From Halisarca cf. caerulea (lineage: Eukaryota > Porifera > Demospongiae > Chondrillida > Halisarcidae), in assembly GCA_963170055.1 (NCBI GenBank), contig CAUJGJ010000270.1:36001-100000 (forward strand): a stretch of 64,000 bases of DNA, in the 5' to 3' direction. The notes under the pieces are model-generated. The model made no database searches and was not told the origin of the DNA. It saw nothing but the letters and a program-made list of their open reading frames with translations. A program made the position numbers and the translations under genes. How positions within the stretch are numbered: position 1 is the first letter of the stretch; every line of letters begins with the position of its first letter. Of this stretch, positions 1 through 64,000 are shown one piece after another.

Positions 1-51
1 TGCATTTGAGCTGTGGGAGGAGTTTGCGAACAGATGAATTCAGCTCTACTG

Positions 52-58
<7 letters not shown>
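1..58 (+). repeat. End of a dispersed repeat, second copy at 17580-17637
   Basis: The first 58 bases match 17580-17637 closely: a stretch beginning GCATTTGAGCTG, then GGAGGAGTTTGC, then TCAGCTCTACTGAATTATA, with a few substitutions. In both places the similarity ends in an AT dinucleotide run, which suggests a shared 3' end of a mobile element followed by a simple-repeat tail. The copy here is cut by the window start, so its full length is unknown. No protein family was recognised in it. Confidence 0.6.

Positions 59-109
<51 letters not shown>
55..109. repeat. (TA)n microsatellite
   Basis: About 27 TA dinucleotides in an uninterrupted run, directly after the dispersed repeat end. Confidence 0.95.
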
Positions 110-113
<4 letters not shown>

Positions 114-115
114 AA

Positions 116-264
116 TATACTCAGGGAACTAACCAACCATATATTAGGAACAAGATGGCTGACCACCAATCCGGTTTGAATAAATTTGGTCATTTGGAAT
201 TTTTTAAGAATGATCCATTATTATAACCACCACTCAAAAATTTCTGGATACTTCCCTGAGTATA
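116..264. mobile_element. Small inverted-repeat element (MITE-like), 149 bp
   Basis: A perfect 13-bp inverted repeat, TATACTCAGGGAA at 116-128 and TTCCCTGAGTATA at 252-264, bounds 149 bp of non-coding sequence. Both outer flanks are TA-rich, as expected for insertion into TA targets. The target duplication cannot be defined because the flanks are themselves TA repeats. The 265-360 stretch beyond it is low-complexity ACAATA-type sequence with no gene. Confidence 0.6.
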
Positions 265-363
265 TATATATATATATACAATACATACAATATTTATTGT
301 ACAATATATACAATACAATATAATGCAATATATACATGCAATACATATACATCAACCTTTCTG

Positions 364-1315
364 ATGACTGTGCATGGCTCCAGACATCCCTGCCTGTCAT
401 CCTTCGGTGGAGTGCAGTCCAGCTTGCTCCTTCTGCGTTCTTGGCCTCAGTTGTTGGCTGTGCTCCTCTTACCAGGTAGATCCTCCCATCGCATATGCAC
501 AGTTCGTCTTACCCAGATGTTGGACTCGCCTTGGCTCATTGAAATGGCGACAATTTGTCTCCTCCATCCAGCCCTAACAAAGGCAAACAGAAGGTTTGGG
601 ACCTCCTAAAGCACACGCTAGCTATTAGCATCTAGTCAGCACAAGTCCAAGTCCTGTATCAAGGGCTAGACTTCTGGGGGCTGCTTCCAAGGAATCTGGG
701 GCTTGATTGAATGCCCCCCCCCATTCTCCTCCCTGGGTCTCCGAATGGATGACAACACCATTTCAATTTGTGTTGGACTTCGTCTTGGTATGCCCCTTTG
801 CCGCCACCATCTCTGCCATCACTGCCATCACTGTGGAGCTACAGTTGATGAGTACACCATTCACTGCCTCAGCTGTGTTAAAAGCCAAGGACGACATCCA
901 CATCACAATGCCTTAAATGACATTGTCCACCTGCCATTGACTGCAGCTGGTGTTCCTTCCCAGAAGGATCCCTGTGGTCTGGCACGGTCTGACGGGAAAC
1001 GCCATGATGGTGTCACAATGATGCCCTGGAGTTGTGGTCACCCGCTCATATGGGATGTCACTTGTTCCGACACCTTTGCGAAAACTTACCGCTGCTTGGC
1101 AATCAGTCACACATGGGCGGTGGCAGATTTCGCTGAGTCTAGGAAAGAGGACCTGTACTGCCACTTGCAATCAACACTCATCTTTGTGCCAGTTGCAGTG
1201 GAAACTACAGGAGCTTTTGGAACGAAGTCCTCAAGGTTTTTGAAGGATTGTACTGGCCGTCTCCACAGTCATTCGGGCAATGCCCTGTCAGGATCCATGG
1301 CCCAGCACTAAATCG
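364..1315 (+). pseudogene. Non-LTR retrotransposon 3' coding fragment (copy 1, RLE type)
   Basis: This is the C-terminal end of a widespread animal retrotransposon ORF that carries a restriction-like endonuclease (RLE) after the reverse transcriptase. In the 703-1311 frame one sees the family signature SSLGLRMDD, then VGLRLG, a Cys/His finger (CHHCG...HCLSC), GRHPHHNALNDI, GLARSDGKR and LIWDVTCSDTF. The piece is 5'-truncated. Upstream of 703 the coding similarity continues in another frame (KESGAWL-type residues near 680-710), so a frameshift lies there. The endonuclease motif, normally R-P-D followed by W-D-V, reads R-H-D here, so the conserved proline is lost. It is a dead fragment. Confidence 0.8.
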
Positions 1316-1669
1316 TTGTCAAGCCAGGGCCTGAACGGCAACCTGCTTCTCATGGAAGTAGCTCTGATTGATTCACATTGATTTTGGCGCCTGTACCCAA
1401 TTCTATGGTCTCCCTTATAGATATGCTGACTGGCGCATGCATCTCTGTGATAAAGCAGACCCCTGGGCCTCCAGAAATAGCGCAGCCTCCAAATTATCAC
1501 AAATAATTGACATCCTCACTACCGATTCTAACAATATTGATTATTAGGCCCAGTTGTTCCTTTTCCAAAGTCTTGCTTGTTCCTTCCCGTGGGTACCTGC
1601 ATTGGAGTCTGTCTACTCTGTTGAACTGCCAGATTGTGGCAGAAACATTATCTGAGCTCCAATCCAGAG
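1316..1669. other. Spacer with no recognised gene
   Basis: No coding signature was recognised between the end of copy 1 and the first recognisable codons of copy 2. Short open frames on both strands here match nothing I know. Part of it may be the 3' tail of copy 1 or the 5' leader of copy 2. Confidence 0.4.
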
Positions 1670-4030
1670 ATTGCAGACTGTGTGTGGCACGGAAAACTTC
1701 TTCTGTGTCAGTGCCAATGGAACGCTCAGCAGCCAGGGTCTCCTCCAGGCTGGAGGAGGGGGTTGCACTGGTGCAGTCAGATTGGCCTCCTCTACAGAGG
1801 CCTTTGCTGAATTTGATGATGACGAATCTTTGGCTGTTCTGCAGTCTGAACACTGTCCACAGCACCCCAACATGACATTTCCCTCTCCCCCTGAGTGTAT
1901 CTTATTAGTTGTGTCACAAGAAGAAGTCTTGCAGGCTGCACATTCCTTTCGGAAAGGCTCAGCAGGTGGTTCGGATGGTTTGCACCCACAACACTTACTT
2001 GACTTAATTAGTAAATCTACTGGTACAGGTGGCCAGAGTTTGTTGCAGTCAATAACCACCCAACAAGCCTCATTTGGTCAGCCAATGTTCCATCTGATCG
2101 ACTTCAGGCCAATCTTCTTTGGTGCCTTCCTTACAGCACTGAAGAAGAAGGAAGGAGGAATACACCCCATGCATATCTTCAACGCCTGGTACCAAGTGCG
2201 CTAGTAGATCAGTTGCTGAAGAGATGGGCAATATGTTGAGCCCACTGCAGTTGGGGTTTGGAGTTTCCTGATGTGCAGAGGCAGCAGTACATGCTACTAG
2301 ATTTTAAGTGGAGGATTTGACACCATCAAGGGCTGTAGTGAAATTGGACATTCAGAACGCTTTTAACTCCGTCCGCCAGGATAAATGTTGGAAGCTGTGA
2401 AGATTCATGCTCCTCAACTCTTTCCACTCGTTTACTCCAGCTACTCGTGTGAATCAAGTTTACTCTTTGGAGGAAGTATCATTCCTCTGCAGAAGGTGTA
2501 CAGCAGGGTGACACTCTGTGTCCACTGCTGTTCTGTCTAACCATCACCCAGTCCTTGCGGCTAAAGGCCAACTTCAAAGTGTTTTATTTAGCTGATGGGA
2601 CAATCGGTGGAGACCATGACATACTCATTGAGGATGTGTCTGTGTTTGAAGAAGAAGCGAAAAAGCTGGATCTGAGCCTCAATCACCAAAAGAGTGAGCT
2701 AATCAGATGTCTTGATGTCAGTAACCAACCACCTACACAATCATTCAAGAGCATGAGAATGGTGAAGTCCACTGATGCTGTCCTTCTTGTCTTCCCTATT
2801 GGTGATACATCATCAATCAATGTGGTACTCCAAGGGAAAATTGAATCCTTGAAGACCATGGGTGAGAGGTTGAACCACTTAGCCAGGCATGATGCGCTTC
2901 TCCTGTTGAGGCATGTATTTGCCTTGCCAAAAGTATTGCACACCTTGTGAACAGCACCCTGTTTTTTGTCACCTTTGCTCTTTCAGTTTGACGTAGTACT
3001 ACGTAATGCCCTGTCCACAGTATTAAATGTGGACCTTTCCTCTGATGCTGTGTGGATACAGGCATCACTGCCAGTGAGAGTGGGGAGGTATTGGGGTCAG
3101 AATGACAACCGAGCTCGTGCCTAGTGCTTTTTTGTCCTCTGCTGCTGGTTGTCATGAATTGATTACATACCTGCTGCCCTCATACTCGCCACCAGTGGTC
3201 ATGGAATCAGCCATCCAGTTATGGTCAAAAGACCTGATCACCCACCTCCGCTAGGAGTGGACAGGATGAAGCAGAAGGAATGGGATGCTGTCTAGGTGGA
3301 GTGTATACAGAAGAAGCTGATTATTTCAGCCCCAGCAAACAGCTGGAGTAGAGCACGACTTCTTGCAGCATTTACCAGGGAATCTGGATACTGGTTGGAT
3401 GCACCACCACTCTCCTCACTTGGTCTTCGCATGGAAGATAAGGCGATCAGAATCACAGTTGGTCTCCATATAGGAGTGCCCCTTGTCATCCCACATCCAT
3501 GTCAGAATTGTGGGTATATTTGTGAGTGAGATGGTCAACCATAGCCTGAGGTGCAGGAAGAGCAAGGGACATCAGACACACCATAGCTCAGTTATATTAA
3601 ATACCATCATCCAGAGAGCCCTATCAGCAGCTGTGGTGCATGCCTTCACAATTGGAACCTCAGGGCACTTGCCTTACCACTGGCATTAGGCCTGATGGGA
3701 TCACATTGGTCCCATGGAAGCGGGGTCGTTCCCTGGCATAGGACTTCACTTGTTCAGGCACAGTTCCCTGGCATGGGACGTCACTTGTTCAGGCACATTA
3801 ACCCCCTCACACCTCCATCTATCCAGTGTTGACCCCACGACTGAAGCTGAGAAAATAAAGTCCCAACTCTACACTGACTAAATGCCACTCTATCATATCG
3901 CTCCTGTTGTGGTAGAGACAGCTGGACCTTTCAGTCGTAGCGCTCTAGAACTACTGAGGGACATTGGGTGGAGGATCAAGACTGCAAGTGGAGACCCTCT
4001 GTCCACATACCATCTCCTGCAGCATGTGTC
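1670..4030 (+). pseudogene. Non-LTR retrotransposon, near full-length decayed ORF (copy 2)
   Basis: Segments of one reverse transcriptase/RLE polyprotein appear in order but in several frames. They are: an N-terminal linker with SSRLEEG and GAVRLASSTEAFAEFDDDES; the RT finger signature GSAGGSDGLHPQHLLDL near 1955-2010; FGAFLTALKKKEGGI near 2130-2160; motif A KLDIQNAFNS near 2343; motif B VQQGDTLCPLLFCL near 2495-2540; and the catalytic motif C region near 2580. Motif C reads YLADGTIGG where the family has YLDDGT, so one of the two metal-binding aspartates is gone. The C-terminal finger/endonuclease part follows at 3300-4030 (LSSLGLRMEDKAI, then RPDGITLVPW near 3690). Frameshifts, stops and a 35-bp tandem duplication make it non-functional. 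It ends just upstream of the DNA transposon. Confidence 0.8.
3728..3797 (+). repeat. 35-bp tandem duplication inside copy 2 endonuclease
   Basis: Two consecutive 35-bp units (3728-3762 and 3763-3797) begin GTTCCCTGGCAT and differ at two positions. They cover the codons for the W-D-x-T-C segment of the RLE active site. Because 35 is not a multiple of three, the duplication also shifts the frame. Confidence 0.9.
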
Positions 4031-4088
4031 ATAACCCCTTTTGACTAGTTGGTATCTTTGTGTATTGTTGGTAGATTCTTTTTTTGTT

Positions 4089-4120
4089 CTATAACACCGA
4101 ACATGTGTTTGGTGTTATAG
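4089..4120. repeat. 32-bp imperfect palindrome at the left border of the DNA transposon
   Basis: CTATAACACC at the left pairs with GGTGTTATAG at the right; 28 of 32 positions are self-complementary. It lies between the end of retrotransposon copy 2 and the promoter of the THAP transposase. It could be a terminal or subterminal structure of that transposon or a separate small insertion. No matching palindrome was seen at the right border. Confidence 0.6.
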
Positions 4121-4133
4121 ACCTTGTGCACTA

Positions 4134-4171
4134 TGACGTCACTTTCCTCGTGCGAATTTTACAGTTGGCAA
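4134..4171 (+). promoter_or_regulatory. CRE plus GTTGGCAA box upstream of the transposase gene
   Basis: TGACGTCA (4134-4141) is the palindromic cAMP-response-element core. GTTGGCAA follows at 4164-4171, and the transposase ATG is at 4196, about 55 bp after the CRE. The same two words in the same order precede the convergent YqaJ gene. This points either to a shared promoter or to inverted terminal sequence. Transcription itself is not shown. Confidence 0.55.
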
Positions 4172-4195
4172 AAATATATTAGTGCGCTTCGCAAA

Positions 4196-5583
4196 ATGCC
4201 TGTCAGCTGTTGTGCTGCTGGTTGTGCAAATCATTTCTCCAAAGACACCGGAATCACCTTTCATCGTTTTCCCGAGGACCCTAAACGCCGACAACTGTGG
4301 GATAGAGCCGTATCTTGAGACAAATGGGAACTTAAAGACCACCATCGTTTGTGTAGCGAACATTTTGTCAGTGGAAAACCTTCCAAGGATCCAGATAGTC
4401 AAGATTACATTCCAACCCTTTTTCGTGATGGAAAGAGAAGGACAACAACTCATTCTGACCCACAGAGGGTAGCACGCGCTGCCTAGAGAAGAAAGATGGT
4501 CGAAGAACGGGACCTCCTGAAGGCGTCAGATGAGTACGAGGCTGAGGTCATAGAGCAGGAAACTAAAAAAGACGATTTGGTTAGCGAAGAACAGCATAAA
4601 AAGCGCGAGGAATCCGCTACCCTTCGTTTAACAGTGGCAGATTTGAGTACACAAGTCCAGGAACTCCAAACGCAAATAGCGCTAAAAGAAAGCGAGCTGG
4701 AGCATTCGAAGTTTGGGATCCACTGGCTAAGTAATGAGGAAAGCGTGAAGTTTTACACTGGTTTGCCCAACAAGTCAACTTTAATGGCCCTGTTCAACTA
4801 TCTGAAACCTTCTATCGTGGAAAAGGGTTAGGGAAGGTCTAGAAAGTTAACGCTGGAAATGAATTTTTGGCAACTCTCATGAAACTGAGATTGGGTCTTT
4901 TGAACCAAGATATTGCAGATCGGTTTGGAGTATCTGAGCCAGCATTTTCACGCATGTTCATACGGTGGATTAATGTCATATACAACGATTTAAAACTGTT
5001 GTTTCCATGGCCAAGCAAAGAATTGATACGACGGAGGATGCCACTTCAATTCAGCAGATTTCCTAGCACCAGGATCATCATAGACTGCACTGAAATTTTT
5101 GTTCAACGACCGTCATCCCTTCAAAGTCAGTCACTAACATTCTCCAATTACAAACAGCACAATACTTTTAAAGTACTTGTTGGTATCAGCCCAGGTGGTG
5201 CCTTGACCTTTATTTCTGACTTATGGGGAGGACGAGTGTCAGATCACCATTTAACCCAGCACAGTGGCTTATTAGAGCTGCTTGAACCTGGTGACAATGT
5301 AATGGCTGATAGGGGATTCAGCATTCAAGACCTTTTGGCCCCACAACAAGTAACCCTGACCATTCCCCCTTTCATGGAGAATGTTTCACAGTTGAAACCA
5401 AGAGATGTCACCAAAACGAGACAAATTGCCGAAGCTCGGATTCATGTTGAAAGAGTCATTGGACGGATAAAAAATTACAGAATTTTGCAGGGAATAATGC
5501 CAATAACTCTTGCTGACATTGTATCCCATGTGTTTACTGTCTGTGCTTACCTCACCAATTTATCACCACCAGGTATAGCATGA
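4196..5583 (+). pseudogene. THAP-domain DDE transposase (ISL2EU/Harbinger-like), broken
   Basis: The start is the ATG at 4196 in context GCAAAATGC. The first ~90 codons form a THAP C2CH DNA-binding domain: CCAAGC, ITFHRFPEDPKRRQLWDRAV, then LCSEHF and the DYIPTLF end motif. In-frame TGA (4316) and TAG (near 4480) interrupt it. A charged coiled-coil-like linker follows (4496-4720). Next come HWLSNEESVKFYTGL and, after a frameshift near 4857, a helix-turn-helix (LLNQDIADRFGVSEPAFSRM). The DDE_Tnp_4 catalytic core has D in IIDCTE, D in MADRGF and E in HVERVIGR (residues 73, 148 and 195 counted from 4867). All three acidic residues are kept. The 4867-5583 stretch is open, so the catalytic half has decayed less than the N-terminal half. 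The role would be cut-and-paste transposition in the nucleus. Confidence 0.8.
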
Positions 5584-5733
5584 ATACTTTCATAATTATT
5601 AGTTACGAGATCCCGACAGACTGTTATTGTAAAATATTGATAAATAGTTCTACTGATCAATAATAATGTTACCACAATGTATTTTTACATGCCTGCATGA
5701 GCCATGCAAGAGAACATGCAAACATAATGAAAC

Positions 5734-7585
5734 TCAGTCAGTTTTTTGTAATATGCTTCTTAATATATCTTTCTGTAAAATTTCTCGTGCAATGTTCTTG
5801 TAAAATGTTAGTAGCCTAGGCAACATGTCAATCTCCCACAGATATTGATCCCTTGATATTCTCTCAATGAATATACCTGCTTTTGTCCACACAATGAAAT
5901 CACACCAGGCACATCCACGATGTTAACTTCACCTTGCACCTGATAGAAATAGTTGTGGTTTCTCTTTAAGTGAGGTTTGCCAGTTTCCTTCCTAACCTCC
6001 AAGCAGCACTTAGGGTTTTTGGCAAGCTCAGTTGGGCTGATGTCGGTCACTACCTGTTTATCTATGCTATAGATAGTCTTCACCTCTAGAATACCTAATT
6101 CACCATCTTCTTCTATCCACCCATCCCCACTCGCTCAGAGGAAAGAGTGAGTAGGAAGGAGGGTTAACCCACTCTTTTTATAATTTAGCCTTGTGTTTGG
6201 CATGAGCTGCCTCTTTATCTTTAAGTACTGTCCCAATGCTACACGTTCGTTATCTTCCCCATTGAATTGTTGGTGTGCTGAATTCCATGCGTGTGTAACC
6301 CATAGTGCGCCTAATTATGCTGTCACTGTCTGTTGTCTCCCACCGATGCATGATCTCTCCAAAAATGGAGCTCATCCGTCGCCATTGTGTAAAAGTTTCC
6401 AAAGCTCACTATTGGCTTGGTCCTTGGTGTTGCTTTCTATAAATGTGGAAAGATCTGGTGACATCTCAGAGGCTTCCATGTATTCTTCAATCACCTCAGA
6501 TAGAATTGTCAAGTTGGATGGCAGGTCGTTGGATGGCTGAGAACTGTATGGTACACTGGGATTGTATAGAATAAGTTTCTCACATTCCCTCTGAAGCAGC
6601 ATATCCTGAGACAGGATGGCAGGCTCTCTGCTATGCGCAACATCCCAAAAGTGGAGAACACCACTGTTGGGACAAACAGCTTGCACTGTCTCCACAAATT
6701 CTGCCATTCGGTTTGCCATCTCATTTTGAGACGATGTTGGAGAAGAGTCGCTAATTCGTGGCTGCTTTGATTTGGTTGTCTTCCCATACTCTGCCTTGCA
6801 GAAAGTTATTTCTAAAATTGGTACAGGCTGGACCTCCCGCTTGGATGGTACATTCCACTGCTGCAATTTCCCTGTGCATGTTATGTCTTCAGGAATGGAG
6901 GTAGTATTGCTCAGTTTTAAGCTCTCGAAACGGAACAGCATGGCAGCAGTATGACTGTAGGCCTGACCAAGTCCTGCCTTGCACTGGCACTTTACAGAGA
7001 AAACTGTTCCATTTCTGTTCAGACATACATAGACAGTGTATGTTTGCTTGACCATCAAAGAAGAAAAACAGCTACTCCGCACATACACAATATCTGTTTC
7101 TGGAATGGCATGAATCCATGTGTTGGTTACATAGCCCTCATCAATATTCTTGTATCCCTTGAGTGATTTGAATACCTTCAAGTTCTCACAATTGTATGCC
7201 TTGTCCCGGCTCTCGATCAGGTACATGAAGAGATCGCCAAAATGAAAGATTGCAGCACTGATATATCTTTCTCCCATGTTTGGATGGACTCAAAGGGAGG
7301 CAGTTCTTCAAGCTTTTGCTGTACCGATGCTGGTTTCTTTGCTGAGACAGTGGGCTCTTCATCACTGTCTTCGGCTAAGATCCCCAGCTGCCACTGTGAA
7401 AGGAGTTGTCCAACTATCTGTGTCGTGGTCGTGCTGCCGATTTTTACCTTTAAATCTTTGCAAAGCTCTCTGAGTTTTTGTACTTTTAAGCCAAATAATT
7501 CCTCCTGCAGCTCCTTACGATCCACAGAACGCTGTAGCATCAATTTCTCCTTGATATGCTGAATCGCCAAGGCATTTTCAGCCAT
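5734..7585 (-). pseudogene. SAP-SWIM-YqaJ nuclease gene of the transposon, broken
   Basis: Read on minus from the ATG at 7585 (context GTGCAATGG). A SAP-like motif comes first (FGLKVQKLRELCKDLKV), then LPPFESIQTWEKDISVL. A frameshift falls near 7240. Then come FGDLFMYLIESRDKAYN and a SWIM-type zinc motif, CQCKAGLGQAYSH. A YqaJ PD-(D/E)xK nuclease follows in shifted frames: TPTIQWGR near 6260, GDG...GILEVKTIYS near 6060-6115, and HNYFYQVQGEV near 5940. The tail in yet another frame ends at 5734. The family SWIM pattern has Cys before Ser-His; here it is Tyr, so one zinc ligand is lost. Stops and frameshifts occur near 7240, 6372 and 6250 and near the C-terminus. YqaJ domains are lambda-exonuclease-like; the role in transposition is not established here. 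Confidence 0.75.
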
Positions 7586-7620
7586 TGCACGGTATAAACA
7601 TGTGTGAACGATATAAACTA

Positions 7621-7660
7621 TTGCCAACCGTGATGTATTATCATGTGACCTATGACGTCA
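7621..7660 (-). promoter_or_regulatory. CRE plus GTTGGCAA box upstream of the YqaJ gene
   Basis: On minus, TGACGTCA (7660-7653) is followed 24 bp later by GTTGGCAA (7628-7621). The ATG at 7585 lies about 68 bp after the CRE. The arrangement mirrors 4134-4171. Confidence 0.55.
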
Positions 7661-7690
7661 AATTTGTCATTTTGAAACTCGTCTATTGAT

Positions 7691-7987
7691 AAATAATTCA
7701 TATATACTAGAGGAGAAGGCCGCCTTCACCCCTAGTTCGGGTGGTGGGTTCAACCTTTATATCAAGTGAAGAGGTTGTATTAAGTAAATTTATTGATTTG
7801 AGTTTAACTACTTTATCAAGAAGTGCTATACTGTAACAATTGTTGTATAGGCCAATATTTAGCATTTGACCTCCTTTTCCCCTATAGTTTGTCACACGGG
7901 TGCAACCTTTATGTCCCGTGTATAGTAGATATACATGAAGTGCGGTTCTTGTTTTCAAAAATGCTTTGAAGTTGTTTTGTGCACTCT
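7691..7987. other. Spacer, no gene seen
   Basis: Ordinary AT-rich sequence between the transposon and the CA repeat; no family signature or RNA structure recognised. Confidence 0.5.
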
Positions 7988-8336
<349 letters not shown>

Positions 8337-9190
8337 GAAACATATATGCACAAACACACACAGATACATCAATTTTGCCACCCATACAAACTATATGTTC
8401 CCAAAATAAAATTATAATATCCAATGATTCTTCTATTTGTATTTCACGGCATAATTTACATAGCTGTCGACGGGAAATCCGTATACTCACTACAGATACC
8501 ATTGTGCACAAACATGGCTGTTGGCATCGTTATTATCACCGATGCCGCTTTTGATTTCCATGCTCAAATCATTCCACTATATATTTAAGGTCACTCACCA
8601 GGTATATTGAGGAGCATTAGCCACTGTCACAAAGCACTCGCATCCTTTTCCTAGGAGGAGTTAGCAGAAAACTGATTTGAAGGTAAAAGTCATATTCTAG
8701 TCAGGATTCATCCGTACAACAAATATGGCAGTTCGTAGGCTTATACGGGCTATTATCGAAATTTCTCCATTTCACAAGTAAGAATAAAAAGAACCCCTCA
8801 AGGTCTCTTTCTAGACACAACATTGAGCTATCGTGAAGATTCACCCGTAATCACTCAAAGTGCGTGTCAGTGAACTGCGAACAAAAAATCGGCCTATCTT
8901 TATCGCAGGTGTGACATGTCCCACATGTGAGGTTTTAACAAAAAGGCCGCCCTAAAGTCGGCTCAAATCACCCGCCGTTTTTCTTCCATTCTGTAAGGTT
9001 TTTGAGGAGGTTTCCAGACATAATTACAACTATTAAAGGTTACATTTCTGATATATTCGTGTTCTGAAGTCTTCGCATAGTTAGGGGAAAAAAAAAAAAA
9101 AATGGCGGTTTAGGCGCGCAAGTCAGGAGGACGAAGCTAAGGAGATTTCCCCTTTCACAACGAAGTGTTTTTCGATCCACTGCTTGACCC
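8337..9190. other. Non-coding region upstream of the retrotransposon ORF
   Basis: No gene recognised. It holds a 15-A run near 9089-9103 and a TGTCCCACATG word near 8917. Part of it is probably the 5' leader of the element that starts coding at 9191. The exact 5' border is unknown. Confidence 0.4.
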
Positions 9191-12100
9191 ATGACGCCAA
9201 CCGACCTCAGTAATTCTCCCCGTGACATCTGGTCCGAGATTGATGGCGAATTTTCAACCATAATTGCACCTATCCACTTCCAATTGGCTTCAGACGATTT
9301 GCAGCCGGCAGAATCAGCCTCGATCTTCTCCTCCTTACTAAATGATCATCTTGAAAGATATGACATACTACCACGCAAGAACCCTAGTGCTGTTCAAGTG
9401 AGTGTGATTCATAGAACGAGAAAAATTGAAAGAATAGTGAACCACCTTAAGTTTGTGAAAAACAATCTTAGAAAACAGCGTAAGGAGAATCCTCAAGCAT
9501 TTCTAGATGCCTGTAGACTCTACAATAAGTGTCTTAAAGGTAAAAAGAAATTAGACCATGATCGTGATGTCCGTAACCAAGAGAAAGCTTTCAGATCCAA
9601 CCCATGGCACTTTTCTAAGAAACTGTGTAAAGAGAAGTCAAACCAAATACAGCCCAAATTTGAAGCTAATGAAGCCCTTTCTCACTTTCAAACCAGCTTT
9701 GCTGGAGACAGCTCTTACGCTCACCTCCCCACCTGGGTTAAAGAAGTTATGCCATCTCCACCATTAGATGAAATGTCTCCGTTTGACATGTCTGCCATCA
9801 CTCCAGCTATTATCAAAAGAATTTTGAAGAAAAAACCATCAAATTCCTCCCCCGGTGAAGATCGCATATCTTATCACCACCTGAAGAATATGCCATCCAC
9901 TCACCACTTCTTGGCTACTCTTTTCACCAAAATCCTACTCAAGGATCAAACAGCTCCTAAAGAATGGTGTACCGCAAAACTTATCCTTATTCACAAGACA
10001 GGCGACAAATCATTACCTGAGAACTTTAGACCCATCGCCCTTACATCAGTTGTCAGAAAGCTATTTAACAAGATTTTGGCTATACGTCTAGAAGACTTCT
10101 TACAACAAAACGGCCTCCTTAATACCAGCCTCCAGAAAGGATTTTTGACAGACACCAATGGCACCATGGAACACATTTTTGCAATGTCAGCTATCATCCA
10201 AAATGCCTATGTACATGGATCACCTCTCAGCGTCACCTTCCTCGACCTCAAAAATGCCTTCGGTTCAATATCCCACTTGTTGATCCGAGATATGTTAGCT
10301 CATATTAGACTACCTCCAGAGATCTGCTCCTTCATCAACAGCACATACTCTCAACTCACAGGGTATGTGGTCACCAAACAATGAGCCACCCCAAATTTCA
10401 CGATCAACAAAGGAGTTTTTCAAGGAGACACCCTCTCACCACTCATTTTTCTAATCGCATTTAACCCAATACTAGCAGCAGCTCAATCTTTATCCACCCT
10501 GGGATTCCGTATTAGAGTTCCACTGGCGCCACCGGCAGACCTCCCACCAGTGAATTCTTACATCTATGCTCACTGGGATGAAGTTGACTCACCTGAGCCA
10601 ACTGGGTGGTACTTAGCAAAAGTTTTATCACTTTCTCCAGACGGTACTGCATCACTCTACTATCGCAAGAGCAGAGCTAGTGAGACTATTAGCCTAAAAG
10701 AGATCCGCTGGTTTCCAACTCAGGGAAATGGAAAATGGTTTGTACATCCAGAGGAAATGACATCTACCCAGCTATCTGCACCTCACAAAGTGAAAGGATT
10801 TGCAGACGACTCGACCATCATCTCCACGTCCACTGAAAACCACCAAGAAGCTTTGAATGTTGTTACCAAATGTTGTGATGATCTAGCCTTAACCTTGAAA
10901 CCCTCCAAATGTGTATCCTTGGTATACAATGGCAAGAAAGTTACCAAGACAACTGTCTTCAAAGTGGGCGAAGGGACAACCAGAAACATTGCCACCGGTC
11001 CAACCAAGTTTCTTGGTCAGATTATTGGCGATTCACCATCGTGTACAACAAAAGCAGCAAGAAACCATCTCATTGGTGAATTTACTAGACAATTGAATAA
11101 CCTTGACCAGTCCTGCATCCGAGGAGAATTCAAACTCTGGATCTACAAAAGGTATATGGTCCCTAGTTTCCACTTTCACTTGGCTGTCAACAACATCACT
11201 GAATCCACCTGCAACAAGATGCAAGCCACAGCAATGAGAAAGATCAAACAGTGGTTGGGCCTAACAAGAAGTACCACAACGGCTATCATTCATCACCCAA
11301 ATGTGATTGACATCCCATCGATCTCAGAGCTCCGCACAAAGGCCAAGCTTGTATTTCTCTCTGCCATCAATACATCCCAAGATCCTATGATCACAGAGCT
11401 AGGATCATTGCTCACAGATGAGTCCTTTCTCAGTAGCCAAGGTGTCCCAGATGCTTCCACACTGCTTCTAGAGAAAGCCAGAAACTCCATAACATCAATT
11501 GGCAAAAGACAGCTATCCAATCACGGCAAAAAAGTTTTCAGGCAACACCGACTGGAAATCTGGGGCAGCAAGCTAGAGCAGCTTACTGTACAGCAGAAAT
11601 TCCTTGACATCACAGAGCTAGAAGCTCGCAATGGAGTTTGGAACCGAATCCAAGCAGGCCTTCCAGCAGGCCAGCTCTCCTTTCTATTGCGGGCTGGCTC
11701 TGACACTCTGCCAACACCACTAAATCTCAAGAGATGGCGTATACAAATTGATTCGAGATGTGCTCTCTGCAGTCACCACCTCCCCACCACTCACCACATC
11801 CTGTCAGCCTGTCCAATCGCATTGGAACAGGGTAGGTACACCTGGAGGCATGACAGCACTCTGAATGTTCTAGTGAAAGGCCTCAAAACAGCACTACCCG
11901 AAGCTCGAATCCTTGCTGACCTCCCCGGACTCAGGGCAGAGGAAAATCCTCCCTCCACCATTCCAAGCGAGTTGCTTGTTACCACCGCCTGTCCAGACAT
12001 AGTTGTAATCGCTAACCAGGAAGTTACCCTAGTTGAACTCACCATTCCATTCAACTCGCCAGAAAGCCTTATAAATGCCAAACAACGTAAGGAAGATAAG

Positions 12101-12358
12101 CCGAACTACCAACTAGCCTTAAGTGATCTGGATTCTCGGGGATTCAGATCAAGCCTCATCACCGTTGAAATTGGATCCCTAGGTCACTGGCTACCCGGAA
12201 CTAGGACATCCTTACGGCAGCTCCTACGTGACATGTCTAAGTCAGCCGTGACACGCCTCCTAGATCAGGCGGCAAAGGCAGCCATAGCTGGGTCCCAAGT
12301 CATCTTCAACGCCAGACAGTTTGAAACCTGGAATGCATCTCGGCCACTACTTCAGTAA
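9191..12358 (+). pseudogene. RLE-type non-LTR retrotransposon ORF with one in-frame stop
   Basis: One reading frame runs from ATG 9191 (in-frame stop just before, at 9185) to TAA 12358, about 1,055 codons, broken only by TGA at 10382. Order of domains: a basic N-terminal linker; RT fingers with SSPGEDRISYHHLK (residue ~220) and NFRPIALTSVVRKL (~280); motif A VTFLDLKNAFGS (~350); the stop at codon ~398; motif B GVFQGDTLSPLIF (~411); an ~80-residue insertion; catalytic motif C FADDST (~536); thumb; a Cys/His finger CALCSHH...HHILSAC (~856); and an RLE-like motif CPDIVVI...LVELTIP (~934). The RT aspartates are intact. This is a different family from the six decayed copies. Family usage suggests target-primed reverse transcription in the nucleus. 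The single TGA may be a recent mutation or a sequencing error. Confidence 0.8.
10520..10780 (+). other. Tudor/SH3-like module inserted in the RT palm (motif B to C)
   Basis: Between motif B (QGDTLSP) and motif C (FADD), non-LTR RTs normally have a short connection. Here about 80 residues intervene, with the pattern YIYAHWDE, then PTGWYLAKVLSLSPDGTASL, then ETISLKEIRWFP. The alternating aromatic and hydrophobic residues, the GWY...V...DG...Y turns and the closing I-x-W strand look like a small beta-barrel of Tudor, chromo-barrel or similar type. The fold is inferred from pattern only. The frame is open on both sides, so this is a protein-level insertion and not an unspliced intron or later insertion. 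Confidence 0.5.
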
Positions 12359-12725
12359 CTCAACACATGTAGTCTTGTATATTTGGCTCTACACATCAAC
12401 ATTTATAGTTTAGTCTACTTGTCTAAGTTCATTATGTATGCATGTAACACATGTACTTCAGCCCTTGCCATGCCCAGCCTCTACACAGCTCTGTTGTTTG
12501 TTCTGGAACCATGTGTCTAGGGTCCATACTGTAATCATGTAACTTTAATTATACTTTCTAATTTCTTGACTTGTACAACTTCAATCAATAATGATTTGGT
12601 TTTCCCCCTTATTCTTCTCGCTTTTAAACTAAACGGGCTAGCGATCACTAGGAAGGTTCTGTAACCTTCAAACTTCATATTAAAACTCAAAATGATCACG
12701 CGGGGTGCCTTTGAGGGGTCTTGAA
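12359..12725 (+). other. Putative 3' UTR of the retrotransposon
   Basis: Non-coding T-rich sequence following the TAA at 12358. No poly(A) or simple-repeat tail that would mark the end was seen; the border near 12.7 kb is a guess. Confidence 0.3.
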
Positions 12726-13372
12726 GCAGCTAGTGTAGCGCAGAGTGAGAATTATTTGGATAGGAAAATCCCATACTTAAGAAGAGCCCCCCACAATGAA
12801 TCGGACTAACATAGACTAGGTTTGCGGTCGGCATCCGCCCACCTATAATAAGATTCATTGCTAGCCTCCCACCTAAAACTAGATTCATTGCTTGTTTATT
12901 GCATTCATTGCATGTAACTTGAGCTCGACGAAGAAAAACATGTCCGCGAAAGGTGAATCGACTCGCCGATTTTGATGGAAGCAAGTTACAACCGAAAGGG
13001 GGATCGATTCGTCGATTTTGGTCGAAACAGACTTGCAACTGCTATTCTGAAGTAATGATACAGTATAGTTAGAAGCGTTTTGAAGTGAGATTGATGCCTT
13101 TTGAGACACTAGCTACAAAATAATAGTGACGGCAATGTATGGCTACGCAACACTAGTACCGTTTTGAGATTGTTCAGTTCTTCTTTCTAGCCTTTGTTTC
13201 TAAGTGGGTACATTGATTTTAGTCTGAAAGCTGCATAGTTTTAGTTTTTATCTTACAGATTGGCATGATTGTGTTCCTTCTCAACAGCAGTGGAAACCTT
13301 CTTCAATAGGCTCTATTCGAGCAACCATTATTTCACTTTAAAGGAAAAACTGCACAAACAAGGGTGTATAAA
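12726..13372. other. Intergenic, with small local repeats
   Basis: No gene seen. There is a local imperfect duplication, CCCACCTA...AGATTCATTGCT, twice near 12838-12890. Two related words (CGACTCGCCGATTTTG and CGATTCGTCGATTTTG) lie about 49 bp apart near 12958-13020. Confidence 0.4.
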
Positions 13373-13747
13373 AACCATTCAAAAATGGTAAAAGGATGTA
13401 GGATTGACGTAGGACTGTGCAAAAAGGATCCTCCAAAAACCCATGGAACAAGAGTAATCTGCGAAACCGGTGCAGGGCTAGGTGGGCAAAGGGCAAGACG
13501 GGCATAGGGCTAGACGAGCACTGTGCAAATTCCTACATCCCGCAGCACATATATACCATAATACAATGTGCTGAACATGCGGGATGTAGGAATTTGCACA
13601 GTGCTCGTCTAGCCCTATGCCCGTCTTGCCCTTTGCCCACCTAGCCCTGCACCGGTTTCGCAGATTACTCTTGTTCCATGGGTTTTTGGAGGATCCTTTT
13701 TGCACAGTCCTATGTCAATCCTACATCCTTTTACCATTTTTAAATGG

Positions 13748-13749
<2 letters not shown>
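13373..13749. mobile_element. Foldback element with 171-bp inverted arms
   Basis: The left arm (13373-13543) and right arm (13579-13749) are almost perfectly reverse-complementary, with only about two mismatches, around a 35-bp spacer. Each arm has a word-repeat region built on GGGCTAGACG and GGGCAAGACGGGCAT. Identical open frames on the two strands are a by-product of the palindrome. The high arm identity implies recent formation or gene conversion. A larger, diverged relative lies at 27059-28309. A (TA)n run abuts the right arm. Confidence 0.85.

Positions 13750-13795
<46 letters not shown>
13748..13795. repeat. (TA)n microsatellite
   Basis: About 24 TA dinucleotides immediately after the right arm of the foldback element. 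Confidence 0.95.
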
Positions 13796-13798
<3 letters not shown>

Positions 13799-13848
13799 TA
13801 TTATTATTCAAAGTAAACAGAGTACAAGGATGCACATATATAATATTT

Positions 13849-13920
13849 AGAACAAAAAGATCACACAGTTCAACAACCAAAAATAGAACAAAAAAATCAC
13901 AAAGTACAACAACCTAAAAT
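13849..13920 (-). repeat. Two 36-bp tandem units at a retrotransposon 3' end
   Basis: Units 13849-13884 and 13885-13920 both begin AGAACAAAAA and end CAAC...AAAAT, with five or so differences. They sit at the 3' end of the minus-strand retrotransposon copy 3, so they may be a tail repeat of that element. Confidence 0.8.
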
Positions 13921-14672
13921 TGAAGTGGTATTATAGTTCTGTATGCACACACTGATTCGTTGGCACAGTTTCAAATATGCTAATGGGTCATTTGTTAATG
14001 TATGCGTACGATTAGCTAGGTCATGGAAAAAATCAAGGGCATCCTGCCCAAAAACTCCAGTAGACTCAAAAGTGATGGGCTGGAATATGTGGAATAGTTC
14101 GCCATACAGATCTCGCTTCTTGGTTGCCGCATGATTGGCCAGCAGCTCATGCTGGGATGATGACATCTGAATGTTGGATGAGGCGAAGGAGTCCCAACAC
14201 TTCACATCCCAAACAAGGGCACGGCCTTTAGCCCAGGGTATGATGGTGAGGCCATCAGGTCTCTTACCATCCGACCGACATAAAGCCCATCGACCGACAT
14301 CGAGCCCTTTCTGCTGACAATGTGCTATCCAGTGTGGATAGCACATTGGCAGAAAGGGCCCGATGGACTATGTCATTCAGTGCTGTGTGTCAGGGCAATC
14401 TGCCTTGACTACTCCGGCAACTGAGCCCATGTACTCCAGAGTGGTCCACAGCGAGGACAATCGTGCGGGACACAAAGGGTTGCTCCAAGACGAAGGCCCA
14501 CTGCAGTCCAGATGGTTTCATTTCCCATACAGAGGCCGAGTGCTGAAACCGGAGAAGAAGTAAGCCAAGCCCCTGACTCCTTCTGTTTGGATGCCAGCAA
14601 TCGTGCCTTTCCTCTGGAGTCAGCTGTGGTCAGGGGTGACTCAAAGTGACCCTCAATTATGGGCAAATCCAT
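13897..14672 (-). pseudogene. Retrotransposon 3' coding fragment (copy 3, RLE type)
   Basis: Minus strand, 5'-truncated near 14672. Reading down: ARLLASKQKESGAWL, VSALGLCMGNETI, VGLRLG, and a finger start CPRCG. A disrupted stretch follows, then CRSDGKRPDGLTIIPW, ALVWDVKCWDSF and the C-terminal LCQRISVCIQ. The RLE residues P-D and W-D-V-K are intact in this copy. A frameshift after the finger and an inverted duplication at 14299-14366 break it. Confidence 0.8.
14299..14366. repeat. Hairpin from a ~30-bp inverted duplication inside copy 3
   Basis: CCCTTTCTGC...AATGTGCTATCCA is followed after 3 bases by its reverse complement TGGATAGCACATT...GCAGAAAGGGCCC. One arm has a 3-bp extra (TGA). It replaces the family's residues between the Cys/His finger and the endonuclease motif, so it arose within the copy. 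Confidence 0.8.
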
Positions 14673-14973
14673 GATATATATATATTAAATATATATTCAT
14701 TCTTGGCGAAAACCTGCACCACACAGCTAAGCAATGATACCGATATGAAAGGAAGCTGGTAATACAATATATATAAGTAACGTACTTCTACAATCAACAA
14801 AGGTTTTTAGTTGTGCATAAATCGAGGTAAGCTCGGTTTGACCATACTATAAAAAGCACCATGACGGTGACAAATACAGTAGGAGGAGAGGGATTCCGCG
14901 GGTAAAGATGCAACTACTCTAAAATTCTGTTCTTAACTTCTAAAAAGCTTCAACTCAAGCTAGGGTAGATAGG
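14673..14973. other. Spacer, no gene seen
   Basis: AT-rich sequence with short AT dinucleotide stretches near 14676-14695; nothing recognised. Confidence 0.5.
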
Positions 14974-15344
14974 AATGTATTAACCACAATAGTCTGAGAC
15001 GAAACATTGCTATTTTGCCAATGTGCTATAAGGCATTTTCTCAGAATTTCACCCTTCATCAGTAGCACTGGGCAGAACAGTAACGGATGTTCCTTGGAAA
15101 CCTCTCATCACGGGATTGGTCAAGGAAAATCCAAAACCGCTGGAATATCTTAAACAGACATCTTCACCGAATGCCTAGACTGATGCTAAGTACTGGTTTG
15201 TTAGCAGGTCTAAAGTATCATGTATATGTATGGTTCTAGCTGCCCAGTGCTACTGTGCAGCTAAGGTGAAATTCCCAGAATAGGCCTTATAACACATTGG
15301 TAAAACAGCATTGTATTGTCTCAGACTATCGTGGTTAGTACATT
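14974..15344. mobile_element. Inverted-repeat element with ~103-bp diverged arms
   Basis: The left arm, 14974-15075, contains TTAACCACAATAGTCTGAGAC and CAGTAGCACTGGGCAG. Its reverse complement lies at 15240-15344 with clear but imperfect match, roughly four in five by eye. The arms flank a ~164-bp loop with no coding sequence. This is an old non-autonomous DNA element. Confidence 0.7.
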
Positions 15345-16178
15345 TTTATGTACTTCTACAATGCCACAAGGTATCACAAGGCTTTGCAATGACCATATGG
15401 GTGTAAACAAGCATATGCATACATTGCAGGTAAGTTATGTCTGATTTGGACATAAGATAAAATGGTAAATGCACTGAAAAATAGTACTGCCTTAATTGTT
15501 GTCTGCCAGAACGAGATATACTGTACACGCAGTTGTGATATATGCTTACACAAAAGCAAGGACATACAGTATCTATTTTGCATCTGAGTAACTTAGAGGC
15601 TTATTCAGCACTTAAAAGTTTGCCTTTGCAGACCTTTCTTCAGCCCTACATGAAAACGCAAAGATTACAAAGTCCAGTCATAGAAATGGGTGTTATAGTA
15701 TACAAAAATAGGCTAAAAATGTAGAGTGAGTATAAACTTACTAAATCAAAATTTGATTTCGCTGCTCCATTCCACAGCTTAAATATCCAAGATTATCCAT
15801 ATAAGAAAAAAATCTGTTCAGTCACTAAACACTGGAGATAAAATGAATGGAACAACATACAAAGATTCCCTTTTTTGATTCCGAGGGTTGGTCATGTAGG
15901 AACAATCTGTGAAAGTTTAAAATTCAAAACTAAAACTTCCTTAACCCGAATCTCAATTGAAATATCCTTGTGGGGTCATCTTTCATATTTGTTGGATAGT
16001 AGATGCTGTCTTATTAAAAATTTAGATTAGGCAGGGTTCTACACCAGATACCAAAATTAATAGAGATGCTTATGCATTGGTCCAATTGTAATTTATAACT
16101 GTACATCTTTTTCCAGTAGATAGTAAGGTAATTTCCTATGATAGCATCTGCAATTTTGTTTTATGTCTAAAGTGGACA
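15345..16178. other. Intergenic, no gene seen
   Basis: AT-rich. It holds a donor-like GCAGGTAAGTTATGTC word at about 15426 and a small hairpin TTATGTC...GGACATAA right after it. No coding signature. Confidence 0.5.
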
Positions 16179-16820
16179 TACCTTAAGGTTAAAAATGTTA
16201 GCGGGCCCTAATTTTAGCATTTGTCGTTGGCCAACATGTAGCGGGTATTTATTTTAGCGATTTAATAGCATGTGCCAAATCTGTAGTTGGCGATTTTGGA
16301 AATGTTACCATTACCAAATGCTGAATACCCAATCCTTTTCCGATTCTTTTCTAGATCACCATTTCTAATCTTTATGTTATACCGTACTATACTGTTGCAA
16401 TAGAAAGCTGCAGAAACGAAACACTGAGATCACAAAACCTTGTAGATACGGTTAGAAGAATCGATCTTGTTGGCAAAGAGCTTGAAGGAATCGTTATCAC
16501 TTTTTAGTGAATTTAAATCGAAAATGATTATAACGTATATATTATGCTATAATCCAATCATTCTTTTAAATTTTAGATGTATTTGGTTCACTGATTGCTG
16601 TTTATTTCAATGAATTTGCGTAGATTTTGCTTCTGTTCAGAGCCACCATTTTCTCCCATGCAGTGCACAGTACATCCATATAAATTGTACAATACAAAAT
16701 ATTAGTGGGTACATTTATTGGCGGGGTATAATTGTTAGCGGACACTCAAGTTAGCAAATTTGAGGCTCCTCACTAATTTCGCTAAAGTTAATACCCGCTA
16801 ACATTTGTAGCCTTAAGGTA
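16179..16820. mobile_element. MITE-like element, 642 bp, 27-bp terminal inverted repeats
   Basis: Left end 16179-16205 begins TACCTTAAGG and ends TTAGCGGG; right end 16794-16820 is its reverse complement with about two mismatches. TA bases at both tips fit a TA target. The interior repeats the GTTAGCGGG/GCGGGTATT words several times near both ends, a subterminal repeat pattern. No transposase is encoded. Confidence 0.75.
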
Positions 16821-16858
16821 ACATATCTGTGATACATATGTACAGTACCTAGAATTGA

Positions 16859-16861
<3 letters not shown>

Positions 16862-16909
<48 letters not shown>
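16862..16909. repeat. (GT)n microsatellite
   Basis: About 24 uninterrupted GT dinucleotides. Confidence 0.95.
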
Positions 16910-16912
<3 letters not shown>

Positions 16913-17439
16913 GGTTCTGCACATAACTTTGGTACACCTTACATATTGCATAGGTGTGGAAATGTAGTGCTATGTGTCTGCTTGACAATTTACTACTAGA
17001 AGATTTCACAGCACCATTTCTTCACCCAGTTGATGAAGTTGAATACCCTGTAAGTGAATATTACAATGATTTTTATTATTGTGTCTGTGTTATGTCATGT
17101 GTTGTCAGGTATACTGCCCATACTTTCTCTATTCTACTACACCTAAACATGATAGATACGTAAGTATCCTGTTTGTAACAACCCTGGTCTCTGTAACATA
17201 CCAAGGCTAATTTTCGGGATGAATTTTGATTGTGATGGTGATACATACTAATATAATGTTCAATTTATTCTGTGTTTACATAGTAGGACCTAATTTGGAT
17301 TTAATTCTTTGACCAACAGTTGATAGCCAAATGGTGATATAATATATGGATTTTGTTATATGGTTGTGGTCACCATCAAAGAGAAAAAGTGTGCATATAC
17401 AGTGTATACTGTTTACGGAATGTGTATGTGCATTCCATA
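16910..17439. other. Intergenic, no gene seen
   Basis: AT-rich sequence; the short open frames here match no family I know. Confidence 0.5.
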
Positions 17440-17637
17440 AATGCATGCGAAAACATGGCGTCTTTCTGCACAAAGAAAATTCTTGCGGTGCTCTTCTCGG
17501 GTGGGGAGAAGCCTTCTGCCTACCCCACCATGACACTCCCCATGAAGCACCTCGATAGTATTCCACTTTTCATGTCGATCGCATTTGAGCTGATGGAGGA
17601 GTTTGCAAACAGACAAATTCAGCTCTACTGAATTATA
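17440..17637 (+). repeat. Dispersed repeat, 3' end shared with the window start
   Basis: The last ~58 bp match bases 1-58. An open frame through it ends SIAFELMEEFANRQIQLY and then a stop, and the corresponding frame exists at the window start with an extra stop. It may therefore be the degraded C-terminal coding end of an unidentified element. It directly abuts the 3' end of minus-strand retrotransposon copy 4. Confidence 0.5.
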
Positions 17638-17639
17638 GA

Positions 17640-18785
17640 TATAGATTCTCTTTGATTTATCAATCCACCAAAACAGCACATGTACAACAAAAAGAAAAGA
17701 TAATCTAAGTAAAGTGAAGAAGAGAAAATAAATATAACTACCAACAATATAAGAATTGAAGTTAAAGAATATCATCAATCAAAGAGCTATAATTCACAGT
17801 TCCCAGAATCGAAAGGACATTGCCTCTTTGAACTACAACAGACAATCTCTGAATAAAAAAAAATGCAGTGATTGTACCTCTCCTGTGCCAGCCATCATAT
17901 GCTGTGAAATCTGCTTGAGGAAGAGGAGAGTCTCTGTACCGAAGGAACCAATAGATTCAATGAAGACAGGACCAAAAATATGGCTGGATTCAAGATGGGT
18001 GTACTGGACTGCCTTGTGAGCTTCTGCTTGGTCAGCCACACCTCCAGATCTGTTGGACACTAAAGAGGAGTACGATGGGGCAAAGGTATCAGAACAGGTG
18101 GCATCTCAGATTTGAGAATGTCCATTCCTGCAGAGAAGTAGGGTCACCCCATTGGGACATTTCCATCTAATCTGCTGAGGCCATGGGGAAGGAACTCCTG
18201 CTGCTGTCACTGATCTGCAGATGATGTCATTGATCATATGAAGGCGTGGGTGGCGACCCTGGCTTTTACGACAACTTAATCCATGCACAGCTGCATGTTC
18301 TATCCATGGGCACTCCGCATTGTCAGCAAGGATGAGGGTGACAACACAGGGTGTTTATAACCGTCTGTTGCTTGTTCCGATTGTGGGCGGTGCTTGTTTT
18401 CAACGTCATCAATTAGTGGCTGTTTTTAATGCGTCATTCAGCATCTTTCAGATGACGTACGAAATTTCACGTATCAACAGAATGGGGGAAGAAGGCGACT
18501 TTTGTGATGCTATGCCTATGTATCCGTGAAACGTCACGAAAATGGCAGTTTTGTTGAGGGCGAAGATAAAGTCGCTTGGTCAGACGGCCATTTTTGCATT
18601 TTATTCCTGGACGGTTATAAATACCCTGTGAAAGAGCACCCTCCAAGCGCAGGCCAACGGAGATGGTAACTGTATCATCATTCATTCTGAGCCCAATAGA
18701 TGAGACAGGGGGTTCATTAAGCCAAGCACCTGACCCTTCTGTGGAGACACCAAGTAGTCTGGCTCTTGAGATAGGGTCTGTGGCC
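17640..18785 (-). pseudogene. Retrotransposon 3' coding fragment (copy 4), split by a MITE
   Basis: Minus strand, 5'-truncated near 18785. It reads ARLLGVSTEGSGAWLNEPP, SSIGLRMNDDTV and VGLRLEGAL, and is then interrupted by a 286-bp MITE (18345-18630). After it come a finger region, HGLSCRKSQGRHPR and MINDIICRSVTAAGVPSP. A corrupted endonuclease segment follows (KCPNGVTLL, where the family has KRPDG). The C-terminal QAEAHKAVQY and FGPVFIESIGSFGTETLLFL end the copy. Several frameshifts and stops. Confidence 0.75.
18345..18630. mobile_element. MITE inserted in retrotransposon copy 4, 286 bp
   Basis: Terminal inverted repeats of ~21 bp start CACAGGGT and continue TTTATAACCGTC; left 18345-18365, right 18610-18630, one mismatch. 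The flanking dinucleotide is AA on both sides. Removing the element and one AA rejoins the retrotransposon frame exactly through the residues expected at the finger. That identifies both the insertion borders and a 2-bp target duplication. The interior is non-coding. A partial second copy lies at 22773-23385. Confidence 0.85.
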
Positions 18786-18787
18786 TA

Positions 18788-19342
18788 TACCGTACTCTCT
18801 CTAAAAATTCGTCACACCTAATGCAGCAAAAAATTCGTCTTTCTATTAGAATAGAATAGGATTTCCCTAAACTGTTTACCCTGACGAAAATATAGAATTT
18901 TTAGACGAAAATTAGAATATGACGAATCTTTAGAAAGCTATTCTCGAATTCTATAATTCCAGCTTTTGGTGATGGGAGGTACGCCATTTTGACCTTCTTG
19001 CGTACTTGGACAAACAAAAATCCACAAAGAAAGCCAAAATAAGCACAAGCGTTGTGTATTTCCTTCTTTAAAGACAAAGAAAATGTCGCAATGGTTCGTC
19101 TTAGTGAGACTCTGTGTCTACAAGAACAAAATCCACCCGTTGCAGGAGATCGTCACGAGCGAATTCATCGAGTACTGCGGGGAGATGACGAAATATTAGA
19201 TCACTTCCGGTACCTGACGAAAATTAGAGTCACATGATGGAAATTAGAATGGGTGCAAATTTGACAGGTTTAGAATACAAATAAACCAAAGATTTAGACC
19301 TGACGAAAATTAGAATGACGAATTTTTAGAGAGAATACGGTA
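18788..19342. mobile_element. MITE-like element, 555 bp, ~27-bp terminal inverted repeats
   Basis: The left end (18788-18814) begins TACCGTACTCTCTCTAAAAA and the right end (19316-19342) is its reverse complement with one mismatch; TA lies outside both ends. Inside, the word GACGAAAATTAGAA recurs several times near each end. A short open frame at 19052-19237 is GC-richer than the surroundings but matches no family I recognise. It may be captured host or parental-transposon sequence. Confidence 0.75.
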
Positions 19343-19477
19343 TATATATATATATATACATACATATATGTTGTTTTTTTCATTTTATTGCATAAACAAT
19401 TGTACAACAAGAAGAACACGACACTACAGATGATTAGAATAAAGATATTAGATAAAAAGGCCTAACAATTCACAAAA

Positions 19478-19680
19478 TTAGGGTACGGGGCAAGTCCTCA
19501 AAGTAGATACTGAGTTCAATCTCTGGGTACATACACTAATCCGTTGACACAGCTTCGGAAAGGCTAGTGAATCACCACTTTGTAATCTGAGACGCCGGGC
19601 AATCTCAATAAAGAATGAGTGGGTATCTTCTCCAAAGATACCCATGGTTTCCATGGCCAATGGGACAAAGTGCTGAGACT
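19478..19680 (-). pseudogene. Retrotransposon C-terminal tail only (copy 5)
   Basis: Minus strand, about 65 codons: LAMETMGIFGEDTHSFFIEI, then RLRLQSGDSLAF and LCQRISVCTQ, the conserved C-terminus of the RLE family. Coding similarity stops near 19680, a severe 5' truncation typical of this element class. Confidence 0.7.
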
Positions 19681-19984
19681 ACCTCAAATCAGCATATACC
19701 GTATACAGACAAATTTTCACGAGATGAAACTTTTGCGGATTTCACAGATTGGAAGCCATGCGGGAAAATTGTAAGCCTGCGAAAATTTTGGAAAAGGCTT
19801 GTGCAATGACCAAAACTGGCCATCTAAAAAGCAGGAGACGTCGAGGAGCAAGTCAGTACCTTTGCTCGTTTCTTTCATGGCTGGCTTTCTTCCAGAAACA
19901 GGAAGATTAAAGCAATAAAAGACTGAAATAAGGTAGGATTAAAGGGGGATAAGTGAAAATGAAAACGCAAAAATTGTTAGAATT
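19681..19984. other. Spacer, no gene seen
   Basis: It begins near an ATACCGTATAC word like the tips of the 18788-19342 element, but no partner inverted repeat was found. Confidence 0.4.
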
Positions 19985-22480
19985 GGCTATCTGCGAAAGT
20001 TTGTACGGGTACGATATCGTACACTTGTTCTTGGCTGCCTCATTAGCAACACGACCAACAGATGAATAGGATAGTGGGATGTTTGAAGGAGCAAACATGT
20101 TGTGTCAAGGGTAGCAGGGATGTCAATGGCTGCAAAGGAATGCTTAATGATATTGTTGAGGGCCGATGGCGAGGGATTTGACCTTGACTTCGCCAGCAAG
20201 AGAGGCCATGTGTTCCGCTGACATCCACATCCTGCCCACAATGTTGGCAAATGTTCTCCGAGCAGAGGGGAGAACCCAGACGAATGCCAACTGAAATGGT
20301 GATGACTGTGTCTTCCATGTGCAAACCCAAAGAGGAGATAGAGGGGGGGAGGGGAGCATATAGCCAGGCTCCACTCTCCTTCTTCTGAGCTGCAAGCAAA
20401 TGTGCTCTGTACTTTGGAGGAGCCTTGCAGAGAAGTGACGAAAATACACCATAGATCACTGCAGTGTCCCAGGCCCTCTTTTCAGTTACCTTCAGTCCTG
20501 ATGAGGGATCCTCTGAGTTGCTGTCATGCCAGATTTCTAAAGCTTCCTGCTGAAGGTGTAGTCTTCAGTGGGGCATCTATCTGGGAGGATCATACTAGAG
20601 AGGAAGGAGGAGCCAGCAGTAGATGCCAAGAAGGCAGAGAGTGCAAGCATGTCCAAACTCCTAATCCCTAATCCCCCAGAATTTACCGGCAAGGAAGCCT
20701 GTACCCAAGCTTGGCCACACAGATGAACATTACAAATCTTTTCCAACAGTGACTGCTGAATATCATCATGCAGAAGCTAGCAACAGAGGTTAGGTAAAGC
20801 AGGGGGCAGATCTTAGGACATAAGGGACCTAGGGAAGGCTGAAAGCATGTCGAAGGAGGCAGAGAACATCACGGGAGTGCAGAAGTTGAAGTCTACTACC
20901 GAGAAGCCCCAAAGAGGCAATATTGGACTGCAGGATCTGGTTAACACTTCTGTTATCACCAATGGGAGAACCCAGAAGGGTTGTGCATGATGGATCAATG
21001 TAAATGAGAGATGGATAGGAACTGAGGAGAGTAGACCTGTGGACTCAGCAGAGCTAATGATCTCACATTTCTTCAGATTAAGGGCCAGGTTGATATCATC
21101 TGACATTTTCTCCAGCAGCAGTAGGTCCTTCCTAACGTCTTTTAGGCAGCCACCTAGGGTTCCATCATCAAGATAAAGTGCCTAAATTCAGATTGGAGAT
21201 TGGATGGAAAGGCAGAAAAGGAAAGGGCCCAAAAGGTCCCCTTGTTGTACTCCCTCAGCTGACTCAATAGATGATTGCCCAAAGAACAATTAGAAGGATG
21301 GTTGGTGGTATGAGGTGTAGGACCAGGGGGTAGATCCATGGTGCTATCTCCCATACTGATTGCAGCATCTTGTCCCTCCTGATGGAATTGAAGGCGTTGC
21401 TGAAATCCAACTTCACCATGACACCGTTTGCATCTAGGCTAGAGAAATAGCGACGTGCAGAGTGAACCACAACCTCCGCCCCCTTGGGGTTCTGTAATTC
21501 AATTGCAAAGGTGAAAGAAGTGACTGCATATCCTCTTTAATCAAGCTTCCAGCACATTTAGCAACCAAACAACGTAGTGTGTTACCGATAGCAATTGGTC
21601 TAATGCCACCATCTTTCTTATTTAGACCATGCAATGACGTTTGTTCCAAAGACGAAAGCTTCTGCATCAGGGGATACATCACCTGATAGAACCAGATTGA
21701 CAAAGGCCGTTAAAGAATCAGCAAGCCATCCAGCACCATCTCCAGATGGGGTGTTGACCAGATCCTTGAGGTGTTGAGGGTGGAGCCCATCATGGCCAGC
21801 AGCTGATCCAGATGGAAATGAGGCAATACCTTTAATCACATTTAGCAACCAGACAATATAGTGTGTTACCGATAGCAATTGGTCTAATGCCACCATCTTT
21901 CTTATTTAGACTATGAGGTTTACTCCAAAAAAGAAAGCCTGTGCATCAGGGGGTACATCGCCAGATAGAACCAGATTGACAAAGGACGTTAACGAATCAG
22001 CAAGTCATCCAGCACCATCTCCAGATGGGGTGTTGACTAGATCCTTGAGGTGTTGAGGGTGGAGCCCATCATGGCCATCAGCTGATCCAGATGGAAATGA
22101 GGCAATAGCTTTAATCACAGTGGAGGAGGTCATGGACAGAGGGACACAAGGTGATTTGAAAGGAGGAATCTGGGAATCAGGTTGAGCTGGTGGATGCTTC
22201 CTTTGTAGTAACAGCAGAGTGTTCTTGTCGTCAGAGGCAAAGGACTCGTCGGAAGTGGTAAGCCAAACAGCCGCACTGAAGTCACCCTCTTCCAGCTTAC
22301 CAGCAACTCTAGCAGCAAGGTGCTTTGTTGGATCTACTTCCCTGGCTTGATGCTGCTTAAAGGATGATTCAGGAACCACATCTTCTTTCCCTGACTGCCT
22401 GGTTGACCATTGTTGCAATATTTCTGCTGTGGCCCCCTCTTTATAGGAACACATAAACAGCATCTGGGAAAAGGAAATAA
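19985..22480 (-). pseudogene. Non-LTR retrotransposon, long decayed copy (copy 6)
   Basis: Minus strand, most of the polyprotein in order. N-terminal ARVAGKLEEGDFSAAVWL is at about 22310. RT fingers SGSADGHDGLHPQHLKDL follow near 22060-22110 (plus a duplicate near 21800). Then come NKKDGGIRPIAIGNTLR, motif A VKLDFSNAFNSI near 21400, motif B VQQGDLLGPFLFCL near 21230 and motif C YLDDGTLGG near 21170 (catalytic aspartates kept, different frame). LNLKKCEII, QASLPVNSGGLGIRSLDMLA, SSLGLHMEDTVITI and HGLSCWRS lead to a C-terminus with FAPSNIPLSYSS. Between DIPATLDTTC and FAPSNIP the expected ~35 residues with the R-P-D...W-D endonuclease site are missing, so the active site has been deleted. Multiple frameshifts. 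Confidence 0.8.
21551..22125 (-). repeat. ~287-bp tandem duplication inside copy 6
   Basis: Unit 1 (about 21551-21836) and unit 2 (about 21837-22125) repeat the same RT-finger coding segment. Shared anchors (CAATTGGTCTAATGCCACC at 21592 and 21876; CAGCACCATCTCC at 21731 and 22020) are offset by 284-289 bp. The units differ by scattered substitutions and small indels, so the duplication is old. Confidence 0.85.
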
Positions 22481-22772
22481 TCACTCCCAAAAAGGAGAAC
22501 TACTTGCACTAACCACATCATTCAGGATGGAAGATAACTTCTTAGCAACTAAATCCCTTGATGCTCACACATGTGGGACATGTCCAAAGTCCCACTATTG
22601 TGTTAACAGGCTGGAATTTGGGCGTGTGTAAGGCTTCGATCATGTGATATGCTCGTGACATTTCATGACGTATAATTTTAGTGTATAAGCAAGGCAATTG
22701 TGCTGCATGATATTTGTTCTACTTTTCGTACATGTGAAGGCCTTTATTCATTAATAGTTAATGTCACATACG
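22481..22772. other. Spacer, no gene seen
   Basis: Probably the 5' leader of copy 6 plus unique DNA. It contains a CATGTGGGACATGTCC word near 22569. Confidence 0.4.
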
Positions 22773-23385
22773 CACAGGGTATTTATAACCATCCAGGAAT
22801 AAAATGCAAAAATGGCCATCTTGAAATAGCTTCACGGATTATCGATCGTTTCTACTTAGTTGACTTGATTTTTGCTGAGTTCTTCTTACTGAACGAAAGT
22901 TGTATATATTCCGTGCATGTTGGTACTTAACTAGCGATTGTTTCTATTGTCTGAAGGAAGATAGCGACCTAGGAATACATAGCAGTTTCAGACAAACTTC
23001 GCCTTGGTCAGACCTTTAGATCCCTCTCAATTCCCATGAAACAAGCAAAAAGACAGAACAAGTGGTGAGCTATCCGAAAATCGCTCCGGACTATAGGTTA
23101 TAATCTTCCGTAAGAAAGTTATAACCGAAAAACCTGTTTTTTAACCCTTCAACCGGCCAAAAGTTAGCATAAATGATCCAATTGTGAGAAACTGCTTGAT
23201 TGTAGCACTATGCCCGGAACAATTTTCACAAACCGAAACATCCTAAGATTCCATCGAAGTTGGATTTGGTGAGATTCGAAGGCATCTAGAGGTCTGACCA
23301 AGCGACTTTATCTTCGCCCTCAACAAAAGTGCCATTTTCGTGACGTTTCACAGATACGTAGGCATAGCGTCACAAAAGTGTCTCT
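22773..23385. mobile_element. Partial second copy of the CACAGGGT MITE family
   Basis: The left tip CACAGGGTATTTATAACC (from 22773) and the next ~45 bp match the right end of the 18345-18630 MITE in reverse. Similarity resumes at about 23284-23385 (GTCTGACCAAGCGAC...GCCATTTTCGTGACGTTTCAC), after ~460 bp absent from the shorter copy. The far terminal repeat was not found. Within the extra DNA, 23003-23021 and 23283-23301 form an inverted repeat (CTTGGTCAGACC). This could mark a nested insertion. Confidence 0.6.
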
Positions 23386-24297
23386 AGGCCTAAGTTTCAA
23401 TTTACTTGAGAGGAATAACTGCTAAATACAGCTGCTCGAAAAAGCGGCAATTATTCGAACGATAGATGGAAAATTTGGTCGAAATATAGATAAATGTATA
23501 GCTTGAATTTGTTCATACAGTCTAAATATCGTTGTTTGCCATTTCAAATACGCACAAGAGAGAAAAAGCAAATTTGTTAGCAACAAAATTGCCGACTTTA
23601 GGAAGCCATTCAAGTGTGAATCGACATGTCCCACATGCGCGTGGGATTCTCTTGAGAATCCTTGTAGAGAAGTGGCCAGGGTTGATGACAGAAGGTGTGC
23701 AGGTATGTTATGTCCGAATCCGAGGTAAAGTGGGCGTCTATGCGGTTGTGAGGAATGTAATACAATTGGAACACATTTAGAGGGTATATCACATGTTGTT
23801 CGCACGACCTGCTGGCTAGTTGATGGCGTCACTGCCTGGTGTTTACACGTTTTTCGCTTGAGTTCCAGAAGAACCAGTGTTTTGAGCACATAATATGCTT
23901 TTTGAAACTATTTTGCAACCATTGTGAAGGCAAAGGTAAATTCTAAGAGGAAGTGGTGTGCTTCAAAATATCAAATTCGTGCACTGCGCAGTTAGGCCGC
24001 CCGGAACAAGGCTAACATAATTGATCTGATAAGAGATTAACTTGGTAAGGAGCACAGTCCTGCAAACGTACGTTCCGCGGTAGTTCTCTGAAGAACGAAA
24101 ACTGGTATGGCAAGATTGTGGAAAGGTGACCACGAGTACAACTAGTCTTCTGGCACAATTGCATGTGACGTCACGTGATTTTACTAAAGGAAGCTAACTT
24201 TCACCACAAGAAAACTTCGTCAAAAACAAGGTGGTAGAAATCTCCGATTTGCACCATGATACTTTGAGGTATTGTTCCCAAAGGTTCAAACCCCTAG
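23386..24297. other. Intergenic, no gene established
   Basis: A donor-like GTGCAGGTATGTTATGTCC occurs at about 23697. The ~150 bp before it is open on plus and includes a CPTC word, but no family was recognised. No other gene signal. Confidence 0.4.
24166..24177. promoter_or_regulatory. Overlapping CRE and E-box
   Basis: TGACGTCACGTG fuses the CRE core TGACGTCA (24166-24173) with the E-box CACGTG (24172-24177). Such composites are good bZIP/bHLH sites, but no clear transcription unit starts nearby. Confidence 0.3.
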
Positions 24298-24431
24298 AAT
24301 CTGAATCAGGGTCTCTGTACATTGCTCCGTTTGTTTTATGTCCAACAAATTGTACCAGTCACCGTAGAATTTTGCATAAATCCTTGGACATAACAGCCAT
24401 GCAGTGGAGCCTGAAGACCCTGATTCGGATT
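24298..24431 (+). repeat. Hairpin repeat, copy A (134 bp)
   Basis: AATCTGAATCAGGGTCT (24298-24314) pairs with 24415-24431, 17 bp with one G-U type mismatch. An inner 10-bp stem TTATGTCCAA (24336-24345) pairs with TTGGACATAA (24384-24393). The 3' half carries GGACATAACAGCC and TGGAGC, shared with copy B at 30655-30789. The overall architecture is conserved while the outer stem sequences differ. Confidence 0.6.
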
Positions 24432-24731
24432 TAATAAGTTCGATATCTGTGTGTTCCTTTGAGCCAAGTTTTGTGTCCAAAAACCTGAGTTTCTACCACT
24501 GCGTTTTTGAATTTTTATGTTTTCTTATACGTTCAGAAAAACTCGTCATACAAAGTTTTGTGACCCTCCAGAAAAATCTAAAAGACTCAGATACAAATTG
24601 GATATGCTTAAGATATAACACAAGGTGTTTTCTGGACATCACTACTCGTGCACATGCAAAACTGACCGATTGATTTCACTCCTTTGATAATGGCGGCCAT
24701 TTTTGTTTATGTCCAGATCGGACATAACATA

Positions 24732-24995
24732 CCTGCATGATGATGAAGACGGAATGGCGAGTGGAGTGGCAACATCGGAAGGTGACATATCTCCTGTGGA
24801 GTCATCGGAAGTAGCGATACTGACCTGACAGCGAGCTTGTGGGATCCCAGAACCGGCACAACAATCCATTACTGGGCCATGCTTTTTGATATTGCCATCC
24901 AGCCTGACAGGCATGAACCTTCCACATCGGGGGCAAGGGGCCCTCGGAACGCGCAATGAAGCTTGCGAGTCTTGGGGTGCTGAATCTTGCGACAT
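24732..24995 (-). CDS. Candidate first exon with a Cys/His finger
   Basis: On minus, ATG at 24995 opens 88 codons that are clearly richer in G+C than their AT-rich surroundings. They include CPRCGRFMPVRLDGNIKKHG, then PVMDCCAGSG. That spacing of C-x2-C, H-G-P and C is reminiscent of the short N-terminal finger found at the front of some animal retrotransposon ORFs. It ends at CAG followed by GTATGT, a strong splice-donor consensus (a second donor-like CAG/GTCAGT lies inside, near 24830). No following exon was identified. It may be the 5' exon of an element or host gene, or an isolated remnant. Confidence 0.35.
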
Positions 24996-25975
24996 TATGT
25001 GAAGTGAGTAGACAATGACAGAAAATTACAGAACTAAGTTGAATTGTTCAAGTGATTAGACTAATTTTGATACTTGATGCGGGCATGAAAAAATCAAGGG
25101 ACACGCTGCCACCATTTTATCCATATATATATATTATATATGCAGGCCCATAGGAAGCTCTCAAAAAGTGGTACGGCGAACATACGCCATAAAAATTTAA
25201 TGTACACAAAAGAAGTTGGCTGTCATATGAATATGAAAGCTAATGCTGAACACACTGCATAATATTATGCAGCAGCCAACATTTAAGTTTGCCAAAGGGG
25301 CTATGACATTGTTCACTACCACTAGCAAATCATGTTCATTTCAACAAGCAGTCAAAATTAAATCTGGTGAAAATTTACATAGCAAATTTACATACGGTAC
25401 GGCCAAAAGTGCCCACGAAAAGGGAGGGAAATTTGAACGATGGTTTTGTGTGCTATGTAGCTTCTATCTTAAATATTCTTGCATCATTGGAAAGCCTAAA
25501 ATAGCTCTTCTAAAGATAGTAGGATGACATAGGTTTACTATTAGAGGGGAAGCTCGTGAATGAGAGAAAGGTGAAAGACTCACGGAGATGACATACGGGT
25601 GCAGTACGTGCAGTGTAAACTACTACCTTGACTGTTTCCAGGATCATCTACTGACAGATTTGCACAGATAGATAGTAGTATGGAACAATAATTGTACATC
25701 TTGGAGAGTTACACTGCAATATCTGGTGCCTTGTTTTTCGTTCGATGTTGTTTCTTCTTCTTTACCTTTAAATTGTTCTTCCTTGACAGTATTGCTGAGA
25801 ATTGGCTGTATCGGTATAGATAAGGCTTCAGAAGGCCTTAGTGACCAAACAACTAAAACTGGTAATGCACAAAATCTATCAAGAAAGAAGTTCTTCGCGA
25901 GTTTCCACAAGGCAGATTTTCTGTCAAAACGTTCCATAGTACGAGGCCAGAGGGGCGCATATTTACCATAAATGT
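24996..25975. other. Intergenic, no gene established
   Basis: It contains a short AT run near 25125-25142. Open frames on both strands up to ~140 codons (for example minus 25644-26075) show no recognisable domain. Confidence 0.4.
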
Positions 25976-26026
25976 AGGGTTTAATAGAAGGCAGGGCTTG
26001 AATAGAAGCCGGGTTTGAATGCACGC
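25976..26026 (+). repeat. Three 17-bp direct repeats (left cluster)
   Basis: Units at 25976, 25993 and 26010, consensus roughly CGGGCTTGAATAGAAGC. The same 17-bp unit forms the cluster at 26360-26410. Confidence 0.85.
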
Positions 26027-26359
26027 TGGGTACTCCTGCAATATAACCATAGATATAACGAACGGTCTTTTCCACTTCAAGGTATGGTTTTTGGATACAA
26101 ATCTCATGGAAGAGTATCTACGATTAAGAGAAGGTCAGCTACGTCAAAGAGAAAGCCACACAACATCAAATTCATGTTCAAAGTGATAGAGTGTACGAAT
26201 AACACCAATAAAGAAGCACCCAACAACATCGTCCTCTATGTAAACGAAAAGAGTACTAGTCGTTCTCTGTTCTAACGACGCTTTCCTTTTCGAACGTATG
26301 CAATGGTCTATTGGCAGCCAATTTCCTATTATTATTTCCTGTACGTAAGAAATAAAAAT

Positions 26360-26410
26360 CGGGCTCGAATAAAGGCCGGGCTTGAATAGAGGCCAGGCTC
26401 GAATAGAGGC
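26360..26410 (+). repeat. Three 17-bp direct repeats (right cluster)
   Basis: Units at 26360, 26377 and 26394, consensus CGGGCTCGAATAGAGGC, in the same orientation as the cluster 330 bp upstream. The two clusters probably bracket one repetitive element. Confidence 0.85.
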
Positions 26411-27058
26411 TGGGTCAAAACTTACTGGAAGGAAATAGAGGCTGGTGCTTCTATTTGAACAAATACGGTGTATATGTGTGTATCATGTAGTACAGTAGTA
26501 CTACATAATATGCAGTAGGGATGACGCCAAAACAAAATAGCCACCCATACATTAGAGCTTAACATATTTGCGCCAAAACTCACTTCTGGTATGTTCTGGA
26601 GCTCCAAAAACCCCATATTCTAACGTTTGGCTGGATTTTAAATAGATATAAGTATTTAACAGGCCACTAAGTACCCTACTTTCGCTGAAAATCAGAAAGT
26701 TTGCATAGCATAAAAGGTCACCGTTTCGGCTTCTTCTTCTTCTTATTCTCACCTTTTAGTTCAAACAAGATAACAACCACTAGGAGGGACATAGCAACCT
26801 AATTTTACCACCATTCTAACTCAATACTTTGCGCAGGGTGCCTTTTTGATATTAGAAGAAATTCGTTCTGGGGCAAGCAGATTTTCTGGACTTGACTGCA
26901 AAATTGGCCGTGTCCGCCATTCTATAAATGGCCGACTTGTATCTGGATGGTGTAATACTCACATGTGGCAAATTTTTATGTCAGTTTTCAGTTAATATGT
27001 AGAGAATACACTGTTTTCTGGGCATATGTTCAAAATAAAAAGTACACGGACAAGAACT
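26411..27058. other. Intergenic, no gene seen
   Basis: AT-rich sequence; nothing recognised. Confidence 0.5.
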
Positions 27059-28309
27059 GTACAAAAACCATTAAAAAATGGATAAAAGATGTAGGGATGA
27101 AAAATTGTCAATCATCAAATATCACTGGAACAAGGCAGAGTTGTTTGTTGCATAGGGCTGAACAGGCATAGGTATAGACATACAGAGGGTTAGGTATACA
27201 TTGGGCTAGAGGGGCATGAGGATGGACTATGCATAGGTCTAGGACTGACATAGTTCAAGGCATGCATGGGGCTAGACGGATACGGAGCTTGACTGGGTAA
27301 AGGGCTAGACGGGTTAATTCCCTACTTCCCTCAACCTGTTTGCATAAGCTAGCAAAAGGTATCACAAGGGATATAGGGAATTAACCCGTCTAGCCTTCAG
27401 GAAGTCTTTCTGTGCTCTTCAAACATTGGTTAAATTTCAACCTTGTTTTTAGTATGCCTTTGAACATGCGTTGGCCGACCTACGTGGAAATTTCTTGGCC
27501 AATGCCGCAACTTACTAGTTCGGCAAGTCACATATCAGACGGAAATGTTCTCTTTTTCTGACCAAAACACTAAACCACGCGTTTTCCTTAGCAAAATGGG
27601 AACGATCTTGGAGATAAAAGCTTATGGCTATGTATGTAGATAGGGTACGAGCTGATAACTACCCAAAATACCTGTCTACTCCACGGGTTTCTTTAGTGTC
27701 TTCCGAAGAGTCATAATCAACATTGAATGCAATTTTCCTTGATTTCAAAGACTTCGAAACTAAGTTAAAAGACTCAGTGAACGATATTTCCAAGGTCGCC
27801 GCTACGGCCATTTTGTCATTGGTCAACATAATAAAAAAATATGTGCGCATCTAATTTTAGTGTGCATGACTCATTGGCAATAGAAAATTATGTAGCCCAA
27901 TGATCTGTAATACGCAACGCAATGCAGAGTGATTTTTCTGCAGTACGCTTGGTAATCACTGCGTAAAATGATGCGTATTACTATTACGAGATATAAACTT
28001 TTTTGATCCCTACCGTATGCGAGGGATGTAGGAATTTACAGTGTGCAGATTAGCCTGGCAAGTAGCCTCTACATGCAGCCCAGGGTGATAGATATAAGAC
28101 TAAACTCTGTCTACCCCTGTACTCCTCTAGCCTCATGTATATATAGTCCTATACTCGTCTAGCCCTATGCCCATTTTGACCTTTACCCATCTAGCCCTGT
28201 CCCCATTTCACAATTTACCCTTATTTCAAGTATTTTTGGAGGATGTCTTTAGTAAAGCATTTTTACACTATCCTGTGTCAATTGTTTGTCGCATTTTTAA
28301 ATGTTTTTT
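27059..28309. mobile_element. Large relative of the foldback element
   Basis: The left ~280 bp (from 27059: ACAAAAACCATT...AAAATGGATAAAAGATG) follow the left arm of 13373-13749. The right ~290 bp (from ~28018: GAGGGATGTAGGAATTT...CGTCTAGCCCTATGCCC...TTTTTGGAGGAT) follow its right arm. Between them lie ~670 bp of different DNA, including a candidate minus-strand exon and a 21-bp inverted repeat around GGGTTAATTCCCT (27312-27395). Arms are much more diverged than in the short copy. It ends only ~77 bp before the bromodomain exon. Confidence 0.6.
27671..27813 (-). CDS. Candidate first exon inside the large foldback element
   Basis: On minus, ATGGCC (context ACAAAATGG) opens ~48 codons, MAVAATLEISFTESFNLVSK and on to KIAFNVDYDSSEDTKE, ending at ACAG followed by GTATTT, a plausible splice donor. 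The acidic serine-rich end looks protein-like, but no family was recognised and no downstream exon was found. If real, it may be the 5' end of a transposon-encoded gene. Confidence 0.25.
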
Positions 28310-28386
28310 GTGCATCTTGTAATATTTTAAATCCTGCCTGTCTACACATATTTTGTACTGCATATGTTTATATTTACATTCTTAAG

Positions 28387-29070
28387 CCTTCCATCCTTGA
28401 AGGATTACTCGTCTATTGTATCTAACCCAAGTGATTTGACCAAAATTAGAAGAAATCTAAGTGCATCTCTATATACTATGCCTGGAGAGTTTGTAAATGA
28501 TCTGAAGCTGATTGTAGAAAATTCTCAGTTATATAACACAGATGTTCATTCCCTTGTGAGTTAATGCAATAAGGCATTCTGTTTTGTGTTGTTGAGCATC
28601 TTTTGTATTTTTAGATATACCATATGACGCAGCAAATTAGTCAATGGATAACTGATCAGTTGCCAAAGTTCTGGACTAGTACTTTGTACTCAGACTGTCA
28701 TGAAAAGTTACATATGATTCATGAAGAGCTGCCTTCAGTAAATGGTAGCAAGAAATCACTTCAAGATGAATCATGCGCTAAAGTGTATTCTTCTTGTCCT
28801 AGTATTGAAGCTGTGCAAACATCATTCGCTGAATTCACCAGTGTTGTTGAAAACTCTTCATGTGTGCAGACTAATGATCAGCCCATTTCAATGAGACTCA
28901 GAAAGAGGCCTAGCAGCAACAGACAAAGCTCTCAAAATGATGAAAGTGCTATCATTCAGAGTAAACGATGTCAGTCAAGGAACCAAGAAGTATGCGATAA
29001 ACTCTTATTTTCCTTTTCTAGACATGGCAGACGGATAAAGCCAGCTTTAAGGTTTTACGATACCTCATAG
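28387..29070 (+). CDS. Bromodomain protein, last two exons (BRWD/PHIP-like?)
   Basis: Exon 1 (28387-28555) follows a TTCTTAAG acceptor and encodes PSLKDYSSIVSNPSDLTKIR, then FVNDLKLIVENSQLYNT. This is the bromodomain ZA-loop to helix B pattern with the acetyl-lysine-binding asparagine region near N-S-Q-L-Y-N. A GTGAGT donor (28556) and TTTTTAG acceptor (28614) define a 59-bp phase-0 intron. Exon 2 (28615-29070) continues in frame with IYHMTQQISQWITDQLP, the final bromodomain helix. A serine-rich, basic tail follows (MRLRKRPSS, SFSRHGRRIKPALRFYD), then the stop. Earlier exons are not visible; the upstream intron would contain the large foldback element. The role would be acetyl-lysine reading on chromatin. 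The BRWD/PHIP assignment rests on the IYxM helix and basic tail and is tentative; a truncated gene copy is also possible. Confidence 0.65.
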
Positions 29071-30654
29071 TCATGAAAATGGTGTATACTCTCTATAGTT
29101 TTATGAACGCACAAGAAAATATTGACATGGCGTTCTTTGTTGTCTTTCTAGCATATCAAGATTTATTTTTATGTGAAGTATGATGTATAAGTATTGGCTA
29201 TTTCATGTCCAGGAAAGAGTTATGTTTTTGTTTTGCTTTCCAAAGACAGTAGGCATAAACACATTGCTCTCAAGAGAAGTGTGTAGTAGCCACTTTGTTT
29301 CCAAATAATAATCCTGGAAATAGTGCTAGGTTCTAAATTGTTGAATAACTGCCATAATATCCTGCCATATTCATTACTTCAGAGATGCTAACATCATGTA
29401 ATGCAATTGAAAGATGGTTGCTTACTTATTCTGATGAAATTAGTGACTTTTGGCTGCTTGCACCATTTTTTAAGGTTGTACATGATGTTTAATGTACAAA
29501 AAGATGTACATAGTTTGGAAACTTGCAACTAAAAACTGTGCCTATTGTAACTTTTTGAAGATTTTATGGTGGAATGGAGGATTATTTTCTATCCATTTAG
29601 CAATAGAATACTGTTAAACCAAAATTTGAAATACATTTCAGTGTGCAATGAACTTAGCTTTACTCGGTTTCACTGTTAGTGTGTATATATCGTATGTCAA
29701 GAAAATTTCATGGTACAAAATTTGTAGATTACAGTAAAACTACCAATAGATATCATTTGTACAAGATAAAATATATGCTGCTTTACCTTCTTTAAAAAAA
29801 TATTTTGACAAGTCAGAATGTTTTAAAATTTGAAGTATTGTTACTAAAATCCTAATAAAACTTCTAGAAGATTTCCTTTGAACTATATATTGCTTGCACT
29901 TTAAACTTCCAGTTTCTGAATGTCTTAAAATTTACAGTACTATTACTAACTTGAATGATGTAGAATGTAGTAAGATCATGTCAAAAATTACATAAGATAT
30001 CATTTGGAGAAAATGAAATTTGCAATATTACCTTCTTTAATTTCAGAAAGTTCTATTTTTTGTGTGACTCCACTGAAGTGTCTTCAGAATTTTAGTTTTC
30101 TTCTGGGCTGGTGCTACACTAGGGCTGGAGCACGCTCAAAGCGCTTTTGTATTGCTAACCATGAACTACACAGGGGCATTATAGTGCTTTTTGGAAGTTG
30201 GGGATCGCAGGCGACAAAGTTATGGAATTTCTGGTATTTGTCACATTTTACCTATACTTCATTACTAACTGAAGGAAAACGTTGTAATACATCATAAGAA
30301 GCAGGTGCTGACATTGGAGTTGGTTTACGCAGGTATGTTATTGCAGAATTGAGGCTAAAAGTTTTGTGTTTTGTGGTTTGACTAGGTATGCGATTAGATT
30401 ATTGCGCCTCAGACAGTTTATCACGGTTTGGCCATGTGACCACAGCTTATAAACACGACTATTATACGTCATTATAGGCTGAAACACGCGAGTATTTGAA
30501 GAGTTGACCTCTATGGACATGTGATATCATGTGACAAATGCCTAAAGAAGCGCTCCAGTCCACAAGGATTTTATGGCGAAAAAGGCGCGGGTCTAGATCT
30601 CTACGTAGATACTTAAAACTTTGTCAGAATATCGCTGAAGGACTGAACTTCAAA
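29071..30654. other. 3' UTR and intergenic DNA, no gene seen
   Basis: AT-rich. A 97-codon open frame at 30004-30297 has no recognisable domain. A donor-like CGCAGGTATGTTAT word lies at about 30329. Confidence 0.5.
29854..29859 (+). promoter_or_regulatory. Possible polyadenylation signal
   Basis: AATAAA, about 790 bp after the bromodomain stop, in an AT-rich 3' region. Its use is not shown. Confidence 0.3.
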
Positions 30655-30789
30655 TTCTGATTTGGGGAAGATTGTCGGTCCATCCCTTCAGTTTATGTGC
30701 AGCCACTTGTTGCTATAGCCATTCTTTTTGATCAGAAATCCGTGGACATAACAGCCGTGGAATGGAGCAGCGTTTTCCCCAAATCAGAA
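30655..30789 (+). repeat. Hairpin repeat, copy B (135 bp)
   Basis: TTCTGATTTGGGGAA (30655-30669) pairs perfectly with 30775-30789. The 3' half shares GGACATAACAGCC and TGGAGC with copy A at the same place relative to the stem. The inner stem is weaker than in copy A. Confidence 0.6.
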
Positions 30790-31190
30790 AGTAAGATTAG
30801 GACATGTTCTATCTTCTGAATTGACTTGCGCGTTTAAATTCAGATGTATAGACACGCGCCTTTTGCGTTTTTTCCTTATTTTGGTATGGTTGAAAATCGA
30901 CCATATACAACACGTACGATACGTTTTTGGCTCTTTTAAAATTAGCAACGTTAACATTTTTAAGAGACATTGGAATAGTTGTTTAAGCTGAAATTTCCAT
31001 TAAATGAAAGTTACTTAGAGCAGTTTGTAAGAAATTTGCAACTTTGACAATTTTATTCTTATGATAAAATTAAAATTATCAACATTAACAATTTTAAGAG
31101 ACATTGGAATACTTGTTTAAATAGAAATTTGCATTAAATGAAAGTTACTTATAGCAGTTTTTTAGAAATTTGCAACTTTGGCAATTTTAT

Positions 31191-33070
31191 TCTTATGCTA
31201 AAATTAAAATTAGCAACGTTAACATTTTTAAGAGACATTGGAATAGTTGTTTAAGCTGAAATTTGCATTAAATGAAAGTTACTTAGTTCACTTTTTAAGA
31301 AATTTGCAACTTTGGCAATTTTATTCTTGTGCTAAAATTAAAATTAGCAACGTTAACATTTTTAAGAGACATTGGAATAGTTGTTTAAGCTGAAATTTGC
31401 ATTAAATGAAAGTTACTTAGTTCACTTTTTAAGAAATTTGCAACTTTGGCAATTTTATTCTTATGCTAAAATTAAAATTAGCAACGTTAACATTTTTAAG
31501 AGACATTGGAATAGTTGTTTAAGCTGAAATTTGCATTAAATGAAAGTTACTTAGTTCACTTTTTAAGAAATTTGCAACTTTGGCAATTTTATTCTTGTGC
31601 TAAAATTAAAATTAGCAACGTTAACATTTTTAAGAGACATTGGAATAGTTGTTTAAGCTGAAATTTGCATTAAATGAAAGTTACTTAGTTCACTTTTTAA
31701 GAAATTTGCAACTTTGGCAATTTTATTCTTATGCTAAAATTAAAATTAGCAACGTTAACATTTTTAAGAGACATTGGAATAGTTGTTTAAGCTGAAATTT
31801 GCATTAAATGAAAGTTACTTAGTTCACTTTTTAAGAAATTTGCAACTTTGGCAATTTTATTCTTGTGCTAAAATTAAAATTAGCAACGTTAACATTTTTA
31901 AGAGACATTGGAATAGTTGTTTAAGCTGAAATTTGCATTAAATGAAAGTTACTTAGTTCACTTTTTAAGAAATTTGCAACTTTGGCAATTTTATTCTTAT
32001 GCTAAAATTCAAATTAGCAACGTTAACATTTTTAAGAGACATTGGAATAGTTGTTTAAGCTGAAATTTGCATTAAATGAAAGTTACTTAGTTCACTTTTT
32101 AAGAAATTTGCAACTTTGGCAATTTTATTCTTGTGCTAAAATTAAAATTAGCAACGTTAACATTTTTAAGAGACATTGGAATAGTTGTTTAAGCTGAAAT
32201 TTGCATTAAATGAAAGTTACTTAGTTCACTTTTTAAGAAATTTGCTACTTTGGCAATTTTATTCTTATGCTAAAATTAAAATTAGCAACGTTAACATTTT
32301 TAAGAGACATTGGAATAGTTGTTTAAGCTGAAATTTGCATTAAATGAAAGTTACTTAGTTCACTTTTTAAGAAATTTGCAACTTTGGCAATTTTATTCTT
32401 GTGCTAAAATTAAAATTAGCAACGTTAACATTTTTAAGAGACATTGGAATAGTTGTTTAAGCTGAAATTTGCATTAAATGAAAGTTACTTAGTTCACTTT
32501 TTAAGAAATTTGCAACTTTGGCAATTTTATTCTTATGCTAAAATTAAAATTAACAACGTTAACATTTTTAAGAGACATTGGAATAGTTGTTTAAGCTGAA
32601 ATTTGCATTAAATGAAAGTTACTTAGTTCACTTTTTAAGAAATTTGCAACTTTGGCAATTTCATTCTTGTGCTAAAATTAAAATTAGCAACGTTAACATT
32701 TTTAAGAGACATTGGAATAGTTGTTTAAGCTGAAATTTGCATTAAATGAAAGTTACTTAGTTCACTTTTTAAGAAATTTGCAACTTTGGCAATTTTATTC
32801 TTATGCTAAAATTAAAATTAGCAACGTTAACATTTTTAAGAGACATTGGAATAGTTGTTTAAGCTGAAATTTGCATTAAATGAAAGTTACTTAGTTCACT
32901 TTTTAAGAAATTTGCAACTTTGGCAATTTTATTCTTGTGCTAAAATTAAAATTAGCAACGTTAACATTTTTAAGAGACATTGGAATAGTTGTTTAAGCTG
33001 AAATTTGCATTAAATGAAAGTTACTTAGTTCACTTTTTAAGAAATTTGCTACTTTGGCAATTTTATTCTT
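31191..33070 (+). repeat. 268-bp dimeric higher-order block
   Basis: CTTATGC and CTTGTGC monomers alternate strictly for about 14 monomers (A forms at 31191, 31461, 31729, ...; G forms at 31327, 31595, 31863, ...). The alternation first breaks at ~33203. Confidence 0.9.
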
Positions 33071-36000
33071 ATGCTAAAATTCAATTTAGCAACGTTAACA
33101 TTTTTAAGAGACATTGGAATAGTTGTTTAAGCTGAAATTTGCATTAAATGAAAGTTACTTAGTTCACTTTTTAAGAAATTTGCTACTTTGGCAATTTTAT
33201 TCTTATGCTAAAATTCAAATTAGCAACGTTAACATTTTTAAGAGACATTGGAATAGTTGTTTAAGCTGAAATTTGCATTAAATGAAAGTTACTTAGTTCA
33301 CTTTTTAAGAAATTTGCAACTTCGGCAATTTTATTCTTGTGCTAAAATTAAAATTAGCAACGTTAACATTTTTAAGAGACATTGGAATAGTTGTTTAAGC
33401 TGAAATTTGCATTAAATGAAAGTTACTTAGTTCACTTTTTAAGAAATTTGCAACTTTGGCAATTTTATTCTTATGCTAAAATTAAAATTAGCAACGTTAA
33501 CATTTTTAAGAGACATTGGAATAGTAGTTTAAGCTGAAATTTGCATTAAATGAAAGTTACTTAGTTCACTTTTTAAGAAATTTGCTACTTTGGCAATTTT
33601 ATTCTTATGCTAAAATTAAAATTAGCAACGTTAACATTTTTAAGAGACATTGGAATAGTTGTTTAAGCTGAAATTTGCATTAAATGAAAGTTACTTAGTT
33701 CACTTTTTAAGAAATTTGCAACTTTGGCAATTTTATTCTTGTGCTAAAATTAAAATTAGCAACGTTAACATTTTTAAGAGACATTGGAATAGTTGTTTAA
33801 GCTGAAATTTGCATTAAATGAAAGTTACTTAGTTCACTTTTTAAGAAATTTGCAACTTTGGCAATTTTATTCTTATGCTAAAATTAAAATTAGCAACGTT
33901 AACATTTTTAAGAGACATTGGAATAGTTGTTTAAGCTGAAATTTGCATTAAATGAAAGTTACTTAGTTCACTTTTTAAGAAATTTGCAACTTTGGCAATT
34001 TTATTCTTATGCTAAAATTAAAATTAGCAACGTTAACATTTTTAAGAGACATTGGAATAGTTGTTTAAGCTGAAATTTGCATTAAATGAAAGTTACTTAG
34101 TTCACTTTTTAAGAAATTTGCAACTTTGGCAATTTTATTCTTATGCTAAAATTAAAATTAGCAACGTTAACATTTTTAAGAGACATTGGAAAAGTTGTTT
34201 AAGCTGAAATTTGCATTAAATGAAAGTTACTTAGTTCACTTTTTAAGAAATTTGCAACTTTGGCAATTTTATTCTTGTGCTAAAATTAAAATTAGCAACG
34301 TTAACATTTTTAAGAGACATTGGAATAGTAGTTTAAGCTGAAATTTGCATTAAATGAAAGTTACTTAGTTCACTTTTTAAGAAATTTGCTACTTTGGCAA
34401 TTTTATTCTTATGCTAAAATTAAAATTAGCAACGTTAACATTTTTAAGAGACATTGGAATAGTTGTTTAAGCTGAAATTTGCATTAAATGAAAGTTACTT
34501 AGTTCACTTTTTAAGAAATTTGCAACTTTGGCAATTTTATTCTTATGCTAAAATTAAAATTAGCAACGTTAACATTTTTAAGAGACATTGGAATAGTTGT
34601 TTAAGCTGAAATTTGCATTAAATGAAAGTTACTTAGTTCACTTTTTAAGAAATTTGCAACTTTGGCAATTTTATTCTTGTGCTAAAATTCAAATTAGCAA
34701 CGTTAACATTTTTAAGAGACATTGGAATAGTTGTTTAAGCTGAAATTTGCATTAAATGAAAGTTACTTAGTTCACTTTTTAAGAAATTTGCAACTTTGGC
34801 AATTTTATTCTTGTGCTAAAATTAAAATTAGCAACGTTAACATTTTTAAGAGACATTGGAATAGTTGTTTAAGCTGAAATTTGCATTAAATGAAAGTTAC
34901 TTAGTTCACTTTTTAAGAAATTTGCAACTTTGGCAATTTTATTCTTATGCTAAAATTAAAATTAGCAACGTTAACATTTTTAAGAGACATTGGAATAGTT
35001 GTTTAAGCTGAAATTTGCATTAAATGAAAGTTACTTAGTTCACTTTTTAAGAAATTTGCAACTTTGGCAATTTTATTCTTGTGCTAAAATTAAAATTAGC
35101 AACGTTAACATTTTTAAGAGACATTGGAATAGTTGTTTAAGCTGAAATTTGCATTAAATGAAAGTTACTTAGTTCACTTTTTAAGAAATTTGCAACTTTG
35201 GCAATTTTATTCTTGTGCTAAAATTAAAATTAGCAACGTTAACATTTTTAAGAGACATTGGAATAGTTGTTTAAGCTGAAATTTGCATTAAATGAAAGTT
35301 ACTTAGTTCACTTTTTAAGAAATTTGCTACTTTGGCAATTTTATTCTTATGCTAAAATTCAAATTAGCAACGTTAACATTTTTAAGAGACATTGGAATAG
35401 TTGTTTAAGCTGAAATTTGCATTAAATGAAAGTTACTTAGTTCACTTTTTAAGAAATTTGCAACTATGGCAATTTTATTCTTATGCTAAAATTAAAATTA
35501 GCAACGTTAACATTTTTAAGAGACATTGGAATAGTTGTTTAAGCTGAAATTTGCATTAAATGAAAGTTACTTAGTTCACTTTTTAAGAAATTTGCAACTT
35601 TGGCAATTTTATTCTTATGCTAAAATTAAAATTAGCAACGTTAACATTTTTAAGAGACATTGGAATAGTTGTTTAAGCTGAAATTTGCATTAAATGAAAG
35701 TTACTTAGTTCACTTTTTAAGAAATTTGCTACTTTGGCAATTTTATTCTTATGCTAAAATTCAAATTAGCAACGTTAACATTTTTAAGAGACATTGGAAT
35801 AGTTGTTTAAGCTGAAATTTGCATTAAATGAAAGTTACTTAGTTCACTTTTTAAGAAATTTGCAACTTTGGCAATTTTATTCTTATGCTAAAATTCAAAT
35901 TAGCAACGTTAACATTTTTAAGAGACATTGGAATTGTTGTTTAAGCTGAAATTTGCATTAAATGAAAGTTACTTAGTTCACTTTTTAAGAAATTTGCTAC

Positions 36001-39000
36001 TTTGGCAATTTTATTCTTATGCTAAAATTAAAATTAGCAACGTTAACATTTTTAAGAGACATTGGAATAGTTGTTTAAGCTGAAATTTGCATTAAATGAA
36101 AGTTACTTAGTTCACTTTTTAAGAAATTTGCTACTTTGGCAATTTTATTCTTATGCTAAAATTAAAATTAGCAACGTTAACATTTTTAAAAGACATTGGA
36201 ATAGTTGTTTAAGCTGAAATTTGCATTAAATGAAAGTTGCTTAGTTCACTTTTTAAGAAATTTGCAAGTTTGGCAATTTTATTCTTATGCTAAAATTAAA
36301 ATTAGCAACGTTAACATTTTTAAGAGACATTGGAATAGTTGTTTAAGCTGAAATTTGCATTAAATGAAAGTTACTTAGTTCACTTTTTAAGAAATTTGCA
36401 ACTTTGGCAATTTTATTCTTATGCTAAAATTAAAATTAGCAACGTTAACATTTTTAAGAGACCTTGGAATAGTTGTTTAAGCTGAAATTTGCATTAAATG
36501 AAAGTTACTTAGTTCACTTTTTAAGAAATTTGCTACTTTGGCAATTTTATTCTTATGCTAAAATTAGCAACGTTAACATTTTTAAGAGACATTGGAATAG
36601 TTGTTTAAGCTGAAATTTGCATTAAATGAAAGTTACTTAGTTCACTTTTTAAGAAATTTGCAAGTTTGGCAATTTTATTCTTATGCTAAAATTAAAATTA
36701 GCAACGTTAACATTTTTAAGAGACATTGGAATAGTTGTTTAAGCTGAAATTTGCATTAAATGAAAGTTACTTAGTTCACTTTTTAAGAAATTTGCTACTT
36801 TGGCAATTTTATTCTTATGCTAAAATTAAAATTAGCAACGTTAACATTTTTAAAAGACATTGGAATAGTTGTTTAAGCTGAAATTTGCATTAAATGAAAG
36901 TTACTTAGTTCACTTTTTAAGAAATTTGCAAGTTTGGCAATTTTATTCTTATGCTAAAATTAAAATTAGCAACGTTAACATTTTTAAGAGACATTGGAAT
37001 AGTTGTTTAAGCTGAAATTTGCATTAAATGAAAGTTACTTAGTTCACTTTTTAAGAAATTTGCAACTTTGGCTATTTTATTCTTATGCTAAAATTAAAAT
37101 TAGCAACGTTAACATTTTTAAGAGACATTGGAATAGTTGTTTTAGCTGAAATTTGCATTAAATGAAAGTTACTTAGTTCACTTTTTAAGAAATTTGCTAC
37201 TTTTGCAATTTTATTCTTATGCTAAAATTAAAATTAGCAACGTTAACATTTTTAAGAGACATTGGAATAGTTGTTTAAGCTGAAATTTGCATTAAATGAA
37301 AGTTACTTAGTTCACTTTTTAAGAAATTTGCAAGTTTGGCAATTTTATTCTTATGCTAAAATTAAAATTAGCAACGTTAACATTTTTAAGAGACCTTGGA
37401 ATAGTTGTTTAAGCTGAAATTTGCATTAAATGAAAGTTACTTAGTTCACTTTTTAAGAAATTTGCAACTTTGGCAATTTTATTCTTATGCTAAAATTAAA
37501 ATTAGCAACGTTAACATTTTTAAGAGACATTGGAATAGTTGTTTAAGCTGAAATTTGCATTAAATGAAAGTTACTTAGTTCACTTTTTAAGAAATTTGCA
37601 ACTTTGGCAATTTTATTCTTATGCTAAAATTAAAATTAGCAACGTTAACATTTTTAAGAGACATTGGAATAGTTGTTTAAGCTGAAATTTGCATTAAATG
37701 AAAGTTACTTAGTTCACTTTTTAAGAAATTTGCTACTTTGGCAATTTTATTCTTATGCTAAAATTAAAATTAGCAACGTTAACATTTTTAAGAGACATTG
37801 GAATAGTTGTTTAAGCTGAAATTTGCATTAAATGAAAGTTACTTAGTTCACTTTATAAGAAATTTGCTACTTTGGATATTTTATTCTTATGCTAAAATTA
37901 AAATTAGCAACGTTAACATTTTTAAGAGACATTGGAATAGTTGTTTAAGCTGAAATTTGCATTAAATGAAAGTTACTTAGTTCACTTTTTAAGAAATTTG
38001 CAACTTTGGCAATTTTATTCTTATGCTAAAATTCAAATTAGCAACGTTAACATTTTTAAGAGACATTGGAATTGTTGTTTAAGCTGAAATTTGCATTAAA
38101 TGAAAGTTACTTAGTTCACTTTTTAAGAAATTTGCTACTTTGGCAATTTTATTCTTATGCTAAAATTAAAATTAGCAACGTTAACATTTTTAAGAGACAT
38201 TGGAATAGTTGTTTAAGCTGAAATTTGCATTAAATGAAAGTTACTTAGTTCACTTTTTAAGAAATTTGCTACTTTGGCAATTTTATTCTTATGCTAAAAT
38301 TAAAATTAGCAACGTGAACATTTTTAAGAGACATTGGAATAGTTGTTTAAGCTGAAATTTGCATTAAATGAAAGTTACTTAGTTCACTTTTAAGAAATTT
38401 GCTACTTTGGCAATTTTATTCTTATGCTAAAATTAAAATTAGCAACGTTAACATTTTTAAGAGACATTGGAATAGTTGTTTAAGCTGAAATTTGCATTAA
38501 ATGAAAGTTACTTAGTTCACTTTTTAAGAAATTTGCAACTTTGGCAATTTTATTCTTATGCTAAAATTAAAATTAGCAACGTTAACATTTATAAGAGACA
38601 TTGGAATAGTTGTTTAAGCTGAAATTTGCATTAAATGAAAGTTACTTAGTTCACTTTTTAAGAAATTTGCTACTTTGGCAATTTTATTCTAATGCTAAAA
38701 TTAAAATTAGCAACGTTAACATTTTTAAGAGACATTGGAATAGTTGTTTAAGCTGAAATTTGCATTAAATGAAAGTTACTTAGTTCACTTTTTAAGAAAT
38801 TTGCAACTTTGGCAATTTTATTCTTATGCTAAAATTAAAATTAGCAACGTTAACATTTTTAAGAGACATTGGAATTGTTGTTTAAGCTGAAATTTGCATT
38901 AAATGAAAGTTACTTAGTTCACTTTTTAAGAAATTTGCTACTTTGGCAATTTTATTCTTATGCTAAAATTAAAATTAGCAACGTTAACATTTTTAAGAGA

Positions 39001-42000
39001 CATTGGAATTGTTGTTTAAGCTGAAATTTGCATTAAATGAAAGTTACTTAGTTCACTTTTTAAGAAATTTGCAACTTTGGCAATTTTATTCTTATGCTAA
39101 AATTAAAATTAGCAACGTTAACATTTTTAAGAGACATTGGAATAGTTGTTTAAGCTGAAATTTGCATTAAATGAAAGTTACTTAGTTCACTTTTTAAGAA
39201 ATTTGCAACTTTGGCAATTTTATTCTTATGCTAAAATTAAAATTAGCAACGTTAACATTTTTAAGAGACATTGGAATAGTTGTTTAAGCTGAAATTTGCA
39301 TTAAATGAAAGTTACTTAGTTCACTTTTTAAGAAATTTGCTACTTTGGCAATTTTATTCTTATGCTAAAATTAAAATTAGCAACGTTAACATTTTTAAGA
39401 GACATTGGAATAGTTGTTTAAGCTGAAATTTGCATTAAATGAAAGTTACTTAGTTCACTTTTTAAGAAATTTGCTACTTTGGCAATTTTATTCTTATGCT
39501 AAAATTAAAATTAGCAACGTTAACATTTTTAAGAGACATTGGAATAGTTGTTTAAGCTGAAATTTTCATTAAATGAAAGTTACTTAGTTCACTTTTTAAG
39601 AAATTTGCAACTTTGGCAATTTTATTCTTATGCTAAAATTAAAATTAGCAACGTTAACATTTTTAAGAGACATTGGAATAGTTGTTTAAGCTGAAATTTG
39701 CATTAAATGAAAGTTACTTAGTTCACTTTTTAAGAAATTTGCTACTTTGGCAATTTTATTCTTATGCTAAAATTAAAATTATCAACGTTAACATTTTTAA
39801 GAGACATTGGAATAGTTGTTTAAGCTGAAATTTGCATTAAATGAAAGTTACTTAGTTCACTTTTTAAGAAATTTGCAACTTTGGCAATTTTATTCTTATG
39901 CTAAAATTAAAATTAGCAACGTTAACATTTTTAAGAGACATTGGAATAGTTGTTTAAGCTGAAATTTGCATTAAATGAAAGTTACTTAGTTCACTTTTTA
40001 AGAAATTTGCAACTTTGGCAATTTTATTCTTATGCTAAAATTAAAATTAGCAACGTTAACATTTTTAAGAGACATTGGAATAGTTGTTTAAGCTGAAATT
40101 TGCATTAAATGAAAGTTACTTAGTTCACTTTTTAAGAAATTTGCTACTTTGGCAATTTTATTCTTATGCTAAAATTAAAATTAGCAACGTGAACATTTTT
40201 AAGAGACATTGGAATAGTTGTTTAAGCTGAAATTTGCATTAAATGAAAGTTACTTAGTTCACTTTTAAGAAATTTGCTACTTTGGCAATTTTATTCTTAT
40301 GCTAAAATTAAAATTAGCAACGTTAACATTTTTAAGAGACATTGGAATAGTTGTTTAAGCTGAAATTTGCATTAAATGAAAGTTACTTAGTTCACTTTTT
40401 AAGAAATTTGCAACTTTGGCAATTTTATTCTTATGCTAAAATTAAAATTAGCAACGTTAACATTTTTAAGAGACATTGGAATAGTTGTTTAAGCTGAAAT
40501 TTGCATTAAATGAAAGTTACTTAGTTCACTTTTTAAGAAATTTGCTACTTTGGCAATTTTATTCTTATGCTAAAATTAAAATTAGCAACGTTAACATTTT
40601 TAAGAGACATTGGAATAGTTGTTTAAGCTGAAATTTGCATTAAATGAAAGTTACTTAGTTCACTTTTTAAGAAATTTGCAACTTTGGCAATTTTATTCTT
40701 ATGCTAAAATTAAAATTAGCAACGTTAACATTTTTAAGAGACATTGGAATAGTTGTTTAAGCTGAAATTTGCATTAAATGAAAGTTACTTAGTTCACTTT
40801 TTAAGAAATTTGCAACTTTGGCAATTTTATTCTTATGCTAAAATTAAAATTAGCAACGTTAACATTTTTAAGAGACATTGGAATAGTTGTTTAAGCTGAA
40901 ATTTGCATTAAATGAAAGTTACTTAGTTCACTTTTTAAGAAATTTGCAACTTTGGCAATTTTATTCTTATGCTAAAATTAAAATTAGCAACGTTAACATT
41001 TTTAAGAGACATTGGAATAGTTGTTTAAGCTGAAATTTGCATTAAATGAAAGTTACTTAGTTCACTTTTTAAGAAATTTGCAACTTTGGCAATTTTATTC
41101 TTATGCTAAAATTAAAATTAGCAACGTTAACATTTTTAAGAGACATTGGAATAGTTGTTTAAGCTGAAATTTGCATTAAATGAAAGTTACTTAGTTCACT
41201 TTTTAAGAAATTTGCTACTTTGGCAATTTTATTCTTATGCTAAAATTAAAATTAGTAACGTTAACATTTTTAAGAGACATTGGAATAGTTGTTTAAGCTG
41301 AAATTTGCATTAAATGAAAGTTACTTAGTTCACTTTTTAAGAAATTTGCTACTTTGGCAATTTTATTCTTCTGCTAAAATTAAAATTAGCAACGTTAACA
41401 TTTTTAAGAGACATTGGAATAGTTGTTTAAGCTGAAATTTGCATTAAATGAAAGTTATTTAGTTCACTTTTTAAGAAATTTGCTACTTTGGCAATTTTAT
41501 TCTTATGCTAAAATTAAAATTAGCAACGTTAACATTTTTGAGAGACATTGGAATAGTTGTTTAAGCTGAAATTTGCATTAAATGAAAGTTACTTAGTTCA
41601 CTTTTTAAGAAATTTGCAACTTTGGCAATTTTATTCTTGTGCTAAAATTAAAATTAGCAACGTTAACATTTTTAAGAGACATTGGAATAGTTGTTTAAGC
41701 TGAAATTTGCATTAAATGAAAGTTACTTAGTTCACTTTTTAAGAAATTTGCAACTTTGGCAATTTTATTCTTATGCTAAAATTAAAATTAGCAACGTTAA
41801 CATTTTTAAGAGACATTGGAATAGTTGTTTAAGCTGAAATTTGCATTAAATGAAAGTTACTTAGTTCACTTTTTAAGAAATTTGCAACTTTGGCAATTTT
41901 ATTCTTATGCTAAAATTCAATTTAGCAACGTTAACATTTTTAAGAGACATTGGAATAGTTGTTTAAGCTGAAATTTGCATTAAATGAAAGTTACTTAGTT

Positions 42001-42570
42001 CACTTTTTAAGAAATTTGCTACTTTGGCAATTTTATTCTTATGCTAAAATTAAAATTAGCAACGTTAACATTTTTAAGAGACATTGGAATAGTTGTTTAA
42101 GCTGAAATTTGCATTAAATGAAAGTTACTTAGTTCACTTTTTAAGAAATTTGCAAGTTTGGCAATTTTATTCTTATGCTAAAATTCAAATTAGCAACGTT
42201 AACATTTTTAAGAGACATTGGAATAGTTGTTTAAGCTGAAATTTGCATTAAATGAAAGTTACTTAGTTCACTTTTTAAGAAATTTGCAACTTTGGCAATT
42301 TTATTCTTATGCTAAAATTAAAATTAGCAACGTTAACATTTTTAAGAGACATTGGAATAGTTGTTTAAGCTGAAATTTGCATTAAATGAAAGTTACTTAG
42401 TTCACTTTTTAAGAAATTTGCTACTTTGGCAATTTTATTCTTATGCTAAAATTCAAATTAGCAACGTTAACATTTTTAAGAGACATTGGAATAGTTGTTT
42501 AAGCTGAAATTTGCATTAAATGAAAGTTACTTAGTTCACTTTTTAAGAAATTTGCAACTTTGGCAATTTT

Positions 42571-45500
42571 ATTCTCATGCTAAAATTAAAATTAGCAACG
42601 TTAACATTTTTAAGAGACATTGGAATAGTTGTTTAAGCTGAAATTTGCATTAAATGAAAGTTACTTAGTTCACTTTTTAAGAAATTTGAAACTTTGGCAA
42701 TTTTATTCTTATGCTAAAATTAAAATTAGCAACGTTAACATTATTAAGAGAAATTGGAATAGTTGTTTAAGCTGAAATTTGCATTAAATGAAAGTTACTT
42801 AGTTCACTTTTTAAGAAATTTGCAACTTTGGCAATTTTATTCTTATGCTAAAATTAAAATTAGCAACGTTAACATTTTTAAGAGACATTGGAATAGTTGT
42901 TTAAGCTGAAATTTGCATTAAATGAAAGTTACTTAGTTCACTTTTTAAGAAATTTGAAACTTTGGCAATTTTATTCTTATGCTAAAATTAAAATTAGCAA
43001 CGTTAACATTTTTAAGAGACATTGGAATAGTTGTTTAAGCTGAAATTTGCATTAAATGAAAGTTACTTAGTTCACTTTTTAAGAAATTTGAAACTTTGGC
43101 AATTTTATTCTTATGCTAAAATTAAAATTAGCAACGTTAACATTATTAAGAGAAATTGGAATAGTTGTTTAAGCTGAAATTTGCATTAAATGAAAGTTAC
43201 TTAGTTCACTTTTTAAGAAATTTGCAACTTTGGCAATTTTATTCTTATGCTAAAATTAAAATTAGCAACGTTAACATTTTTAAGAGACATTGGAATAGTT
43301 GTTTAAGCTGAAATTTGCATTAAATGAAAGTTACTTAGTTCACTTTTTAAGAAATTTGAAACTTTGGCAATTTTATTCTTATGCTAAAATTAAAATTAGC
43401 AACGTTAACATTTTTAAGAGACATTGGAATAGTTGTTTAAGCTGAAATTTGCATTAAATGAAAGTTACTTAGTTCACTTTTTAAGAAATTTGCAACTTTG
43501 GCAATTTTATTCTTGTGCTAAAATTAAAATTAGCAACGTTAACATTTTTAAGAGACATTGGAATAGTTGTTTAAGCTGAAATTTGCATTAAATGAAAGTT
43601 ACTTAGTTCACTTTTTAAGAAATTTGCAACTTTGGCAATTTTATTCTTATGCTAAAATTAAAATTAGCAACGTTAACATTTTTAAGAGACATTGGAATAG
43701 TTGTTTAAGCTGAAATTTGCATTAAATGAAAGTTACTTAGTTCACTTTTTAAGAAATTTGCAACTTTGGCAATTTTATTCTTGTGCTAAAATTAAAATTA
43801 GCAACGTTAACATTTTTAAGAGACATTGGAATAGTTGTTTAAGCTGAAATTTGCATTAAATGAAAGTTACTTAGTTCACTTTTTAAGAAATTTGCAACTT
43901 TGGCAATTTTATTCTTATGCTAAAATTAAAATTAGCAACGTTAACATTTTTAAGAGACATTGGAATAGTTGTTTAAGCTGAAATTTGCATTAAATGAAAG
44001 TTACTTAGTTCACTTTTTAAGAAATTTGCAACTTTGGCAATTTTATTCTTGTGCTAATATTAAAATTAGCAACGTTAACATTTTTAAGAGACATTGGAAT
44101 AGTTGTTTAAGCTGAAATTTGCATTAAATGAAAGTTACTTAGTTCACTTTTTAAGAAATTTGCTACTTTGGCAATTTTATTCTTATGCTAAAATTAAAAT
44201 TAGCAACGTTAACATTTTTAAGAGACATTGGAATAGTTGTTTAAGCTGAAATTTGCATTAAATGAAAGTTACTTAGTTCACTTTTTAAGAAATTTGCTAC
44301 TTTGGCAATTTTATTCTTATGCTAAAATTCAAATTAGCAACGTTAACATTTTTAAGAGACATTGGAATAGTTGTTTAAGCTGAAATTTGCATTAAATGAA
44401 AGTTACTTAGTTCACTTTTTAAGAAATTTGCAACTTTGGCAATTTTATTCTCATGCTAAAATTAAAATTAGCAACGTTAACATTTTTAAGAGACATTGGA
44501 ATAGTTGTTTAAGCTGAAATTTGCATTAAATGAAAGTTACTTAGTTCACTTTTTAAGAAATTTGCTACTTTGGCAATTTTATTCTTATGCTAAAATTCAA
44601 ATTAGCAACGTTAACATTTTTAAGAGACATTGGAATAGTTGTTTAAGCTGAAATTTGCATTAAATGAAAGTTACTTAGTTCACTTTTTAAGAAATTTGCT
44701 ACTTTGGCAATTTTATTCTTATGCTAAAATTCAATTTAGCAACGTTAACATTTTTAAGAGACATTGGAATAGTTGTTTAAGCTGAAATTTGCATTAAATG
44801 AAAGTTACTTAGTTCACTTTTTAAGAAATTTGAAACTTTGGCAATTTTATTCTTATGCTAAAATTAAAATTAGCAACGTTAACATTATTAAGAGAAATTG
44901 GAATAGTTGTTTAAGCTGAAATTTGCATTAAATGAAAGTTACTTAGTTCACTTTTTAAGAAATTTGCAACTTTGGCAATTTTATTCTTATGCTAAAATTA
45001 AAATTAGCAACGTTAACATTTTTAAGAGACATTGGAATAGTTGTTTAAGCTGAAATTTGCATTAAATGAAAGTTACTTAGTTCACTTTTTAAGAAATTTG
45101 AAACTTTGGCAATTTTATTCTTATGCTAAAATTAAAATTAGCAACGTTAACATTTTTAAGAGACATTGGAATAGTTGTTTAAGCTGAAATTTGCATTAAA
45201 TGAAAGTTACTTAGTTCACTTTTTAAGAAATTTGCAACTTTGGCAATTTTATTCTTGTGCTAAAATTAAAATTAGCAACGTTAACATTTTTAAGAGACAT
45301 TGGAATAGTTGTTTAAGCTGAAATTTGCATTAAATGAAAGTTACTTAGTTCACTTTTTAAGAAATTTGCAACTTTGGCAATTTTATTCTTATGCTAAAAT
45401 TAAAATTAGCAACGTTAACATTTTTAAGAGACATTGGAATAGTTGTTTAAGCTGAAATTTGCATTAAATGAAAGTTACTTAGTTCACTTTTTAAGAAATT

Positions 45501-46735
45501 TGCAACTTTGGCAATTTTATTCTTGTGCTAAAATTAAAATTAGCAACGTTAACATTTTTAAGAGACATTGGAATAGTTGTTTAAGCTGAAATTTGCATTA
45601 AATGAAAGTTACTTAGTTCACTTTTTAAGAAATTTGCAACTTTGGCAATTTTATTCTTATGCTAAAATTAAAATTAGCAACGTTAACATTTTTAAGAGAC
45701 ATTGGAATAGTTGTTTAAGCTGAAATTTGCATTAAATGAAAGTTACTTAGTTCACTTTTTAAGAAATTTGCAACTTTGGCAATTTTATTCTTGTGCTAAT
45801 ATTAAAATTAGCAACGTTAACATTTTTAAGAGACATTGGAATAGTTGTTTAAGCTGAAATTTGCATTAAATGAAAGTTACTTAGTTCACTTTTTAAGAAA
45901 TTTGCTACTTTGGCAATTTTATTCTTATGCTAAAATTAAAATTAGCAACGTTAATATTTTTAAGAGACATTGGAATAGTTGTTTAAGCTGAAATTTGCAT
46001 TAAATGAAAGTTACTTAGTTCACTTTTTAAGAAATTTGCTACTTTGGCAATTTTATTCTTATGCTAAAATTCAAATTAGCAACGTTAACATTTTTAAGAG
46101 ACATTGGAATAGTTGTTTAAGCTGAAATTTGCATTAAATGAAAGTTACTTAGTTCACTTTTTAAGAAATTTGCAACTTTGGCAATTTTATTCTCATGCTA
46201 AAATTAAAATTAGGAACGTTAACATTTTTAAGAGACATTGGAATAGTTGTTTAAGCTGAAATTTGCATTAAATGAAAGTTACTTAGTTCACTTTTTAAGA
46301 AATTTGCTACTTTGGCAATTTTATTCTTATGCTAAAATTCAAATTAGCAACGTTAACATTTTTAAGAGACATTGGAATAGTTGTTTAAGCTGAAATTTGC
46401 ATTAAATGAAAGTTACTTAGTTCACTTTTTAAGAAATTTGCTACTTTGGCAATTTTATTCTTATGCTAAAATTCAATTTAGCAACGTTAACATTTTTAAG
46501 AGACATTGGAATAGTTGTTTAAGCTGAAATTTGCATTAAATGAAAGTTACTTAGTTCACTTTTTAAGAAATTTGCTACTTTGGCAATTTTATTCTTATGC
46601 TAAAATTCAAATTAGCAACGTTAACATTTTTAAGAGACATTGGAATAGTTGTTTAAGCTGAAATTTGCATTAAATGAAAGTTACTTAGTTCACTTTTTAA
46701 GAAATTTGCAACTTTGGCAATTTTATTCTCATGCT
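42571..46735 (+). repeat. 1742-bp (13-mer) higher-order block
   Basis: Rare variants recur exactly 1742 bp apart, 13 x 134: GTGCTAATAT at 44051 and 45793, CATTATTAAG at 43141 and 44883, ATTCTCATGC at 44447 and 46189. The CATTATTAAG monomer also recurs 402 bp apart (42739 and 43141), showing a nested 3-monomer duplication. Confidence 0.9.
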
Positions 46736-49700
46736 AAAATTAAAATTAGCAACGTTAACATTATTAAGAGACATTGGAATAGTTGTTTAAGCTGAAATTT
46801 GCATTAAATGAAAGTTACTTAGTTCACTTTTTAAGAAATTTGCAACTTTGGCAATTTTATTCTTATGCTAAAATTAAAATTAGCAACGTTAACATTTTTA
46901 AGAGACATTGGAATAGTTGTTTAAGCTGAAATTTGCATTAAATGAAAGTTACTTAGTTCACTTTTTAAGAAATTTGCAACTTTGGCAATTTTATTCTTAT
47001 GCTAAAATTAAAATTAGCAACATTAACATTTTTAAGAGACATTGGAATAGTTGTTTTAGCTGAAATTTGCATTAAATGAAAGTTACTTAGTTCACTTTTT
47101 AAGAAATTTGCTACTTTGGCAATTTTATTCTTATGCTAAAATTCAAATTAGCAACATTAACATTTTTAAGAGACATTGGAATAGTTGTTTAAGCTGAAAT
47201 TTGCATTAAATGAAAGTTACTTAGTTCACTTTTTAAGAAATTTGCAACTTTGGCAATTTTATTCTTATGCTAAAATTAAAATTAGCAACGTTAACATTTT
47301 TAAGAGACATTGGAATAGTTTTTTAAGCTGAAATTTGCATTAAATGAAAGTTACTTAGTTCACTTTTTAAGAAATTTGCAACTTTGGCAATTTTATTCTT
47401 ATGCTAAAATTAAAATTAGCAACGTTAACATTTTTAAGAGACATTGGAATAGTTGTTTTAGCTGAAATTTGCATTAAATGAAAGTTACTTAGTTCACTTT
47501 TTAAGAAATTTGCTACTTTGGCAATTTTATTCTTATGCTAAAATTCAAATTAGCAACGTTAACATTTTTAAGAGACATTGGAATAGTTGTTTAAGCTGAA
47601 ATTTGCATTAAATGAAAGTTACTTAGTTCACTTTTTAAGAAATTTGCAACTTTTGCAATTTTATTCTTATGCTAAAATTAAAATTAGCAACGTTAACATT
47701 TTTAAGAGACATTGGAATAGTTGTTTAAGCTGAAATTTGCATTAAATGAAAGTTACTTAGTTCACTTTTTAAGAAATTTGCAACTTTGGCAATTTTATTC
47801 TTATGCTAAAATTAAAATTAGCAACGTTAACATTTTTAAGAGACATTGGAATAGTTGTTTAAGCTGAAATTTGCATTAAATGAAAGTTACTTAGTTCACT
47901 TTTTAAGAAATTTGCAACTTTGGCAATTTTATTCTTATGCTAAAATTAAAATTAGCAACGTTAACATTTTTAAGAGACATTGGAATAGTTGTTTAAGCTG
48001 AAATTTGCATTAAATGAAAGTTACTTAGTTCACTTTTTAAGAAATTTGCAACTTTGGCAATTTTATTCTTATGCTAAAATTCAAATTAGCAACGTTAACA
48101 TTTTTAAGAGACATTGGAATAGTTGTTTAAGCTGAAATTTGCATTAAATGAAAGTTACTTAGTTCACTTTTTAAGAAATTTGCAACTTTGGCAATTTTAT
48201 TCTTATGCTAAAATTAAAATTAGCAACGTTAACATTTTTAAGAGACATTGGAATAGTTGTTTAAGCTGAAATTTGCATTAAATGAAAGTTACTTAATTCA
48301 CTTTTTAGAAATTTGCTACTTTGGCAATTTTATTCTTATGCTAAAATTAAAATTAGCAACGTTAACATTTTTAAGAGACATTTGAATAGTTGTTTAAGCT
48401 GAAATTTTCATTAAATGAAAGTTACTTAGTTCACTTTTTAGAAATTTGCTACTTTGGCAATTTTATTCTTATGCTAAAATTAAAATTAGCAACGTTAACA
48501 TTTTTAAGAGACATTGGAATAGTAGTTTAAGCGGAAATTTGCATTAAATGAAAGTTACTTAGTTCACTTTTTAAGAAATTTGCAACTTTGGCAATTTTAT
48601 TCTTATGCTAAAATTAAAATTAGCAACGTTAACATTTTTAAGAGACATTGGAATAGTTGTTTAAGCTGAAATTTGCATTAAATGAAAGTTACTTAGTTCA
48701 CTTTTTAAGAAATTTGCAACTTTGGCAATTTTATTCTTATGCTAAAATTAAAATTAGCAACGTTAACATTTTTAAGAGACATTGGAATAGTTGTTTAAGC
48801 TGAAATTTGCATTAAATGAAAGTTACTTAGTTCACTTTTTAAGAAATTTGCAACTTTGGCAATTTTATTCTTATGCTAAAATTAAAATTAGCAACGTTAA
48901 CATTTTTAAGAGACATTGGAATAGTTGTTTAAGCTGAAATTTGCATTAAATGAAAGTTACTTAGTTCACTTTTTAAGAAATTTGCAAGTTTGGCAATTTT
49001 ATTCTTATGCTAAAATTAAAATTAGCAACGTTAACATTTTTAAGAGACATTGGAATAGTTGTTTAAGCTGAAATTTTCATTAAATGAAAGTTACTTAGTT
49101 CACTTTTTAAGAAATTTGCAACTTTGGCAATTTTATTCTTATGCTAAAATTAAAATTAGCAACGTTAACATTTTTAAGAGACATTGGAATAGTTGTTTAA
49201 GCTGAAATTTGCATTAAATGAAAGTTACTTAGTTCACTTTTTAAGAAATTTGCAACTTTGGCAATTTTATTCTTATGCTAAAATTCAAATTAGCAACGTT
49301 AACATTTTTAAGAGACATTGGAATAGTTGTTTAAGCTGAAATTTGCATTAAATGAAAGTTACTTAGTTCACTTTTTAAGAAATTTGCAACTTTGGCAATT
49401 TTATTCTTATGCTAAAATTAAAATTAGCAACGTTAACATTTTTAAGAGACATTGGAATAGTTGTTTAAGCTGAAATTTGCATTAAATGAAAGTTACTTAG
49501 TTCACTTTTTAAGAAATTTGCATCTTTGGCAATTTTATTCTTATGCTAAAATTGAAATTAGCAACGTTAACATTTTTAAGAGACATTGGAATTGTTGTTT
49601 AAGCTGAAATTTGCATTAAATGAAAGTTACTTAGTTCACTTTTTAAGAAATTTGCTACTTTGGCAATTTTATTCTTATGCTAAAATTAAAATTAGCAACG

Positions 49701-52170
49701 TTAACATTTTTAAGAGACATTGGAATTGTTGTTTAAGCTGAAATTTTCATTAAATGAAAGTTACTTAGTTCACTTTTTAAGAAATTTGCAACTTTGGCAA
49801 TTTTATTCTTATGCTAAAATTCAAATTAGCAACGTTAACATTTTTAAGAGACATTGGAATAGTTGTTTAAGCTGAAATTTGCATTAAATGAAAGTTACTT
49901 AGTTCACTTTTTAAGAAATTTGCAACTTTGGCAATTTTATTCTTATGCTAAAATTAAAATTAGCAACGTTAACATTTTTAAGAGACATTGGAATAGTTGT
50001 TTAAGCTGAAATTTGCATTAAATGAAAGTTACTTAGTTCACTTTTTAAGAAATTTGCAACTTTGGCAATTTTATTCTTATGCTAAAATTAAAATTAGCAA
50101 CGTTAACATTTTTAAGAGACCTTGGAATAGTTGTTTAAGCTGAAATTTGCATTAAATGAAAGTTACTTAGTTCACTTTTTAAGAAATTTGCTACTTTGTA
50201 AATTTTATTCTTATGCTAAAATTAGCAACGTTAACATTTTTAAGAGACATTGGAATAGTTGTTTAAGCTGAAATTTGCATTAAATGAAAGTTACTTAGTT
50301 CACTTTTTAAGAAATTTGCTACTTTGGCAATTTTATTCTTATGCTAAAATTAAAATTAGCAACGTTAACATTTTTAAGAGACATTGGAATAGTTGTTTAA
50401 GCTGAAATTTGCATTAAATGAAAGTTACTTAGTTCACTTTTTAAGAAATTTGCAACTTTGGCAATTTTATTCTTATGCTAAAATTAAAATTAGCAACGTT
50501 AACATTTTTAAGAGACATTGGAATAGTTGTTTAAGCTGAAATTTGCATTAAATGAAAGTTACTTAGTTCACTTTTTAAGAAATTTGCAACTTTGGCAATT
50601 TTATTCTTATGCTAAAATTAAAATTAGCAACGTTAACATTTTTAAGAGACATTGGAATTGTTGTTTAAGCTGAAATTTGCATTAAATGAAAGTTACTTAG
50701 TTCACTTTTTAAGAAATTTGCTACTTTGGCAATTTTATTCTTATGCTAAAATTAAAATTAGCAACGTTAACATTTTTAAGAGACATTGGAACTGTTGTTT
50801 AAGCTGAAATTTGCATTAAATGAAAGTTACTTAGTTCACTTTTTAAGAAATTTGCAACTTTGGCAATTTTATTCTTATGCTAAAATTAAAATTAGCAACG
50901 TTAACATTTTTAAGAGACATTGGAATAGTTGTTTAAGCTGAAATTTGCATTAAATGAAAGTTACTTAGTTCACTTTTTAAGAAATTTGCAACTTTGGCAA
51001 TTTTATTCTTATGCTAAAATTAAAATTAGCAACGTTAACATTTTTAAGAGACATTGGAATAGTTGTTTAAGCTGAAATTTGCATTAAATGAAAGTTACTT
51101 AGTTCACTTTTTAAGAAATTTGCAACTTTGGCAATTTTATTCTTATGCTAAAATTAAAATTAGCAACGTTAACATTTTTAAGAGACATTGGAATAGTTGT
51201 TTAAGCTGAAATTTGCATTAAATGAAAGTTACTTAGTTCACTTTTTAAGAAATTTGCAACTTTGGCAATTTTATTCTTATGCTAAAATTAAAATTAGCAA
51301 CGTTAACATTTTTAAGAGACATTGGAATAGTTGTTTAAGCTGAAATTTGCATTAAATGAAAGTTACTTAGTTCACTTTTTAAGAAATTTGCAACTTTGGC
51401 AATTTTATTCTTATGCTAAAATTAAAATTAGCAACGTTAACATTTTTAAGAGACATTGGAATAGTTGTTTAAGCTGAAATTTGCATTAAATGAAAGTTAC
51501 TTAGTTCACTTTTTAAGAAATTTGCTACTTTGGCAATTTTATTCTTATGCTAAAATTAGCAACGTTAACATTTGTAAGAGACATTAGAATAGTAGTTTAA
51601 GCTGAAATTTGCATTAAATGAAAGTTACTTAGTTCACTTTTAAGAAATTTGCTACTTTGGCAATTTTATTCTTATGCTAAAATTAAAATTAGCAACGTTA
51701 ACATTTTTAAGAGACATTGGAATAGTAGTTTAAGCTGAAATTTTCATTAAATGAAAGATACTTAGTTCACTTTTTAAGAAATTTGCAACTTTGGCAATTT
51801 TATTCTTATGCTAAAATTAAAATTAGCAACGTTAACATTCTTAAGAGACATTGGAATAGTTGTTTAAGCTGAAATTTGCATTAAATGAAAGTTACTTAGT
51901 TCACTTTTTAAGAAATTTGCAACTTTGGCAATTTTATTCTTATGCTAAAATTAAAATTAGCAACGTTAACATTTTTAAGAGACATTGGAATAGTTGTTTA
52001 AGCTGAAATTTGCATTAAATGAAAGTTACTTAGTTCACTTTTTAAGAAAATTGCAACTTTGGCAATTTTATTCTTATGCTAAAATTAAAATTAGCAACGT
52101 TAACATTTTTAAGAGACATTGGAATAGTTGTTTAAGCTGAAATTTGCATTAAATGAAAGTTACTTAGTTC

Positions 52171-53520
52171 ACTTTTAAGAAATTTGCTACTTTGGCAATT
52201 TTATTCTTATGCTAAAATTAAAATTAGCAACGTTAACATTTTTAAGAGACATTGGAATAGTAGTTTAAGCTGAAATTTTCATTAAATGAAAGTTACTTAG
52301 TTCACTTTTTAAGAAATTTGCTACTTTGGCAATTTTATTCTTATGCTAAAATTAAAATTAGCAACGTTAACATTTTTAAGAGACATTGGAATAGTTGTTT
52401 AAGCTGAAATTTGCATTAAATGAAAGTTACTTAGTTCACTTTTTAAGAAAATTGCAACTTTGGCAATTTTATTCTTATGCTAAAATTAAAATTAGCAACG
52501 TTAACATTTTTAAGAGACATTGGAATAGTTGTTTAAGCTGAAATTTGCATTAAATGAAAGTTACTTAGTTCACTTTTAAGAAATTTGCTACTTTGGCAAT
52601 TTTATTCTTATGCTAAAATTAAAATTAGCAACGTTAACATTTTTAAGAGACATTGGAATAGTTGTTTAAGCTGAAATTTGCATTAAATGAAAGTTACTTA
52701 GTTCACTTTTTAAGAAAATTGCAACTTTGGCAATTTTATTCTTATGCTAAAATTAAAATTAGCAACGTTAACATTTTTAAGAGACATTGGAATAGTTGTT
52801 TAAGCTGAAATTTGCATTAAATGAAAGTTACTTAGTTCACTTTTAAGAAATTTGCTACTTTGGCAATTTTATTCTTATGCTAAAATTAAAATTAGCAACG
52901 TTAACATTTTTAAGAGACATTGGAATAGTAGTTTAAGCTGAAATTTTCATTAAATGAAAGTTACTTAGTTCACTTTTTAAGAAATTTGCTACTTTGGCAA
53001 TTTTATTCTTATGCTAAAATTAAAATTAGCAACGTTAACATTTTTAAGAGACATTGGAATAGTTGTTTAAGCTGAAATTTGCATTAAATGAAAGTTACTT
53101 AGTTCACTTTTTAAGAAAATTGCAACTTTGGCAATTTTATTCTTATGCTAAAATTAAAATTAGCAACGTTAACATTTTTAAGAGACATTGGAATAGTTGT
53201 TTAAGCTGAAATTTGCATTAAATGAAAGTTACTTAGTTCACTTTTAAGAAATTTGCTACTTTGGCAATTTTATTCTTATGCTAAAATTAAAATTAGCAAC
53301 GTTAACATTTTTAAGAGACATTGGAATAGTAGTTTAAGCTGAAATTTGCATTAAATGAAAGTTACTTACTTCACTTTTTAAGAAAATTGCAACTTTGGCA
53401 ATTTTATTCTTATGCTAAAATTAAAATTAGCAACGTTAACATTTTTAAGAGACATTGGAATAGTTGTTTAAGCTGAAATTTGCATTAAATGAAAGTTACT
53501 TAGTTCACTTTTAAGAAATT
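52171..53520 (+). repeat. 668-bp (5-mer) higher-order block
   Basis: The 1-bp-short CACTTTTAAG monomers occur at 52171, 52572, 52839, 53240 and 53507, alternating 401 and 267 bp. This gives a 668-bp repeat unit of five monomers, two of them 133 bp. Confidence 0.9.
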
Positions 53521-53589
53521 TGCTACTTTGGCAATTTTATTCTTATGCTAAAATTAAAATTAGCAACGTTAACATTTTTAAGAGACATT

Positions 53590-56580
53590 GGAATAGTTGT
53601 TTAAGCGGAAATTTGCATTAAATGAAAGTTACTTAGTTCACTTTTTAAGAAATTTGCTACTTTGGCAATTTTATTCTTATGCTAAAATTAAAATTAGCAA
53701 CGTTAACATTTTTAAGAGACATTGGAATAGTTGTTTAAGCTGAAATTTTCATTAAATGAAAGTTACTTAGTTCACTTTTTAAGAAATTTGCAACTTTGGC
53801 AATTTTATTCTTATGCTAAAATTAAAATTAGCAACGTTAACATTTTTAAGAGACGTTGGAATAGTTGTTTAAGCTGAAATTTGCATTAAATGAAAGTTAC
53901 TTAGTTCACTTTTTAAGAAATTTGCAACTTTGGCAATTTTATTCTTATGCTAAAATTAAAATTAGCAACGTTAACATTTTTAAGAGACATTGGAATAGTT
54001 GTTTAAGCTGAAATTTGCATTAAATGAAAGTTACTTAGTTCACTTTTTAAGAAATTTGCAACTTTGGCAATTTTATTCTTATGTTAAAATTAAAATTAGC
54101 AACGTTAACATTTTTAAGAGACATTGGAATAGTTGTTTAAGCTGAAATTTGCATTAAATGAAAGTTACTTAGTTCACTTTTTAAGAAAATTGCAACTTTG
54201 GCAATTTTATTCTTATGCTAAAATTAAAATTAGCAACGTTAACATTTGTAAGAGACATTGGAATAGTAGTTTAAGCTGAAATTTGCATTAAATGAAAGTT
54301 ACTTAGTTCACTTTTAAGAAATTTGCTACTTTGTCAATTTTATTCTTATGCTAAAATTAAAATTAGCAACGTTAACATTTTTAAGAGACATTGGAATAGT
54401 TGTTTAAGCTGAAATTTGCATTAAATGAAAGTTACTTAGTTCACTTTTTAAGAAATTTGCAACTTTGGCAATTTTATTCTTATGTTAAAATTAAAATTAG
54501 CAACGTTAACATTTTTAAGAGACATTGGAATAGTTGTTTAAGCTGAAATTTGCATTAAATGAAAGTTACTTAGTTCACTTTTTAAGAAATTTGCAACTTT
54601 GGCAATTTTATTCTTATGCTAAAATTAAAATTAGCAACGTTAACATTTTTAAGAGACATTGGAATAGTTGTTTAAGCTGAAATTTGCATTAAATGAAAGT
54701 TACTTAGTTCACTTTTAAGAAATTTGCTACTTTGGCAATTTTATTCTTATGCTAAAATTAAAATTAGCAACGTTAACATTTTTAAGAGACATTGGAATAG
54801 TAGTTTAAGCTGAAATTTGCATTAAATGAAAGTTACTTACTTCACTTTTTAAGAAAATTGCAACTTTGGCAATTTTATTCTTATGCTAAAATTAAAATTA
54901 GCAACGTTAACATTTTTAAGAGACATTGGAATAGTTGTTTAAGCTGAAATTTGCATTAAATGAAAGTTACTTAGTTCACTTTTAAGAAATTTGCTACTTT
55001 GGCAATTTTATTCTTATGCTAAAATTAAAATTAGCAACGTTAACATTTTTAAGAGACATTGGAATAGTTGTTTAAGCGGAAATTTCCATTAAATGAAAGT
55101 TACTTAGTTCACTTTTTAAGAAATTTGCTACTTTGGCAATTTTATTCTTATGCTAAAATTAAAATTAGCAACGTTAACATTTTTAAGAGACATTGGAATA
55201 GTTGTTTAAGCTGAAATTTTCATTAAATGAAAGTTACTTAGTTCACTTTTTAAGAAATTTGCAACTTTGGCAATTTTATTCTTATGCTAAAATTAAAATT
55301 AGCAACGTTAACATTTTTAAGAGACGTTGGAATAGTTGTTTAAGCTGAAATTTGCATTAAATGAAAGTTACTTAGTTCACTTTTTAAGAAATTTGCAACT
55401 TTGGCAATTTTATTCTTATGCTAAAATTAAAATTAGCAACGTTAACATTTTTAAGAGACATTGGAATAGTTGTTTAAGCTGAAATTTGCATTAAATGAAA
55501 GTTACTTAGTTCACTTTTTAAGAAATTTGCAACTTTGGCAATTTTATTCTTATGTTAAAATTAAAATTAGCAACGTTAACATTTTTAAGAGACATTGGAA
55601 TAGTTGTTTAAGCTGAAATTTGCATTAAATGAAAGTTACTTAGTTCACTTTTTAAGAAAATTGCAACTTTGGCAATTTTATTCTTATGCTAAAATTAAAA
55701 TTAGCAACGTTAACATTTGTAAGAGACATTGGAATAGTAGTTTAAGCTGAAATTTGCATTAAATGAAAGTTACTTAGTTCACTTTTAAGAAATTTGCTAC
55801 TTTGTCAATTTTATTCTTATGCTAAAATTAAAATTAGCAACGTTAACATTTTTAAGAGACATTGGAATAGTTGTTTAAGCTGAAATTTGCATTAAATGAA
55901 AGTTACTTAGTTCACTTTTTAAGAAATTTGCAACTTTGGCAATTTTATTCTTATGTTAAAATTAAAATTAGCAACGTTAACATTTTTAAGAGACATTGGA
56001 ATAGTTGTTTAAGCTGAAATTTGCATTAAATGAAAGTTACTTAGTTCACTTTTTAAGAAATTTGCAACTTTGGCAATTTTATTCTTATGCTAAAATTAAA
56101 ATTAGCAACGTTAACATTTTTAAGAGACATTGGAATAGTTGTTTAAGCTGAAATTTGCATTAAATGAAAGTTACTTAGTTCACTTTTAAGAAATTTGCTA
56201 CTTTGGCAATTTTATTCTTATGCTAAAATTAAAATTAGCAACGTTAACATTTTTAAGAGACATTGGAATAGTTGTTTAAGCTGAAATTTGCATTAAATGA
56301 AAGTTACTTAGTTCACTTTTTAAGAAAATTGCAACTTTGGCAATTTTATTCTTATGCTAAAATTAAAATTAGCAACGTTAACATTTTTAAGAGACATTGG
56401 AATAGTTGTTTAAGCTGAAATTTGCATTAAATGAAAGTTACTTAGTTCACTTTTTAAGAAAATTGCAACTTTGGCAATTTTATTCTTATGCTAAAATTAA
56501 AATTAGCAACGTTAACATTTGTAAGAGACATTGGAATAGTAGTTTAAGCTGAAATTTGCATTAAATGAAAGTTACTTAGT
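53590..56580 (+). repeat. 1471-bp (11-mer) higher-order block
   Basis: AGACGTTGG (53851, 55322), AACATTTGTA (54241, 55712) and TTGTCAATTT (54331, 55802) all recur with offset 1471 bp, i.e. eleven monomers less three single-base losses. AGACGTTGG recurs again at 57463. Confidence 0.9.
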
Positions 56581-59500
56581 TCACTTTTAAGAAATTTGCT
56601 ACTTTGTCAATTTTATTCTTATGCTAAAATTAAAATTAGCAACGTTAACATTTTTAAGAGACATTGGAATAGTAGTTTAAGCTGAAATTTGCATTAAATG
56701 AAAGTTACTTAGTTCACTTTTTAAGAAATTTGCAACTTTGGCAATTTTATTCTTATGCTAAAATTAAAATTAGCAACGTTAACATTTTTAAGAGACATTG
56801 GAATAGTTGTTTAAGCTGAAATTTGCATTAAATGAAAGTTACTTAGTTCACTTTTTAAGAAATTTGCAACTTTGGCAATTTTATTCTTATGCTAAAATTA
56901 AAATTAGCAACGTTAACATTTTTAAGAGACATTGGAATAGTTGTTTAAGCTGAAATTTGCATTAAATGAAAGTTACTTAGTTCACTTTTTAAGAAATTTG
57001 CAACTTTGGCAATTTTATTCTTATGCTAAAATTAAAATTAGCAACGTTAACATTTTTAAGAGACATTGGAATAGTTGTTTAAGCTGAAATTTGCATTAAA
57101 TGAAAGTTACTTAGTTCACTTTTTAAGAAATTTGCTACTTTGGCAATTTTATTCTTATGCTAAAATTAAAATTAGCAACGTTAACATTTTTAAGAGATAT
57201 TGGAATAGTTGTTTAAGCTGAAATTTGCATTAAATGAAAGTTACTTAGTTCACTTTTTAAGAAATTTGCAACTTTGGCAATTTTATTCTTATGCTAAAAT
57301 TAAAATTAGCAACGTTAACATTTTTAAGAGACATTGGAATAGTTGTTTAAGCTGAAATTTGCATTAAATGAAAGTTACTTAGTTCACTTTTTAAGAAAAT
57401 TGCAACTTTGGCAATTTTATTCTTATGCTAAAATTAAAATTAGCAACGTTAACATTTTTAAGAGACGTTGGAATAGTTGTTTAAGCTGAAATTTTCATTA
57501 AATGAAAGTTACTTAGTTCACTTTTTAAGAAATTTGCAACTTTGGCAATTTTATTCTTATGCTAAAATTAAAATTAGCAACGTTAACATTTTTAAGAGAC
57601 ATTGGAATAGTTGTTTAAGCTGAAATTTGCATTAAATGAAAGTTACTTAGTTCACTTTTTAAGAAATTTGCAACTTTGGCAATTTTATTCTTATGTTAAA
57701 ATTAAAATTAGCAACGTTAACATTTTTAAGAGACATTGGAATAGTTGTTTAAGCTGAAATTTGCATTAAATGAAAGTTACTTAGTTCACTTTTTAAGAAA
57801 TTTGCAACTTTGGCAATTTTATTCTTATGCTAAAATTAAAATTAGCAACGTTAACATTTTTAAGAGACATTGGAATAGTTGTTTAAGCTGAAATTTGCAT
57901 TAAATGAAAGTTACTTAGTTCACTTTTAAGAAATTTGCTACTTTGGCAATTTTATTCTTATGCTAAAATTAAAATTAGCAACGTTAACATTTTTAAGAGA
58001 CATTGGAATAGTTGTTTAAGCTGAAATTTGCATTAAATGAAAGTTACTTAGTTCACTTTTTAAGAAAATTGCAACTTTGGCAATTTTATTCTTATGCTAA
58101 AATTAAAATTAGCAACGTTAACATTTTTAAGAGACATTGGAATAGTTGTTTAAGCTGAAATTTTCATTAAATGAAAGTTACTTAGTTCACTTTTTAAGAA
58201 AATTGCAACTTTGGCAATTTTATTCTTATGCTAAAATTAAAATTAGCAACGTTAACATTTTTAAGAGACATTGGAATAGTAGTTTAAGCTGAAATTTGCA
58301 TTAAATGAAAGTTACTTAGTTCACTTTTAAGAAATTTGCTACTTTGTCAATTTGATTCTTATGCTAAAATTAAAATTAGCAACGTTAACATTTTTAAGAG
58401 ACATTGGAATAGTAGTTTAAGCTGAAATTTGCATTAAATGAAAGTTACTTAGTTCACTTTTTAAGAAATTTGCAACTTTGGCAATTTTATTCTTATGCTA
58501 AAATTAAAATTAGCAACGTTAACATTTTTAAGAGACATTGGAATAGTTGTTTAAGCTGAAATTTGCATTAAATGAAAGTTACTTAGTTCACTTTTTAAGA
58601 AATTTGCAACTTTGGCAATTTTATTCTTATGCTAAAATTAAAATTAGCAACGTTAACATTTTTAAGAGACATTGGAATAGTTGTTTAAGCTGAAATTTGC
58701 ATTAAATGAAAGTTACTTAGTTCACTTTTTAAGAAATTTGCAACTTTGGCAATTTTATTCTTATGCTAAAATTAAAATTAGCAACGTTAACATTTTTAAG
58801 AGACATTGGAATAGTTGTTTAAGCTGAAATTTGCATTAAATGAAAGTTACTTAGTTCACTTTTTAAGAAATTTGCTACTTTGGCAATTTTATTCTTATGC
58901 TAAAATTAAAATTAGCAACGTTAACATTTTTAAGAGACATTGGAATAGTTGTTTAAGCTGAAATTTGCATTAAATGAAAGTTACTTAGTTCACTTTTTAA
59001 GAAATTTGCAACTTTGGCAATTTTATTCTTATGCTAAAATTAAAATTAGCAACGTTAACATTTTTAAGAGACATTGGAATAGTTGTTTAAGCTGAAATTT
59101 GCATTAAATGAAAGTTACTTAGTTCACTTTTTAAGAAAATTGCAACTTTGGCAATTTTATTCTTATGCTAAAATTAAAATTAGCAACGTTAACATTTTTA
59201 AGAGACATTGGAATAGTTGTTTAAGCTGAAATTTGCATTAAATGAAAGTTACTTAGTTCACTTTTAAGAAATTTGCTACTTTGGCAATTTTATTCTTATG
59301 CTAAAATTAAAATTAGCAACGTTAACATTTTTAAGAGACATTGGAATAGTTGTTTAAGCTGAAATTTGCATTAAATGAAAGTTACTTAGTTCACTTTTTA
59401 AGAAATTTGCAACTTTGGCAATTTTATTCTTATGCTAAAATTAAAATTAGCAACGTTAACATTTTTAAGAGACATTGGAATAGTTGTTTAAGCTGAAATT

Positions 59501-60331
59501 TGCATTAAATGAAAGTTACTTAGTTCACTTTTTAAGAAATTTGCTACTTTGGCAATTTTATTCTTATGCTAAAATTAAAATTAGCAACGTTAACATTTTT
59601 AAGAGACATTGGAATAGTTGTTTAAGCTGAAATTTTCATTAAATGAAAGTTACTTAGTTCACTTTTTAAGAAATTTGCAACTTTGGCAATTTTATTCTTA
59701 TGCTAAAATTAAAATTAGCAACGTTAACATTTTTAAGAGACATTGGAATAGTTGTTTAAGCTGAAATTTGCATTAAATGAAAGTTACTTAGTTCACTTTT
59801 TAAGAAATTTGCTACTTTGGCAATTTTATTCTTATGCTAAAATTCAAATTAGCAACGTTAACATTTTTAAGAGACATTGTAATAGTTGTTTAAGCTGAAA
59901 TTTGCATTAAATGAAAGTTACTTAGTTCACTTTTTAAGAAATTTGCTACTTTGGCAATTTTATTCTTATGCTAAAATTAAAATTAGCAACGTTAACATTT
60001 TTAAGAGACATTGGAATAGTTGTTTAAGCTGAAATTTGCATTAAATGAAAGTTACTTAGTTCACTTTTTAAGAAATTTGCAACTTTGGCAATTTTATTCT
60101 TATGCTAAAATTAAAATTAGCAACGTTAACATTTTTAAGAGACATTGGAATAGTTGTTTAAGCTGAAATTTGCATTAAATGAAAGTTACTTAGTTCACTT
60201 TTTAAGAAATTTGCAACTTTGGCAATTTTATTCTTATGCTAAAATTAAAATTAGCAACGTTAACATTTTTAAGAGACATTGGAATAGTTGTTTAAGCTGA
60301 AATTTGCATTAAATGAAAGTTACTTAGTTCA

Positions 60332-62940
60332 CTTATAAGAAATTTGCTACTTTGGCAATTTTATTCCTATGCTAAAATTAAAATTAGCAGCGTTAACATT
60401 TTTAAGAGACATTGGAATAGTTGTTTAAGCTGAAATTTGCATTAAATGAAAGTTACTTAGTTCACTTTTAAGAAATTTGCTACTTTGGCAATTTTATTCT
60501 TATGCTAAAATTAAAATTAGCAACGTTAACATTTTTAAGAGACATTGGAATAGTTGTTTAAGCTGAAATTTGCATTAAATGAAAGTTACTTAGTTCACTT
60601 TTTAAGAAATTTGCTACTTTGGCAATTTTATTCTTATGCTAAAATTAAAATTAGCAACGTTAACATTTTTAAGAGACATTGGAATAGTTGTTTAAGCTGA
60701 AATTTTCATTAAATGAAAGTTACTTAGTTCACATTTTAAGAAATTTGCAACTTTGGCAATTTTATTCTTATGCTAAAATTAAAATTAGCAACGTTAACAT
60801 TTTTAAGACATTGGAATAGTTGTTTAAGCTGAAATTTGCATTAAATGAAAGTTACTTAGTTCACTTATAAGAAATTTGCTACTTTGGCAATTTTATTCCA
60901 ATGCTAAAATTAAAATTAGCAGCGTTAACATTTTTAAGAGACATTGGAATAGTTGTTTAAGCTGAAATTTGCATTAAATGAAAGTTACTTAGTTCACTTT
61001 TTAAGAAATTTGCTACTTTGGCAATTTTATTCTTATGCTAAAATTAAAATTAGCAACGTTAACATTTTTAAGAGACATTGGAATAGTTGTTTAAGCTGAA
61101 ATTTGCATTAAATGAAAGTTACTTAGTTCACTTTTTAAGAAATTTGCAACTTTGGCAATTTTATTCTTATGCTAAAATTCAAATTAGCAACGTTAACATT
61201 TTTAAGAGACATTGGAATAGTTGTTTAAGCTGAAATTTGCATTAAATGAAAGTTACTTAGTTCACTTTTTAAGAAATTTGCTACTTTGGCAATTTTATTC
61301 TTATGCTAAAATTAAAATTAGCAACGTTAACATTTTTAAGAGACATTGGAATAGTTGTTTAAGCTGAAATTTTCATTAAATGAAAGTTACTTAGTTCACT
61401 TTTTAAGAAATTTGCAACTTTGGCAATTTTATTCTTATGCTAAAATTAAAATTAGCAACGTTAACATTTTTAAGACATTGGAATAGTTGTTTAAGCTGAA
61501 ATTTGCATTAAATGAAAGTTACTTAGTTCACTTATAAGAAATTTGCTACTTTGGCAATTTTATTCCTATGCTAAAATTAAAATTAGCAGCGTTAACATTT
61601 TTAAGAGACATTGGAATAGTTGTTTAAGCTGAAATTTGCATTAAATGAAAGTTACTTAGTTCACTTTTTAAGAAATTTGCTACTTTGGCAATTTTATTCT
61701 TATGCTAAAATTAAAATTAGCAACGTTAACATTTTTAAGAGACATTGGAATAGTTGTTTAAGCTGAAATTTGCATTAAATGAAAGTTACTTAGTTCACTT
61801 TTTAAGAAATTTGCTACTTTGGCAATTTTATTCCTATGCTAAAATTAAAATTAGCAGCGTTAACATTTTTAAGAGACATTGGAATAGTTGTTTAAGCTGA
61901 AATTTGCATTAAATGAAAGTTACTTAGTTCACTTTTTAAGAAATTTGCTACTTTGGCAATTTTATTCTTATGCTAAAATTAAAATTAGCAACGTTAACAT
62001 TTTTAAGAGACATTGGAATAGTTGTTTAAGCTGAAATTTGCATTAAATGAAAGTTACTTAGTTCACTTATAAGAAATTTGCTACTTTGGCAATTTTATTC
62101 CTATGCTAAAATTAAAATTAGCAGCGTTAACATTTTTAAGAGACATTGGAATAGTTGTTTAAGCTGAAATTTGCATTAAATGAAAGTTACTTAGTTCACT
62201 TTTTAAGAAATTTGCTACTTTGGCAATTTTATTCTTATGCTAAAATTAAAATTAGCAACGTTAACATTTTTAAGAGACATTGGAATAGTTGTTTAAGCTG
62301 AAATTTGCATTAAATGAAAGTTACTTAGTTCACTTTTTAAGAAATTTGCTACTTTGGCAATTTTATTCCTATGCTAAAATTAAAATTAGCAGCGTTAACA
62401 TTTTTAAGAGACATTGGAATAGTTGTTTAAGCTGAAATTTGCATTAAATGAAAGTTACTTAGTTCACTTTTTAAGAAATTTGCTACTTTGGCAATTTTAT
62501 TCTTATGCTAAAATTAAAATTAGCAACGTTAACATTTTTAAGAGACATTGGAATAGTTGTTTAAGCTGAAATTTGCATTAAATGAAAGTTACTTAGTTCA
62601 CTTTTTAAGAAATTTGCTACTTTGGCAATTTTATTCTTATGCTAAAATTAAAATTAGCAACGTTAACATTTTTAAGAGACATTGTAATAGTTGTTTAAGC
62701 TGAAATTTGCATTAAATGAAAGTTACTTAGTTCACTTTTTAAGAAATTTGCAACTTTGGCAATTTTATTCTTATGCTAAAATTAAAATTAGCAACGTTAA
62801 CATTTTTAAGAGACATTGGAATAGTTGTTTAAGCTGAAATTTGCATTAAATGAAAGTTACTTAGTTCACTTATAAGAAATTTGCTACTTTGGCAATTTTA
62901 TTCCTATGCTAAAATTAAAATTAGCAGCGTTAACATTTTT
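60332..62940 (+). repeat. Variant-rich distal block (ATTCCTATGC / GCAGCG monomers)
   Basis: Monomers with ATTCCTATGC followed by GCAGCG appear at 60363, 61562, 61830, 62097, 62365 and 62900. Spacings between 61562 and 62365 are 268, 267 and 268 bp, a second, independent dimeric pattern. CACTTATAAG is linked to several of them. Confidence 0.85.
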
Positions 62941-64000
62941 AAGAGACATTGGAATAGTTGTTTAAGCTGAAATTTGCATTAAATGAAAGTTACTTAGTTC
63001 ACTTTTAAGAAATTTGCTACTTTGGCAATTTTATTCTTATGCTAAAATTAAAATTAGCAACGTTAACATTTTTAAGAGACATTGGAATAGTTGTTTAAGC
63101 TGAAATTTGCATTAAATGAAAGTTACTTAGTTCACTTTTTAAGAAATTTGCAACTTTGGCAATTTTATTCTTATGCTAAAATTAAAATTAGCAACGTTAA
63201 CATTTTTAAGAGACATTGGAATAGTTGTTTAAGCTGAAATTTGCATTAAATGAAAGTTACTTAGTTCACTTTTTAAGAAATTTGCAACTTTGGCAATTTT
63301 ATTCTTATGCTAAAATTAAAATTAGCAACGTTAACATTTTTAAGAGACATTGGAATAGTTGTTTAAGCTGAAATTTGCATTAAATGAAAGTTACTTAGTT
63401 CACTTTTTAAGAAATTTGCAACTTTGGCAATTTTATTCTTATGCTAAAATTAAAATTAGCAGCGTTAACATTTTTAAGAGACATTGGAATAGTTGTTTAA
63501 GCTGAAATTTGCATTAAATGAAAGTTACTTAGTTCACTTTTTAAGAAATTTGCTACTTTGGCAATTTTATTCTTATGCTAAAATTAAAATTAGCAACGTT
63601 AACATTTTTAAGAGACATTGGAATAGTTGTTTAAGCTGAAATTTGCATTAAATGAAAGTTACTTAGTTCACTTTTTAAGAAATTTGCAACTTTGGCCATT
63701 TTATTCTTATGCTAAAATTAAAATTAGCAACGTTAACATTTTTAAGAGACATTGGAATAGTTGTTTAAGCTGAAATTTGCATTAAATGAAAGTTACTTAG
63801 TTCACTTTTTAAGAAATTTGCAACTTTGGCAATTTTATTCTTATGCTAAAATTAAAATTAGCAACGTTAACATTTTTAAGAGACATTGGAATAGATGTTT
63901 AAGCTGAAATTTGCATTAAATGAAAGTTACTTAGTTCACTTTTTAAGAAATTTGCAACTTTGGCAATTTTATTCTTATGCTAAAATTAAAATTAGCAACG

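Follow-up and report, generated by a model that had tools for sequence, protein, structure and literature searches.

A 134-bp satellite array in the sponge Halisarca cf. caerulea, the edge of a candidate centromeric or pericentromeric block

Introduction

What is the long run of AT-rich tandem repeats that closes a contig of the sponge Halisarca cf. caerulea, and might it belong to a centromere? An earlier note, made from the letters alone, had described it as a probably centromeric or pericentromeric satellite beside a transposon-dense flank. We analysed the same stretch of 64,000 nucleotides (the window; contig CAUJGJ010000270.1, positions 36,001 to 100,000) together with the genome from which it comes, very probably that of the demosponge H. 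caerulea, with mitochondrial COX1 as the species marker. The available part of the H. caerulea genome paper (PMC12391866), which very probably describes the genome analysed here, contains "satellite" and "centromer" 0 times each in its main text and reports a HiFi assembly that its authors were unable to bring to chromosome level, along with published Hi-C reads (ERR11547915, ERR11547916, ERR11641141). The paper on Ephydatia muelleri, a sponge of the same phylum (PMC7385117), names no satellite in the main text as available to us ("satellite" 0 times) and uses "centromere" once, for the place at which a scaffold was probably split. No centromeric satellite from a sponge was found among titles and abstracts of open-licence literature; given that this coverage is incomplete and open-licence only, the silence is weak evidence of novelty.

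Results

The window array and its flank

The following features were located in the window (all on the + strand).
2453..2950, +, reverse transcriptase fragment (Pfam RVT_1, 23.9 bits, below the curated cut-off of 29.6)
4843..5583, +, transposase, DDE_Tnp_4 with HTH_Tnp_4 (Pfam, E 1.9e-49)
9188..12358, +, reverse transcriptase spread over a pair of adjacent open stretches, plus a zf-RVT domain (Pfam; RVT_1 E 3.2e-08 and 5.7e-10, zf-RVT E 2.4e-08)
30936..64000, +, satellite array s134, head-to-tail 134-bp monomers running beyond the contig end (TRF, monomer alignment)

TRF described the array as a 134-bp period with 247.1 copies, 98% matches and a score of 63,491, and wrap-around alignment divided it into 248 pieces, 247 of them near-complete monomers with a mean divergence of 1.18% from the consensus. 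These values agree with the 33 kb and approximately 247 monomers of the earlier note, whose location for the array was right and whose start (30937) was one base off. The consensus is 75.4% AT, as against the ~75% of the earlier note. No inserted element was found in the window stretch, as had been stated, and an Rfam scan of the window gave 0 matches. The repeat is certainly satellite DNA: non-coding monomers follow one another head to tail over 33 kb. That length is a minimum, since the array is still running where the 100,000-base contig stops.

GTTAAC occurs at 241 sites inside the array and 6 across the remaining window, and the predicted 134-bp digestion ladder therefore stands. The period is less rigid than had been claimed: 208 of the 240 intervals between sites measured 134 bp, and the remaining 32 comprised 22 of 133 bp, three of 128 bp, two of 131 bp and five spanning about two or three monomers.

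The description of the flank as transposon-dense was supported. Thirteen of the 20 listed open reading frames of the window were tested for protein domains, and four (one below the curated cut-off) matched transposase or reverse transcriptase; all three tested from the remaining contig matched reverse transcriptase or integrase. The reverse transcriptase at 9188..12358 is presumably of the non-LTR type.

Internal structure of the array

The array also has internal structure (all on the + strand).
30936..31231, +, array edge: one incomplete monomer of 28 bp and a pair of divergent monomers with 10 and 9 differences
31232..33375, +, 268-bp dimer pattern close to the left edge, with G and A largely alternating at column 97 (monomer variant list)
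43016..46499, +, 13-monomer higher-order repeat of 1,742 bp, with eight consecutive monomers identical between two copies
53716..56657, +, 11-monomer higher-order repeat of 1,471 bp, with eight consecutive monomers identical between two copies

A single higher-order repeat for the whole array was rejected because the best lag shifts along it. Array edges keep variants common to other scaffolds. The outer full edge monomer has A at column 100, matching the consensus of other scaffolds, and this widely shared A is retained at array edges, whereas the interior carries C instead.

Distribution in the genome

A 29-base s134 word, allowing up to 3 mismatches, occurred 5,723 times in the genome (reversed control, 0); viral contigs held 0 exact matches to it. 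Arrays were present on at least seven contigs, excluding confinement to one locus; among those sampled they reached about 210 kb, and several were internal to scaffolds. Blocks lie 4.3–5.1 Mb into the 8.7-Mb scaffold C412, and tiny arrays were also found on C69 and at 7.77 Mb of C412. The 33 copies of 133-bp-type variants, which have G or T at a single column and are without exception reverse, add no new locus, because all are on C89 and C412. The array of C253 lies at the right end of its contig and that of C346 at the left end, on the same strand and of the same subfamily; they are probably opposite sides of a single array that the assembly split. Inserts were present in the sister arrays of C346 and C89, with one amplified segment holding an insert twice in copies identical at 639/639 positions.

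Among 913 sampled monomers in five groups, divergence was 2.0–4.3% within groups and 5.4–11.9% between groups, and nearest-neighbour purity by scaffold was 0.998–1.000. The s134 arrays are scaffold-specific and homogeneous, the concerted evolution by which satellite DNA is recognized.

Related satellites in layered blocks

Sequence comparison linked five satellites of 123–147 bp above shuffled controls: s134, D123, a 145-bp type that fills an array on contig C40, B147 and A145. A145 was detectably related to the other four; direct homology between s134 and B147 was not detected, and the families connect through A145.

Wherever a border was in view, the neighbours of the core on its outer side were B147 and/or A145-type copies. 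The order core, B147, A145-type was found on all three sides showing all three layers, namely the right sides of two C412 blocks and of C118. On C175, B147 adjoins a different core, D123, and the C40 array has A145 at each of its ends. The B147 layers are of mixed age (TRF matches of 82–84% and 95% on C89, 89–97% on C412). No B147 or A145 was found beside the left edge of the window array in 66.9 kb of contig.

Two large cores were found on each of C412 and C175, that is, more than one per scaffold; such counts are per scaffold, not per chromosome, and are minimum values from the matches listed for sampled blocks. In the assembly these cores stand as inverted pairs around an intervening stretch, and no satellite was found between them at eleven readable points on C412 and one on C175. 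The orientation of s134 was opposite to that of B147 in three of the four blocks with both oriented.

Motif and structure searches

The mammalian CENP-B box, TTCGNNNNANNCGGG, had 0 matches on either strand of the window. Centromere satellites without this box have been modelled as rich in dyads or hairpins; five monomers showed no hairpin excess over shuffles (z = +0.27, -0.58, -1.07, -0.54 and -0.66). A shared protein-binding element around AAGATATTTACAATGTTGG, seemingly conserved in the five families, was discarded, with no significant conservation: with five widths tried, permutation of the block gave P = 0.077–0.16 at widths of 18 to 36 columns and P = 0.024 at 48 columns, and in the window array the block varies more than the rest (4.57 versus 2.43 substitutions per column).

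Discussion

We read the window as containing the left margin of a young, homogenised s134 core. This core is part of a layered block, in which we see, as the likeliest identity, a chromosome's centromere or pericentromere. Array size, homogenisation, higher-order repeats, older edges and related layers on several scaffolds strengthen this reading, which we consider the best one; of what the earlier note proposed, the satellite identity is certain and the function is one that we infer from architecture. Unequal exchange and segmental amplification would keep renewing the core and would leave older copies at the array edges, and cenH3 nucleosomes may assemble on the core, as they do on alpha satellite.

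The alpha satellite monomer measures about 171 bp. The Halisarca satellites differ from it in their 123- to 147-bp monomers, in core sizes ranging from tens of kb up to about 210 kb, in higher-order repeats that are local, in having several core families in one genome, and in the lack of a CENP-B box in the window. A nested architecture of layered expansion is described for human centromeres (PMC12321929). Primate alpha satellite shares with the Halisarca satellites AT-rich monomers of 120–180 bp, higher-order repeats, chromosome-specific homogenised cores and, in part, given B147 layers of mixed age, more divergent related repeats outward, a likeness of architecture. The chromosome number of H. 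caerulea, estimated as 9–17 in the part of the genome paper available (PMC12391866), is similar in magnitude to the tally of blocks, which counts for the centromere reading.

Several observations count in the other direction. The s134 satellite makes up only about 0.4% of the assembly; cores are paired on C412 and C175, tiny arrays occur elsewhere and B147 is of mixed age. The bare left edge of the window array and the negative outcomes for CENP-B box, hairpins and conserved element also belong here.

The arrays could instead be non-centromeric heterochromatin, knob-like blocks on chromosome arms that grow by unequal exchange while the kinetochore forms elsewhere. The presence of two separate cores per scaffold on C412 and C175, the tiny dispersed arrays and the architectural nature of the case for a centromere all speak for this alternative, which we regard as possible but on the whole unlikely, given that several scaffolds show related layers in one and the same order, that three different cores lie inside related borders, and that a competing centromeric repeat is not known here from a survey of the s134 superfamily. 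A subtelomeric satellite is very improbable. Arrays of C253, C346 and C265 do lie at contig ends, as B147 on C3 and C30 lies near them, but an assembly can be expected to break within an array, blocks are internal to C89, C40, C175 and C118 as well as to C412, and neither C253 nor the other retrieved stretches contained a run of three or more TTAGGG or CCCTAA or of four or more TTAGG. Birth in a transposon and spread by it, which the small arrays on C69 and C412 and the transposon-rich surroundings might suggest, is equally hard to credit, since no transposon flank recurred among the borders viewed, where either other satellites or dissimilar sequence stood. That the assembler falsely expanded a short repeat, to which the end of the contig inside the array might point, is the least credible explanation given the HiFi assembly (PMC12391866, as available), 37 distinct types among 150 exactly 134-bp monomers cut from the window array, ordered variants, higher-order repeats and scaffold-specific variants.

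Under the centromere or pericentromere reading, we would offer as speculation, and with rather low expectation, that the superfamily is in turnover, with s134, D123 and the C40 type each serving as core on different chromosomes inside shared B147/A145 shells, and with cores often seeded inverted. Should the inverted pairs prove genuine instead of products of faulty scaffolding, these centromeres would be built as inverted repeats, and layered expansion would be either older than the divergence of sponges from other animals or a repeated invention. The s134, D123, C40-type and B147 repeats can serve directly as FISH and CUT&RUN probes and would aid the finishing of the H. caerulea assembly. Should the blocks be centromeres, a lineage that branched off among the earliest animals would share the nested arrangement with humans.

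Structure of the array and its flank

Tandem Repeats Finder (TRF) reported a single array at window 30936–64000 (period 134, 247.1 copies, 98% matches), bearing out the 33-kb tandem array of the earlier note, and we uphold its interpretation as a satellite (here s134). The stretch contains no insert, in agreement with the claim that it is uninterrupted. The window spans bases 36001–100000 of its contig, C253 (100,000 bases); given that the array runs to the contig end, 33 kb is a lower bound. Alignment to a cyclic consensus yielded 247 near-complete monomers with a mean divergence of 1.18% from the consensus and 2.09% from one another. At its left start, a 28-bp partial monomer is followed by two divergent monomers (10 and 9 differences), inward of which lies a stretch with mostly alternating G and A at column 97 of the consensus. 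Farther in are higher-order repeats of 13 and 11 monomers, each with 8 successive monomers identical at one repeat's distance. The likeness of monomers at lags 1, 2, 11 and 13 exceeded that in all 200 order shuffles.

The flank had been described as transposon-dense, and protein matches agree. A Pfam scan of 13 of the 20 window ORFs of at least 150 amino acids, all left of the array, detected a transposase in one, reverse transcriptase in two and, below the cut-off, a reverse-transcriptase fragment in a fourth, with no Pfam match for the other nine; all three ORFs scanned from elsewhere on C253 gave matches to reverse transcriptase or integrase. The flank also contains the following features.

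Other features of the flank (window coordinates)
6372–7289, minus strand: 305-amino acid open stretch with no Pfam match, presumably resembling a SWIM zinc-finger protein
7988–8328: CA dinucleotide repeat, 340 bp
21553–22119: 279-bp unit, two copies, 91% matches

Distribution in the assembly

Across the assembly (194.47 Mb, 454 contigs), a 29-base s134 word allowing up to 3 mismatches had 2,491 forward and 3,232 reverse occurrences, against 0 for its reversed control. Multiplied by 134 bp, these counts correspond to ~0.77 Mb, or 0.39% of the assembly. The extents listed below, together with those of D123, a related 123-bp satellite, derive from sampled points and not from end-to-end reading of the s134 arrays.

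Arrays of s134 and D123 (contig coordinates)
C253 66,936–100,000, plus strand: s134, to contig end
C346 base 1 to 26,562, plus strand: s134, with a 731-bp insert close to the right end
C265 501,363–589,649, plus strand: s134, to contig end
C89 1,187,585 to between 1,400,300 and 1,403,000, minus strand: s134
C412 4,440,352–4,524,730, plus strand: s134, first array
C412 from between 4,855,300 and 4,862,001 to 5,075,979, minus strand: s134, second array
C118, seen at 810,001, 840,001 and 870,001, plus strand: s134
C69 901,010–903,333: small s134 array
C412 7,767,273–7,767,923: small s134 array
C175, seen from 450,001 to 497,023, plus strand: D123
C175 639,061–644,257, minus strand: D123

Judged solely by their lengths, the two large minus-strand arrays would account for ~3,200 of the 3,232 copies in reverse, and the plus-strand ones for about 2,200–2,500 of the 2,491 copies in forward orientation. 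Few more large s134 arrays are therefore expected. Two scaffolds each carry a pair of cores (uniform arrays) in opposite orientations, of s134 on C412 (4.44–5.08 Mb) and of D123 on C175 (0.45–0.65 Mb); these may be genuine inverted pairs or may stem from errors in scaffolding. In addition to its small s134 array, C69 carries two short-period tandem repeats, at 980,001 and 1,020,001 (samples L050 and L051), within 120 kb of that array.

Homogenisation and array edges

We compared 913 sampled s134 monomers across five groups, namely C253 with C346 (321), C265 (221), the second C412 array (207), C89 (148) and C69 (16). C118 and the first C412 array, with too little sequence, lay outside this comparison. 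Mean pairwise divergence was 2.0–4.3% within groups versus 5.4–11.9% between them, and nearest-neighbour purity was 0.998–1.000 by group. The C253 and C346 monomers belong to a single subfamily and have the same orientation, with the arrays at complementary contig ends (right and left, respectively), so the two arrays are probably the two sides of one. Column 100 is A in the consensus of C265, C412, C89 and C69 and C in the C253/C346 array, where, of the 247 window monomers, only the outermost full one has A. In C346, A is carried by 3 of 4 edge monomers and, in a 10-kb sample, by 11 of 74 monomers, all in the edge-side half. Since the edges retain this widely shared A, they look older than the interior.

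Layers around the cores and relations among the satellites

A145, a 145-bp satellite, lies directly outside s134 to the right of C346 and to the left of C265. At the C346 edge, s134 is broken shortly before the A145 border by an element of 731 bp that has inverted ends (sample L014:399–1129). B147 (146–147 bp) lies outside s134 to the left of C89 and to the right of the second C412 array, and on both sides of the first C412 array, the C118 array and D123 on C175. Farther out than B147 are copies of A145 or of the C40 type, another 145-bp satellite, at C412 4,560,547, C412 5,087,982 and C118 892,011. The C40 type forms an array of roughly 90 kb on contig C40, with A145 copies at both ends. Neither B147 nor A145 was found on C253 left of the array. 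Among the matches listed, B147 is also present on C280, C83, C3, C30, C373 and C392, and A145 is confined to block edges, bar one isolated relative on C1. The B147 word occurred 1,567 times (1,190 forward, 377 reverse; control, 0) and the A145 word 13 times. On the 14-kb contig C392, at about 469–5567, B147 copies are spaced ~439 bp apart, which suggests a trimeric higher-order repeat.

TRF matches were 95–98% for s134 cores of more than a few monomers and 90% for A145 layers. At the C89 edge, s134 and B147 showed 82–84%, with one B147 patch at 95%, and B147 samples on C412 showed 89–97%. An age gradient is thus evident for A145 and at the edge of C89, and B147 gives a mixed picture.

Local alignment scores of the satellites were evaluated against 300 dinucleotide-preserving shuffles.

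Local alignment scores and largest shuffle scores
A145 and s134: 41; largest shuffle, 30
A145 and B147: 33; largest shuffle, 23
A145 and C40 type: 90; largest shuffle, 29
A145 and D123: 31; largest shuffle, 18
s134 and D123: 43; largest shuffle, 23
C40 type and D123: 22; largest shuffle, 18
s134 and C40 type: 23; equalled by 2 of 300 shuffles

No relation was detectable by this test between B147 and s134, the C40 type or D123. The orientations giving these scores were mutually consistent among the five satellites. A145, which exceeded all shuffles against the other four, is thus related to each of them, as an old type should be.

Discussion

The s134 array of C89 contains two copies of a 639-bp element with inverted ends (sample L022:3011–3649 and 4582–5220), identical at 639 of 639 positions, which occupy the same position in the array at a spacing of 1,571 bp; this pair reflects a single insertion and the later amplification of a segment that includes 7 monomers. 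Local higher-order duplications, scaffold-specific homogenisation, older edges and the duplicated insert all result from unequal exchange and segmental amplification. New cores may be seeded within old blocks: s134 runs opposite to B147 in three of the four oriented blocks (C89, C118 and the second, not the first, on C412), which is easier to reconcile with a newly seeded repeat than with a neighbouring one that changed gradually. Such a core would carry cenH3.

The layered architecture lends strength to the (peri)centromeric role proposed in the earlier note without proving it. Neither a CENP-B box in the window, nor a hairpin excess in the five monomers, nor a significantly conserved element across the families was found. 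Room is left for a heterochromatic satellite outside the centromere, in keeping with the two cores each on C412 and C175, the tiny dispersed s134 arrays, the small total amount of s134 and the mixed age of the B147 layers. A subtelomeric origin is unlikely, given that no telomere-like run occurs in C253 or the other sampled stretches and that several blocks lie far inside scaffolds.

Contig C454 (19,152 bases) encodes a COX1 that is readable with TGA as tryptophan, and its best match is a Demospongiae cluster at 93% identity. The genome is very probably that of Halisarca caerulea, whose published account (PMC12391866) describes 195.70 Mb in 488 scaffolds, a 19.15-kb mitochondrion, an estimated 9–17 chromosomes and an assembly short of chromosome level; in its main text, "repeat", "satellite", "centromer" and "karyotype" each occur 0 times. 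At title and abstract level, no sponge centromeric satellite was found among the matches listed in the open-licence literature. Satellites as a kind are already known; what appears to be new, within reach of the literature searched, is the superfamily described here and the way it is arranged in a sponge.
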